A DNA stretch of 64,000 nucleotides from Dokdonella sp. (lineage in GTDB: Bacteria > Pseudomonadota > Gammaproteobacteria > Xanthomonadales > Rhodanobacteraceae). The stretch is from positions 1 to 64,000 of the forward strand of contig NZ_JAHCAQ010000012.1 of the NCBI RefSeq assembly GCF_019634845.1, written 5' to 3'. Made by a program: the position numbers and the translations under genes. A model generated the notes under the pieces. It was given only the letters and a program-made list of their open reading frames with translations. It searched no databases and had not been told where the DNA came from. Positions 1 through 64,000 of the stretch are shown here, piece by piece; positions within the stretch are counted from its first letter, which is position 1; each line of letters starts with the position of its first letter.

Positions 1-734
1 CAGATGTAGCCGCGGCCATCGGCATCGGAGTTGAACTGGTAATGGCCGACCGCGCGGATCTGTGCCGGATAGGGCTGGCCGAGCGGACAGGCCACGTTGA
101 TGTTGCAGGCACCCGAGGTGCCGGGGCCGGTGGCCTTGGCGCGGTCGAACAGATCGCGGAAACCGGCGCCGACGGCCGTGATCGTGAGTGGGCTTGAGTG
201 CCCTTCGGCCAGCGCGGCCGGGACCTGCAGTTCGATCGTCGCCGTGTCGCCGGGCAGCAGCGACGAATGGAAGCTGCCGGCCAGTGCGTCGGCGCGCGTG
301 TAGGGTCCCTGGTAGTAGCCATCGGCACCGATCAGGTACAGGCGCGCGCCGCGCGGCAGCTCGTAGCGGCCGAAATCCACGCGCAGGTCGGTGGCGCCGG
401 GAGCCTGCACGCGCAGGCGCCACACCGCGAGTCCGTCGCTGCGGTCCCAGCGGCCGTCATGGACGGTGTCGAAGGCGGTTTCGCGCAGGTCCGCGACATG
501 CAGGCGCTTGTCGCGATTCGCGCTGGCGCGCGCGGTGCGGTCGATCTCGGCGGCGCGTGCGGCGGCGTCGATGCCGCGCACGGTTGCGAGCGGCACGTCG
601 GCACCGATCTTGGCGACGGCACGCAGGCTCAGCGGCGGTTCGCCCTGGCGCGCGGCGGCAGCGCCGGTCAGCAGCAGCAAGGCCAGCAAGGCAGTGCGTG
701 GCAGTCGGCAACGGGCGGCGTGAGGCTGGGTCAT
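1..734 (-). CDS. Secreted lysyl-endopeptidase-like serine protease, 5' part only
   Basis: The gene reads leftward from ATG at 734 and runs off the window edge, so about 244 N-terminal residues are visible and no stop is seen. The product begins with a Sec signal peptide (basic start, then a run LLALLLLTGA near residues 16-25). It continues through a long beta-rich propeptide and reaches GACNINVACP near residue 208, followed by IRAVGHYQF. That pairing matches the start of mature Achromobacter-type protease I (lysyl endopeptidase, S1 fold), in which a Cys pair opens the mature chain. The catalytic His, Asp and Ser would lie beyond the edge and are not visible. The likely role is extracellular protein digestion. 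It sits 77 bases downstream of the oxygenase gene on the same strand. The family is confident; activity cannot be judged. Confidence 0.8.
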   Translation of the reverse strand, partial: MTQPHAARCRLPRTALLALLLLTGAAAARQGEPPLSLRAVAKIGADVPLATVRGIDAAARAAEIDRTARASANRDKRLHVADLRETAFDTVHDGRWDRSDGLAVWRLRVQAPGATDLRVDFGRYELPRGARLYLIGADGYYQGPYTRADALAGSFHSSLLPGDTATIELQVPAALAEGHSSPLTITAVGAGFRDLFDRAKATGPGTSGACNINVACPLGQPYPAQIRAVGHYQFNSDADGRGYI

Positions 735-811
735 GGTCGGCTCCGGATCGTGGTCGCAAGCATACGCGGCCCGGCGCCGGCGTTGCGAGACGCCCGCCGC
801 CGCGCGTGCAC

Positions 812-1531
812 TCAATCGCGGTGGGCGGCGTTGCGGTCGCGGTTGGCGCCCAACCGCTGGTCGAGGCGGCCGAACAACTGCTTGATCCAGCGCGTGAAGC
901 GGCCACGCCGCGTCTTGCGCTGCTTGTCCTGTTCGCTGGTCAGCCACGCGACCTGGATCACGCGCCGTTCGCCTTCCCACGGCAGGTGCCCATGGAAGGA
1001 ATTGTCGGCACGACGGAACGCGACGAGGTTGCCGTACAGGGGGCGGATCTCGGGCGCCACCATGTCGTCGATGTCGTCGATGCGGTTGAGGAAGCGCAGG
1101 CAGCCTTCGCTGCCTTCGGGCCAGCGCTCATTGAGGTAGAGCAGGGCGGTGACGACTTTGGACTTGCTGTCGGTGTGGATCGTGCCGTGGCGGCGATTGA
1201 GCGCGCGGCACAAGGTCACCAGCACCGGGAAGCGGCTGAGGCCGTCGATGCCGAGCGGCGCGCCGATCGCATCGGCGAAGTCGGGTGCGACCAGCTCCGC
1301 GATCAGGCGGTTGATCGCGGGGCCACATTCGGCGGGGTCGTGCGGAAAGAAGCCGGCGCCCGCATAACGCGGAAAATCGCGTGCCAGTTCGGCGGCCGCC
1401 TGCGGCGGCAATTGACCCGGTGCGACCAGGAACGCGAAGGGTTCGCTGTGCACGACGGTTTCACGCTGCGCCAGGCGCTGCCGGTCGAGCAGCGCGACGC
1501 TCGGAGCAGCGCTGGCGGCGGCGTTCAGCAT
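812..1531 (-). CDS. 2-oxoglutarate/Fe(II)-dependent oxygenase (prolyl 4-hydroxylase-like)
   Basis: The 239-residue protein shows the double-stranded beta-helix metal site: HTDSK supplies the H-x-D pair and a distal His lies in FHGHLPW, with a following Arg-rich strand ([11 protein letters not shown]) that would bind 2-oxoglutarate. It belongs to the 2OG-Fe(II) oxygenase superfamily, many members of which hydroxylate Pro or other side chains; the substrate here is unknown. The C-terminus is strongly basic ([12 protein letters not shown]), perhaps contacting nucleic acid or membrane. I chose the ATG at 1531 because the domain starts just after it and a TATACT box lies 31-36 bases upstream. The open frame continues further upstream but would run into the carA promoter. 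It is transcribed divergently from carA. Confidence 0.8.
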
Positions 1532-1561
1532 GCCGATAGCTGCGTGGGCGACGATGGCGCG

Positions 1562-1567
1562 AGTATA
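1562..1567 (-). promoter_or_regulatory. Putative -10 box for the 2OG oxygenase gene
   Basis: On the minus strand the sequence reads TATACT, five of six matches to the sigma-70 -10 consensus, 31 bases ahead of the ATG at 1531. The -35 region 17 bases further upstream (CGTCAC) is poor. The box overlaps the spacing zone of the divergent carA promoter, so the two promoters are nearly back to back. Confidence 0.4.
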
Positions 1568-1576
1568 CGCCTGCGG

Positions 1577-1605
1577 TGGACAGCGTGACGGGCCATCCCT
1601 AGAAT
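1577..1605 (+). promoter_or_regulatory. carA promoter, sigma-70 type
   Basis: TGGACA at 1577-1582 and TAGAAT at 1600-1605 are separated by exactly 17 bases, each one mismatch from the TTGACA/TATAAT consensus. The start point would fall near 1612, leaving a leader of about 100 bases before the carA ATG at 1713. The leader is long enough for control by pyrimidines or arginine, but I see no clear attenuator or operator in it. Confidence 0.6.
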
Positions 1606-1712
1606 TCGCACTCGCCTCGATTCCACCGATCACGCCTCGCGCACTGCGACCCAGTTCGCGAGCGCTGCCGCACGCGGCATCGGTGGCCCCGCTTCCGAAC
1701 CCAGGCGAATCC

Positions 1713-2852
1713 ATGACGCTTCCAGCACTACTCGCACTCGCCGACGGCAGTCTGTTCCACGGCGTGGCCATTGGCGCGAGCGGCCAGACCTGCGGTGAAG
1801 TCGTGTTCAACACGGCGATGACCGGTTATCAGGAAATGCTGACCGATCCTTCGTATGCACAGCAGATCGTCACGCTGACCTATCCGCATGTTGGCAACAC
1901 CGGCTGCTGCGCGGCCGACGAGGAGTCCGCGCGCGTGCACGCGGCAGGCCTGGTCATCCGCGATCTGCCGCTGCTCGCCAGCAACTGGCGCAGCGAGGAG
2001 AGTCTGGGCCAGTACCTGCGCCGGCACGGCATCGTCGCCATCGCCGAGATCGACACCCGCCGCCTGACCCGCATGCTCAGCCGCGACGGTGCGCAGAACG
2101 GCTGCATCATGGCGGGCGCGCAGATCGATCCGGCCGCCGCGCTGGCCGCCGCGCGTGCGTTTCCCGGGCTTGGCGGCGCCGACCTGGCCAAGGTGGTGTC
2201 GGTGCGCGAGGTCGCTGCCTGGCACGAGGGCAGCTACGACCTCGACGGCGCGGCGTTTCAGCAGCCCAGCGCGCGGCGCCGCGTGGTCGCCTACGATTTC
2301 GGCGTCAAGCACAACATCCTGCGCATGCTGGCCGATCGCGGCTGTGCGCTCACGCTGGTGCCGGCGCAGACACCCGCGCGCGACGTGCTGGCGCTCAAGC
2401 CCGACGGTGTGTTCCTGTCCAATGGCCCGGGCGACCCGGCCGCCTGCGACTACGCGATCGCGGCCACACGCGAGCTGCTGCAGGCAAAGGTTCCGCTGTT
2501 CGGCATCTGCCTCGGCCACCAGCTGCTCGCCCTCGCCGCCGGCGCGCGCACGGTCAAGATGAAATTCAGCCACCATGGCGCCAACCATCCGGTGATCGAC
2601 CTCGACAGCGGGCGCGTCATGATCACGAGCCAGAACCACGGCTTTGCCGTGGACGCGGACACGCTGCCGGCGAATCTGCGCGCGACCCATCGCTCGCTGT
2701 TCGACGGCACGTTGCAGGGCATCGCGTTCACCGATGCGCCTGCCTTCGGCTTCCAGGGCCACCCGGAAGCAAGCCCCGGCCCGCATGACGCGGCCGGCCT
2801 GTTCGATCGTTTCATCCACCTCATGGAGGCGCACGCGGTCGCCGCGGCGTAA
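1713..2852 (+). CDS. carA: Carbamoyl-phosphate synthase small (glutaminase) subunit
   Basis: The 379-residue protein hydrolyses glutamine and passes ammonia to CarB to make carbamoyl phosphate for pyrimidine and arginine synthesis. The N-terminal small-subunit domain (about 1-150, with [18 protein letters not shown]) is followed by a class I glutamine amidotransferase domain (about 190-370). The nucleophile is Cys266 in GICLGHQ and the other catalytic residues are His350 and Glu352 in HPE. SNGPGDP is also conserved. Length matches E. coli CarA (382). The ATG at 1713 starts at the normal [12 protein letters not shown] boundary; the upstream open frame is non-coding leader. It is first in the carA-x-carB-greA transcription unit. 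Confidence 0.97.
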
Positions 2853-2857
2853 TTGAA

Positions 2858-3242
2858 ATGCACCGAATCGCACATCTGGCACTGATCCTGTCCGTCGCCC
2901 TCGCCGCGAGCACCGCCGTGGCCGCCGCGCCGCCGCAGGCGCCTGCCGCCAAGTCGGCCAAGGCCAAGGCCGCGGCGAAGGCCGAGCCGGTCACGCCGAC
3001 CGCGCACGTCGTCGAATACGCCGAGCTGGAGGACCATGTCGGCGACACGATCATCGTGGAAACCACGCTCGACACCGTGCGCCGCGGCAAGCTCGTGCGC
3101 TACACCAACCCTGGGCTGACGCTGCAGCTCGGGCCCGAAGACGGCTCGATCGAGCTGGAGATTCCGCACGAGACCGTGCGCAACGTCAGCGTGGTCGCCA
3201 GCGATGCCGCGCCGGCAGGCAAGGACGGGCAGGACGGCAACA

Positions 3243-3259
<17 letters not shown>
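2858..3259 (+). CDS. Small exported protein between carA and carB, function unknown
   Basis: This 133-residue protein has a classic signal peptide ([18 protein letters not shown]), then an Ala/Lys-rich linker ([12 protein letters not shown]). A compact beta-rich domain of about 75 residues follows ([21 protein letters not shown]), ending in a polar tail. The start is 5 bases after the carA stop and the end overlaps the carB start by 17 bases, so it is probably translationally coupled to carB. I recall small unnamed proteins in this position in other Xanthomonadales, but I do not recognise a family. The predicted site is the periplasm, which makes a direct role in carbamoyl-phosphate synthesis unlikely. 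Confidence 0.75.
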
Positions 3260-6475
<3,216 letters not shown>

Positions 6476-6479
<4 letters not shown>

Positions 6480-6955
6480 ACCGTCCGCCGATGACCAAGA
6501 AGGGCGCCGAGCGCCTGCGTGGCGAGCTCGAACGCCTCAAGGGCGAGGAGCGGCCGCGCATCATTGCCGCGATCGCCGAGGCGCGCGCGCACGGCGACCT
6601 CAAGGAGAACGCCGAGTACCACGCCGCGCGCGAGCTGCAGGGCTTCATCGAAGGCCGCATCAACGAACTGGAGGCCGTGCTGTCGACGGCCGAGATCATC
6701 GACATCGCCCGCCTCAACGCCGGTAAGCGCATCGTGTTCGGCGCGACGGTCGAGCTGGCCGACGAGGATTCGGGCGAGGAAGTGAGCTACCAGATCGTCG
6801 GCGACCTCGAGGCCGACATCAAGCAGCGCCTGATCTCGGTGTCCTCGCCGTTCGCGCGCGCACTGATTGGCAAGAGCGAAGGCGACAGTTTCGAGTTCGT
6901 GGCGCCCAACGGCACGCGCAACTACGAGATCCTCGCGGTGCGTTACGACACCTGA
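6476..6955 (+). CDS. greA: Transcription elongation factor GreA
   Basis: This 159-residue factor rescues backtracked RNA polymerase by stimulating cleavage of the extruded RNA 3' end. The N-terminal coiled coil carries the acidic tip ([14 protein letters not shown], residues about 37-50), and the C-terminal FKBP-like domain includes [10 protein letters not shown]. The ATG overlaps the carB stop (ATGA), indicating coupling. A second ATG lies five codons in (MTKKG), but the first gives the usual length of about 158. The carB-greA-recJ order is that of the Xanthomonas rpf region, except that no gene corresponding to rpfE lies between greA and recJ here. Confidence 0.95.
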
Positions 6956-6973
6956 GGCGCGACGCACGGCGCC

Positions 6974-8740
6974 GTGAACGCGATCGAGATCCGCCGCCGG
7001 GCGCCGGTGGAGAGTGCCGGTTGGCCCGCCGATCTGCACCCGCTGCTGGCGCGCATCTATGCGCTGCGCGGCCTCGATCCGGCGGCGTTGGCGCGCTCGC
7101 GGCTGGCGGACCTGGTGCCACCCGAACCGATGGCCGGCCTCGCACAGGCCTGCGAAGTCCTCGCCGACGCGATCGCGCGCGACCTCGCGATCTGCGTGGT
7201 GGGTGATTTCGATGCCGACGGTGCCACCGGCACGGCGGTGGCGGTGCGCGGGCTGCGTCTGCTCGGCGCGCGCCGCCTGTCATGGCGCGTGCCGCACCGC
7301 GCCCGTGAAGGCTACGGTCTGTCGCCGGCGCTGGTCGACTCGCTGCAGGAGCCGCTGCCCGATCTCATCCTCACGGTCGACAACGGCATCGCCGCCCATG
7401 CCGGCGTGGCGGCAGCCGCAGCGCGCGGCATGCGCGTGATCGTGACCGACCACCACCTGCCCGGCGCCACCTTGCCGGCGGCTGCGGCGATCGTGAATCC
7501 CAACCTGGCTGCGCCGGCGCCGCGCGTGGACGAGCCGATCGGTCACGATGAGCTGACGCCGCTCGCTGCAACGAGCCAGGCCAATCCGCTACGACAGCTG
7601 TGTGGCGCCGGCGTCATGTTCTACCTGCTGCTCGCGCTGCGCGCGCGACTGCAGCGGCGCGAGGTGGATCTGGCCAGTGTGCTCGATCTCGTCGCGCTGG
7701 GCACCGTGGCCGACCTCGTCGCGCTCGACCACAACAACCGCATCCTGGTTGCCGCGGGCCTGCGCCGAATTCGGGCGCGGCGCTGCTGCGCCGGCATCCT
7801 GGCCCTGCTTGACTGCGCCGGCCGTGATCCCGCGCGGACCACCGCCGCCGACCTCGGCTACGTACTCGGCCCGCGCATCAATGCTGCCGGCCGCCTCGAG
7901 GACATGGGCATCGGCATCGAATGCCTGCTCAGCGATGATGCGGTGCAGGCGGCGGACCTCGCCGCGCGGCTGTCGGCGATCAACACGCAGCGCCAGGAAC
8001 TGCAGGCTGACATGGTCGAGCAAGGCGAGGCGCTGGTGGCCAGCTATCTCACGCGCCACGGCGCCGACGCGCTGCCGCATGGCGTGGTGCTGCACGAGGC
8101 CGACTGGCATCCGGGCGTGGTCGGACTGGTCGCTTCGCGGCTCAAGGAGCGCCTGCATCGTCCCGTGGTTGCCTGCGCGCCGGCGGCACCGGGCAGCAGC
8201 GAGCTGCGCGCTTCGGCGCGGTCGATTGCCGGTTTCCACCTGCGCGATGCGCTGGCCGAGGTCGATGCGCGCTGCCCGGGACTCATCGCACGCTTCGGCG
8301 GCCACGCGATGGCCGCCGGACTCACGCTCGAATACCGCGACCTGGCGCGCTTTGCGGCCGAGTTCGATGCGGTGGCGCGGCGCCACCTCGACCCGCAGGC
8401 GCTCGAGCGGTTCGTGTGGAGCGACGGTGAGCTGGCCGTGGACGAGTTCACCGCGGCGGCCGCGCATGCGCTGCGCTACGGCGGGCCGTGGGGTCAGGGC
8501 TTCGCCGAGCCCCAGTTCGACAACGAATTCACGGTCGAGTCGGTGCGCGTGGTCGGCGACCGGCATCTCAAGCTGCGGCTGCGTCCGCCTGGCGGCGAAG
8601 CCGTCGACGCGATCGCGTTCGGCGCGCGTGACTGCCTGCCGCTGGCGCCCCGGCTGCGTGCGCTGTTCCAGCTCGACCTCAACGACTGGAACGGGCGCGA
8701 AAGCCTGCAGTTGCTGATCCGGCAGCTGGCGCCGGCCTGA
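6974..8740 (+). CDS. recJ: Single-stranded-DNA 5'-3' exonuclease RecJ
   Basis: The 588-residue DHH-superfamily nuclease acts in RecF-pathway recombination, mismatch repair and base-excision repair. Visible motifs are GDFDADG (residues 77-83, metal ligands), VDNGIAAH, the signature DHH at 159-161 in TDHHLPG, and the DHHA1 RNA-binding block with RFGGHAMAAGLTL. The C-terminal OB domain follows (KLRLRPPGGEAVDAIAFG). Length compares with E. coli RecJ (577). Translation starts at GTG 6974, 18 bases after greA; no earlier in-frame start fits the N-terminus. It lies within the rpf-type gene order. Confidence 0.95.
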   Translation: MNAIEIRRRAPVESAGWPADLHPLLARIYALRGLDPAALARSRLADLVPPEPMAGLAQACEVLADAIARDLAICVVGDFDADGATGTAVAVRGLRLLGARRLSWRVPHRAREGYGLSPALVDSLQEPLPDLILTVDNGIAAHAGVAAAAARGMRVIVTDHHLPGATLPAAAAIVNPNLAAPAPRVDEPIGHDELTPLAATSQANPLRQLCGAGVMFYLLLALRARLQRREVDLASVLDLVALGTVADLVALDHNNRILVAAGLRRIRARRCCAGILALLDCAGRDPARTTAADLGYVLGPRINAAGRLEDMGIGIECLLSDDAVQAADLAARLSAINTQRQELQADMVEQGEALVASYLTRHGADALPHGVVLHEADWHPGVVGLVASRLKERLHRPVVACAPAAPGSSELRASARSIAGFHLRDALAEVDARCPGLIARFGGHAMAAGLTLEYRDLARFAAEFDAVARRHLDPQALERFVWSDGELAVDEFTAAAAHALRYGGPWGQGFAEPQFDNEFTVESVRVVGDRHLKLRLRPPGGEAVDAIAFGARDCLPLAPRLRALFQLDLNDWNGRESLQLLIRQLAPA

Positions 8741-8793
8741 GGCCGTGGGGGCACGCGCGTGACGCCGTGTGCCGCATCGCGCTGGAGCACAGG

Positions 8794-8799
8794 TAGAAT
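8794..8799 (+). promoter_or_regulatory. Putative -10 box for prfB-lysS
   Basis: TAGAAT lies 28 bases before the prfB ATG. The same hexamer sits ahead of carA, the Pycsar-like gene, pyrG, the cyclase gene and (minus strand) the DUF1800 gene, suggesting a local consensus -10. The matching -35 region (GCCGCA) is weak. Confidence 0.4.
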
Positions 8800-8826
8800 G
8801 GCGCGTTTCAGCGTGATGCCACGACC

Positions 8827-9952
8827 ATGATCGAGACCAATCCCATCGCCAACCAGATCACTGAACTCGCCGAGCGCGTTGCCTCGCTCAGGGGGTATCT
8901 TTGACTTCGATGCCAAGGCCGAGCGGCTCGAGGAAGTCACGCGGGAACTGGAAAGTCCGGACGTCTGGGACAATCCCCAGCGCGCGCAGGATCTCGGCCG
9001 CGAGCGCGCCGCGCTCGACCGCATCGTCGGCGGCATCCGCAGCCTGAGCGATTCGCTGGCCGAGGCTGGCGAACTGCTCGAACTGGCAGTCGCCGAGAGC
9101 GACGAGGGGACCGCGCTGGCGGTGGCGGCCGACGTCGAGCAGCTAGCACGCGCGGTCGAGCAGCTCGAGTTCCAGCGCATGTTCTCGGGCGAGATGGACG
9201 GCGCCAATGCGTTCGTCGATATCCAGGCCGGGGCCGGTGGCACCGAAGCCCAGGACTGGGCCGAGATGCTGCTGCGGATGTACCTGCGCTGGGCCGAGTC
9301 GCGTGGCTGGAAGACCGAGCTGCTCGAAGTGAGCGCGGGCGAAGTGGCCGGCATCAAGAGCGCCACCTTCCGCGTCGAGGGCGACCACGCCTATGGCTGG
9401 CTCAAGACCGAGATCGGCGTGCACCGGCTCGTGCGCAAGTCGCCGTTCGATTCGGACAACCGGCGTCACACCAGCTTCACCTCGGTGTTCGTTTCGCCCG
9501 AGGTGGACGACGACATCGACATCGAGATCAATCCGGCCGACCTCAAGACCGACGTCTACCGTTCGTCCGGTGCCGGTGGCCAGCACGTCAACAAGACCGA
9601 GTCGGCGGTGCGCATCACGCATGTGCCCTCGGGCGTGGTGGTGGCCTGCCAGACCGAGCGCAGCCAGCATGCCAATCGCGACCGCGCGATGAAGATGCTC
9701 AAGGCCAAGCTGTACGAGATCGAGGTGCAGAAGCGCAATGCCGAGAAGGATCGCCTCGAGGCCGGCAAGTCCGACATCGGCTGGGGCAGCCAGATCCGCA
9801 ACTATGTGCTCGACCAATCGCGAATCAAGGATCTGCGCACCGGCATTGAGCGCAGCGACACGCAGAAGGTGCTCGACGGCGATCTGGATGAATTCATCGA
9901 AGCCAGCCTCAAGGCCGGCCTCGATGCGGGCGCCAGGCGCGTTGATGCATGA
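8827..9952 (+). CDS. prfB: Peptide chain release factor 2 (programmed +1 frameshift)
   Basis: RF2 recognises UGA and UAA stop codons and triggers peptide release. The gene is two open frames: codons 1-25 from ATG 8827 end at an in-frame TGA at 8902-8904, and translation resumes one base downstream at GAC 8903. The joined product is 374 residues. SPF at 205-207 is the stop-codon tripeptide and GGQ at 250-252 is the peptidyl-transferase-centre motif. Length matches RF2 (365 in E. coli). A caller that ignores frameshifting would start this gene too late, inside it at 8879. lysS follows, as in many gammaproteobacteria. Confidence 0.97.
8890..8905 (+). promoter_or_regulatory. prfB autoregulatory +1 frameshift signal
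   Basis: The site reads AGGGGG, three bases, then CTT TGA C. The first six bases act as an internal Shine-Dalgarno, CTT is the slippery codon, and TGA followed by C is a weak RF2 stop. When RF2 is scarce the ribosome slips +1 into the main frame, so RF2 limits its own synthesis. This is the canonical bacterial arrangement with standard spacing. Confidence 0.95.
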
Positions 9953-9969
9953 ACAGCAGGGAACAGGCC

Positions 9970-11496
9970 ATGACTGACGGCACCAAGGCGGCTGACGCAG
10001 GCGAGCACGCGCCGGCCGTGATCGACGACAACCGGCTCATCGCCGAACGGCGCGACAAGCTGCGCGCACTGCGCGCGCACGGCATCGCGTTTCCCAACGA
10101 TTTCCGTCCCGACGCCTTTGCCGGCGACCTGCAGGCCGAATACGAGGGCAAGGATGATGCCGCCGTCGAGGCCGCGGCGCGCCACGTCAAGGTGGCCGGC
10201 CGCATGGTTCTCAAGCGCGGCCAGGGCAAGGTCAGCTTCGTGCAGATCCAGGACATGACCGGCCGCATTCAGCTGTTCGTGCAGGCCAACGTGCTGGGCG
10301 ATGTTTACGAGGCCTTCAAGGGCTGGGACATCGGCGACATCGTCGGCGCCGAAGGCAGCCTCATGCGCACCCGCACCGGTGAACTCAGCGTGCGCGTGGA
10401 GAGGCTGCGCCTGCTGACCAAGTCGCTGCGCCCGTTGCCCGACAAGTGGCATGGCATGGCCGATGTGGAACAGCGCTACCGCCAGCGCTACGTCGATCTC
10501 ATCGTCACCGAGCAGTCGCGCGCGGTGTTCCGCCTGCGCTCGCACGCGGTGCGCCACTTGCGCCATTTCCTCGATGCGCGGCGCTTTCTCGAAGTCGAGA
10601 CGCCGATGATGCACGTGATCCCGGGTGGCGCCACCGCGCGACCGTTCGTGACCCATCACAACGCGCTCGACCTCGACCTGTACCTGCGCGTGGCGCCCGA
10701 GCTCTATCTCAAGCGCCTCGTGGTGGGCGGCTTCGAGCGGGTCTACGAGATCAACCGCAATTTCCGCAATGAAGGCGTATCGACCCGCCACAATCCCGAG
10801 TTCACGATGCTCGAGTTGTACGAGGCCTACGCCAGCTACGAGGAAATCATGGATCTCACCGAGGCGATGATCCGCAGCACTGCGCGCGAGGTCCGCGGTA
10901 CGAGCGTGCTGAGCTGGGAAGGGCGCGACATCGACGTCGGTCCCGCCTTCCGGCGCTGGAAAATGGAAGACGCCGTGCTCGAACACAATCCGCAGATCGC
11001 GCGCACCGATCTACGCGATCGCGCGCGCATCGCGGCGCACGCGCAGCAGCTCGGCATCCAGGTCAAGGCCGGCTACGGCTGGGGCAAGATCGTGCTCGAG
11101 ATCTTCGAAAAGACCGTCGAGTCGTCGCTGGTCCAGCCCACCTTCATCACCACCCACCCGACCGAGGTGTCGCCGCTGGCGCGCGCCAACGACCACGACC
11201 CGGAAGTCACCGACCGCTTCGAGTTGTTCGTCGGCGGCAAGGAACTCGCCAACGGCTTCTCCGAGCTCAACGATCCGGAGGACCAGGCCGCACGCTTCCG
11301 CGCCCAGGTGGCCGAACTCGACTCGGGCGACGACGAGGCGATGCACTTCGACGCCGACTACATCCGCGCGCTCGAAGTCGGCCTGCCGCCGACCGGGGGG
11401 CTCGGCGTTGGCATCGACCGGCTCGTGATGCTGCTGGCCGACGTGCCCTCGATCCGCGATGTGCTGCTGTTCCCCTACATGCGCCCCGAGGCCTGA
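9970..11496 (+). CDS. lysS: Lysyl-tRNA synthetase, class II
   Basis: The 508-residue enzyme charges tRNA-Lys. An N-terminal OB-fold anticodon-binding domain (about 55-170, with [15 protein letters not shown]) precedes the class II core. Motif 2 is [18 protein letters not shown] and motif 3 is [12 protein letters not shown] near the C-terminus. Length matches LysS (505 in E. coli). ATG 9970 is preferred over the ATG at 9949 that overlaps the prfB stop, because AGGGAA precedes 9970 and MTDG resembles other LysS starts; the longer form is possible. Its position after prfB fits the rpf-locus order. Confidence 0.95.
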
Positions 11497-11606
11497 TCGC
11501 GCTGCCGCGGCCGGCGGGCACGGCCTGCCGCGTGGCCCGGGTTGTTGACGCGGACGCCGCGGGCGGCGACAGTTGGCGGGGTCGGTGCGTCGCGCTTGCG
11601 CGCATT

Positions 11607-11622
11607 TGGCACGAGACTTGCT
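11607..11622 (+). promoter_or_regulatory. Sigma-54 (RpoN) promoter upstream of the PilZ gene
   Basis: TGGCACGAGACTTGCT matches the RpoN consensus TGGCACG-N4-TTGCW at every fixed position: GG at 11608-11609 and GC at 11620-11621 are exactly 10 bases apart. Transcription would start near 11633, leaving a leader of about 110 bases before the PilZ GTG. An enhancer-binding activator would be required; no activator gene lies nearby. The site is in the lysS-PilZ gap and oriented toward the PilZ gene. Confidence 0.7.
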
Positions 11623-11744
11623 TGTGATTGGACAGCGAGCGTCGTGAGCGCTGGCGACGCGCCCGGCTGGTGCGCCACCCGACGGTGCCGCCACCGTGCG
11701 CCGCCGCCGCGCGCGGTCGCGTCATGCTGGAATGAGGGGGCAGG

Positions 11745-12083
11745 GTGAACAACGGCGTAGCTATGCGCTCGGCGCGCATGACGATTCATTCGACGGCGCT
11801 GATCAGCCGCGGACTGGACAGTTGGAGCAGCGAAATCCTCGACATTTCCGCCACCGGTCTGCGCGCAGCACGGCCGCCGGGCTGGAATGGTCGGATCGAT
11901 GACACCTTCAACATCGACATGCTGATCGGGGACTCGCTCGACATCCATGTGGTGGCGCGCGTGGCCCGCATCGCCGACGACGAAATCGGCTTTGCGTACT
12001 CGCGCATTCCCGACGACAAGCAGGTGCCGCTGTGGACCCTGCTCGGGCGTTACGCCGACAGCGACGAGCCGTACGTGCCCTGA
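11745..12083 (+). CDS. PilZ-domain protein (putative c-di-GMP receptor)
   Basis: The 112-residue single-domain protein resembles PilZ receptors. An N-terminal arginine segment (MRSARMTIHST) precedes the D-x-S-x-x-G box DISATG at residues 33-38, and beta strands follow (DIHVVARVARI, EIGFAYSRI). The usual RxxxR switch is only loosely matched (R8-S-A-R11), so c-di-GMP binding is likely but not certain. It starts with GTG behind GAGGGGGCAGG, a good ribosome site. In Xanthomonas the stretch between lysS and rpfB carries rpfG, rpfC and rpfF; here this gene stands alone in that gap. It is convergent with the acyl-CoA ligase gene. Confidence 0.75.
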   Translation: MNNGVAMRSARMTIHSTALISRGLDSWSSEILDISATGLRAARPPGWNGRIDDTFNIDMLIGDSLDIHVVARVARIADDEIGFAYSRIPDDKQVPLWTLLGRYADSDEPYVP

Positions 12084-12189
12084 GCACGGCGCGACGGCCG
12101 CGGCGCTGCGGCCGGGCCGCGTCCGCGCCGCAGGCAGCGCCGCAGGCAGCGCGAACCGGCGGACCGCATCAGGCTGACTGGTGGCCCGC

Positions 12190-13875
12190 TCAGGTGGCCG
12201 CTGCGGGTGGATCGCGCAGTTCGCGGCGCAGGATCTTGCCGACGTTGGTCTTGGGCAGGCTGTCGCGGAACTCGATGTAGCGCGGTTGCTTGTAGCCCGT
12301 CATGTTTTCCTTGCAGTGCTTGAGCACCGCCTCGGCAGTCAGCGCCGGATCCTTCTTGACGATGACGAGCTTGACCGCTTCGCCCGATTTTTCGTCAGGG
12401 ACGCCGACCGCGGCCACCTCGAGCACGCCCGGCATGTGTGCGACCACGTCCTCGATCTCGTTGGGATACACGTTGAAGCCCGACACGAGGATCATGTCCT
12501 TCTTGCGGTCGACGATGTAGACGTAGCCCTTGTCGTCCATGCGCGCGATATCACCGGTGCGCAGCCAGCCGTCGGCGCCGAGCACCTTGGCGGTTTCCTC
12601 GGGGCGGTTCCAATAGCCCTTCATGACCTGCGGACCCTTCACGCACAGCTCGCCGGTTTCGCCGATCGGCAGGGACTTGCCGTCGTCGTCGCGGATCGTC
12701 ACGTCGGTCGACGGAATCGGCAGGCCGATCGAGCCGTTGTATTCACGCAGGTCGAGCGGATTGATGCAGGCTGCCGGTGACGTCTCGGTGAGGCCGTAGG
12801 CTTCTGCGAGCGTGCAGCCGGTTGCCTTCTTCCAGCGTTCGGCCACCGCGCGCTGCACCGCCATGCCGCCGCCGAGCGTCATGTGCAACTTGGAGAAATC
12901 GACCTGTTCGAAGCCGGGCGTGTTGAGCAGGCCCGCGAACAGCGTGTTGACGCCGGTGATTGCCGTGAAGCCGATGTCCTTGATCGACTTGACGAAGCCG
13001 GGCATGTCGCGCGGGTTGGTGATCAGATGATTGAAGCCGCCGACGCGCGCAAAGGTGAGGAAGTTCGCGGTCAACGCGAAGATGTGGTACAGCGGCAGCG
13101 CGGTGACGACGACCTCCTCGCCCTCGCGCATGTTGTGGCTGATCCAGGCATAGGCCTGCAGCATGTTGGCGATCATGTTGCGGTGGGTGAGCATCGCGCC
13201 CTTGGCCACGCCGGTGGTGCCGCCGGTGTACTGCAGGAAGGCGAGATCGTCCTGGGTGATGTCGATCCTGGGCAGCTTGGAGCGCGTTCCGCGGCCAAGC
13301 GCCTCGTTGAAGCGGATCGCCTCGGGCAGCGAGTAGGGCGGCACCATCTTCTTGACGTGGCGCACCACGAAATTGGTGATGAGCGACTTGGGGAAACCGA
13401 GCAGATCGCCGATGCCGGTCGCGATGACGTGCTTGCACGGCACTTCGTTGATGACTTCGGCCACGGTGTGGGCGAAGTTGTCGACCACGATGATCGTGCT
13501 GGCACCCGAATCCTCGAGTTGGTGCTTGAGCTCGCGCGCGGTGTACAGCGGGTTGACGTTGACCACGGTCAGACCGGCGCGCAGCACGGCCATGATCGCG
13601 ATCGGGTACTGCAGCAGGTTGGGCATCATGATCGCGACGCGATCGCCCTTGGCGAGCTTGAGATCATTGATGAGGAACGCCGCCAGCGTGGCGCTCAGGC
13701 GATCGAGGTCGCCGTAGCTGAGCGTGCGCCCCATGTTGGTGAACGCGGGCCGATGGCGGAAGCGGTCGCAGCTCTCGAGCAGCATTGCGGTGACCGATGC
13801 GTACTGGTTGACGTCGATCTGCGCCGGAACCCCGGCTGGATAGTTGGCGAGCCACGGGCGTTGCGTGTTGTCCAT
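12190..13875 (-). CDS. rpfB: Long-chain fatty-acyl-CoA ligase, RpfB/FadD type
   Basis: The 561-residue AMP-forming ligase activates fatty acids with ATP and CoA. Visible are the P-loop-like YTGGTTGVAKGAML, the adenylate-forming motif EAYGLTETSP, DGWLRTGDIARMD and the C-terminal catalytic KTNVGKILRREL. Its position beside the aconitase gene, on the same strand as in Xanthomonas, identifies it as the RpfB orthologue; RpfB there turns over diffusible-signal-factor fatty acids and serves as the local FadD. ATG 13875 is chosen because GGGGAAG lies 6-12 bases upstream; a longer open frame overlaps the divergent lipoprotein gene. Confidence 0.9.
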   Translation of the reverse strand: MDNTQRPWLANYPAGVPAQIDVNQYASVTAMLLESCDRFRHRPAFTNMGRTLSYGDLDRLSATLAAFLINDLKLAKGDRVAIMMPNLLQYPIAIMAVLRAGLTVVNVNPLYTARELKHQLEDSGASTIIVVDNFAHTVAEVINEVPCKHVIATGIGDLLGFPKSLITNFVVRHVKKMVPPYSLPEAIRFNEALGRGTRSKLPRIDITQDDLAFLQYTGGTTGVAKGAMLTHRNMIANMLQAYAWISHNMREGEEVVVTALPLYHIFALTANFLTFARVGGFNHLITNPRDMPGFVKSIKDIGFTAITGVNTLFAGLLNTPGFEQVDFSKLHMTLGGGMAVQRAVAERWKKATGCTLAEAYGLTETSPAACINPLDLREYNGSIGLPIPSTDVTIRDDDGKSLPIGETGELCVKGPQVMKGYWNRPEETAKVLGADGWLRTGDIARMDDKGYVYIVDRKKDMILVSGFNVYPNEIEDVVAHMPGVLEVAAVGVPDEKSGEAVKLVIVKKDPALTAEAVLKHCKENMTGYKQPRYIEFRDSLPKTNVGKILRRELRDPPAAAT

Positions 13876-14002
13876 GTATGCTTCCCCAGCAGTGGATGGC
13901 GCGGTACGCCGCGCCGATCGGGAAAATCGCGACACAATCGGCACTGATTGCAGCACAAGCGTCGAACGAGCGGCAAGCGGCGGCGCAGCGACCGGAGGCG
14001 AG

Positions 14003-14434
14003 ATGCGCTTGGCGAGCAGCTTGATTGTGGCACTGTTGGTGGTGCTGGTCGCGTGTGCGCGCACGCCTGCCGAGCAGGCGATCCGCGCGGCGATCGAGCG
14101 GGGCGCCCAGGCCCTGCAGGCGCATGATGCGGGCCGGCTCGCGGACCTCGTCAGCGACGACTTCATCGGCAACGACGAACTCGACAAGATCGGGCTGGGG
14201 CGCTACCTGCGTGCGCAGTTCCTCGCCGCCAATGCACTGGGGGTTCGCATCGGCACGATCACGGTCGACGTGCGTGGCGATCGCGCCACCGCCGAGTTCG
14301 ACGTGTTCATCACCGACAGCAGCGGACGCTGGATTCCCGATCGCGCCACCACGCTGCAGTTCCAGACCGGCTGGCGGCGCAGCGGCCGCCAGTGGCTGTG
14401 CAACCATGCCAGGTGGTCCGAGGCCGGACGCTGA
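14003..14434 (+). CDS. Small lipoprotein with an NTF2/SnoaL-like domain
   Basis: The 143-residue product has a lipoprotein signal (LIVALLVVLVACAR, lipobox Cys about residue 18). Its roughly 110-residue domain starts with a helix carrying A-x-Q-A-x-D-x-x-x-L-A-x-L-V-S-D-D-F, typical of NTF2-like (SnoaL/DUF4440) folds. The end (WRRSGRQWLCNHARW) is a plausible closing beta hairpin. The ribosome site GGAGG lies six bases before ATG 14003. It is transcribed away from rpfB and toward acnA, with which it shares a terminator. The ligand or enzymatic role is unknown. Confidence 0.75.
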   Translation: MRLASSLIVALLVVLVACARTPAEQAIRAAIERGAQALQAHDAGRLADLVSDDFIGNDELDKIGLGRYLRAQFLAANALGVRIGTITVDVRGDRATAEFDVFITDSSGRWIPDRATTLQFQTGWRRSGRQWLCNHARWSEAGR

Positions 14435-14495
14435 GTCCGGCGCGTGCGCCGGCAGGGCGGCGCCGGATGCGGGTGCCAGTGGCAGTGGCGCAACG

Positions 14496-14523
14496 AAAAA
14501 CGGCGCGGTGGTCCGCGCCGTTT
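14496..14523. terminator. Bidirectional intrinsic terminator between lipoprotein gene and acnA
   Basis: An 11-base-pair perfect stem (14498-14508 pairs with 14513-14523) closes a TGGT loop. On the minus strand the stem is followed by a run of T from the AAAAA at 14496-14500, making a good acnA terminator. On the plus strand TTT follows, weaker but usable for the lipoprotein gene. Confidence 0.8.
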
Positions 14524-14554
14524 CCCGATCACGCCGGCGTGCCGGTGGAGGCGC

Positions 14555-17302
<2,748 letters not shown>

Positions 17303-17452
17303 GTGCATCTCCTGGCTGGCTTGGTGCATGGCGTGGCGGTCGCGGCACGGGGCCGCGGGCGCAACCCGAGGGAACGGGTCGGCGACTGGGCCGCCAATTA
17401 TCGCGCAAGCACGCACGGACTGCGAGCCACGGGCGCCCTGCGGGGCGGGGGT

Positions 17453-18079
17453 TCAGCCGTGATCCAGCGTGCTGCGCGCGAGCAGGCCGCGCGCCAGCAT
17501 CGCGTACTCGCGCCGGCGCATGAGCAGGCGCAGCTGGCTGCCGCCCATCTGGCGCCACAGCACCGCGGCCCGTACCGCCGCCAGCAGCAGGCTGCGGATC
17601 TGCGCCACCACCTGCGGGTTGCCGAGCTGCTGCGGATTGCCGTGCACCATCACGCGCGGGCGCAGTTGCGACAACGTCTCGACGTACAGATCGGCCAGCC
17701 GCAACTGCACGGTCGGGTGGTCGATACCGAAGTGGTCGACCTGGCGCTGCACGCGCTCGATGCCGGTGCGCAGCTGGGCATTCATCGACGGGGTGCGCAT
17801 GAGGCGGCGTTGCAGGCGCAGCACGCCCAGCGCCAGTCGCGTCACCGGCAGGTGGCGCTGCTCGCCGTCGGTCTGCGCCACGAGTGTTTCCAGGCCCAGC
17901 CGCAGGCCGCCGATGCCGCCGAACACCGCACCGGCGTCGGCGGCGTCGATGCGGAAGATGCTGGCGATGCTGCAACTTGCCGCTGCGGCGTCGGCCTGCC
18001 CACTGGTGGCGAGGTCATGGACGAGGCGGCAGCCCTGCAGCACGCCGGCAAATGCGATGACGCGGGCTTCGCGGTTCAT
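17453..18079 (-). CDS. hflD: High frequency lysogenization protein HflD homologue
   Basis: The 208-residue helical protein aligns with HflD/YcfC (213 in E. coli), a membrane-associated protein that binds the lambda CII activator; its cellular role is poorly known. Recognisable stretches are [15 protein letters not shown] at the start and [20 protein letters not shown] near the end. It overlaps the mnmA stop by 4 bases (ATGA), and mnmA-hflD pairing is conserved in gammaproteobacteria, which supports the assignment. ATG 18079 is the start within the overlap. Confidence 0.9.
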
Positions 18080-19185
18080 GTCGGGCTCCAGCCGCCAAAG
18101 GCCGCGTCGCTGCGGTCGATGACGCCGCCGCCGAGGCACTCCTCGCCATCGTAGAACACCACGGACTGGCCTGGCGTGATCGCGCGCTGTGGCACCTCGA
18201 AACGCACCGTGGCGAGGTCGCCGTCGAGCTCGACCTGGCATGGCTGCGGAGCCTGCCGGTAGCGCGTCATCGCGCTGCAGGCGAAGGTCGAGGCCGGGGG
18301 CGCACCGGCGATCCAGCTCAGTCCGCTGGCGGCGAGCCGTTGCGCCTGCAGCCAATGGTTGGCATTGCCCTGCGCGGCATACAACACGTTGTTGGGCACG
18401 TCCTTGCCGACCACGTACCAGGGCGCGCCATCGCCATCGCGGCGGCCACCGATGCCGAGCCCGCCGCGCTGGCCGAGCGTGTAGTGGAATACACCCTCAT
18501 GCACGCCGATCTCGCTGCCGTCGGGCGCGCAGATCGGCCCCGGCTGGGCCGGAATGTAGCGGCTCAGGAAGCTGCGGAAATCGCGCTCGCCGATGAAGCA
18601 GATGCCGGTGGAGTCCTTCCGCGCATGGTTGGGCAGGCCGGCATCGCGCGCCAGTTCGCGCACCTGTGCCTTGGGCAACTCGCCGAGCGGAAAGCGCGTG
18701 GCCGCCAGCGCAGCCTGGCCGAGCGCGTGCAGGAAGTAGCTCTGGTCCTTGCCGTGGTCACGGCCGCGCAGCAGGCGCAGGCGACCGTCGACGCAGTCGA
18801 TGCGCGCGTAATGGCCGGTGGCGATCTGGCTGGCGCCGAGCGCGCGCGCCTCGTCGAGGAAGGTCTTGAACTTGATCTCGCGATTGCACAGCACGTCGGG
18901 GTTGGGCGTGCGCCCGCGACGGTACTCGGCGAGGAAATGCTCGAACACCTGGGCGCGGTAGGTGGCGGCGAAGTTGCGCAGGTGCAGCCGGATGCCCAAG
19001 TGCGCGCACACGGCGACCGCCTCGCGGCGGTCCGCGTCGGCACGGCAGCCGTCGCCGCCGCGCCCGTCGTCGTCCCAGTTCTGCATGAACAGGCCTTCGA
19101 CGGCCACGCCCTGGCGTTGCAGCAGCAGTGCGGCCACCGCCGAGTCGACGCCGCCGGAGATGCCGACCATGACCTGCGCGGTCAT
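18076..19185 (-). CDS. mnmA: tRNA-specific 2-thiouridylase MnmA
   Basis: The 369-residue enzyme adds sulfur to U34 of tRNAs for Lys, Glu and Gln. The PP-loop GISGGVDS (residues 8-15) adenylates the uridine. The catalytic cysteines are Cys100 ([11 protein letters not shown]) and Cys196 ([11 protein letters not shown]). Length equals E. coli MnmA (368). The ATG overlaps the NudJ stop by 4 bases and the end overlaps hflD by 4, so nudJ-mnmA-hflD is one translationally coupled unit. Confidence 0.97.
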
Positions 19186-19676
19186 CGCACTGGGTCCAGC
19201 GACTTCACGCAGTCCAGCGGCAGTTGGCGTCCGGCCAGCCAGTCGTCGATGGTGGACAGCACCATCGGGCTGCGCAGGTTCGGCGCCGCCGCGATCTCGT
19301 CGCGGCTGAGCCAGCGCGGCCCGATGATGCCGGCGTCGAGCGGGCGCCCGGGCTCGTGGCGCAGCGCGTCGGCGGCGAAGGCAAAGCGCACGAAATGCAG
19401 CGCGCCCACGCTCCATTGTTGTACGCCGAGGAAATGCGTGAGGCGCACATGCCAGGCCGTCTCCTCGAGCGTTTCGCGCACGGCCGCCTGCTGCAGCGTT
19501 TCGCCGGCCTCGAGGTGGCCGGCCGGCTGGTTGAGCACGCGCTGTCCGGCGACCTCCTCCTCGACCAGCAGGAAGCGGCCGTCGGCGGCCACCACGGTGG
19601 CCACCGTGACGTGGGGATGCCAGGCACAGGCCGGACGTTCGGCGCTCGGCGTGGCGGTGTTCGCGGTCACGATCAT
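19182..19676 (-). CDS. nudJ: Nudix hydrolase NudJ-like phosphatase
   Basis: The 164-residue protein carries a Nudix box, G-x5-E-x7-RE-x2-EE, seen as [20 protein letters not shown]; the final Gly of the consensus is Ala here (ETAW). E. coli NudJ (153 residues) dephosphorylates thiamine pyrophosphates and nucleoside di/triphosphates and is also encoded beside mnmA. The gene is first in the nudJ-mnmA-hflD run, with no obvious promoter box on the minus strand just upstream. Family is confident, substrate is by analogy. Confidence 0.88.
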
Positions 19677-19772
19677 TTGCGGATTTTAACAGGCGCTCCA
19701 TGTGCCACGGGGGCTTGCTTGCTGCGCCGGCGACCTCCATCGTCACTGCCGTGGTCGGGCAGGGCGGCGCGC

Positions 19773-19778
19773 TATACT
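19773..19778 (+). promoter_or_regulatory. Putative -10 box for clpS
   Basis: TATACT lies 29 bases before the clpS ATG, five of six matches to the -10 consensus. The -35 region 17 bases upstream (CGTGGT) is poor. It would start transcription near 19785. Confidence 0.4.
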
Positions 19779-19807
19779 CGGCCGCAAGGTTTTTCCGGTC
19801 CGCTGCA

Positions 19808-20134
19808 ATGGCTCACGAGAACGATCTGCAGAACGAACACAGCTTCGGCCTTGCCGTACAGACGGCCAAGCCCGAGATCGCGCGGCCGCCGCTGTACCAG
19901 GTGGTGCTGCTCAACGACGACTTCACGCCGATGGACTTCGTGATCGCGGTGCTGGAGACGTTTTTCGGCATGGAGCGCGAGCGCGCCACCCAGGTCATGT
20001 TGCACGTCCATACGCGCGGCAAGGGCGTGTGCGGCGTGTTCACGCGCGAGGTGGCCGAAACACGGGTCAGCCAGGTCAACGAGTTTTCGCGTGCGCATCA
20101 GCATCCACTGCTGTGCACGATGGAGAAGTCCTGA
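19808..20134 (+). CDS. clpS: ClpA adaptor ClpS (N-degron recognin)
   Basis: The 108-residue adaptor delivers proteins with destabilising N-terminal residues to ClpAP. The signature [12 protein letters not shown] (about 37-48) lines the N-degron pocket, and [19 protein letters not shown] is the conserved second half. A polar disordered N-terminal tail of about 25 residues is the part that enters ClpA. The start at 19808 gives the usual length (106 in E. coli). It is directly followed by clpA on the same strand, the standard arrangement. Confidence 0.97.
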
Positions 20135-20296
20135 CGGAAACGCCCTGCCCGCGCGGGCAGAGGCGGCAGGCACGGCGGGCGTTGCCGGTTGGAGACGGCG
20201 ACGCGGCGAGCGCTGGCACCAGGGACGGGCGCACGAGTTGAACCGGGTGCGGACGATCCGCATATCGGCGCAAGCAATCTGCGGAGACGTACCGGC

Positions 20297-22570
<2,274 letters not shown>

Positions 22571-23022
22571 ACCACGCGCGACGACGGCGGCCCGGCCGGC
22601 CGCCGCATGCGCTGCGCGCCGCCGCGACGTACTTGCGTGACCCATGGCCGGACGCGGGAGCGAGCGGGCCGGGACGACCGCGCGGCGGCGTTCGTCGCGC
22701 CGGCGCGCGCTCGCGGAGTCCCCTGATTGACCCGCGGCGCCGAGACCCGTGCCGATTACCCCAGACGACGTGCCGGCGATGCGGCATGCTGCGCTGCCGC
22801 GTGATTTGTCATTCCCAAGCTGACAATTTGCGTCAGTTCCTGACAACGCAAGCGAGTGGTTCGTCGATAGGCGAGCATCACGACGAGCCTCACTGAACCG
22901 GGGGATGGCCCCTGGTTTCATGGATGTCCGCGGCGAGGAGAGACGCCGCCGACACACGCACTGGATTCGTGCATGCGTCGCAATCTGCGGCGTACCGTCC
23001 GTATCAACGCTTTGGGGAAAAC
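22571..23022. other. 452-base gap between clpA and the subtilase gene
   Basis: Just after clpA a 7-base-pair GC hairpin (22586-22592 with 22598-22604) may aid termination but has no T-run. The region 22800-22860 is AT-richer than the surroundings and holds the TGACAA repeat array listed separately. I see no coding region here with convincing composition, and no clear sigma-70 promoter pair for the protease. Confidence 0.5.
22806..22846. promoter_or_regulatory. TGACAA inverted/direct repeat array, possible operator
   Basis: TTGTCA at 22806-22811 and TGACAA at 22821-22826 form a perfect inverted repeat with a 9-base spacer. A second TGACAA at 22841-22846 lies exactly 20 bases (two helical turns) downstream of the first. 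The array is about 180 bases upstream of the subtilase ATG at 23023. Spacing suggests a cooperative regulator-binding site; the regulator is unknown. Confidence 0.35.
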
Positions 23023-25392
23023 ATGAAACCACACCGTATGCAAGTACGGCGCACGGCCTTGGCTGTCGCCGCGTCGGCCCTGTTGGCAGGCAGCGCGCTG
23101 CTGTCGGCCGCAACCGTCACCGATGCGCAGGCCCAGCTGTACGCCGATCGCATCAATCTCGATGCACTGTCGAGCCCATTCGTCGGCGACCGCTTCATCG
23201 TCACCTATCACGACACCAGCGCCGAGCGCGTGCAGGCCACTTCGCGCCAGCTCGACTTCCAGCGTGTCGGTAACCTCACCGGGACCAGCGTGCGTTCGGT
23301 GCGCACCCTTGCCACCGGCGCCGAGCTCATCGAGGTGTCGGGCAGCGTGCAGCGTCTGGCGCGCCAGGACGATTTCGCGCGCAACGTCATGGTTGCCTTC
23401 GCGCAGAACCCGAATGTGGCCTATGTCGAGCCCGACCGCGTGATGCATGCGTTGTTCACGCCCAATGACACCTACTTTTCCAACCAGTGGGACCTGACCG
23501 ACGCCACCGGCGGCATGCGCGTACCGGCGGCATGGGACTTGGCGGGTTCATCGCCCGGTGCCGGCATCAACGTGGCCGTGCTCGACACCGGCATCACCAC
23601 GCACAGTGATCTCGCCGGGCAGACGGTCGGCGGCTACGACTTCATCAGCAGCTCCACCACCGCGCGCGACGGCAATGGCCGTGACGCCAACCCGGCCGAC
23701 GAAGGCGACTGGTATGCCGCCAACGAGTGCGGCAGCGGTTATCCCGCCTCCAACTCGAGCTGGCATGGCACCCATGTGACCGGCACCATCGTGGCGCTGG
23801 CCAACAACGCCAAGGGCATCGCCGGCATCGCCTATGGCGCCAAGGTCGTGCCCGTGCGCGTGCTCGGCAAGTGCGGCGGCACGGTCGCCGACATCGTCGA
23901 TGCGATCGTGTGGGCCTCGGGCGGCAGCGTGTCCGGCGTGCCGGCCAATGCCAATCCTGCCCGTGTGCTCAACCTCAGCCTCGGTGGCGGCGGCGCCTGC
24001 GGCTCGTTCCAGAGCGCGATCAACACCGCGCGCAGCAACGGTGCGATCTTCGTCGTCGCGGCCGGCAACGAAAACCAGAACGTCAGCAATTCCTCGCCGG
24101 CCAATTGCAGCAACGTGGTTTCGGTCGCGGCCACCACCAAGACCGGTGCGCGCGCCTCGTACTCGAACTACGGTTCGACGATCGTGGTGTCGGCGCCGGG
24201 TGGCGATGGCAGTGGCGGAGCAGGCGACATCCTGTCGACGCTCAATGCCGGCACCACCACGCCGGGCAGCGAGAACTACGCCTACTACGCCGGCACGTCG
24301 ATGGCCACGCCGCACGTGGCCGCGGTCGCTGCGCTGGTGTTCCAGAAGAACCCGAGCCTCACGCCGGACCAGGTCAAGAACATCCTGACCAGCACCGCGC
24401 GCGCGTTGCCGGGTGCCTGCTCGGGTGGTTGCGGTGCGGGCATCGTCGACGCCCAGGCTGCGGTGCAGGCGGCCGCTGGTGGATCGTCGAATACGGCGCC
24501 GGTGGCGAACTTCAGCTTCACCACGAGCGCGCTCACCGCGAACTTCACCGACAGCTCCAGCGACAGCGACGGCAGTATCGCCTCGCGCTCGTGGAACTTC
24601 GGTGATGGCACGAGCTCGACCGCGACCAACCCGAGCCACACCTACGCCGCGGCCGGTACCTACAGCGTGTCGCTGACCGTCACCGACAACGGCGGCGCCA
24701 GCAACACCAAGACCAGTTCGGTCACGGTGAGCGGCGGCGGTAGTGGCAGCACGGTGCTGCAGAATGGCGTTGCCGTGACCGGTCTGTCGGCGGTCAAGAA
24801 CGGGCAGTTGACGTTCACGATGACGGTTCCCGCAGGCGCGACCGCCCTCAAGTTCGTGACTTCGGGTGGCAGCGGCGACGGCGACCTGTACGTCAAGTTC
24901 GGTTCGGCACCGACCACGTCGAGCTATGACTGCCGCTCGTGGAATTCGGGCAACAGCGAAACCTGCTCGATCACGACCGCGCAGGCTGGCACCTACTACG
25001 TCATGCTCAACGCCTACTCCGCGTTCAGCGGCATGAGCCTGACCGGCAGCTACACGACCGGTGGCGGTGGTGGCGGTACGACCATGAGCAACGGCGTCCC
25101 GGTGACGGGACTGGCGGCAAGCAAGGGCAACTGGACCGCCGACTACACGCTGGTGGTGCCGGCGGGTGCCACGAACCTCAAGTTCGCCATGAGTGGCGGC
25201 AGCGGCGATGCCGACCTTTACGTGCGTCTGAACGCGGCGCCGACGACGTCGAGCTACACCTGCCGGCCGTACCTGACCGGCAATACCGAGTCGTGCAGCT
25301 GGGCGACCCCGACCGCCGGCACCTGGCATGTGAGCGTGCGGGCCTACTCGACGTTCTCGGGGGTGACGGTAACGCCGAGCTACACACCGTAA
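23023..25392 (+). CDS. Secreted S8 (subtilisin-family) protease with PKD and two PPC domains
   Basis: The 789-residue extracellular protease has a Sec signal peptide (about 1-38) and a propeptide/I9-like region (about 45-145). The S8 catalytic domain carries Asp188 (VAVLDTG), His248 (WHGTHVTG) and Ser426 (GTSMATPHVAA). A PKD domain (about 490-570, SWNFGDGTSS) and two bacterial pre-peptidase C-terminal (PPC) domains (about 578-680 and 690-785, each with SGGSGDxDLYV) complete it. PPC domains are commonly cleaved after secretion. The architecture resembles the major extracellular proteases of Xanthomonas and Lysobacter. ATG 23023 follows GGGGAAA. It lacks the F-x-N-G-F tail of other exported proteins here. 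Confidence 0.93.
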   Translation: MKPHRMQVRRTALAVAASALLAGSALLSAATVTDAQAQLYADRINLDALSSPFVGDRFIVTYHDTSAERVQATSRQLDFQRVGNLTGTSVRSVRTLATGAELIEVSGSVQRLARQDDFARNVMVAFAQNPNVAYVEPDRVMHALFTPNDTYFSNQWDLTDATGGMRVPAAWDLAGSSPGAGINVAVLDTGITTHSDLAGQTVGGYDFISSSTTARDGNGRDANPADEGDWYAANECGSGYPASNSSWHGTHVTGTIVALANNAKGIAGIAYGAKVVPVRVLGKCGGTVADIVDAIVWASGGSVSGVPANANPARVLNLSLGGGGACGSFQSAINTARSNGAIFVVAAGNENQNVSNSSPANCSNVVSVAATTKTGARASYSNYGSTIVVSAPGGDGSGGAGDILSTLNAGTTTPGSENYAYYAGTSMATPHVAAVAALVFQKNPSLTPDQVKNILTSTARALPGACSGGCGAGIVDAQAAVQAAAGGSSNTAPVANFSFTTSALTANFTDSSSDSDGSIASRSWNFGDGTSSTATNPSHTYAAAGTYSVSLTVTDNGGASNTKTSSVTVSGGGSGSTVLQNGVAVTGLSAVKNGQLTFTMTVPAGATALKFVTSGGSGDGDLYVKFGSAPTTSSYDCRSWNSGNSETCSITTAQAGTYYVMLNAYSAFSGMSLTGSYTTGGGGGGTTMSNGVPVTGLAASKGNWTADYTLVVPAGATNLKFAMSGGSGDADLYVRLNAAPTTSSYTCRPYLTGNTESCSWATPTAGTWHVSVRAYSTFSGVTVTPSYTP

Positions 25393-25448
25393 ACGACGAA
25401 GGAAGCGGCCACGGACGGCCGCCGTCGGGGCAGGAGCCCGCAACACGC

Positions 25449-25478
25449 GAAGCCGGCCGGGGCAACCCGGCCGGCTTC
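25449..25478. terminator. Intrinsic terminator after the subtilase gene
   Basis: A perfect 13-base-pair stem (25449-25461 with 25466-25478) closes a GCAA tetraloop. The T-tract is weak (ATCTTGTG). It sits between the convergent protease and asparaginase genes and may serve both. Confidence 0.7.
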
Positions 25479-25516
25479 ATCTTGTGTGGTGTCCGGATCG
25501 CCGTCGTGACGGCGGT

Positions 25517-26008
25517 TCAGCCCGGCGCTGGCTCGAAGCGGTTGGCCTCGCGGTTCTTGCGCACGCGCAGCGGATCCCAGATGCGGCCATTCATCGCGAT
25601 GTAGACGCCGTCGCCGAGGGTCTGCACGGCGCCGACCGCGCAGCCGATGTTGAACACCGCGTCGGAACCCTTGAACAGCGCCGGATTGAGCGCGCCGGTC
25701 AGCACGATGACCTTGCCGGTGATGCCCTGCAATGCCTGCGCGGTATCGACCATCGTGTCGGTGCCGTGGGTGACCAGCACGTGGCGATGCGGCTGGCGCT
25801 CGATCGTGGCGCGGATCAGCGCGCGATCGCCCTGATCGAGGTGCAGGCTGTCCTTGCGCAGCACCGACACCACTTCGAACGAAAACGCCACGCCGAGCGC
25901 CTCGAGGATTTCACCGATCTGCGGCGCGCCGATCTGGAACGTCGACTTGTCGTCGAAATAGATCTTGTCGATGGTGCCACCGGTGGTGACGATGGTCAGG
26001 TGCTGCAT
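25517..26008 (-). CDS. Short asparaginase-domain protein (N-terminal domain only)
   Basis: The 163-residue product matches only the N-terminal domain of type I/II L-asparaginases. TTGGTID (about residues 8-14) carries the nucleophilic Thr loop and HGTDTMVDTA the second catalytic Thr-Asp pair. Full enzymes are about 330 residues with a C-terminal domain completing the site; here the frame stops cleanly after GRIWDPLRVRKNREANRFEP. Stand-alone short asparaginase-like proteins exist in databases, so it may be functional rather than broken. ATG 26008 begins MQHLTIVTTGG. It is 37 bases downstream of the acyl-CoA dehydrogenase gene, likely cotranscribed. Asparaginase activity is uncertain. Confidence 0.8.
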   Translation of the reverse strand: MQHLTIVTTGGTIDKIYFDDKSTFQIGAPQIGEILEALGVAFSFEVVSVLRKDSLHLDQGDRALIRATIERQPHRHVLVTHGTDTMVDTAQALQGITGKVIVLTGALNPALFKGSDAVFNIGCAVGAVQTLGDGVYIAMNGRIWDPLRVRKNREANRFEPAPG

Positions 26009-26045
26009 GGTCGCTCGCTTCGCGTCGGGAGCGGCAGGCGCCGCC

Positions 26046-27695
26046 TCAGGAGGCGGCATTGTCGGTGAGGCGGACAAGCGCGTCCATCGGTGCTGCGTCC
26101 AGGCGCGACAGGCCGTGGGCGATGAACACCGCAAGCGCCGCATCGAGACGCGCCGCGCTGCCGTCACGTGCGTGGCCGCTGCGGCGTGCCAGCAGCCCGG
26201 CCGCCGCGCAGCGCGCCAGCGTGAGGGCGAACCCGCGTGCGCCGGCCTGCAGGCCGTCACGGTCGCCCGCGTGGGCGCGGAACCAGCGCTGGGCATCGGT
26301 CAGCGCCTGCTGCACGGCCGCGCGTGGCGCAGCGTCGCCGCTGCCATCGAGCACCCAGGCCGCGAAGACGTCGAGGCCGTCGCTGCCCAGTGCCCGCAGG
26401 ACGTCGAGCGCGAGCACATTGGTGGTGCCTTCCCAGATCGGGAACACCTGCGCGTCGCGCAGCAGTTGCGGTATGCCGGTGTCCTCGATGTAGCCGGCCC
26501 CACCGAACGCCTCGCAGGTCTCCGAGGCGATGCGCACCGCGAGCTTGCCGGTCCACAGCTTGGCCAACGGGGTCAGCACGCGCAGCAGCAGCGCTTCACC
26601 TTCGCCTGCCGCGCCGCACTCGACGCGACCGAGCAGGGCGACGACTTCGAAGCCGAGGTGGAAGGCCGCCTCGAACTCGGCGGCCAGCCCGCCCAGCGTG
26701 AGTCGATGCAGCGGCTGGTCGAGCAGGCTGCGACCGAAGGCGTGGCGCCGCTGCGCGTAGTCGGTGGCGAGCGCGAGGCAATGGCGCATCGTGGCCAGCG
26801 CGCCGACCGCGTTCCAGGTGCGCGAGATGTTGAGCACCGGCGTGATCTGCCGCACGCCGTGGGCGAGCTCGCCGACCGGCTCGGCCAGCGTGCCGTCGAG
26901 ATGGATCTCGGCGGTCGGCAACTCGCGCGTGCCGAGCTTGTCCTTGAGGCGGTCGATGCGGATGCCGTTCCAGGCGCCGTGCGCATCGCGCGTTTCCAGA
27001 TAGAACATCGCCAGCGCGTCGCCGCCCGCACCCGCACCTTGCGGCCGCGCCAAGGTCAGTGCCATGTCGCCGACCACGGCCGAGACGAACCACTTGCGCC
27101 CATACAGGCGCCAGCGCCCGTCGCCGTCGCGGCGCGCTTCGGTGTCGCTGCCGCCGACGTCGGAGCCGCCGGCCAGTTCGGTCATCCATTGACCCGACAG
27201 CCACAGTTGCGCCGGATCGCGCGCGAGCAGATGGGGCAGCGCGCGTGCGCACAGCGCCGCGTTGCCGGCGGCCTTGAGCGCGGTTGCCGCGCCATCGCTC
27301 ATCGCCAGCGGGCAGGAGTGGAACTGGCTGGCGACGTGGTAGAGGTAGACGCGCGCGAATTGGTCGACACGCGCCAGCGCGCCATGTTGCGGTTCGTGAC
27401 CGGCGGCGACGAAGCCGTAGCGAGCGGTCAATGCCGCACCACGCTGCCAAGTCGGCGTGGTCTGGATGCGGTCGACGCGCCCGCCCCATGCGTCCCACTG
27501 CACGAGCTGCGGCGTGCACGGCGACTGCAGGCGCGCTTCGTGCCAGGCCTGCGCGGCGTATTCGCCCAGCGCATCGAGATCGCCGCGGATCTCGGCCAGC
27601 ATGGCCTGCGGTAGCGCGGCGGCGAGCCAACCGCGCAGCGTGGCGTCGTGGCGGAAGGTGTTGCCCAGCCGAGGTGGTGCCTGCTGGAAGTCCAT
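26046..27695 (-). CDS. Acyl-CoA dehydrogenase family protein, AidB-like
   Basis: The 549-residue flavoprotein has the AidB arrangement: an N-terminal adaptive domain (SQFHSCPLAMSDGAATAL), the ACAD middle beta domain (LSGQWMTELAGGSDVGGS) and the C-terminal helical domain (CEAFGGAGYIEDTG, FPIWEGTTNVLALDVLRAL). AidB of E. coli (541 residues) is an alkylation-induced FAD protein that binds DNA; related enzymes oxidise acyl-CoA. ATG 27695 (MDFQQAPPRLG) fits the family start. The gene is divergent from the Pycsar-like gene. Whether it is AidB proper or a metabolic dehydrogenase cannot be decided from sequence alone. Confidence 0.88.
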   Translation of the reverse strand: MDFQQAPPRLGNTFRHDATLRGWLAAALPQAMLAEIRGDLDALGEYAAQAWHEARLQSPCTPQLVQWDAWGGRVDRIQTTPTWQRGAALTARYGFVAAGHEPQHGALARVDQFARVYLYHVASQFHSCPLAMSDGAATALKAAGNAALCARALPHLLARDPAQLWLSGQWMTELAGGSDVGGSDTEARRDGDGRWRLYGRKWFVSAVVGDMALTLARPQGAGAGGDALAMFYLETRDAHGAWNGIRIDRLKDKLGTRELPTAEIHLDGTLAEPVGELAHGVRQITPVLNISRTWNAVGALATMRHCLALATDYAQRRHAFGRSLLDQPLHRLTLGGLAAEFEAAFHLGFEVVALLGRVECGAAGEGEALLLRVLTPLAKLWTGKLAVRIASETCEAFGGAGYIEDTGIPQLLRDAQVFPIWEGTTNVLALDVLRALGSDGLDVFAAWVLDGSGDAAPRAAVQQALTDAQRWFRAHAGDRDGLQAGARGFALTLARCAAAGLLARRSGHARDGSAARLDAALAVFIAHGLSRLDAAPMDALVRLTDNAAS

Positions 27696-27763
27696 GGTCG
27701 ACTCGCGCGAAAGCGGGTTGCCGGCACCATACGCGCCGGTCGTGCGCGGCGGCAAGCGCTTGC

Positions 27764-27769
27764 TAGAAT
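27764..27769 (+). promoter_or_regulatory. Putative -10 box for the Pycsar-like gene and prmC
   Basis: TAGAAT lies 29 bases ahead of ATG 27798. The -35 region is not recognisable (CGTGCG at 17 bases), so strength is doubtful. Confidence 0.4.
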
Positions 27770-27797
27770 GCGCGCGCATTGCCGCAGTGAGGCGACG

Positions 27798-28349
27798 ATG
27801 GACGAGTCACACCTGCCGGGCGCCGCAGCCTACGCCCGCATTCCCGAGCGCAACACCGGCGACAATCTGTTGCGTACGGCGCAGCAGTACCACGTTGCGC
27901 TGTCGACCATGGCCGACACCAAGGCCAACATCATCATCACGGTCGCCTCGATCGTGCTGACGTTGTGCATCGGCCGCCTCGGCGACCCCGAGCTGCGTGC
28001 CTCGGCCACCGTGCTCGCCGGTTTTTCGCTGCTCGCGCAGTTGCTTGCGATCCTTGCGGTACTGCCCAAGTACCGGCCACCGCGGCTGGCTGGGCAGGAC
28101 GGGTTGCCGGCGGGCTTCAACCTCATGTTCTTCGGCCACTTCGCCTCGCTGTCGCGCGAGCGCTATCTCGAGGAAATGGCGCGCGTGCTCGTGCCCGATG
28201 GCTCGCCGTATGCGACCTGGGTCAATGACCTGTATTCCAACGGAATCTATCTGGCCCGGCACAAGTACCGCTACCTGCGCTACAGCTACCTGTTCTTCCT
28301 GGCTGGTTTCCTGCTCGCAAGCGCGATCCAGGCCTGGCGACTGCTCTGA
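27798..28349 (+). CDS. Orphan Pycsar-effector-like (PycTM/DUF5706) membrane protein
   Basis: The 183-residue protein opens with the motif found in Pycsar transmembrane effectors: RTAQQYHVALSTMADTKANI (residues about 26-45) followed at once by a hydrophobic helix. Three membrane spans are predicted: about 45-61, 70-90 and 162-182, with a cytoplasmic loop rich in charged residues between the second and third. In defence systems such proteins respond to cCMP or cUMP from an adjacent PycC cyclase and damage the membrane. No cyclase is adjacent; the only class III cyclase here is 31 kb away. prmC starts 2 bases after its stop, so the two are cotranscribed, suggesting a housekeeping or captured role. 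Confidence 0.7.
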   Translation: MDESHLPGAAAYARIPERNTGDNLLRTAQQYHVALSTMADTKANIIITVASIVLTLCIGRLGDPELRASATVLAGFSLLAQLLAILAVLPKYRPPRLAGQDGLPAGFNLMFFGHFASLSRERYLEEMARVLVPDGSPYATWVNDLYSNGIYLARHKYRYLRYSYLFFLAGFLLASAIQAWRLL

Positions 28350-28351
28350 GC

Positions 28352-29194
28352 ATGGCGGCCGAGGCTGCCAGCGTGCGCGACCTGCTCACTGCGGCGGCGT
28401 TGCGCCTTGGTGCTGACGATGCCGGCAGCGAAGCGGCGCTGCTGCTGGCGCAGGTGCTGGCCAAGCCGCGCGCCTGGCTTGCGGCCTGGCCCGAATACGC
28501 GCCCGATCCGACGCAGCGCGCGCGGTTCGCCGCGCTGGTCGAGGCCCGGGCGCGCGGCGAGCCGGTGGCCTACCTGCTCGGCTGGCGCGGCTTCTGGACC
28601 TTCGACCTGCAGGTGTCACCGGCCGTGCTCATCCCGCGCCCTGAAACCGAACTGCTGGTCGAACTTGCGCTGGAACGACTGCCGCGCGCTGCGGCCAGCC
28701 ACATTGCCGATCTCGGTACCGGTTCGGGCGCCATCGCGATCGCGCTCGCACGCGAGCGCCCGCGCGCGAGCGTGCTTGCGACCGACGCCAGCGCCGACGC
28801 GCTGGCCGTGGCGCGCGCGAACGCAGCTCGGCTCGCCGCGCATGGAGTCGGGTTCGCGCAGGGCCACTGGTGCGAGGCGCTTGGCACGGCAAGGTTCGAC
28901 ATGATCGTGGCCAATCCACCCTACATCGCTGCCGGCGACGCGCATCTGGCGCAGGGCGACCTGCGCTTCGAGCCGGTGGCGGCGCTGGCATCGGGTGCGG
29001 ATGGTCTGGATGCGATCCGCACGATCATCACGCAGGCGCCTCGGCATCTGCTCGCCGACGGTTGGCTGCTGCTCGAGCACGGCCATGACCAGGGTGCCGC
29101 GGTGCGCGCACTGCTGGCGGCAGCCGGTTGTCGCGAGGTGGCAACCGTGCGCGATCTCGCCGGCAACGAGCGCGTGAGTCTGGCGCGACGCTGA
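28352..29194 (+). CDS. prmC: Release-factor glutamine N5-methyltransferase PrmC
   Basis: The 280-residue SAM-dependent enzyme methylates the Gln of the GGQ motif in RF1 and RF2. An N-terminal helical domain (about 1-85) recognises release factors. The Rossmann domain has the SAM loop LGTGSGAIAIAL (about 121) and the catalytic NPPY at 188-191. IPRPETELLVE is family-conserved. Length matches E. coli PrmC (277). Its substrate RF2 is encoded at 8.8 kb in the same window. It starts 2 bases after the Pycsar-like gene. Confidence 0.95.
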   Translation: MAAEAASVRDLLTAAALRLGADDAGSEAALLLAQVLAKPRAWLAAWPEYAPDPTQRARFAALVEARARGEPVAYLLGWRGFWTFDLQVSPAVLIPRPETELLVELALERLPRAAASHIADLGTGSGAIAIALARERPRASVLATDASADALAVARANAARLAAHGVGFAQGHWCEALGTARFDMIVANPPYIAAGDAHLAQGDLRFEPVAALASGADGLDAIRTIITQAPRHLLADGWLLLEHGHDQGAAVRALLAAAGCREVATVRDLAGNERVSLARR

Positions 29195-29216
29195 AAGGTC
29201 GGTGCAGGCATCGCAG

Positions 29217-29232
29217 TGTGATCCGCATCACA
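29217..29232. promoter_or_regulatory. Perfect CRP/Clp-type binding palindrome
   Basis: TGTGA-TCCGCA-TCACA is an exact match to the CRP consensus TGTGA-N6-TCACA, with one more symmetric G/C on each side. Xanthomonas Clp uses the same consensus. It lies 23 bases after the prmC stop and about 110 bases before the first RNA-like repeat. Its left half (CAGTGTGATCCG, 29214-29225) recurs exactly at 34393-34404 ahead of the second repeat copy. Confidence 0.6.
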
Positions 29233-29340
29233 CCGCATGCGTGCGCGAGTGCGCCGCTGGCAGCTCGAGCAGTGCGCGGAACACAGGCGCGGTTACGGGG
29301 AACATGGCGTCCCAGATGAGGACGCCCGGCGGACCTCGCG

Positions 29341-29504
29341 ATGAAGCCACTGAACCCCGAACCGCGTCGCGCGTGAGCGCCACGCACCGGGCCTCGCCAA
29401 TCAGGCCCGGAACGATTGCCGCGTTGGATGCGGCCAGCAGGCAGGCCAGGGATGGCCGCGCATTTGCACCCAGGAGGGCAGCCAGTGGCTGCCCTCTTGC
29501 GTTT
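29341..29504 (+). ncRNA. Putative small RNA, repeat copy 1, with terminator
   Basis: The segment shares a 76-base core (29384-29459) with copy 2 (34509-34584), differing at only three positions; looser similarity extends about 40 bases upstream. After the core an 18-base variable stretch leads to a perfect 10-base-pair hairpin (29474-29483 with 29487-29496, loop AGT) followed by TTGCGTTT. Copy 2 has a hairpin at the equivalent place with a different but equally paired sequence, so structure rather than sequence is kept. No open frame is conserved on the sense strand. I do not recognise an RNA family. The whole 480-base prmC-TerB gap otherwise holds only the CRP-type site. Confidence 0.5.
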
Positions 29505-29675
29505 GGCGACCCGCCGGGCGCTGCACCCATCGCCGCAGCCGGTCGCTGCAGCCGCGACGCGATGCGTGAGTCGGTTGCGCTGCGCGCGTTGCCGCCGCAT
29601 CGTGCCGTCGATGCCTGCTGACAGCAGTGCCGCGCTTGCGCCACCATGCAGGTCGGTCGATCTGGAGCGCATGGC

Positions 29676-30641
29676 ATGGGTGAAGAGGAAATCCGCTCGA
29701 TTCTCGCGGTCGGCTTCATCGCCGCCAATGTCGACGGCAATACGAGCGACGTCGAACGCGACGCGATCCGACGCCTCGCGGCCCAGTTGAGCGTTGCGGG
29801 CATCGATGTCGCGGGTGCGAGCCAGGACATCCTGCTCGGTCGCACCGATCTCGACGGAGCCCTGCGCGGGCTCGCGGGCGATGAGGCGCGGCGCTACGCC
29901 TATGCGCTTGCGGTGGGCGTGTGCAACGCCGATGGCGCCGCCAACGCGAGCGAGCAGGCCTTCCTGGCCGATCTTGCGGCGCGCCTGGGGCTCGATGCGG
30001 GTCGCAGCGGCGAACAGGCCGCGCAGGCGGCCGCGGTGGTTGCAGCGGGCGTGGCGCCGTCGACTGGCGTGTCCGCAGCCGCGCCCACGCCCGCGCCCGG
30101 CAGCGGCACGCCGCAGTCGAGTCTGGGTGAGGCTGAATTGGACCGGCTCATCCTCGATGCGGCCATCCTCAACGGCGCCCTCGAACTGCTGCCCGAGTCG
30201 CTATCGACACTGGCGATCATTCCGCTGCAGATGCGACTGGTCTACCGCATCGGCCAGTCCTACGGCTACGAACTCGACCAGGGCCACATCAAGGATTTCA
30301 TTGCCACGCTCGGCGTGGGCCTGACGTCGCAGTACCTCGAACAGATCGGACGCCGCTTGCTCGGTGGCATGCTCGGTGCGGTCGGCGGCAGCCTGCTCGG
30401 CGGCCTCGGTCGGCAGGCGGCCAGCTCGGGCATGAGCTTTGCGAGCACTTATGCGCTCGGCCAGGTCGCGCGGCGCTACTACGCGAGCGGCCGCACGTTC
30501 TCGACCGCCATGCTGCGCGACAGCTTCCAGCAACTGCTCGGGGAGGCGCGTGGCATGCAGGGTGCGCTGCTGCCGCGGATCCGCGAGCAGGCCAGCTCGC
30601 TCGACATGGGGCGCATCAGCGACTTGATCCGCGGGCGCTAG
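29676..30641 (+). CDS. TerB-like / DUF697 fusion protein
   Basis: The 321-residue protein joins a TerB-like acidic helical domain (about 1-110, with FIAANVDGNTSDVERDAIRR) to an Ala/Pro-rich linker (about 115-150). A DUF697 (YcjF-like) domain follows (about 160-300): LAIIPLQMRLVYRIGQSYGY, then glycine-rich helices and TYALGQVARRYY. TerB domains occur in tellurite resistance and stress or phage-response systems; DUF697 proteins often associate with membrane and GTPases. ATG 29676 is preferred because GGAGC precedes it; a start 30 bases upstream is possible. It converges with the helicase gene, 9 bases apart. Function is unknown. Confidence 0.75.
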   Translation: MGEEEIRSILAVGFIAANVDGNTSDVERDAIRRLAAQLSVAGIDVAGASQDILLGRTDLDGALRGLAGDEARRYAYALAVGVCNADGAANASEQAFLADLAARLGLDAGRSGEQAAQAAAVVAAGVAPSTGVSAAAPTPAPGSGTPQSSLGEAELDRLILDAAILNGALELLPESLSTLAIIPLQMRLVYRIGQSYGYELDQGHIKDFIATLGVGLTSQYLEQIGRRLLGGMLGAVGGSLLGGLGRQAASSGMSFASTYALGQVARRYYASGRTFSTAMLRDSFQQLLGEARGMQGALLPRIREQASSLDMGRISDLIRGR

Positions 30642-30650
30642 CGCGCGACG

Positions 30651-32519
30651 TCACGCCGCCAGCGCGAGCTGCGCCTGTACCGCGTCGATGGATTGGCGCA
30701 GGCGTTGGCTGAACACCGTGTCTGCGTGGTGCAGCAGCACCAGTTCTTCGGTGGCCCGCGTCATCGCCACGTACAGCAGGCGCGCGGCGCTGGCTTCGTC
30801 CTCGTCGCGGGCCGGCAGGCGGTCGAGACCCGCGATCAGCACGAGTGGGAATTCCAGTCCCTTGCTCGAGTGCATCGTGACCAGGCGCACCGCGTCGCTG
30901 CCAAACAGCGTGTCCTTGCCGCCGCGATCGTTGGCCACGTTGCATGGCACGTTGGCGGCGGCGAGGGCGCGCTGCAGCGCTTCAGCCTGCCAGCGGTCGC
31001 GTTGCACGATCGCGATCTCGCGCCAGGCGCGACCGCGTGCATGGGTCTGGACCACACGTTCCACCACCGCTGTGGTTTCGGCCCTGCGGCTGGCGGTTCG
31101 GATGAGCTCCGGCAGCGGGCCGCGTCGACCCGCGCTCTCGGGTGCCAGCAGCGGCACACCGTCGTCGTCGCTGGGGCGCTCCTGCAGCAGTTCGGCCGCG
31201 AACTGGCGTGCCACCGCGAGGATTTCGAGGGTGTTGCGATAGTTGAGCTTGAGGATGGTGGTGCGGCCTTGCGCCTGCACGCCGAGGCTTTTCCAGCTCA
31301 CCTTGCGGCGCGTGCCCTTGCCATAGATGTTCTGCGCATCGTCGTACAGCACCAGCAGCGAGTTCGTCGTCGGGTCGATCATCTGCACGACAAGACGGTA
31401 CCAGTCGGGCTCGAAATCATGTCCTTCGTCGATGAGTACGGCGCCGTAGTGGTGGCGCGGAATCTGTCCGCGTTCGACCGCCGCCATCACCGCCGGCACC
31501 AGCGCGTCGATGAAGCCCGCACCGCCGGCCGGCAACGGTACGTGATAGGCGCCCAGCATTGCGCGGCACCAGCGATGGAAGTTGTAGACCTGCACCTGTT
31601 CGGCCAGGCCGCGCTCGGCCAGCAAATGCTGCAACCGCGCGGCAAGCGTGCGGTTGAAGCACAGCACGAGAATCGGCTTGGTCAGCGCGCGTGCGAGATG
31701 CAGCGCGCGAAAGCCGAGGATCATCGTCTTGCCAGAGCCGGCAACGCCGTGGATCACGCGATGCTCGTCGCCGAGCGAACGCGCCAGTTGCTCCTGCTGT
31801 GCGTCCATCACCTTGACGAGATCGGGGATGGCCGGCGCGAGCGCGGGCGATGACGCGTCGGCGAACAGGCCGAATTGGCCACTGCCGGCTTCGACCCGGA
31901 TTTCGGGAAACAGGTGCCAGCGCACGCGGTCGAGCTGCGGCAGCGTCAGCGCGATCGGAAACGCGTGTGCGAACATCGCCCAGAGGCGTTGCTGGAACGC
32001 TTCGGGGTCGATCGATTCGAGCATCTCGTCCTGGCAGATCGCCAGATGCGGCGGGATGATCTGGTCGAGTCCGCCCGCCTCGAAGCGTTTGCGCGTGAGG
32101 TTGGTGAACACCACGCCATGCGCCCACGGCATGATGAGCTTGCCCGCGTGCGGGCTGTCCGGCCCGTGGCGCAGCGCCGGATCACATTCCAGTACCCGGG
32201 TGATCTCCTGCACGTACACGCGCGCCTTTGCCAACGGATTCGGCTCGCGCACGAGTCCGCGCGCGGTAAGCAGCGCAAACTGCATGCGGTCGGCCTCGCG
32301 GATCGTGTCTTCCTTCCAGTCCTTGACTTCGAGGACGAGCAGGCCGCGCCGCGGATGCAGGATCGTGAAGTCAGGGCGCTGCTGTTTGGGACCGATCGGT
32401 ATGTCGTACCAGAGCAGGTAGTCGTCTTCGAGCTTGACCTGCAGGCGTTCGGAGAAACGCCGCTCGCCGGGCGTCATGCGCGCAAGGCAGCTGCTGCGCG
32501 TCGGAATCAGCTTCGCCAT
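30651..32519 (-). CDS. NERD nuclease-domain / UvrD-family helicase fusion
   Basis: The 622-residue protein starts with a NERD domain (about 40-150; RPDFTILHPRRGLLVLEVKD holds the PD...ExK nuclease-type core). An SF1 helicase follows: Walker A GVAGSGKT (258-265), Walker B VLIDEGHDF, and motif V/VI segments VTMHSSKGLEFPLV and LYVAMTRATEEL. NERD proteins are predicted nucleases. Fusions with UvrD-like helicases are widespread and mostly uncharacterised, with repair and phage defence both proposed. ATG 32519 follows GGGGGAG. A promoter with TTGACA lies just upstream. It sits between the two RNA-like repeats. Confidence 0.88.
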   Translation of the reverse strand: MAKLIPTRSSCLARMTPGERRFSERLQVKLEDDYLLWYDIPIGPKQQRPDFTILHPRRGLLVLEVKDWKEDTIREADRMQFALLTARGLVREPNPLAKARVYVQEITRVLECDPALRHGPDSPHAGKLIMPWAHGVVFTNLTRKRFEAGGLDQIIPPHLAICQDEMLESIDPEAFQQRLWAMFAHAFPIALTLPQLDRVRWHLFPEIRVEAGSGQFGLFADASSPALAPAIPDLVKVMDAQQEQLARSLGDEHRVIHGVAGSGKTMILGFRALHLARALTKPILVLCFNRTLAARLQHLLAERGLAEQVQVYNFHRWCRAMLGAYHVPLPAGGAGFIDALVPAVMAAVERGQIPRHHYGAVLIDEGHDFEPDWYRLVVQMIDPTTNSLLVLYDDAQNIYGKGTRRKVSWKSLGVQAQGRTTILKLNYRNTLEILAVARQFAAELLQERPSDDDGVPLLAPESAGRRGPLPELIRTASRRAETTAVVERVVQTHARGRAWREIAIVQRDRWQAEALQRALAAANVPCNVANDRGGKDTLFGSDAVRLVTMHSSKGLEFPLVLIAGLDRLPARDEDEASAARLLYVAMTRATEELVLLHHADTVFSQRLRQSIDAVQAQLALAA

Positions 32520-32544
32520 CGACTCCCCCGAGTTTGTCGTGGGC

Positions 32545-32572
32545 ACCATAACGTGCACGGCTGCGGTGTCAA
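32545..32572 (-). promoter_or_regulatory. Promoter of the NERD-helicase gene
   Basis: On the minus strand TTGACA (32572-32567, perfect -35) and TATGGT (32550-32545, four of six) are 16 bases apart, placing the start about 19 bases before ATG 32519. The remaining gap to 32851 shows no gene or further signal that I can support. Confidence 0.5.
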
Positions 32573-32851
32573 CACGGAGCAAGTCGCCATCGGCCGTGCG
32601 CCGACCGCCGGTTGCGTGAACGCGCTGCGCAACCAGCGCGCAAGGCGCGGCTCACTGTGCGGCAGGCGATGAGGGCCATCGTCGGGTCGAACATGCTATC
32701 AGCCGGCATCGGCGCTGATCGATGCGCAGCGCCGAAGCCCGGCGCGGTTCACCGGCAGACGGGCAAGCGCGGATCCGCCGGCGCCCCCATCCACCGTCAC
32801 GCGATGACACCGCCGGTCGAACCGGCAGGTGGAGCTCGTTCGGCCCGGCGC

Positions 32852-34189
32852 TCAGCCGCCGTCGAAACCGTTGGCGAAGATGAGATCGCCGGCGCGCTCG
32901 ATCGCGCCGATGTCGAGCGCGCCGCTGACCAAGCGCGACGCCTGGGTGCCGATGGCGACGGCCGCGCGCCTCGGCTGCCAGGCGGGCGGGAACAGCGGGT
33001 TGGGCACGGCGTAGCCGGGAATCGGTGGCGGCACAGGATTGGCCGCGTCGAGCAGTGCGCTGGCGGGAGCTGGTGTGAGGTCGAAGCCGGCCACGTTGAC
33101 GAATCCCGGATTGGCGCCCTGCAGCGTGCCGCTCCATTCCGCTGGCACGTAGGTCGCGCCGGTCGGGACCCAGTTGTTGCTGCCACCGACTTGGCGACCG
33201 TTGGTCCACACCGCTTCCACCGTGCGTTCGATGCGCAGCGTGCCGCCATTGGGCGCGAACAGGACGTTGTTGTGAGCCTCCACCGCCTGGATGCCGTCGA
33301 AGATGCGGAACACGGTCGCGTCGGTGCCCGAGGTCACGAGGATCGTGTTGTTGGCGAAGCGCACGCGGCCCTTGCTCTGGCCGGATCCATCGCCACCGAC
33401 GCGGATGACCGACCCGAACGCGGCGTTGCTGTGCACGATCACGTTGCCGACCACGTCCTGGTCCTCGCGCACGAGGTCCTCGCTCCAGCCAGGCTGCTGG
33501 GTGTCGGCGTCGGGGCCGATGAGTTCGAGTTCGTGGTAGGCCGCGCCCTCGAACCAGTTGTAGTGGATCTCGCTGCGCTCATGGCGACTCTTGAGCAGGT
33601 TGCCGCCAGTGCCGTCGTGCACGTAGTTGTACCGCATGCGGAACACCGATCCCGGATGCGCGATTTCGTCACTCTGGATGTACAGCGAATGCCGCGTGGT
33701 GCCGCCACCCGAGTTGTAGATCTCGCTGTATTCGAGCGTGAGCGAACCCGAGTCGTTGTCGGCGCTGAGGACGCCGTGCCCAGGGCAGTCGTGGATCAGC
33801 AGGTCGCGCAGGGTGATGTCGTGGGCGACGACGAACACGCAGCGCGAGCTGCCACCCGTGACCTCGAAACCCTCGAACACGACATGGTCGGACTGGCGCA
33901 GCTCGATCGTATTGGTGCCGCCGGCCAGGCGCGGGCGTTGCCCGTTGACGCGCACACCGCGGATCACGACCGGGTTGCCGGCGCTGCCGCCGTCGGCGGA
34001 CGGCACGATCACGCCACCGGCATAGGTCACGTTGCCGTCGACCTCGACCACGTCGCCACCAGCGAGATCGACCGCAGCGAACAGCGCATTGAGCGAAGTG
34101 TGGGTGCGGCCCGGGCCGACCTGATAGGTCGCGGCGCCGGCGAGCGGCGCGACGAGGGCGAGCAGGGGCAGTAGCGGGCGCAGGGACAT
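32852..34189 (-). CDS. Exported right-handed beta-helix protein with F-x-N-G-F tail
   Basis: The 445-residue product has a Sec signal peptide (LLPLLALVAPLAGA) and then repeated short strands typical of parallel beta-helices (VVIRGVRVNG, VVFEGFEVTGG, ITLRDLLIHDCPG, VRFANNTILVT). The fold is shared with polysaccharide lyases and adhesins. Asp/Asn-rich turns are frequent but no lyase active site is obvious. The chain ends DLIFANGFDGG, the C-terminal tail shared with four other exported proteins here. ATG 34189 is chosen because the signal peptide begins there. It is separated from the RCC1 gene upstream by RNA-like repeat copy 2. Substrate is unknown. Confidence 0.8.
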   Translation of the reverse strand: MSLRPLLPLLALVAPLAGAATYQVGPGRTHTSLNALFAAVDLAGGDVVEVDGNVTYAGGVIVPSADGGSAGNPVVIRGVRVNGQRPRLAGGTNTIELRQSDHVVFEGFEVTGGSSRCVFVVAHDITLRDLLIHDCPGHGVLSADNDSGSLTLEYSEIYNSGGGTTRHSLYIQSDEIAHPGSVFRMRYNYVHDGTGGNLLKSRHERSEIHYNWFEGAAYHELELIGPDADTQQPGWSEDLVREDQDVVGNVIVHSNAAFGSVIRVGGDGSGQSKGRVRFANNTILVTSGTDATVFRIFDGIQAVEAHNNVLFAPNGGTLRIERTVEAVWTNGRQVGGSNNWVPTGATYVPAEWSGTLQGANPGFVNVAGFDLTPAPASALLDAANPVPPPIPGYAVPNPLFPPAWQPRRAAVAIGTQASRLVSGALDIGAIERAGDLIFANGFDGG

Positions 34190-34466
34190 GACGGCTCCGG
34201 TCACAAGGGTAGCCCGATCATCGCCGATCGGTGCAGCGCCTGTTGTGCGCTGGCGCATGAGCTGGCCAACTGCGCGGCCGGCGCCGACCGCTGCGCGAGA
34301 CACGCAGTCGGCGCAAGGCAGGCGGCGACGCGACAAGCCCCGCGGTGAGCGTGCAGGCTTGCCTCAGCGGTGATGACTGCGCTCGGCATGCCCAGTGTGA
34401 TCCGATTGCGCGGCGATGTGTGTGCAGCGGACGCATACGGCTAAGGGGCCGCCGGGGCACGCTGTG

Positions 34467-34635
34467 ATGAAGTCCTGAACTCCGAATCGAGTCGCGCGGG
34501 CGTGCCATGCACCGGGCCTCGCCAATCAGACCCGCAACGATTGCCGCGTTGGATGCGGCCAGCAGGCAGACCAGGGATGGCCGCAGGGATTGCTAAGGAC
34601 GAGGGCGGCCCATGGGCCGCCCTCTCTTTGGTTTT
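34467..34635 (+). ncRNA. Putative small RNA, repeat copy 2, with terminator
   Basis: This is the second copy of the element at 29341: core 34509-34584 with 73 of 76 positions identical. Its hairpin pairs 34601-34610 with 34615-34624 around a short CATG-type loop and is followed by TCTTTGGTTTT, a better T-tract than copy 1. The hairpin sequence differs from copy 1 by paired changes. It lies on the plus strand between two minus-strand genes, so it is not simply the end of an adjacent transcript. A CRP half-site 12-mer lies at 34393-34404. The rest of the gap 34190-34466 shows nothing else. Confidence 0.5.
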
Positions 34636-34669
34636 ATCGGGTGAACGACCAGTGCGTGCCTTCAAAAGC

Positions 34670-35932
34670 TCAGTCCGCTGTCATTCCAAAGCTGTCGTAG
34701 AAGATGTAATCCGCTTCGACGACGGTAGTTGGTGTGGATGAGCTCCCGCCGTGATTGATGCCATTGCCCAGTTGCCCCATCGCGTTATTGCCCCAGCAAC
34801 GTGCCGTATGATCTTGGAGGATCGCGCAGGTGTAGTTGCCATGGCCCGGAGCCGAGATTGCAATAACACCACTGGTCAGGCCGGTAACATCGACAGGTGT
34901 TGAGCACGGCAGCGGCGCCTGTAGTACGCACTCGTTTCCCAATTTTCCGCTGCCCTTTTCGCCCCAGCATTTGACGCCGCCGTTGGCCAAGGCGCAGGTG
35001 TGGCTTAACCCCATTGCAATGGCGGTTACGCCAGCTGGCAGGCCGACAACGGCGACGGGTATCTTGGAGTTGTTGGTGCTTCCGTTGCCGAGCACGTCGG
35101 AAGAATTGTTCCTTCCCCAGCACATCACGTTGCCGCTGACGATGGCGCAAGCATGGTCACTTGCGGCGGCGATTGCGGAGACGCCGCTGGACAGGCCCAC
35201 GACAGGCTCTGGAGTCAGATGTGTGCCAGAAGTGGTTCCCAGCCCCAACTGACCGCTCCCATTTGCTCCCCAGCACCATGCACCTCCGCCTGCGACAGCG
35301 CATGTGAAGTCGTCACCGGTCGCGACAGCCGCGATGTGAGATGAAGCAGAGAAACCATTTGCTCGCACGGGAACATTGCGATCGATCCTCGTCCCGTCGC
35401 CAAGTAGGCCGCTACCGTTGGGCCCCCCCCAGCACCAGAGAGAGTCCATGTTCGTGATACGACGAATTGCGCAAGTGTGATGGTAGTTCGAGCTGACGGA
35501 CACAATATTCGCGTCCAGTTCGTTGGCAGCGGTCGGTGATGGATTCATCGCGTAAATGCTGTAGTCGTAAATTGGGGGTGCTCTCCCATCTCCCAAGACG
35601 TTGACATCCGCATTTATGAGGCCGCCCCAGCAGCGAACACCACCATTCTCTATCGCACACGAATGATGATCGCCGCTCGCTACCGCTGTTGCACCGTGCA
35701 ACGTGCGTACCGGTGCCGGTGTTGCGCGCCTCGTGTTCGACTTCCTGCCATCGCCCAAAGCGAACGCGGTGTACATGCCCCAACATTGAACTTGGCCGTT
35801 CGCCATGGTTGCGCAGGCGTGGTAAGGGCCTGCGGCAATGCTCTGTATTCCCTGCAATGGGCCGGCAACTGCCGAGGACGCCGTCATCAAACAGCAGATC
35901 GCCAGAATTTGCGTGGTGGATCGGGAAGCCAT
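34670..35932 (-). CDS. Exported RCC1-repeat beta-propeller protein
   Basis: The 420-residue protein has a signal peptide and about six to seven RCC1-type blades, each with the pattern C-A-x-x-x-x-G-x-x-x-C-W-G (CAIENGGVRCWG, CAVAGGGAWCWG, CAIVSGNVMCWG, CALANGGVKCWG). The paired cysteines per blade would form disulfides, fitting an exported protein and a DsbC-like gene upstream in the same run. The tail ADYIFYDSFGMTAD is a divergent form of the window's C-terminal motif. ATG 35932 follows GGAG by six bases; an ATG 12 bases earlier is less well placed. Composition is visibly less GC-rich than its neighbours. Binding partner unknown. Confidence 0.82.
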   Translation of the reverse strand: MASRSTTQILAICCLMTASSAVAGPLQGIQSIAAGPYHACATMANGQVQCWGMYTAFALGDGRKSNTRRATPAPVRTLHGATAVASGDHHSCAIENGGVRCWGGLINADVNVLGDGRAPPIYDYSIYAMNPSPTAANELDANIVSVSSNYHHTCAIRRITNMDSLWCWGGPNGSGLLGDGTRIDRNVPVRANGFSASSHIAAVATGDDFTCAVAGGGAWCWGANGSGQLGLGTTSGTHLTPEPVVGLSSGVSAIAAASDHACAIVSGNVMCWGRNNSSDVLGNGSTNNSKIPVAVVGLPAGVTAIAMGLSHTCALANGGVKCWGEKGSGKLGNECVLQAPLPCSTPVDVTGLTSGVIAISAPGHGNYTCAILQDHTARCWGNNAMGQLGNGINHGGSSSTPTTVVEADYIFYDSFGMTAD

Positions 35933-35988
35933 GGGTAACTCCATCCAGGAAGAAATTTTTTCATTGGCCAATGTGGATCGGAAAGCCG

Positions 35989-37185
35989 TCAGCGCTCGAA
36001 CGCATCCTTGAAGATGTCGTCGCGTACGTAACGCTCCATCGTCGGTGTCCCGAGGCTCGGGGCGGGTGGGGCGGGGGTTGTCTGGCCGCCGATCATCAGG
36101 ACGCTGCCGTCAAGCAGACGCACGGCTGCGGCACTGCGGCGCGCATGGGTCATGCCGGACACTTCATGAACAGTTTTCGTAACGGGGTCGTAGATGCGAG
36201 CGGAGGCCTTGGGTATCGGCCACATGTTGTCAATGCCGCCGGCGATCAGCAGTGTGCCGTCGGCCAATACGGTGGCAGTGTGATCCATGGCGCCCGAGCC
36301 ATAAGGCAGGGCGACCCCCGGCCGAGAGATGATTTCACCCGTTGCGATCACGAAGATGTCGCAGGAATAGGCGACGCCATAGTCGACAGCGCCCGTTTGG
36401 TGCCCGCCGCAAAGAAGAACCTTACCATTCGGCATGGCGCTGCCCGTGTGATACGAGCGCGACCACCACATATAGGTTTGATCGCCGTTCCGATTTCGGG
36501 TGTACTTGAACGAATTCGTCGCGGGATCGTAGAGTTCCGCTGTGTCGAGCGCAGACAGATAGCCGCCATCAGGTGCGCTTGCGCCATAGCCTTTTCCGCC
36601 ATAGAACAGCACGCGCCCGTCGGCGAGCAGAGTCGCGGAATGGAACGCGCGCCGTTGCAGCATGCTCGGGCCGGGTGAAAAGGTGCCGGTCGCCGAGTCG
36701 TAGATTTCGGTGCTGGCCAGCGGCGTGGCGCAGATATCGTCGGCGCAGCCGCCGGCAATCATGACGCGTCCGTCCGCAAGGGGCGTCACGCTTGGCGCGA
36801 CGCGCGGGGTCGCAAGATTCGGCGTCGCAATGACCGAATTGTCCGCAGGGTCGAACACGATTCCTCGGTTATTCGTGTAGCAGAAGTCGCCGATCAGGAG
36901 CGCTTTTCCGTCTGGCAGCGAAGTGAAGGGTGCGCCGGGAAGCGAGAAAGGCAGTGTCGCGACCCGCGCGACGGTCGAGTGAGCAGGGTCGAACACGTAA
37001 ACGCCCCACCCATCTACGATAGCGACGCGACCGTCCTGCAGGAGCGTCGCCGCCGGCGTAGTCGCCGGCGCCTCCGCTTCATCGGTGTAATCGGGTGCTG
37101 GAACGAACACGCCATCCCAAGCACTGGCCGGCGCGGCAATCAGCGCGAGCAGCGCCATTGGCAGGAATTGACGAAACGCGGCCAT
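35989..37185 (-). CDS. Exported kelch-repeat beta-propeller protein
   Basis: The 398-residue product has a signal peptide (FLPMALLALIAAPASA) and kelch/galactose-oxidase-like blades. Repeats carry L-x-D-G-[RK]-V-x-[IL]-x-G-G, such as PLADGRVMIAGG, LLADGRVLFYGG, MPNGKVLLCGG and LLDGSVLMIGG. The copper-site residues of galactose oxidase are not evident, so catalysis is not claimed. It ends RDDIFKDAFER, matching the shared tail. It starts 15 bases after the DsbC-like gene and 56 bases before the RCC1 gene, so all three are probably cotranscribed. Confidence 0.82.
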   Translation of the reverse strand: MAAFRQFLPMALLALIAAPASAWDGVFVPAPDYTDEAEAPATTPAATLLQDGRVAIVDGWGVYVFDPAHSTVARVATLPFSLPGAPFTSLPDGKALLIGDFCYTNNRGIVFDPADNSVIATPNLATPRVAPSVTPLADGRVMIAGGCADDICATPLASTEIYDSATGTFSPGPSMLQRRAFHSATLLADGRVLFYGGKGYGASAPDGGYLSALDTAELYDPATNSFKYTRNRNGDQTYMWWSRSYHTGSAMPNGKVLLCGGHQTGAVDYGVAYSCDIFVIATGEIISRPGVALPYGSGAMDHTATVLADGTLLIAGGIDNMWPIPKASARIYDPVTKTVHEVSGMTHARRSAAAVRLLDGSVLMIGGQTTPAPPAPSLGTPTMERYVRDDIFKDAFER

Positions 37186-37200
37186 TGCAGGTTCTCCGTG

Positions 37201-38055
37201 TCAGTTCGCATCAAACATGGCATTGGTGCGTTCGAGCGCAGTCATGCGCTCCCGTAACGTTGCCATCCCTCGGTATGCAGATGTCGTGCCATCCGCGTAG
37301 ATCAGCGTCGGAGTGACGTAGCTGAAGTAGGCGCGCAGCACTCGCACTTCTCGATCCGGGTATTGGCATCCGGCCGGCGTCGATCGCGGGAACACGTGAT
37401 CGCCCATCGCCTGCCCCCACGCGCGAGCGCGATCGACTTGGCACCAGATCGACGCCACGATCGGGCGGTTTTCCTCGAACAGCGAACTCGGGAACACGTA
37501 GTACGGAATGCCGGCTGCTTTCATGTCCTTTTCGAACTTGCGGCACGGGATGCACTCGACGGCGCTCAGCACCGCTACTCGCACGGGCTTGTCCTTGCCG
37601 CCCATCAGGATTGCGTCGTGCCATGGCAAATGCGCCACTGCGCTTGCGTGCAGCGCATCAATAGCGTTCTGCGGCAGTGGCGCGCCCGTGCGCGCGTCGT
37701 GCCAGCCCATGACGCCGTTATTGGCTGAGACGCGGTTGTCGGCATCGACAAGCATCGGTGCGAGGTCCTCCTGGCCCGGCTTGCTGAGGTCATAGATGCC
37801 GGGAAACGGTGTCGGGCGGACGCGCATTCCGCGATAGCTTTGTTCGAGTCGCCGCATGGCGGTGGCGTCGTCGGTGACGGTGCCGGCATCGCGCTCGGTG
37901 GCTTGCGCTGGATGTGCGGCGTCGACTTGTTGCTGGCGAGGTTTCAAGCCGAGTTGTTGCAGCAGGCCGGAAGCGTCAACTGCGAGCGACTCCCGTGTGC
38001 CAAGCGCAGCCACTATGACGATTGCCGCGAGCGCAAAATGGCGAAGCGTACTCAC
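37201..38055 (-). CDS. DsbC-like periplasmic thioredoxin-fold protein
   Basis: The 284-residue protein has a signal peptide and a C-terminal thioredoxin fold. The redox pair is CIPC in SAVECIPCRKFEKDM (about residues 169-172), followed by DsbC-type landmarks: YYVFPSSLF, WCQVDRARAWG and an apparent cis-Pro turn YVTPTLIYADG. DsbC shuffles disulfides in exported proteins. An N-terminal region of about 140 residues has no family I recognise, so the dimerisation domain is not obviously DsbC-like. The gene overlaps the lipoprotein gene by 4 bases. Its likely clients include the Cys-rich RCC1 protein downstream; that link is inference. Confidence 0.75.
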   Translation of the reverse strand: MSTLRHFALAAIVIVAALGTRESLAVDASGLLQQLGLKPRQQQVDAAHPAQATERDAGTVTDDATAMRRLEQSYRGMRVRPTPFPGIYDLSKPGQEDLAPMLVDADNRVSANNGVMGWHDARTGAPLPQNAIDALHASAVAHLPWHDAILMGGKDKPVRVAVLSAVECIPCRKFEKDMKAAGIPYYVFPSSLFEENRPIVASIWCQVDRARAWGQAMGDHVFPRSTPAGCQYPDREVRVLRAYFSYVTPTLIYADGTTSAYRGMATLRERMTALERTNAMFDAN

Positions 38056-38846
38056 GGCGCGGTGGCCTCAGCGAGCACCTGCTGGTTGGGTCCGATCAAT
38101 TGCACCTTCATGATGTGCGCGATCACCGCATGGTTGTTGTCCTGCGTCGAACGCGCGAAGGCATGGATTTTCAGCGAAAGCTTCCTATATTGGCCAACGA
38201 ACTTTTCGATGTCCTTGGCGATGGCTTCGTCGGCGATTGGAATGAAGCGGTAGGCCGACGTATTGTCGAAACCTAGTGTGTAGTTGCCGCCATAACCAAA
38301 ATCGCTGATATAGCCGTAACCACCGTCGCTGAGCAACGCAGTGTTGACGGGAAAGCCTTTGCGATTGAAGTCGTAGTGCCCAAGGTCGGGTGACGAATCG
38401 GTCCAGAGCAGGTAGGGGTGCGCCTTCGCCTCGGCGATGTTCGCGTCGATCTTCGGCGTGAGCGCGGTGAGCAGGTCGCGCTTGCGGAAGCTGTCCTGCG
38501 TTGCGCGGTAATCGCTCGAATATTGCATCGCCAATTGTTCGTAGTCGGGCGGCAGGCCGGAGTTCGCCGCGTACAGGAACATGAGCTGGCTGGCGTCGGT
38601 GATCGGTATGTAGGCCGAATCCGGTGTGGACGGATCAGGTTGCGGCAGGGCGGCGAGGCGGGCTTTTTCCGCGTTCGCGCGCGCTTCCTGCTCGGCTTTC
38701 TGTCGCGCTTGGTCCATTGCGTAGGGCGTCAGTGCCTCCGCCACGGTTTTAGGTTGCGAGGTCGGCGCTGCTTCGCGCGAGCACGCGGCGAGCAGGGCGG
38801 CGGCGAAGGTGGAAAAGACAATCTGAGCGAAACCGACCGCACGCAT
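38052..38846 (-). CDS. Lipoprotein of unknown function
   Basis: The 264-residue product has a lipoprotein signal ending in LLAAC, then a charged helical stretch (QARQKAEQEARANAEKARL), then a mixed domain with FPVNTALLSDGGYGY. I do not recognise the family. ATG 38846 follows AAGGAG with good spacing and overlaps the stop of the upstream membrane-protein gene by one base (TGATG). It overlaps the DsbC-like gene by 4 bases, so the three genes are tightly coupled and the products may form an envelope complex. Confidence 0.75.
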   Translation of the reverse strand: MRAVGFAQIVFSTFAAALLAACSREAAPTSQPKTVAEALTPYAMDQARQKAEQEARANAEKARLAALPQPDPSTPDSAYIPITDASQLMFLYAANSGLPPDYEQLAMQYSSDYRATQDSFRKRDLLTALTPKIDANIAEAKAHPYLLWTDSSPDLGHYDFNRKGFPVNTALLSDGGYGYISDFGYGGNYTLGFDNTSAYRFIPIADEAIAKDIEKFVGQYRKLSLKIHAFARSTQDNNHAVIAHIMKVQLIGPNQQVLAEATAP

Positions 38847-39685
38847 CACGAATTCTCCTTCGGGAAAGCGACAAAGGCTCGCCAACTGCGCCAGGCGAGA
38901 TAGGCGCTGATTGCAACGATCAGGTAGAAGCCGGAGCCGAGCGATGCCGCCTCCATGACTCCTTCCATCGCGCTTTGAATGGCTTGCCGCTCCAAGTCTC
39001 CAAAGTCGGCTTGCCGGCCGAACATCCCGGCGGCTCGCTCCCGCGCGGCTTGCGCGGCGAAATAGTTGTTTACGCTGACGAAGATGCGCAGCACCGTGAA
39101 CACGACAAAGGCAAGAGGCAATGCGCCGGCGAGACGGGTCAGGCGTTTGTGGGCAAACACTGCGGCGAAGGGGCCGGCCAGACACAACAGGCCCAGCAAG
39201 CTGAGCGCTCCGTGCTCCTTGAGGCGCAGCTTTGCGATGCTATTCATGTCCAGGCTAGATAAGTCCCAAAAACTCAAGCCGGCGGTGTCATAGGAGATGC
39301 CGCTGACGCTGGCGAGCGTGAACCATGCCAGCACGAGCGCGCAGGCGGCGATCAGCGGATACAAACCCATGCGCTGCTTGAGCGTCAGTGCCGCGGCTTG
39401 CGCCTTTTCCGCAATGCCGGGGCCGTGCTCGCGTGCGAGATCGGTGAGCCGTTCGACGGCGTTCTGTGTTTGGCCGGTATCTGCCGCGACGCGAATGGCG
39501 GCGATGCTGCCATCGCCATCCAGATGCAGTTCCACCGGCTGATTGACGGCAGGCGCGACCGAGGATTGCCACAGGCCTTCCAATCGGAATGGATACTGCT
39601 TGCTATTTGCGACGATCAGGCCGGGCGTGTCGGAAGGTGTCTTGATGACGACGCCCCGCAGGCTGGTCGGATGCTGTTCGTTCAT
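38846..39685 (-). CDS. Membrane protein with N-terminal beta domain, unknown function
   Basis: The 279-residue protein has a soluble N-terminal beta-rich domain (about 1-75: RGVVIKTPSDTPGLIVANSK, then VELHLDGDGSI) that looks OB- or cold-shock-like. A charged helix follows, then about four membrane spans (around 100-120, 155-172, 178-198 and 245-265). No catalytic motif is seen. It is the first gene of the five-gene minus-strand run ending at 34670 and lies divergent from the kinase-regulator gene with 182 bases between. ATG 39685 (MNEQHPTS) is taken because upstream codons would run into that gap. Confidence 0.7.
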   Translation of the reverse strand: MNEQHPTSLRGVVIKTPSDTPGLIVANSKQYPFRLEGLWQSSVAPAVNQPVELHLDGDGSIAAIRVAADTGQTQNAVERLTDLAREHGPGIAEKAQAAALTLKQRMGLYPLIAACALVLAWFTLASVSGISYDTAGLSFWDLSSLDMNSIAKLRLKEHGALSLLGLLCLAGPFAAVFAHKRLTRLAGALPLAFVVFTVLRIFVSVNNYFAAQAARERAAGMFGRQADFGDLERQAIQSAMEGVMEAASLGSGFYLIVAISAYLAWRSWRAFVAFPKENS

Positions 39686-39867
39686 TCGTGGTGTCCGTGG
39701 ATGATGTACTTGTGCAACGCTGTCGCTGCGATGCAGGCGCCGTCCCCACGATGCCCACACGGAACTCACACGAATCGCAAGGCATTGATCTGTAATGATG
39801 TTTGCCCCAATGCGGCGGCCGTTCTACAGTGCGCCGAGGTACACAAAGGGGCGGACCCGTGGAGAAA

Positions 39868-42591
39868 ATGGACGGCATGCGCGAGGCGGGCGGTGCGGTA
39901 TTCCGCTGGACGTTCGGGGTGGTCGAGTTCAACGAGGCGGCGTGGGAATTGCGCGTTGGCGGCATGGCGGTGGACATCGAGCGGCGGCCGCTCGACGTGC
40001 TGGGTTGCTTGCTGCGGCACGCCGGCGAGGTCGTCACCAAGGACGAATTGCTCGACGCGGCGTGGTCCGGGCGCATCGTTGTCGAGGGCGCATTGACCAA
40101 CGCGATCGGCAAGTTGCGCAAGGCGATCGGCGACGAAGAGCAACGCATCATCGCGACAGTGCCGCGTGTCGGCTATCGGTTCCTGGGTAAGGTCGAACGG
40201 CGGCTCATCGAGCGCCGCGCGGCCGGCACGCAGCTCGCGACCGGAGACGCGGTGCCGCGGCGTCCCAACTGGCGGCTGGCGCAGCCGCTCGACCAGTCCG
40301 GAGCGGGCGAGGTCTGGCTGGCCGAGCATGCGAAGACACACGAGCGGCGCGTGTTCAAGTTCAGTTTCGACGGCAGCCGGCTCGCTTCGCTCAAGCGCGA
40401 GGCGACGATTGCGCGCCTGCTGCACGACAGCCTCGGCGCACGCGAGGAATTCGTGCGCGTCGTCGACTGGGATTTCGAGGACGCGCCGTATTTCATCGAA
40501 TCCGAATACGGCGGTCCGAATCTCGAACAGTGGGTGGAGTCGAAGGGTGGTCTCGCGTCGGTCCCGATGCAGCAGCGCATCGAATTGCTGGCGAAGGTCG
40601 CCGACGCCGTCGGCGCGGCGCACGAGCTTGGCGTGTTGCACAAGGATCTCAAGCCGGCGAACGTGCTCGTCCACGAAACTGCCGATGGCGCGACGCCGCG
40701 GCTGGTCGATTTCGGCAGCGGACGCGTGCTCGATCCCGGCCGGCTCGAAGCGCTCGGCATCACCCGGCTCGGTCTCACCCAGACGCAAACGATGGCGAGC
40801 GAGCTGACCGGCACGCCGCTCTATCTCGCGCCGGAATTGCTTGCCGGCCAGGTGCCGACGGTGCGCTCGGATATCTACGCGCTCGGCGTCATGCTCTATC
40901 AGTTACGTGTCGGCGACCTGCGGAGGCCGCTCTCGGCAGGGTGGGAAAGCGATATCGACGATCCACTGCTGCGTGAGGACATCGCGAGCGCCGCGAACGG
41001 CAATCCCGATCTTCGCTTCGACTCGGCGCGTTCGCTTGCGGCAAACTTGCGTTCACTCAATTTGCGCTCGCTCGCCGTTGCTGCGGCACTTGAGCGCGAG
41101 CAACGCGAGCAGCGCGCGCAAACGCGTTCGCGGCGCAGGCGAAGATGGCTAACGCTTGCCTTCGCCTCGATGACGTGTGGGTTGGCTGTCGCAATTGGCA
41201 TGTATCGGCAGGTGGCCACCGCGAACGCCCGCGCGGAGCACGAGGCGCGCATCGCCGCCGCCGTCAATCGGTTCCTCAACGAGGATGTACTGGCGGTTGC
41301 CAGTCCGATGCGTGGCGGACGTGCCGGCATCAGTGTACAGGAAGCGCTCGATGCGGCCGCTCCCCGCATCGATGCGCGATTCGGGGCGATGCCGGAAATT
41401 TCGGGTGCGCTGCACCGGACGTTGGGTGATGTTTACTACCAGATCTCGGATTTTCCGGCCGCGATCGCGCAATTCTCGGCGGCGGCCACGCAGTTCGCCA
41501 AGGCCGAGGGCGATTCTTCGGTCGATACGGTCGCCGCGCGCGTTCTGCAAGCGCAAGTCATGGCTCACGCGGGTCGTTTCGAGGAAGCAGGCGCAATGCT
41601 CGATGCGACAGCGCCACTGGTAGAGAAGTTGGCGCGTGAGCAGCCGATGTTACGCGTCAATGAAGACTTGGCACGGGCCTGGATCGCTTTCAACACGATG
41701 CGTTTCGATGCCGCTATTGCTCCGCTCGAAGATGCCGCACAGCGCCTTGTTGGCATTCCGGATGCTGGTCGTGACATCGCCGCGACGGTCGAGCAGGCTC
41801 TGACATCGGCGCGTTCCCGCCTGGGATTGCCGTCGGAATCACTCGAGCAGACGCAGCAGCGGCTACTCGCGAAGATCGAGGGCGAGCAAGGGCGCAGCGC
41901 ACCCATGTCGCTGGGTGCGCGCCATCTGCTGGCGCGCATCCAGGTGTTGCGAGGCAAGGGTCGAGAGATGGAGCAGACCTATCTCGATCTTGCTCGCGAT
42001 TTCAATCGTGTGCTTGGCCCCGAGAACGAGAACACGCTGCTGGTCATGCACGGGCTTGCCAACGTCTATGCCAAGCTCGAGCGCTGGGACGATTGCGCGC
42101 GTAATGCGCGGATCGCCTACGAAGGACTGAATCGCCGCGTCGGGCCGGACCATATTGGCACGCTCAATGCGCTGGATACGCTCGCGCTTGCCGAATTCCG
42201 TTTGGGTCACGTCGACGAGGCGTCGCGGTTGTTCGAAACCGGAATCGAGCGGTTGCGCGCGTCCAAGAACAAATTGAGCGGCTTGCTGCTTTCGGCGTTC
42301 GAAATCAATCTGGCCTATGTGCGGCTCGCTCAAGATCGGCGCGATGAAGCGGCCGCGCTCGTTACCGATGTGCGCGAGCATGGAGGTACCCTCCTTGAAA
42401 AGGATACCGATGCGGCAGGTGAGCTGGCGTGCCTGGAGGGCCGAATCGCGATGTTGTCCGGCAACGTTGCGTTGGGCATGGCGAAGTTGAGCGAAGGGGT
42501 CGCGCTGCTTGAGAAGCAGAATCCCGACAGTTACTGGGTCATTCGCGAAGCCAAGGCGGCGATGCTCCAAAAGCCGAGCAACGCGCCCTGA
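39868..42591 (+). CDS. One-component regulator: OmpR-type DNA-binding domain + Ser/Thr kinase + membrane span + TPR-like repeats
   Basis: The 907-residue protein combines four modules. A winged helix (about 10-105; RRPLDVLGCLLRHAGEVVTK, VPRVGYRF) resembles OmpR/CadC effector domains. A Hanks-type kinase follows (about 130-400): putative Lys164 in RVFKFSF, catalytic Asp260 in HKDLKPANVL, metal Asp281 in DFGSGR, and an APE-type LAPELL. One membrane span lies about 429-448 after an Arg-rich stop, then TPR-like helices to the end, predicted periplasmic. CadC-like proteins bind DNA while membrane-anchored; the inserted kinase is the unusual part. ATG 39868 is chosen; GTG 39859 with AAGGGG upstream is an alternative. 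It is divergent from the envelope-protein operon and is a candidate regulator of it. Confidence 0.88.
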   Translation: MDGMREAGGAVFRWTFGVVEFNEAAWELRVGGMAVDIERRPLDVLGCLLRHAGEVVTKDELLDAAWSGRIVVEGALTNAIGKLRKAIGDEEQRIIATVPRVGYRFLGKVERRLIERRAAGTQLATGDAVPRRPNWRLAQPLDQSGAGEVWLAEHAKTHERRVFKFSFDGSRLASLKREATIARLLHDSLGAREEFVRVVDWDFEDAPYFIESEYGGPNLEQWVESKGGLASVPMQQRIELLAKVADAVGAAHELGVLHKDLKPANVLVHETADGATPRLVDFGSGRVLDPGRLEALGITRLGLTQTQTMASELTGTPLYLAPELLAGQVPTVRSDIYALGVMLYQLRVGDLRRPLSAGWESDIDDPLLREDIASAANGNPDLRFDSARSLAANLRSLNLRSLAVAAALEREQREQRAQTRSRRRRRWLTLAFASMTCGLAVAIGMYRQVATANARAEHEARIAAAVNRFLNEDVLAVASPMRGGRAGISVQEALDAAAPRIDARFGAMPEISGALHRTLGDVYYQISDFPAAIAQFSAAATQFAKAEGDSSVDTVAARVLQAQVMAHAGRFEEAGAMLDATAPLVEKLAREQPMLRVNEDLARAWIAFNTMRFDAAIAPLEDAAQRLVGIPDAGRDIAATVEQALTSARSRLGLPSESLEQTQQRLLAKIEGEQGRSAPMSLGARHLLARIQVLRGKGREMEQTYLDLARDFNRVLGPENENTLLVMHGLANVYAKLERWDDCARNARIAYEGLNRRVGPDHIGTLNALDTLALAEFRLGHVDEASRLFETGIERLRASKNKLSGLLLSAFEINLAYVRLAQDRRDEAAALVTDVREHGGTLLEKDTDAAGELACLEGRIAMLSGNVALGMAKLSEGVALLEKQNPDSYWVIREAKAAMLQKPSNAP

Positions 42592-42615
42592 CATCGGTTG
42601 GGCAAGATCGGATCG

Positions 42616-44505
42616 TCACACCTCCAACGACGCCAGATCGCCCTTGGTCTCCAGCCATTCCTTGCGGTCGCTGGCGCGCTTTTTCGACAGCAGCATGTCC
42701 ATCACCTTGGCGGTGCCGTCGTCGGGCTCGACCGTGAGTTGGACCAGACGGCGCGTGTCGGGGTGGATCGTCGACTCGCGCAGCTGCGAGGGATTCATCT
42801 CGCCAAGACCCTTGAAGCGCGTGACGCTGACGGCGCCCCTGATCTTCTCGCGCTCGATCTTTTCGAGCATCGCGTCGCGTTCGGATTCGTCGAGACAGTA
42901 GAACACCTGCTTGCCGACGTCGACGCGGAACAGCGGCGGCATCGCGACGAAGGCGTGGCCTTCGCGCACGAGCGCCGGGAAATGCTTGAGGAACAGTGCC
43001 GACAGCAAGGTCGCGATGTGGAGGCCGTCGGAGTCGGCGTCGGCGAGGATGATGACCTTGCCGTAGCGCAGGCCCGACAGATCGTCCTTGCCGGGATCGC
43101 AGCCGATTGCGACGGCGAGGTCGTGGACTTCCTGCGAGGACAGCACTTGGCCCGATTCGACTTCCCACGTGTTCAGAATCTTGCCGCGCAGCGGCAGGAT
43201 CGCCTGGAAATCCTTGTCGCGCGCCTGGCGCGCGCTACCGCCGGCGGAATCGCCCTCGACGAGGAAGAGTTCCGTGCGCGACAGGTCGCTCGACGCGCAA
43301 TCGGCGAGCTTGCCGGGCAGGGCGGGGCCTTGGGTGACCTTCTTGCGGACGATTTGTTTCTCGGCCTTGAGCCGCAACGCCGCGCGCTCGATGGCGAGTT
43401 GCGCGATTTTCTCGCCAATCTCGACGTGCTGGTTCAGATACAGCGAAAACCCATCGTGCACCGCGTTCTCGACGAAGCCGGCCGCATCGCGCGAGGACAG
43501 CCGCTCCTTGGTCTGGCCCGAGAACTGTGGATCGCCCATCTTCAGCGACAGCACGAAGCACAGGCGGTCCCATACGTCTTCGGGCGCGAGCTTGATGCCG
43601 CGCGGCAGCAGGTTGCGGAATTCGCAGAATTCGCGCAGTGCGTTGGTCAGGCCCGAACGCAGGCCGTTGACGTGGGTGCCGCCCTGCGCGGTCGGGATCA
43701 GGTTGACGTAGCTTTCCTGGGTGAGGTCGCCCTCGGGCAGCCAAGTGGCGGCAAATTCGACTGCGCCATTGCCCTTGTCGTGCTGGCCGACGTACAGGTC
43801 GGCGGGAATGCGTTCGCCCTCACCGAGCATCGAGCGCAGGTAGTCGCGCAGGCCGTCTTCGTAGTGCCATTCGAGCTTCTCGCCGCTGGCCTCGTCGCTG
43901 AGCCGCACGGTAAGTCCCGCGCACAGCACGGCCTTGGCGCGCAGCACGTGCTTGAGCCGCGGCAGCGACACCTTGGGCGAGTCGAAGTACTTCGGGTCGG
44001 GCCAGAAACGCAGCGTGGTGCCGGTCTGCTTCCTGGGTACGCTGCCGATGACCTCGAGCTGGCTGGCGCGGTCGCCATCGCGGAAGCTCATGCGGTGGAT
44101 CTGGCCCTCGCGGCGGATCGTCACCTCCACGCGCTGCGACAGTGCGTTGACCACCGACACGCCCACGCCGTGCAGACCGCCCGAGAACTGGTAGTTGCGG
44201 TTGGAGAACTTGCCGCCCGCATGCAGGCGCGTGAGGATCAATTCCACGCCCGGGATCTTCTCCTCGGGGTGGATGTCGACCGGCATGCCGCGGCCATCGT
44301 CGGCCACCTCGATCGAACCGTCGGTGTGCACGGTCACGTCGATCGTTCTGGCGTGCCCGGCCAATGCCTCGTCGACCGAGTTGTCCACCACCTCCTGCAC
44401 CAGATGGTTGGGGCGCGAGGTGTCGGTGTACATGCCCGGACGGCGCTTGACCGGGTCCAGTCCCGACAGGACTTCGATGTCGGCGGCGTTGTAGCGACTG
44501 CTCAT
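42616..44505 (-). CDS. parE: DNA topoisomerase IV subunit B
   Basis: The 629-residue ATPase subunit works with ParC to decatenate daughter chromosomes. The GHKL ATP site is seen in EVVDNSVDEALAGHA, VADDGRGMPVDIH and FSGGLHGVGVSVVNALS. The transducer and TOPRIM regions follow, with TOPRIM Glu417 in VEGDSAGGSA, PLRGKILN and the DADSDG acidic triad. Length matches E. coli ParE (630). The end lies 24 bases from the kinase-regulator stop (convergent). parC is not in this window. Confidence 0.97.
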   Translation of the reverse strand: MSSRYNAADIEVLSGLDPVKRRPGMYTDTSRPNHLVQEVVDNSVDEALAGHARTIDVTVHTDGSIEVADDGRGMPVDIHPEEKIPGVELILTRLHAGGKFSNRNYQFSGGLHGVGVSVVNALSQRVEVTIRREGQIHRMSFRDGDRASQLEVIGSVPRKQTGTTLRFWPDPKYFDSPKVSLPRLKHVLRAKAVLCAGLTVRLSDEASGEKLEWHYEDGLRDYLRSMLGEGERIPADLYVGQHDKGNGAVEFAATWLPEGDLTQESYVNLIPTAQGGTHVNGLRSGLTNALREFCEFRNLLPRGIKLAPEDVWDRLCFVLSLKMGDPQFSGQTKERLSSRDAAGFVENAVHDGFSLYLNQHVEIGEKIAQLAIERAALRLKAEKQIVRKKVTQGPALPGKLADCASSDLSRTELFLVEGDSAGGSARQARDKDFQAILPLRGKILNTWEVESGQVLSSQEVHDLAVAIGCDPGKDDLSGLRYGKVIILADADSDGLHIATLLSALFLKHFPALVREGHAFVAMPPLFRVDVGKQVFYCLDESERDAMLEKIEREKIRGAVSVTRFKGLGEMNPSQLRESTIHPDTRRLVQLTVEPDDGTAKVMDMLLSKKRASDRKEWLETKGDLASLEV

Positions 44506-44692
44506 TGCGAAGGATCGTGGTGCTGCAGTGAAGGGCGTGCAGGATGGGCATTCACCTTGTCGCGGTCAAGCAGAAGGGGCGTCAGCGCTGCTAGGCTGCG
44601 CATCCACGGTTTCGCGAGGAGCCACGCATGCCGTTGACGACGAGTCGGCGGTGCCGGTGTCTGGCCGCGCCGGCAGCCAATCGGGTGCGCGC

Positions 44693-45064
44693 ATGAGCAG
44701 GCCCGCGCTCACCTCCGGCGCGGCGATGCGCGCCATCAACGCCGGTGCGTCGCGCCTCGGCTTGGCGTTGCACGACGCGGCTGCGCCGCGCCGGTTGGCG
44801 GGCGGCAAGGTCGAGCGCAGCGACCAGGGTGCGCGGCTGGCGCCTGCACGCGCGGGCGAAGCCGTGCGCGCGGCGGCTCGCTCGCCGTCGCCCGATCAGG
44901 CCCAGGCGCTCGATGCGGCGGTCAAGGCGGCGACGGGCGGCGCGGCCCGTGACATCGGCGGCGCCGACAGCCGGTCGCGCCTGCGGACGATCCCGACCGA
45001 CGCGGCGGTGGTGATCGCGGGCGCCTGTCGGGCCCACTTGCCCGGGACCGCGCCGTCGCCATGA
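44693..45064 (+). CDS. Possible small Ala/Arg-rich protein upstream of the MFS exporter gene
   Basis: This 123-residue frame has almost every codon ending in G or C, as in neighbouring genes, and its TGA overlaps the MFS ATG (ATGA), which argues for translation. Against it, the ribosome site is weak, composition is low-complexity (Ala, Arg, Gly) and no domain is recognisable. The open frame extends back to 44528 but that part would overlap the parE promoter region. The rest of the 555-base gap 44506-45060 shows nothing I can support. Confidence 0.3.
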   Translation: MSRPALTSGAAMRAINAGASRLGLALHDAAAPRRLAGGKVERSDQGARLAPARAGEAVRAAARSPSPDQAQALDAAVKAATGGAARDIGGADSRSRLRTIPTDAAVVIAGACRAHLPGTAPSP

Positions 45065-46479
45065 GCATCGCTCCGGTCGCACCGGCAGGCAGTTCGCGCG
45101 CGCTGCTGTGGCTGGTGGCGCTGGGCGTGTTCATGCAGATGCTCGATTCCACCATCGTCAACACCGCGCTGCCGGCGATGGCCGCCAGCCTCGGTGAAAG
45201 CCCGTTGCGCATGCAGTCGGTGGTGATCGCCTACGCCTTGACGATGGCGATGCTGATCCCCGCCTCGGGCTGGCTGGCCGATCGTTTCGGCACGCGGCGT
45301 GTGTTCCTGTTCGCGATCAGCCTGTTCGCGCTGGGCTCGCTGTTGTGCGCGCTGGCACATTCGCTGCGGTTCCTCGTGCTCGCGCGCGTCGTGCAGGGCA
45401 TCGGTGGCTCGATGCTGTTGCCGGTCGGGCGCCTGGCACTGATGCGCTCGGTGCCGCGCGCGGAGTTTCTCGAGGCGATGAGCTTCGTCGCAATCCCGGG
45501 CCTGATCGGACCGCTGATCGGGCCGACGCTCGGCGGCTGGCTGGTCGAGGCGCTGTCGTGGCACTGGATCTTCCTCATCAACATCCCGGTCGGCCTCGTC
45601 GCCGCCGCGGGCGCGCTGCGCCTGATGCCCGATGCGCGCAGCCCGGTCGGCGCCTTCGACCTGGCCGGCTACTTGATGCTGGCGGTGTGCATGGTGGCGA
45701 TCTCGCTCGCGCTCGATGGCCTGTCCGATCTTGGTCTGCGCCATGCGACCGTGGCCGTGCTGTTTCTGTTCGGCATGGCGATGTTCGTGGCCTACTGGCT
45801 GCATGCCACGCGTGTGGCCGGACCCCTGTTCCCGCTGGCGTTGTTCCGCGTGCCGAGCTATCGCATCGGTGTGCTCGGCAACCTGTTCGCACGCATCGGC
45901 AGCAGCGCCATGCCGTTCCTGATCCCGCTGCTGCTGCAGGTGGGACTCGGTTTCACGCCACTCGCGGCGGGCACGGCGATGATCCCGATCGCGTTGGCCG
46001 GCATGGTTTCCAAGCGCGCGGTGGTGCCGATCGTGCAGCGCTTCGGCTACCGCCGCGTGCTCATCGTCAACACGGTCCTGGTCGGCGTCGCGATGGCGAG
46101 TTTCGCGCTGATCGGGCCGGGTCAGCCGCTGTGGCTGCGCATCGTGCAGCTGTCGGCGTTCGGGCTCGTCAACTCGCTGCAGTTCACCGCGATGAACACC
46201 GTCACCCTGCGCGACCTCGAAGCCGACCTGGCCAGCAGCGGCAACAGCCTGCTGTCGATGGTGATGATGCTGGCGATGAGCCTGGGCGTGGCGTTGGCGG
46301 GCGGCGCGCTGGGCGCGTTTTCGGCGGCGTTTGGCGCGGTGGCCGGCGCCGCGGCACTGCCGGCCTTCCACGCCACCTTCATCGCCGTCGGCTTGGTCAC
46401 GACGATGTCGGCGTGGATGTTCTGGCAACTCGAACCCAAGCGCCGGTTCCCGGTATCGGCGCCGGTCGATCCGCTGTGA
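45061..46479 (+). CDS. MFS multidrug exporter, DHA2 (14-TM) family, MdtD-like
   Basis: The 472-residue membrane protein has the DHA2 signature: LDSTIVNTALPAMA in the first span (motif D1), GWLADRFGTRRVF (motif A), and IPGLIGPLIGPTLGGWL (motif C of drug:H+ antiporters). The many hydrophobic segments suit 12-14 spans. The sequence, including the run MLIPASGWLADRFGTRR, resembles E. coli MdtD (471 residues). It would expel drugs or metabolites using the proton gradient. No efflux regulator is adjacent. It is followed 14 bases later by a membrane-anchored protein on the same strand. Confidence 0.9.
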   Translation: MSIAPVAPAGSSRALLWLVALGVFMQMLDSTIVNTALPAMAASLGESPLRMQSVVIAYALTMAMLIPASGWLADRFGTRRVFLFAISLFALGSLLCALAHSLRFLVLARVVQGIGGSMLLPVGRLALMRSVPRAEFLEAMSFVAIPGLIGPLIGPTLGGWLVEALSWHWIFLINIPVGLVAAAGALRLMPDARSPVGAFDLAGYLMLAVCMVAISLALDGLSDLGLRHATVAVLFLFGMAMFVAYWLHATRVAGPLFPLALFRVPSYRIGVLGNLFARIGSSAMPFLIPLLLQVGLGFTPLAAGTAMIPIALAGMVSKRAVVPIVQRFGYRRVLIVNTVLVGVAMASFALIGPGQPLWLRIVQLSAFGLVNSLQFTAMNTVTLRDLEADLASSGNSLLSMVMMLAMSLGVALAGGALGAFSAAFGAVAGAAALPAFHATFIAVGLVTTMSAWMFWQLEPKRRFPVSAPVDPL

Positions 46480-46493
46480 GGGAGTGCTGCCGC

Positions 46494-47897
46494 ATGAATC
46501 GCGTGGTCAAGTGGATGATCCTGTCGCCGCTGCTGCTGGCCTGGGTGCTGTTGCTGCTGCTGGTGGTGCTGTGGAGCGCATCGCGGCTGATGACGCCCAC
46601 AGCGGCGGACCGCGCGGCGCTCGCGCTGCTGCAGGCGCCGGTGCCGACGGACGGCAGCAATGCATTCGCACGGCTGTGGTTGCTCGACTACGACATTCCC
46701 ACCGCCGATCGTGATGGGGTGGCGGCGCAGGATGCGCAGCGGCTGCGCGACGCGCTGACGGCCGATCCGGCCGAGCTGTCGCCGGCGTTGCCGCAGGACA
46801 GCAGCGCCCACGGCCACTACCCGCAGGTGACTGTGGACGCGGAGGCCGTGGCCTGGTGCGGCTTGCGCGAGGGCGATTGCCTGGCCCATGTGCGCGCGCA
46901 TCGCGAGGCACTGGCCGCGCGTCTTGCGCAGGAGGCCAGCCTGTTGCAACGCGTGCGCTCGCTGGCGGGTTACGGCTACGTGCGCAGCGAATTTCCGCCC
47001 TCCCTCGACACGCCGTTGCCGCCATTGCGACAGCTTGCGATATCGCCGACGCGCAGCGCGCTGGATTTCGTCGCCGGCAACCCCAGCGCCGCTTTCCGCG
47101 CGAGTTGCACCGACGTCTCGACCTGGCGGCGGCTGGCCAGCAATAGCGACAACCTCGTGGTGTCGATGGTCGGCATGGCACTGCTCGACGCCAATGCGCG
47201 ATTGCTCGCGCAGATGCTCGCCGAGCGGCCGCTTGCCGAACCGTTGCCGGCTGCATGCCGCGCGGCGTTCGATCCGGCCTTGCCGCCACTGGACCTGTGC
47301 ATGGCGATGCAGGGCGAGGCCGCGAGCATGTTCGCGCTGCTGGATCGGCTCGATGCGGCGCCGCGTCGCCTGACTGAGGGCGCTTGGTATGGACTGACCA
47401 CCGATGTCATGCGCACCAAGGCGCGCATGGCGCGCTCGTATGTGCCCGCCTGCCAGACGCGGACGCGGGAGCTGCTGGCGCGTGACGCGCCGCTGCCGCC
47501 GGTGCGCGAGTTCGAGCCCGTGGACATCTTCGGTCTGGACTGCATTGGCAACGCCGCGGGCTGCGTCTTGGCCGGCATGAGCGCGCCGAACCAATCGAAG
47601 TATCTGCTGCGCCTGCAGGACACCCAGGCCAGGCTGCGCCTCACCGGCCTGCTGCTCGACCTGTCTGCGCAGGCAGCGGGGCCGGCGCCGGCGCCGACTG
47701 CGCTGGCCGCGGCGATCGCGGCGATCGCGGCGCAGCCGCCGCACCTGCGGGCGATCGCGTTCGATGTGGCGGGTGGGCAGTTGCAGATCGGTCTGCGCGA
47801 CACCTCCAAGGGGGCGTTGTGGTCGGTGCCGCTGCCGGCCACGCATCTGGCCCACCCGGCCGCAGCCGCGCCCGCTGCCGCGGTGGTCGCCGACTGA
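46494..47897 (+). CDS. Membrane-anchored protein of unknown function
   Basis: The 467-residue product has an N-terminal signal-anchor (LSPLLLAWVLLLLLVVLW, about residues 10-28) and a long helical, Ala/Leu-rich periplasmic part with scattered cysteines (about eight, some paired such as CGLREGDC and CIGNAAGC). I do not recognise the family. Ala/Pro-rich stretches (AAGPAPAPTALAAAIAAIAA) precede a short C-terminal beta segment. ATG 46494 follows GGAG; the open frame extends far upstream only as a shadow of the MFS gene. Likely cotranscribed with the exporter. Confidence 0.75.
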   Translation: MNRVVKWMILSPLLLAWVLLLLLVVLWSASRLMTPTAADRAALALLQAPVPTDGSNAFARLWLLDYDIPTADRDGVAAQDAQRLRDALTADPAELSPALPQDSSAHGHYPQVTVDAEAVAWCGLREGDCLAHVRAHREALAARLAQEASLLQRVRSLAGYGYVRSEFPPSLDTPLPPLRQLAISPTRSALDFVAGNPSAAFRASCTDVSTWRRLASNSDNLVVSMVGMALLDANARLLAQMLAERPLAEPLPAACRAAFDPALPPLDLCMAMQGEAASMFALLDRLDAAPRRLTEGAWYGLTTDVMRTKARMARSYVPACQTRTRELLARDAPLPPVREFEPVDIFGLDCIGNAAGCVLAGMSAPNQSKYLLRLQDTQARLRLTGLLLDLSAQAAGPAPAPTALAAAIAAIAAQPPHLRAIAFDVAGGQLQIGLRDTSKGALWSVPLPATHLAHPAAAAPAAAVVAD

Positions 47898-47971
47898 AGC
47901 GGGCATGACCGCAGCGGCCCGTGTTTCATCTGCATCCGGCCGGTGTGCTCGCCGCGCCGTGGGCAAGCGGG

Positions 47972-50488
<2,517 letters not shown>

Positions 50489-50517
<29 letters not shown>

Positions 50518-50737
50518 CGAACCTCAGGGAGACGCCCAAGTGTCCGCTCAACCGGTTTGGGTAACTCTCGGCAAGACCATTCGCCAGCTCATAAGAGAGT
50601 TGGAAACTTTCGAGGATCAGGAACTGGAAGTTCGGATTTCCTTGGATGGCGGCAGCAGCCATGAATGCATCAGCTTGATTGGAAAACTAGATGGCAAAGC
50701 TGTCTTGATGAATTGCGGATTTGATGGCAATCGATAG
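50489..50737 (+). CDS. Small low-GC protein between kdsA and eno, unknown
   Basis: The 82-residue frame starts with ATG 50489 inside the end of kdsA. GTG 50540 (66 residues) is preceded by AGGGAG at better spacing and may be the true start. The predicted fold has a helix ([18 protein letters not shown]) and then strands ([26 protein letters not shown]). Codons are visibly less GC-rich than in kdsA or eno, including third positions, which points to transferred DNA. kdsA and eno are normally adjacent. No family recognised. Confidence 0.55.
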
Positions 50738-52060
<1,323 letters not shown>

Positions 52061-52072
52061 GGTCGGACGCAC

Positions 52073-52384
52073 GTGCTGCGCTGGGTCGCGCTGATCCTCG
52101 TGGTGCTGCTGGTCGCGCTGCAGGTGCAGCTGTGGACAGGCCACGGTGGCCTGCGCGACCTGTGGCGCCTGCAGCAGAACATCACCGAGCAGAAGCAGGA
52201 AAACGACACGCTCAAGAAGCGTAACGACACGCTCGCCGCCGAGGTCGAGGATCTCAAGCACGGCAGCGAGGCGATCGAGGAACGTGCGCGTTCCGAACTG
52301 GGTCTGCTCAAGCCCGGGGAAACCTTCATCCAGGTGGTGGAGCCGACCGCCAGCGACGGCAAGCCGGCGCGCGATGACCACTGA
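52073..52384 (+). CDS. ftsB: Cell division protein FtsB
   Basis: The 103-residue bitopic protein bridges FtsL and FtsQ in the divisome. One membrane span (about 4-21, VALILVVLLVALQVQL) is followed by a periplasmic coiled coil (about 30-65, QENDTLKKRNDTLAAEVEDL) and the family motif EERARSELGLLKPGET. It starts with GTG 52073. The eno-ftsB-ispD-ispF order is standard in gammaproteobacteria. It overlaps ispD by 11 bases. Confidence 0.95.
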   Translation: MLRWVALILVVLLVALQVQLWTGHGGLRDLWRLQQNITEQKQENDTLKKRNDTLAAEVEDLKHGSEAIEERARSELGLLKPGETFIQVVEPTASDGKPARDDH

Positions 52385-53120
52385 GGCGCTGTATTGCGTG
52401 GTGCCGGCGGCCGGCCGCGGCGCCCGCATGGGAGGCGATCTGCCCAAGCAGTACCTGCCGCTGGCCGGCAAGCCACTGCTGCAGCACACGCTCGAGCGCC
52501 TGCTCGGCCATCCGCGCATCGCCGGTGTGGTGGTGGCGCTGGCCGCCGCCGACCCGTACTGGCCGGCGCTGCGCCTGCCCGCCGGCAAGCCGCTGCTCAC
52601 GGTCACCGGTGGCAGCGAACGCGCCGACTCGGTCTTGGCCGGGCTGCATCGCCTGCTCGAGCTCGGCGTGCCCGCCACGCAGTGCGTGCTCGTCCACGAT
52701 GCGGCGCGCCCGTGCCTGCGCCATGCCGACATCACGCGCCTGATCGAGCTGGCCGTGCCGGCCGGTGGCGGTCTGCTGGCGGTGCCGTTGCGCGACACCC
52801 TCAAGCGGGCCGACGCGCAGCAACGCTGTATCGCCACCGAGCCGCGCGAATCGCGCTGGCGCGCGCAGACGCCGCAACTGTTTCCGCTCGGCGCGCTGCG
52901 CGCCGCGCTCGAGGCCGCGCAGCGCGCGCAGTGCATCGTCACCGACGAGGCGATGGCGATGGAACTGGCCGGACAGTACCCGCTGCTGGTCGAGGGCAGC
53001 GAGGACAATCTCAAGGTGACCACGCCGGCCGATCTCGTGCTGGCCGAACACCTGCTCGCCGGCAGCGACGCGGGCCCGGTCTGGGCCGTTGGGCGCGGTG
53101 CCGCCGACGGGGCGCGCTGA
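52374..53120 (+). CDS. ispD: 2-C-methyl-D-erythritol 4-phosphate cytidylyltransferase
   Basis: The 248-residue enzyme of the MEP isoprenoid pathway transfers CMP to methylerythritol phosphate. The nucleotide loop VPAAGRGARMGGDLPKQYL is canonical, as are VHDAARPCL and the C-terminal DNLKVTTPADLVLAE. Length is slightly above E. coli IspD (236) because of a short C-terminal tail. Start 52374 overlaps ftsB. ispF follows after 165 bases rather than the usual tight spacing. Confidence 0.95.
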   Translation: MTTEALYCVVPAAGRGARMGGDLPKQYLPLAGKPLLQHTLERLLGHPRIAGVVVALAAADPYWPALRLPAGKPLLTVTGGSERADSVLAGLHRLLELGVPATQCVLVHDAARPCLRHADITRLIELAVPAGGGLLAVPLRDTLKRADAQQRCIATEPRESRWRAQTPQLFPLGALRAALEAAQRAQCIVTDEAMAMELAGQYPLLVEGSEDNLKVTTPADLVLAEHLLAGSDAGPVWAVGRGAADGAR

Positions 53121-53285
53121 TCCGAGCGACGGACCGTGCGCGATGGCGTGGAGTCGCGCCCGGCGCTGAGGTATGTTGCGTCAGGTCTGGACGGCGCGCC
53201 GCCATGCGTCGGATCGACGCCGCGAAACGGCGGCGTCGCCAGCGTTGCCATTGCCCGCCCTCCATTTCCGGTTCTTCACCCAAGC

Positions 53286-53906
53286 ATGCGCATCGGCCAA
53301 GGTATCGACGTCCACGCATTCGGCCCCGGCGACTACGTCACGCTCGGTGGCGTGCGCATCGCGCACGATCATGGCCTAGTGGCCCACTCCGACGGCGACG
53401 TCGTCATCCACGCCTTGTGCGACGCGCTGCTCGGCGCCTTGGCGCTCGGCGACATCGGACGACTGTTCCCGCCGAGCGACGAGCAGTGGCGCAACGCCGA
53501 CAGTCGCACGTTCCTGCGTCATTGCACCGCGCTGGTGGCGCAGCATGGTTTCGTGCTCGGCAATGCCGACGTGACCGTGGTCTGCGAACGGCCGCGACTG
53601 GCGCCGCACGTCGAGCGCATGCGCGCGACGCTGGCTACTGATCTGGGTTGTGCGATCGGCGACATCAGCGTCAAGGCGACCACGAGCGAGAAGCTCGGTT
53701 TCACCGGGCGCGGCGAGGGGATCGCCGCCACTGCGGTGGTGTTGCTGCAGGCGCGCGCCGTGCCGGCGTCGCTCGTGAACGAGGACGACAGCGAACTGCG
53801 CGCCTTCGTCGAGCGCGTCGCCGCCGAGGTCGACGCCGACGTGGTGCGGCCGGCGCCGGGCGGCAGCGTCGCGGCGACCACCACGCAGCGCCAGCGCGGG
53901 CCATGA
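53286..53906 (+). CDS. ispF: 2-C-methyl-D-erythritol 2,4-cyclodiphosphate synthase with C-terminal extension
   Basis: The 206-residue enzyme closes the cyclic diphosphate in the MEP pathway. Zinc ligands Asp8, His10 (GIDVHAF) and His42 are present, with [19 protein letters not shown] and [19 protein letters not shown]. The normal family length is about 158; here about 48 extra residues follow the usual end ([20 protein letters not shown] and an Ala/Thr/Gln-rich tail). The extension keeps the local codon pattern, so it looks translated rather than an artefact of a lost stop. It overlaps truD by 4 bases. Confidence 0.93.
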
Positions 53907-54913
53907 CCATGGACCTGCCGTACGCGCACGGCGGCCCGCCGCTGGTCGCGGAGCTGCGCCGCGAGCCGGCCGACTTCCGCGTCGAGGAAATCCTCGGCTT
54001 TGCGCCCAGCGGCAGCGGCGAACACGCCTTCGTGCTGATCGAAAAGACCGCCGCCAACACCGAGTGGGTGGCACGCGAGCTTGCCCGTCGCCTCGGTCTG
54101 GCGCCGGTGGCCATCGGCTTCGCCGGCCTCAAGGACCGCCATGCCATCACGCGCCAGGCGTTCACGGTCCACCTCGGTCAGCGCGCCGAGCCGGACTGGC
54201 AGGCGCTCGACATCGAGGGCGTGCGTGTGCTGTCGGTCGCGCGCCACGCGCGCAAGCTCAAGCGCGGCAGCCATCGTGGCAACCGCTTCGAGATCCGCCT
54301 GCGCGCGCCGCAGGGCGAGCGCGACCGCGCGCAGGCCGTGCTCGATGCGATCGTCGCGCAGGGCGTGCCCAACTATTTCGGCGAGCAGCGCTTCGGTCGC
54401 GACGGTGGCAACGCCGACCTCGCCCGGCAACTGTTTGCCGGGGCGCGCATGCCGCGCGAACGGCGTGGCATCGCGCTGTCGGCCGCGCGTTCGGAACTGT
54501 TCAATGCCGCGCTGGCGCAGCGCGTTGCCGCCGGCAGCTGGAACCGCGCGCTCGATGGCGAGGTGTGGATGCTCGCCGGCACCCATTCGGTATTCGGCCC
54601 CGAGCCACTCGACGATGCGCTGCGTGAACGCCTCGCCAGCGGCGACATCCATCCGAGCGGACCACTGTGGGGACGCGGCGAGCTGCGCAGCACCGATGCG
54701 GTGCGTGCGCTCGAACTCGCGGTCGCCGACGCGCATGCCGAACTGGCGCGCGGCCTGGAGGCGGCCGGACTCGAACAGCAGCGCCGCGCCTTGCGCCTGC
54801 TGCCGCGCGAACTCGCCGCAAGCTGGCAGGACGACGGACTCGCGATCCGCTTCGCGCTCGAAGCCGGCGCGTTCGCCACCACGGTGCTGCGCGAGCTGGC
54901 CCGCTGGCATTGA
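53903..54913 (+). CDS. truD: tRNA pseudouridine synthase D
   Basis: The 336-residue enzyme makes pseudouridine 13 in tRNA-Glu. Catalytic Asp78 lies in [11 protein letters not shown], and [16 protein letters not shown] is the second family block; FRVEEILGF at the N-terminus is also typical. Length compares with E. coli TruD (349). ATG 53903 overlaps the ispF stop (ATGA). The ispD-ispF-truD order matches that around E. coli ispDF. Confidence 0.95.
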
Positions 54914-55091
54914 CTGCCACGCGCGCGCCGCGAGCGTGGTCAAGTGGCGCGCGGCAAGGTAAACGCCCGGCAACACGACGGTGACGGCCGCGGCATCGTC
55001 TGGCGGTGGCGGCGGCGCCGCCGCTATCCTTACGCGCTTTGGCTGGCCATCGGTGAACGCCGAGGCCGCCCCATCGTCCACAAGGTCCGCC

Positions 55092-57389
<2,298 letters not shown>

Positions 57390-57560
57390 TGCGCGGCGGC
57401 GCAATGTGCCCGGGGGGCGGCGCGCCGACGCCAGCATGGGCGCGCACCGCGCGTGCCGGCCTGCCGCTGCGTTGATGCGTGCCACGCCGTCACGCGCCGA
57501 ACGGGTTCCGAGGCGTGACAGCGGCCTGGTGCGAGGACGCGCCACCTGCCGACGGCAACG

Positions 57561-58478
57561 TCAGTCGAAGCCGTTCTTGAAGATGACGTCATTGCCTGCG
57601 CCGCCGCCCCAGTACGGCGTGGTGCCGGCGACGATCGCGACCGAGGAAGAACCGGGCGCAAGGCTGAGGACGCGGATCGTGCCGTTGCGCACGAACGCGA
57701 TGCGCTGACCGTCGGGCGAGAACGTCGGCCACGAATCGAGCGTGTTTACGGAGAGGTCGCGCACCAGGGTGTGCGTGGTCGCCGAATACAGGCCGATGTT
57801 GCCTTCCACCGGAATGCCGAATGCGCTCGGCCCCGGCCCACGCACGGCGACGACCCATTGGCCGTCGATCGAGCCGCTCGGATAGCCGATCTGCAGCGAC
57901 GGATCGGTAGCGACCTGCACGTCGCAGGAGCTGCCGTTGCCGGGCGGCGGATATTCGATGCAGATTGTTGCGGGCGTGCCACGGCGCGCGACGATGACGT
58001 TCTCGCCAAGCCAGCCCTGTCCGGTCTGGTAGGTCGAGGATGCGATCGAAACAAAGTGACCGTTCTGGTCCGGAAAATAGTACGTGTACCAGCCAAAGCC
58101 TGCGAAGTACCAAGTCCACGACGCCTTCGTGCCGGACGGCGAAATGCGTGGCAGATCGTAGACTTCGCCGTAGGTCAGCACCTGCGCGGCGCCGCCGGCG
58201 AGCGGAACGAGGTAGATCCCGCCGGGATTCTGGCCCGGAGTCATGTACGCGGCCATGGTGCCGTCGGCGGTGATGCCGGCAGCGGTCGCGTTCTGCTTGA
58301 TCGTGCGCTGCGTCATCGCCGGATGGTCGGGATCGACGGCGCAGACGGACGTGCCGCACTGGTAGACGATCGTCGATGCAGCTGGCGCAGCACTGGATGC
58401 GCAGGCCGCGAGTGCGCCGAAAAACAGTACTGCCGGGTGGGCGGGGCGATATGGAAGCAGGGTGCTGGGGTGTCGCAT
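57561..58478 (-). CDS. Exported TolB-like (PD40) beta-propeller with F-x-N-G-F tail
   Basis: The 305-residue protein has a signal region (AVLFFGALAACASSAAPAAS; the LAAC could be a lipobox) followed by WD40-like PD40 blades (YDLPRISPSGTKASWTW, DSWPTFSPDGQRIAFVRNG). It ends GNDVIFKNGFD, the shared C-terminal tail in its cleanest form. Start ATG 58478 is preferred because the signal peptide begins there and GAGGAG lies upstream. The frame stays open to 58796 with a coding-like codon pattern. The gene stands between the E1 gene and the degenerate copy of E1's 3' end. Ligand unknown. Confidence 0.78.
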   Translation of the reverse strand: MRHPSTLLPYRPAHPAVLFFGALAACASSAAPAASTIVYQCGTSVCAVDPDHPAMTQRTIKQNATAAGITADGTMAAYMTPGQNPGGIYLVPLAGGAAQVLTYGEVYDLPRISPSGTKASWTWYFAGFGWYTYYFPDQNGHFVSIASSTYQTGQGWLGENVIVARRGTPATICIEYPPPGNGSSCDVQVATDPSLQIGYPSGSIDGQWVVAVRGPGPSAFGIPVEGNIGLYSATTHTLVRDLSVNTLDSWPTFSPDGQRIAFVRNGTIRVLSLAPGSSSVAIVAGTTPYWGGGAGNDVIFKNGFD

Positions 58479-58870
58479 CAAAGTCAGCGCTCCTCGAATA
58501 ATGAGCACCCCTGCGCGTTCAACGGTATCAGGGATGGGGCGGGCAGGCCAACCCCGGTCCGTGCGCTCGCATGCAACGTCGGAGGCGGCGCAGGTCAGTG
58601 CGGCGCTTTCCCGGTTGCGGTGGTTCGCCGGGCGTGCGCGCACGATCGCAAGCGCATGCGCAGAAGCGGCAGCAGCCGTTGCGGCATCGATGAGGTTGCA
58701 GTGGGCGGGCAGACCGTCGCGCAGTGCCATGGTGACGGTGGCACCGCTGTACACGTTGCTCAGGTGGGTCAGCGCCGGAGTGGTCGTGGTGAACATCCGG
58801 CTGCGGTCGTTGCGCGTTGGCCGCGGGTGACACCGCACGACGCCATCGGTTTGCGTGAACGCGACCTCCG

Positions 58871-59040
58871 TGTGGCGAGGGTCGCCATGCCGCCGGCGTC
58901 GGCGGGGGCGTCATCAGCACCATCGCCGGGGGCCGACATGGCGCCGTCACGCTGCGTCGCGCGGTCGGGGTCGATACCTGGCGCCGCTGGCCGGGGCCTG
59001 CCTCGTGCTGCCGGGTGCGGCCGGCAGCGTCTCAGCGGGA
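58871..59040 (+). pseudogene. Degenerate duplicate of the 3' end of the E1 gene
   Basis: This stretch aligns with 57203-57370 at about 80 percent by eye. CATGCCGCCGGCGTCGGCG is exact in both apart from one flanking change, and GACATGGCGCC, GCTGCGTCGCG and TCGTGCTGCCGGGTG recur in order with small indels. Indels break the frame and no E1 sequence lies upstream, so it is a remnant. It is in the same orientation as the intact gene. The rest of the gap 58479-58870 shows only the in-frame upstream extension of the propeller gene. Confidence 0.7.
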
Positions 59041-59075
59041 CCGCTCCCGCGCTGCTGCGCGGCGGCGCGACGCGC

Positions 59076-59081
59076 TAGAAT
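59076..59081 (+). promoter_or_regulatory. -10 box placing transcription start at the cyclase ATG
   Basis: TAGAAT ends 6 bases before ATG 59088, so the expected start point is at or next to the A of the start codon and the mRNA would be leaderless. No Shine-Dalgarno lies between. The promoter follows directly on the E1 remnant. No clear -35 is seen. Confidence 0.45.
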
Positions 59082-59087
59082 CGCCCG

Positions 59088-59993
59088 ATGACCGAACGCC
59101 GCGCCCTGACGATCCTGTTCGCCGATGTCTCCGGCAGCACGCGCCTGTTCGAGACCCGCGGCGATGTCGTCGCCCGCCAGATCGTCGCCGCCGTGCTCGA
59201 GGCGCTGGCCGAGGTCACGCGGCGCCACGGCGGGTGCGTGATCAAGACCATCGGCGACGAGATCATGTGCACGTTTCCGGGCGCGCTCAACGGCCTGCTG
59301 GCCGCCACCGACATGCATCGGCGCATCAAGGCCGACGAGGCATTCCAGCACGACAACGTGGCAATCCGCGTCGGCCTGCATCACGGCGAGGCGCTCGTCG
59401 AGGCGGGCGACGTGTTCGGCGACGCCGTCAACGTCGCCGCGCGCATGGCCGACAAGACGCTGGCCCGCCGCGACCAGATCGTCACTACGGCGAGCACGGT
59501 CGAGGGCGTGACCAGCGTCACCGGCATGCGCATCCGCTCGCTCGGCAATGCCTGGGTACAGGGCAAACAGGCGCCGCTGGAGATCGTCGACGTGCTGTGG
59601 CAGGAGGACCTCGCGCCGGTCACGACCGTGCAGCGCGTCATGCAGTCCGAACAGGCCGCCACGGCGCGGGCGCGCCTGCTGCTGCGCTATCGCGGGCTGG
59701 TGTTCGAGCTCGGCGAGGACGCGACCTTCTCGATGGGCCGCGATCCGGCCAGCAGCCTCGTCGTCGAGACCGAATGGGTGTCGCGCAACCACGCGCTCAT
59801 CGAGTGGAAGCGCGGCCACTTCATGTTTGCCGACCGCTCCACCAATGGCAGTTGGATCCGCATGGGCGCCGACCACGAAGTGCTCGTGCACCGCGACGAG
59901 GTGCACCTGCGGCGCGGCGGTTCGATCTGCCTGGGCCAGGCACACGGCGTCAACGAGGCCGACCTCGTGCACTTCGAGTGCAGCGACGGCTGA
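59088..59993 (+). CDS. Class III nucleotide cyclase with C-terminal FHA domain
   Basis: The 301-residue soluble protein has a CHD-type cyclase domain (about 1-180) with metal-binding Asp13 (FADVSGST) and Asp57 (KTIGDE), Lys53 at a purine-recognition position, and the transition-state block FGDAVNVAARM. An FHA domain follows (about 200-290; SMGRDPASS, SRNHALIEW, STNGSWI), a phosphothreonine reader. cAMP is the likelier product but cGMP is not excluded. The FHA domain would tie activity to Ser/Thr phosphorylation; a kinase with DNA-binding domain is encoded at 39.9 kb, though no link is shown. It is convergent with the DUF1501 gene. Confidence 0.9.
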   Translation: MTERRALTILFADVSGSTRLFETRGDVVARQIVAAVLEALAEVTRRHGGCVIKTIGDEIMCTFPGALNGLLAATDMHRRIKADEAFQHDNVAIRVGLHHGEALVEAGDVFGDAVNVAARMADKTLARRDQIVTTASTVEGVTSVTGMRIRSLGNAWVQGKQAPLEIVDVLWQEDLAPVTTVQRVMQSEQAATARARLLLRYRGLVFELGEDATFSMGRDPASSLVVETEWVSRNHALIEWKRGHFMFADRSTNGSWIRMGADHEVLVHRDEVHLRRGGSICLGQAHGVNEADLVHFECSDG

Positions 59994-60030
59994 GGCCCGG
60001 CGAGCGCGAGCGGTGCTCGGCCGCCACGCC

Positions 60031-61428
60031 TCAGGCGCCGTCGAAACCGTTCTTGAAGATCTGGTCGAAATTGGCCGGCGGCAGGTCGCTGCCCTGGAAG
60101 ATGCCGAGCGGCGAATAGCCCGAGTATCCGGGGAACACGTAGTAGATGTTGGGATTGGCCATGCGCCGCACCAGCGCCTCGCTGATGACGCGGCGATAGT
60201 CGGTGGTGGCGGCCACGTCGGTGCCCTCGTAGAGCTGCTCACCGGCCAGGCCCGGGAAGGTGCCGTAGGTGTGGCCGCCGTTGACGCGGCCACCGAGCGC
60301 GAGCATGACATTGCCGTAGCCGTGGTCGGTGCCGCCGTCGGCGTTCTCGAGCACGCGCCGGCCGAACTCGCTCAGCACGATCACGCTGACCTGGTTCATG
60401 TAGTTGGTGGGGCCTGCGGCCAGGTCGGTGTAGAACGCGTTGAGGCCCTTGGACAGGCTCTCCACCTGGTTGCCGAACCAGTCATAGCTCTGCGTCGGGT
60501 TGCCCTGGCCGACGTGGGTGTCCCAGTTGCCGAGGTCGATCGTCACCGCGCGCAGGCCCAGACCCCGCTTGATGAGGTTGGCGACATCGCGCAGTTGCTG
60601 GCCGAAGCCATTGTTGTAGGGCAGCGTGTAGTTGGCACCACCGGCCGGCGCGTAGCCGGCGAAGTCCACGTCACGCAGCAGCGCCAGCGAGGCCAGCGTC
60701 TCGGCACCGGCGCGCTCGAGCGCCGTGGTGCCGTTCCACAGGTTGTTGAGGCGCGCGATCGCGCCGGCACCGGCCACGCCCGGCGGGTCGGCGGCATCGC
60801 CGTCCCACGACCAGTGGAAGCTGTTGAGGCGGAAACTGTCGCCGCCGATCATCGTGATCGCATCGCTGCTGCCGAGCAGGCTCGCCGCAGTGATGTCACC
60901 CATCGACACCGCCGGCAACGGCACCGTGGCGGGCAGGCCGCCGCTGACGAGGTGGCGCGTGAACCAGCCGATGCTGTTGCCGGTGCCGCCGCCGATGCCG
61001 AACTCGAGATTGGCCTGCGCGTCGAAATGGCTGCGGATCACGGGCACCGGCTGCATCTGTCCGGCGGCGACCACCATGGCCAGATGCTGGCTGTTGTAGA
61101 GATCGCGCAGTTCGGCCGCACGTGGATGCAGCAGCCAGTCGGGCGTGCCGTTCAGCGCCAGGCCCGCGCCGGTGCCGGTGGTCGGGATGCGCGTGCTGCT
61201 GCGGTAGGACTGGTAGTGGCCACGGTTGGCATTGCTGGCGCTCGGCGGCAGCAGACTCAGACCGTCCATGGCACCGCGCAGGAACACGATCACCAGGGTG
61301 TCATTGCTGGCCGCGGCGGGCAGGAAGTCGCCGCTGGCGAACCAGGCCTTGGCGTGGCTGCCGCTGCCGGCGGCGAGCGTGAGCGCACTGACGCCCTTGA
61401 GGAAGTCGCGACGATTGAATGGGGTCAT
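60031..61428 (-). CDS. DUF1501 family Tat-exported protein with F-x-N-G-F tail
   Basis: The 465-residue protein opens with a twin-arginine signal (RRDFLKG, residues 6-12). It carries the DUF1501 blocks LVIVFLRGAMDGLS, GNWDTHVGQ, VIVLSEFGRRVLENADGGTDHG and LALGGRVNGG, related to the sulfatase/alkaline phosphatase fold. It ends DQIFKNGFDGA, the shared tail. DUF1501 and DUF1800 proteins are almost always encoded together and exported; their function is unestablished. It lies 11 bases after the DUF1800 gene. ATG 61428 precedes the Tat motif directly. Confidence 0.88.
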   Translation of the reverse strand: MTPFNRRDFLKGVSALTLAAGSGSHAKAWFASGDFLPAAASNDTLVIVFLRGAMDGLSLLPPSASNANRGHYQSYRSSTRIPTTGTGAGLALNGTPDWLLHPRAAELRDLYNSQHLAMVVAAGQMQPVPVIRSHFDAQANLEFGIGGGTGNSIGWFTRHLVSGGLPATVPLPAVSMGDITAASLLGSSDAITMIGGDSFRLNSFHWSWDGDAADPPGVAGAGAIARLNNLWNGTTALERAGAETLASLALLRDVDFAGYAPAGGANYTLPYNNGFGQQLRDVANLIKRGLGLRAVTIDLGNWDTHVGQGNPTQSYDWFGNQVESLSKGLNAFYTDLAAGPTNYMNQVSVIVLSEFGRRVLENADGGTDHGYGNVMLALGGRVNGGHTYGTFPGLAGEQLYEGTDVAATTDYRRVISEALVRRMANPNIYYVFPGYSGYSPLGIFQGSDLPPANFDQIFKNGFDGA

Positions 61429-61439
61429 GGCGTCGATCC

Positions 61440-63233
61440 TCAGCGGCGCAGGAATTCTGGCGAGCACAGCAGCAGTGCCACCGTGGTGCGCAGGCGCGCA
61501 ATCGTGTAGTGCTTGGACAGGTCGTTGGCGTTCCATCCGCCCGTGTGCGCCCCGTTGGGATCGTATTCGAGATCGAGGTCGGCGGTGGCGGCGGCATTCT
61601 GGCGCAGGAAATTGACCAGCGTGGTGCGCATCGGCTCGGGCCGGTAGCCGAGCAGGCGATCGCACCAGTAGCCGACGATATTGTCGGCGGTACGTTGCGC
61701 CTGGGTGGGCAGCGCAGCCAGCGTATGGCCCTGGATGTCGGCCAGAAATGGCGTGGCATTGTCGCCGTTGGTCGCGTGGAGCTCCGGAATCCGCGCGAGC
61801 ATCCTGAAGGTCATGCCCAGTGCACTGCTGCTGGCCCAGGCCGTCTGCACGTCGGGGTAACCATTGGGGGTGGGCCAGTAGAACCAGCGGTGGCCGGTCT
61901 GCTGCACGCGGTAGACGAATTCCTGGGTGGTGGTCCAGGAGGTCGCCGGGATCGGCGTGAAGTCGGCGAGCAGGCCACGCAGTGCGCTCACCGCACTCAT
62001 CGCCGGGCGCTTCATCTTGGTGCCCCAGCTCGTCTTGAACTCGCTCGATTGCAGGATCAGCGCGACGACCTGCTTGATCTGATCGGGGGCGTTGCGTGCG
62101 CTCTGGAACAGGTTCGCAGCGGCGTCGACGAGTGCGCTCGACGGATTGTCGCCGACGAAGCGCCGGCACAACTTGCCGGCGACGAAGCGCGCGGTGCCCG
62201 GATGACCGCACAGGATGTCGAACAGCTTGCGGCCGTCGTTGCCGTTGTCGCCGGCGTTGTAGGCGAAATAGCGGTTGAGGATGTACTTGTTCGACGGGTC
62301 GTGCCAGGGCAGGCGGTAGGTGTAGGTGCCGTCGTCCTCGGTCGGGTATTGCCAGTGGCCGTTTCTGATCGTCCAGCCGGTCAGCGCCCGGGCAGCCTCG
62401 TAGACATCGTTGTCGACGTACTTCAGGCGTACCGGATTGCCATCGCCGCCGACACCGATCGGCAGCGATGGATCGTCGGGGGCCAGAATGCCGCCGTAGT
62501 TCTCCACGCCGAGCGTGTGCAGCTCGAGCAGCTCGCGCGCGTAGTTCTCGTTGGGCCCGTCGCGATTGGATGCGTACTGGTCGAGGTAGTACATCATCAT
62601 CGTCGACTTGGCCACTTCCTCGAGCATCGTGCGGAAGTTGCCCAGCGCATTGGGGCGGATCACGTCACGGTCGTACTGCACGAAGATCGGGCCGCCGTCG
62701 TAGTCCCAGCCGAAGGTGCTGAAATGGTCGTGCCAGAAACCGACCATGACCTCGAACAGCTGCCGCTTGCTGTAGGTCTGGCGGATGATCGTCGCCGCTT
62801 CGACCTCGGCCATCGGGCGCATGCGCTCGAAGTAGTTGCTGCCGCCGATCTGGTTGCGACGCGACCACAGCTGCGGCACGGTCATGTCCAGGGTCTGGTA
62901 TCCGGCGCTGGCGATGCGATTGTCGCAATCGCCATCGGCGATGCTGGCCGGATCGAGCTGCTGCGCGAGCCAGGCGGCCCAGCGGCTTTCGTCATCGGCG
63001 CCCAAGGCGATGAACTGGGCGTGCAGCGGGGTGCTGAAGCCGTGGCTGGCGCGCGTCAGCCAGCGCACCGCGGGCGGTGGCATGGTCAGCGCCTGCGGCG
63101 TGACCGGCAGGTCGAGTTCGCGCAGGCCGGTACGGCCAGGGCTGCGCATGGCTGGCGCAGCGGTGCCGCTGCTGGGCAGCAGCGCACCGAACAGGCGCCG
63201 GCGCGAGGCGATGAAGGCGGCATTGGCGGACAT
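61440..63233 (-). CDS. DUF1800 family protein
   Basis: The 597-residue protein has the DUF1800 signature blocks: WLTRASHGFS near the start, MVGFWHDHFS, NENYARELLELHTLGV, ALTGWTI, HPGTARFVAGKLCRRFV and the C-terminal SPEFLRR. The N-terminus has an Arg-rich segment (ASRRRLFGALL) that may be a weak Tat-type signal. It is first of the DUF1800-DUF1501 pair, whose partners are thought to act together in the envelope, but the reaction is unknown. ATG 63233 is preferred over 63263 because MSANAAFIASRRR gives a better signal start. It lacks the F-x-N-G-F tail. Confidence 0.88.
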   Translation of the reverse strand: MSANAAFIASRRRLFGALLPSSGTAAPAMRSPGRTGLRELDLPVTPQALTMPPPAVRWLTRASHGFSTPLHAQFIALGADDESRWAAWLAQQLDPASIADGDCDNRIASAGYQTLDMTVPQLWSRRNQIGGSNYFERMRPMAEVEAATIIRQTYSKRQLFEVMVGFWHDHFSTFGWDYDGGPIFVQYDRDVIRPNALGNFRTMLEEVAKSTMMMYYLDQYASNRDGPNENYARELLELHTLGVENYGGILAPDDPSLPIGVGGDGNPVRLKYVDNDVYEAARALTGWTIRNGHWQYPTEDDGTYTYRLPWHDPSNKYILNRYFAYNAGDNGNDGRKLFDILCGHPGTARFVAGKLCRRFVGDNPSSALVDAAANLFQSARNAPDQIKQVVALILQSSEFKTSWGTKMKRPAMSAVSALRGLLADFTPIPATSWTTTQEFVYRVQQTGHRWFYWPTPNGYPDVQTAWASSSALGMTFRMLARIPELHATNGDNATPFLADIQGHTLAALPTQAQRTADNIVGYWCDRLLGYRPEPMRTTLVNFLRQNAAATADLDLEYDPNGAHTGGWNANDLSKHYTIARLRTTVALLLCSPEFLRR

Positions 63234-63296
63234 GGGCGTGGCTCCGGTGGGACGGGGAAGCACGACGCCGGCCCTGGCATCATCGCGTGCCGGGCC

Positions 63297-63302
63297 ATTC
63301 TA
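63297..63302 (-). promoter_or_regulatory. Putative -10 box for the DUF1800-DUF1501 operon
   Basis: On the minus strand TAGAAT lies about 64 bases before ATG 63233. The -35 region is weak. It is downstream of the murB stop, so the pair probably has its own promoter. Confidence 0.4.
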
Positions 63303-63410
63303 GACAGGTTCCGGGCCCGTGGGACGTGACCGTTTCGCCGCTTTGCGGCCATCGGTGTGCGCGGGCGCGCTGCCGCGGCCGGGCCGCGCTGCGGCTGCGG
63401 CCAGGGCCGT

Positions 63411-64000
63411 TCAGACGATGCGCGGTTCGGGCTCGAGCTCGATGCCGAAGCGTGCGCGTACCGCCTCGCGCACGCGCTGCGCGAGCGCCCACAACTGGGC
63501 GCCGCTGGCGTTGCCGTGGTTGACGAGGACGAGCGCGTGCTGCGCCGACATGCCCGCATCGCCTTCGCGCAGACCCTTGCAACCGGCCTGCTCGACGAGC
63601 CAGGCCGCCGACAGCTTGACGCGCGCATCGGGCTCGGGCCAGTACGGCAGCTGCGGATGCGCGGCGCGCAGCGCCTGTGCCAGCGGCGCCGCCACCAGAG
63701 GGTTCTTGAAGAAGCTGCCGGCGTTGCCGATCCGGGCCGGATCGGGCAGCTTGCGCATGCGCAGGCGCATGACCGCCTCGGCCACCTGCGGCGCGCCGGC
63801 CTGCTGCACGCCCATGGCGGCCAATTCCTCGCCCAGGCCCGCATAGTCGAGGCGCAGCGCGCGCTCGCGCGACAGGCGGAACCGCACCGCGCTGATGATG
63901 TAGCGCTCGCGCTCGTGTTTGAACAGCGAATCGCGATAGCCGAACGCGCAGGCCGCGGCGTCGAGTCGCGCCAGGCGTCCGCTGGCGCGGTCCCAGACTT
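63411..64000 (-). CDS. murB: UDP-N-acetylenolpyruvoylglucosamine reductase, C-terminal part
   Basis: About 196 residues of the C-terminal part are visible; the gene continues past the window's right edge. MurB reduces the enolpyruvyl ether to UDP-MurNAc in peptidoglycan synthesis. Visible are the end of the FAD-domain region with FGYRDSLFKHE (Tyr-Arg of the active site), KLPDPARIGNAGSFFKNP holding the catalytic Ser and family-typical IGNAGSFFKNP, and the C-terminal VKLSAAWLVEQAGCKG. It has the E. coli (type I) layout and ends normally at 63411. Confidence 0.93.
   Translation of the reverse strand, partial: VWDRASGRLARLDAAACAFGYRDSLFKHERERYIISAVRFRLSRERALRLDYAGLGEELAAMGVQQAGAPQVAEAVMRLRMRKLPDPARIGNAGSFFKNPLVAAPLAQALRAAHPQLPYWPEPDARVKLSAAWLVEQAGCKGLREGDAGMSAQHALVLVNHGNASGAQLWALAQRVREAVRARFGIELEPEPRIV

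Follow-up and report, generated by a model that had tools for sequence, protein, structure and literature searches.

The window, a 64,000-nucleotide stretch of a Dokdonella sp. contig, encodes five proteins whose C termini end in versions of one short motif (Table 1). The first-pass annotation had placed related tails on these proteins, and all five open frames, each on the minus strand, do end with the residues it quoted. Pfam backs the RCC1, kelch, PD40 (TolB-like) and DUF1501 assignments of four of them; the beta-helix protein gave no Pfam match above cut-off, and its end aligns with choice-of-anchor-Q (choice_anch_Q) proteins. For the DUF1501 protein, the Tat signal scores 20.3 bits in NCBIfam, above the cut-off of 16.7, and 17.5 bits in Pfam, below the cut-off of 22.7. 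The strict form of the seven-residue core, IFx[ND]GF[DE] (ATHTTYNNNRAYGGNTTYGA), is present in three of the five tails. The RCC1 and kelch tails depart from it at position 5, and the RCC1 tail (frame 34670, minus strand, ending IFYDSFGMTAD) does so at position 7 as well. An AlphaFold2 model of a carrier, calculated with eight sequences, reproduces the beta-helix, and its last 79 residues have pLDDT values below 50, making it uninformative on the tag.

Table 1 Motif-bearing C termini in the window and a non-carrier given for contrast
Feature	Positions	Strand	Basis
Tag DLIFANGFDGG, C terminus of beta-helix protein (frame 32852-34363)	32855..32887	-	Frame end, motif search
Variant tag DYIFYDSFGMTAD, C terminus of RCC1-repeat protein (34670-35971)	34673..34711	-	Frame end, Pfam
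Variant tag DDIFKDAFER, C terminus of kelch-repeat protein (35989-37185)	35992..36021	-	Frame end, Pfam
Tag DVIFKNGFD, C terminus of PD40 (TolB-like) propeller protein (57561-58412)	57564..57590	-	Frame end, motif search, Pfam
Tag DQIFKNGFDGA, C terminus of DUF1501 protein with Tat signal (60031-61428)	60034..60066	-	Frame end, motif search, Pfam, NCBIfam
S8 subtilase without tag (contrast, non-carrier)	22924..25392	+	Two terminal repeats resembling PPC domains

Position and carriers of the motif

Across the 3,261,924 bases of the genome the core has 65 matches, and the reversed pattern, used as a control, has none. One match shares its 60 upstream bases with another and is counted once with it, giving 64 distinct copies. 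Forty-eight of these lie within 14 residues of the stop (12 residues or fewer from the I to the end) and finish 0–5 residues past the core, in agreement with the earlier remark that neither a hydrophobic helix nor a basic cluster follows. The other 16 are located away from the stop, 2 of them at 23 and 27 residues and 14 at 124 to 502 residues, so that ‘C-terminal tail’ describes three quarters of the copies and the motif is not simply such a tail. Some copies sit between domains; others directly follow the signal peptide in relatives (L068, L088 and L292) or are arranged in tandem (L074, L077 and L080). This freedom of position is a poor fit to cleavage at a C-terminal tail, and the suggestion of a C-terminal processing signal is therefore not supported.

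A crude signal-peptide rule is passed by 46 of the 64 carriers, with some more recognizable by eye and some frames ambiguous. Applied with a tighter limit, and with three N-terminally truncated frames left out, the rule is passed by 41 of 61 carriers and by 27 of the 115 non-carrier frames compared from this genome, an enrichment of the pattern among exported-type proteins. The carriers together match 61 Pfam models, and their families include S8, M9, GH44, GH5, ExeM-type nuclease and chitinase-type proteins, lending support to the proposal of one sorting signal common to unrelated exported proteins. Ten S8 subtilases were found in the genome, and all but the one in the window have the tag or a variant of it.

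The motif belongs to the protein and is not a DNA element. Conservation is confined to the motif codons, the wobble positions vary, nothing common lies 3′ of the stop, and AT-rich genomes write the motif in AT-rich codons; a DNA or mobile element was rejected because conservation is limited to these codons. The same observations, together with the attachment of the tag to unrelated folds, make it very unlikely that the motif lacks a sorting role, whether as a structural cap, a leftover from a shared domain start or a DNA element that spreads. One f10 tail (L232) runs on as FESGDTSAW, and the tag may on this account derive from a longer module. Against this, a phylum-wide set of 249 genomes, with only six from the order and none from f8 or f10, yielded the extended pattern F-x-D-G-F-E-[ST..]-G-[DN] in a single genome.

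In being short and present on many unrelated exported proteins, with dozens per genome, the tag resembles the IPTL-CTERM (TIGR04174), PEP-CTERM, GlyGly-CTERM and MYXO-CTERM signals. It differs from them in lacking both a transmembrane helix and a basic cluster; no model was seen to match it, and no cognate sortase was found (rhombosortase being the one profiled). Whereas those signals occupy the extreme C terminus, a quarter of the copies of the tag lie elsewhere and tandem copies occur. Scans of the CTERM family models, a check proposed at the outset, matched neither the five window proteins nor two tagged C termini. Neither Pfam nor NCBIfam 20.0 gave a model match on the five window tails, and no Pfam or NCBIfam model lay on the tag in the two C termini scanned alone, in which a weak rhombotarget match (E 0.14; 10 bits against a cut-off of 295) fell outside it; no CTERM model was among the best 25 of the 59 families matching the 64 carriers. 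These negatives are to be read with HMMER filters in mind, which may miss very short motifs and models. T9SS C-terminal domains likewise serve as a sorting element shared by exported enzymes of diverse kinds. They are whole domains of Bacteroidota, and none is among the best 25 of the 59 carrier families; a T9SS-named M36 model matches two carriers. Judged by titles and abstract openings, the matches listed in a literature search contain no description of the motif.

Co-occurrence with one type II secretion lineage

The tag is practically confined to the order Xanthomonadales/Lysobacterales. One lineage of the type II secretion system (T2SS) in these genomes, termed class A, is defined by gspC-D-E-F and is mostly located between rho-trxA-rhlB-like and ftsE-ftsX-like genes. 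Class A GspD, GspE and GspF score above the cut-offs of their equivalog models (551.0 against 351.35, 672.6 against 630.25 and 481.2 against 424 bits, respectively). GspC matches Pfam T2SSC at 71.9 against a cut-off of 27 and has a PDZ domain, with the NCBIfam GspC models under their cut-offs. The components located are gspC to gspF only, and a regular expression for pseudopilin N termini gave no match near the class A loci read. Tagged genes adjoin the class A locus in 3 of 12 genomes read (G000, G110 and G008), a weak adjacency. The recurrent untagged neighbours of tags at 101 loci, of which representatives were scanned, are regulators (an ECF sigma factor, a Ser/Thr kinase and a Trans_reg_C protein), and tag-neighbour genes were accordingly rejected as a dedicated machine.

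Class A GspD, counted after leaving out the 7 weaker of 89 matches, is present in 82 of 151 genomes, and the tag co-occurs with it, as cargo would with its secretion system. At least four tag matches are found together with class A in 76 genomes and neither is found in 63, with 6 genomes having the tag only and 6 class A only; at the genus level the corresponding numbers are 31 both, 31 neither, 0 tag only and 2 class A only. This pattern suggests that the tag follows one T2SS lineage. A reading in which any T2SS would serve was rejected because a GspD match occurs in 150 of the 151 genomes, tag-free ones included, and only class A tracks the tag. Of the transporter or protease that the first-pass annotation had expected profiling to reveal, the former thus has a candidate in class A. 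No sortase or protease tracking the tag was found with rhombosortase as the family profiled: it is above cut-off in 12 of the 151 genomes and in not one of the 82 that have class A, and this profile rules it out as the machine of the tag.

On an RpoB tree, class A changes state four times and the tag trait six times. We interpret the class A changes as losses affecting the f2 crown, the f1 crown, G053 and an f8 clade, to which G019, outside the RpoB tree, is added. After these losses strict-tag counts fall to 0–1 per genome, and in f8 tags are sparse. A second GspD persists in most genomes of four of the five apparent losses, and GspD is above cut-off in all 20 class-A-less f1 genomes. A few genuine tags are retained by the class-A-less f8 genomes G063, G056, G042 and G097; these are either remnants or a sign that the tag does not strictly depend on class A. 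Class A is present yet tag matches are few in G082, G127 and G089, and in the first two of these the S8 proteins inspected carry no tag. Only two independent pairs lie on well-supported branches of the tree, leaving a sign test powerless, and co-occurrence alone does not reveal the role of the tag.

Genomes with a single hit were rejected as minimal systems, several of the lone matches being in short or antisense-looking frames.

With some five events separating the profiles, other genes lost together with class A would fit them equally, and the tag may instead be read by a protease, ligase or receptor outside the T2SS, with which class A only shares a loss history; such a machine could belong to an exosortase, sortase or unknown family. 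We regard this as improbable, given that internal, N-terminal and tandem positions are ill-suited to a processing enzyme and that enzymes such as those carrying the tag are what a T2SS naturally exports.

Choice-of-anchor proteins and the role of the tag

Choice_anch_Q proteins end in either the tag or a helix with a basic end. The tag is present at 29 of 37 of their C termini in genomes with class A, the remaining 8 being without it, and at 0 of 6 in genomes without class A; one further tagged protein belongs to G059 (77% complete), in which class A was not found. IPTL-CTERM is above cut-off in four of the seven helical C termini tested, and the tag thus occupies the same slot as the IPTL-CTERM signal of some relatives.

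The motif in its general form, D-x-[ILV]-F-x-[DN]-[G/R/S]-F-[DEQ], may be a short linear sorting tag that marks folded, Sec- or Tat-exported cargo of the class A T2SS, a reading of the sequence comparisons to which we give close to an even chance. That the T2SS is the reader, which of its subunits reads and that the tag acts in export at all are what we infer from these comparisons. Cargo would fold in the periplasm with the tag accessible at one end of the chain or in a linker, where a periplasmic part of class A, with the GspC PDZ domain, the GspD N-domains and the pseudopilus tip as candidates, would bind it. Binding would let the cargo pass to the cell surface, and the tag would keep class A cargo apart from what the cell's second T2SS exports. 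Published work on how a T2SS recognizes its folded cargo, an open question, describes composite or structural determinants; those of Pel3/PelI (loops) and VesB (an Ig domain) are flexible or accessory parts of folded cargo, and the GspC PDZ domain matters for some cargo (PMC7949064; PMC12369372). Whereas the determinants described there are composite or domain-borne and cargo-specific, the tag is a single linear motif that recurs on dozens of unrelated proteins.

Alternatively, the class A T2SS would export its cargo by other features and the tag would dock it to an outer-surface receptor, serving the same purpose as IPTL-CTERM or GlyGly-CTERM but needing neither a membrane helix nor a processing enzyme. 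The slot shared with IPTL-CTERM is consistent with such retention, as are the M36 family models whose names refer to dependence on rhombosortase, myxosortase and T9SS, which match 5, 4 and 2 carriers, respectively, the tandem copies, which suit avidity, and the disjoint sets of rhombosortase and class A genomes. In Wenzhouxiangella AB-CW3, protease activity is reported to be cell-bound and absent from the supernatant (PMC7691419); this activity and the choice-of-anchor logic favour surface retention no less than export. Tags are gone or sparse after loss of class A, however, though another GspD mostly persists and a pure anchor could have stayed, and no receptor candidate was found. Retention is a plausible reading that we hold with considerable doubt.

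The tag could be the first sequence-defined, portable T2SS targeting signal, a nine-residue motif working at either end or in linkers, with dialects (G or R at position 5) co-changing with the reader and with sorting between two T2SSs; this we advance tentatively, at somewhat less than an even chance. A motif that the sequence alone reveals on dozens of proteins per genome, in 31 of the 64 genera sampled, would make T2SS recognition directly testable. It would also allow surface-proteome prediction for Dokdonella, Tahibacter, Marinicella and relatives, and it adds another kind of signal to the choice-of-anchor scheme.

The position-5 tally in g23 is R 5, G 3 and A 1, biased in that the loci were partly fetched with the G pattern. 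Candidate GspC and GspD positions changing with the R dialect exist in a comparison of 3 related sequences with 10, confounded by descent. R is found at position 5 in all 12 tagged choice_anch_Q proteins of the g23 genomes G009, G037, G099 and G124, a concerted switch across many proteins of the kind that a change in a single reader would be expected to bring about.

Position and carriers of the tag

The five C-terminal tails that the first-pass annotation had quoted for exported proteins of the window were confirmed at the ends of all five frames. Their shared motif, D-x-[ILV]-F-x-[DN]-[G/R/S]-F-[DEQ] (the tag), was traced through the 3.26 Mb own genome (G000, an assembly 90% complete) with a DNA pattern for its strict core, IFx[ND]GF[DE], which gave 65 matches and none in the reversed control; match 65 duplicates that of locus L052 across 60 upstream bases, leaving 64 distinct carriers. 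In the 48 near-stop copies, lying at most 14 residues from the stop, D-x-I-F-x-[DN]-G-F-[DE] forms a strongly conserved stretch with variable third codon positions, and no comparable conservation was seen upstream of its D or downstream of the stop.

The same annotation had proposed a C-terminal signal, a description that suits these 48 copies and fails for the other 16, which lie farther from the stop; strictly speaking, the tag is therefore no C-terminal signal. At three loci of the own genome (L043, L053 and L209) a signal peptide and linker precede it and a large downstream portion follows; at L033, L046 and L055 more C-terminal sequence comes after it, and in the protease L199 it falls within the S8 match (table). 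In relatives it follows immediately on the signal peptide at L068, L088 and L292, and occurs as tandem copies at L074, L077 and L080.

Domain scans covered all 64 carriers, three of them N-truncated, with frames above 1500 residues trimmed to 1500 and starts set by a crude rule. The carriers matched 59 NCBIfam and 61 Pfam models, partly overlapping; among the best 25 models listed per database, the choice-of-anchor Q family (choice_anch_Q) was found in 10 carriers, S8 peptidase in 8 and beta-helix in 5, with collagenase, GH44 and GH5 in one carrier each, among others. Signal peptides were assigned by a crude rule to 46 of the 64, and some of the 18 that fail it have one by eye; under a tighter limit 41 of 61 carriers passed, and a comparison set of 115 other frames, called in this genome by a GC3 rule, had 27.

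Co-occurrence with the class A secretion locus

The T2SS secretin GspD (TIGR02517) was matched in 150 of the 151 genomes sampled from the order (Xanthomonadales/Lysobacterales), above cut-off in 144, and in the own family tagged genomes hold an extra, higher-scoring copy. Around the class A locus, gspC-D-E-F, rho-, trxA- and rhlB-like genes lie upstream of gspC-gspD in genomes of four families (G091 in f2, G006 in f7, G117 in f8, G058 and G020 in f10), and ftsE- and ftsX-like genes follow in G008 (f9), G058, G020 and the own genome; these gene names were assigned by reading the sequences.

Coordinates of secretin genes, an internal tag and genes neighbouring tagged genes
Feature	Location	Remark
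Class A GspD, T2SS secretin (own genome)	G000:C6:26886-28943	adjoins GspC (with PDZ), GspE and GspF
Second GspD (own genome)	C2	463 bits, also over cut-off
Tag in protease L199 (own genome)	C3:84547-84566	inside S8 match 84234-85583
ECF sigma factor and Ser/Thr kinase genes (own genome)	G000:C6 (L305:1046-7368)	few kb from class A T2SS, beside tagged genes
Trans_reg_C DNA-binding domain in large frame	L118:3644-7999	beside tagged genes

A class A GspD protein query matched 89 of the 151 genomes at 1e-60, of which 7 were dropped as another type (six of genus g26, partial at 45%, and G061 at 39%); the resulting 82 class A genomes include three partial matches (G052 and G114 start at a contig end, G128 is in two pieces). 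With a threshold of at least 4 tag matches, counting strict and R/S forms, 76 genomes had both tag and class A, 6 the tag only, 6 class A only and 63 neither. The corresponding counts were 77/9/5/60 at a threshold of 3, 69/4/13/65 at 5 and 63/4/19/65 at 8, and a genus majority table gave 31/0/2/31. The Fisher p of 4e-28 for this co-occurrence ignores descent and is unfit for use as such. Of the tag-only genomes, two (G063 and G122) are members of f8, and the other four (G048, G059, G118, G123) are assemblies in 150 to 530 contigs with a completeness of 77 to 96%.

Among 101 named loci, with representatives scanned, ECF sigma factor and Ser/Thr kinase genes each lie beside tagged genes in 10 (L105 and L160, for example), and a regulatory link to the tagged genes is possible. 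The Trans_reg_C domain occurs in a large frame beside tagged genes in 9 of the 101.

Protein ends, inferred losses of class A and a proposed role of the tag

The choice_anch_Q proteins were recounted from 58 hand-picked places which, minus 12 truncated and 2 repeats, left 44 C-termini. Of 37 from class A genomes, 29 are tagged, 6 end in a CTERM-like helix and 2 in neither, and none of 6 from genomes without class A is tagged; one further C-terminus, from G059, a genome that gave no class A match, is tagged. Among f1 genomes lacking class A, the family occurs only in G053, itself untagged, which has a rhombosortase over cut-off; of its two choice_anch_Q proteins read, one has an IPTL-CTERM-like helix at its end, barely over cut-off. 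IPTL-CTERM exceeded its cut-off at the ends of the three proteins tested from G051, G065 and G018 and fell barely below it in G119; proteins of G104 and G009 have a helical end matching no model over cut-off. Rhombosortase over cut-off (12 of 151 genomes) and class A GspD (82 of 151) were found together in no genome, as if one display route stood in place of the other.

Of the ten S8 subtilases in the own genome nine are tagged, six near the C-terminus (including IFASGFE) and three internally; the tenth, in the window, is tag-free and its end resembles two PPC domains, the same kind of end as in one S8 protein read from the tag-free G022. The motif was absent from the five S8 frames read from G053 and G022, both without class A (two frames are C-terminally truncated).

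In three g23 genomes (G037, G099, G124), whose choice_anch_Q set was retrieved by family membership, independently of the tag, ends read IFNDRFE, VFQDRFE, LFSDRFE and alike, with R at position 5 in all 10 tagged proteins, as in both of those in G009. Outside g23, G prevails at this position among the proteins read, with variants such as LFANGFE, IFDNGFQ, VFTDGYE and IFMHGFE. Because of such dialects and variants, strict-pattern counts are too low for some lineages. Class A GspD is present in G064 and G006 with a strict score of 0–1, yet variant tags occur on their S8 proteases (2 of 5 and 1 of 5 loci, respectively).

In a 27-row RpoB tree, built without the own genome and G127 (no RpoB obtained) and G019 (long branch), class A changes state 4 times and the tag 6 times; synteny of the locus across families leads us to read the class A changes as losses. 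Tags are gone along with class A in f2, the f1 crown and G053, and are sparse in f8; G019 lacks both GspD and tag. All 20 f1 genomes without class A keep another GspD over cut-off, as do most of f2 and f8, and only weak GspD matches remain in G001, G102 and G142. Tag loss accompanying class A loss is a consistent pattern but one of few events, with only two pairs on well-supported branches. The RpoB of G019 (L347, L348) is itself divergent, with 60% identity to the query and two pieces in different reading frames.

From these sequence patterns, the tag may mark cargo of the class A T2SS, being recognized for export, a reading to which we give nearly even chances. We rank it ahead of retention at the cell surface, since losing class A goes along with losing the tag even in genomes that keep another GspD, and since the free positioning of the tag would suit an exporter-binding motif. 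Surface retention, possible though less probable, remains a strong reading: the tag occupies the same slot in proteins as CTERM signals, and in PMC7691419 the protease activity of Wenzhouxiangella AB-CW3 is reported on cells, not in the supernatant. Its authors place a T2SS in the core genome of their comparison, Marinicella included, and state that the route of the AB-CW3 peptidases to the surface could not be inferred.

Distribution beyond the order

Within the order, the strict pattern was found in 86 of 151 genomes, with a maximum of 80 matches per genome; 73 genomes had the form in which position 5 is R or S. A class-wide sample of 274 genomes, three of them from the order, gave 1–3 matches each in 49 of the 271 outside it, 61 in total against 27 for the reversed control; this roughly twofold excess leaves room for a few real tags outside the order. 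A stricter pattern including the stop codon yielded 101 stretches in the GTDB collection. Among the 80 listed, 72 have titles within the order (Lysobacterales, Lysobacteraceae, Rhodanobacteraceae, Xanthomonadales, Dokdonella, Tahibacter or Marinicella), 6 are titled by phylum or class only, and one each comes from a Spirochaetales and an Accumulibacter MAG (L113, L141), reflecting misbinned contigs or transfer. At L232 and L219 the matches run on as FESGDTSAWTTTVP and FESGDEEGQ, the latter in a frame of 19 residues; these continuations are a possible hint that the tag arose from a longer module.
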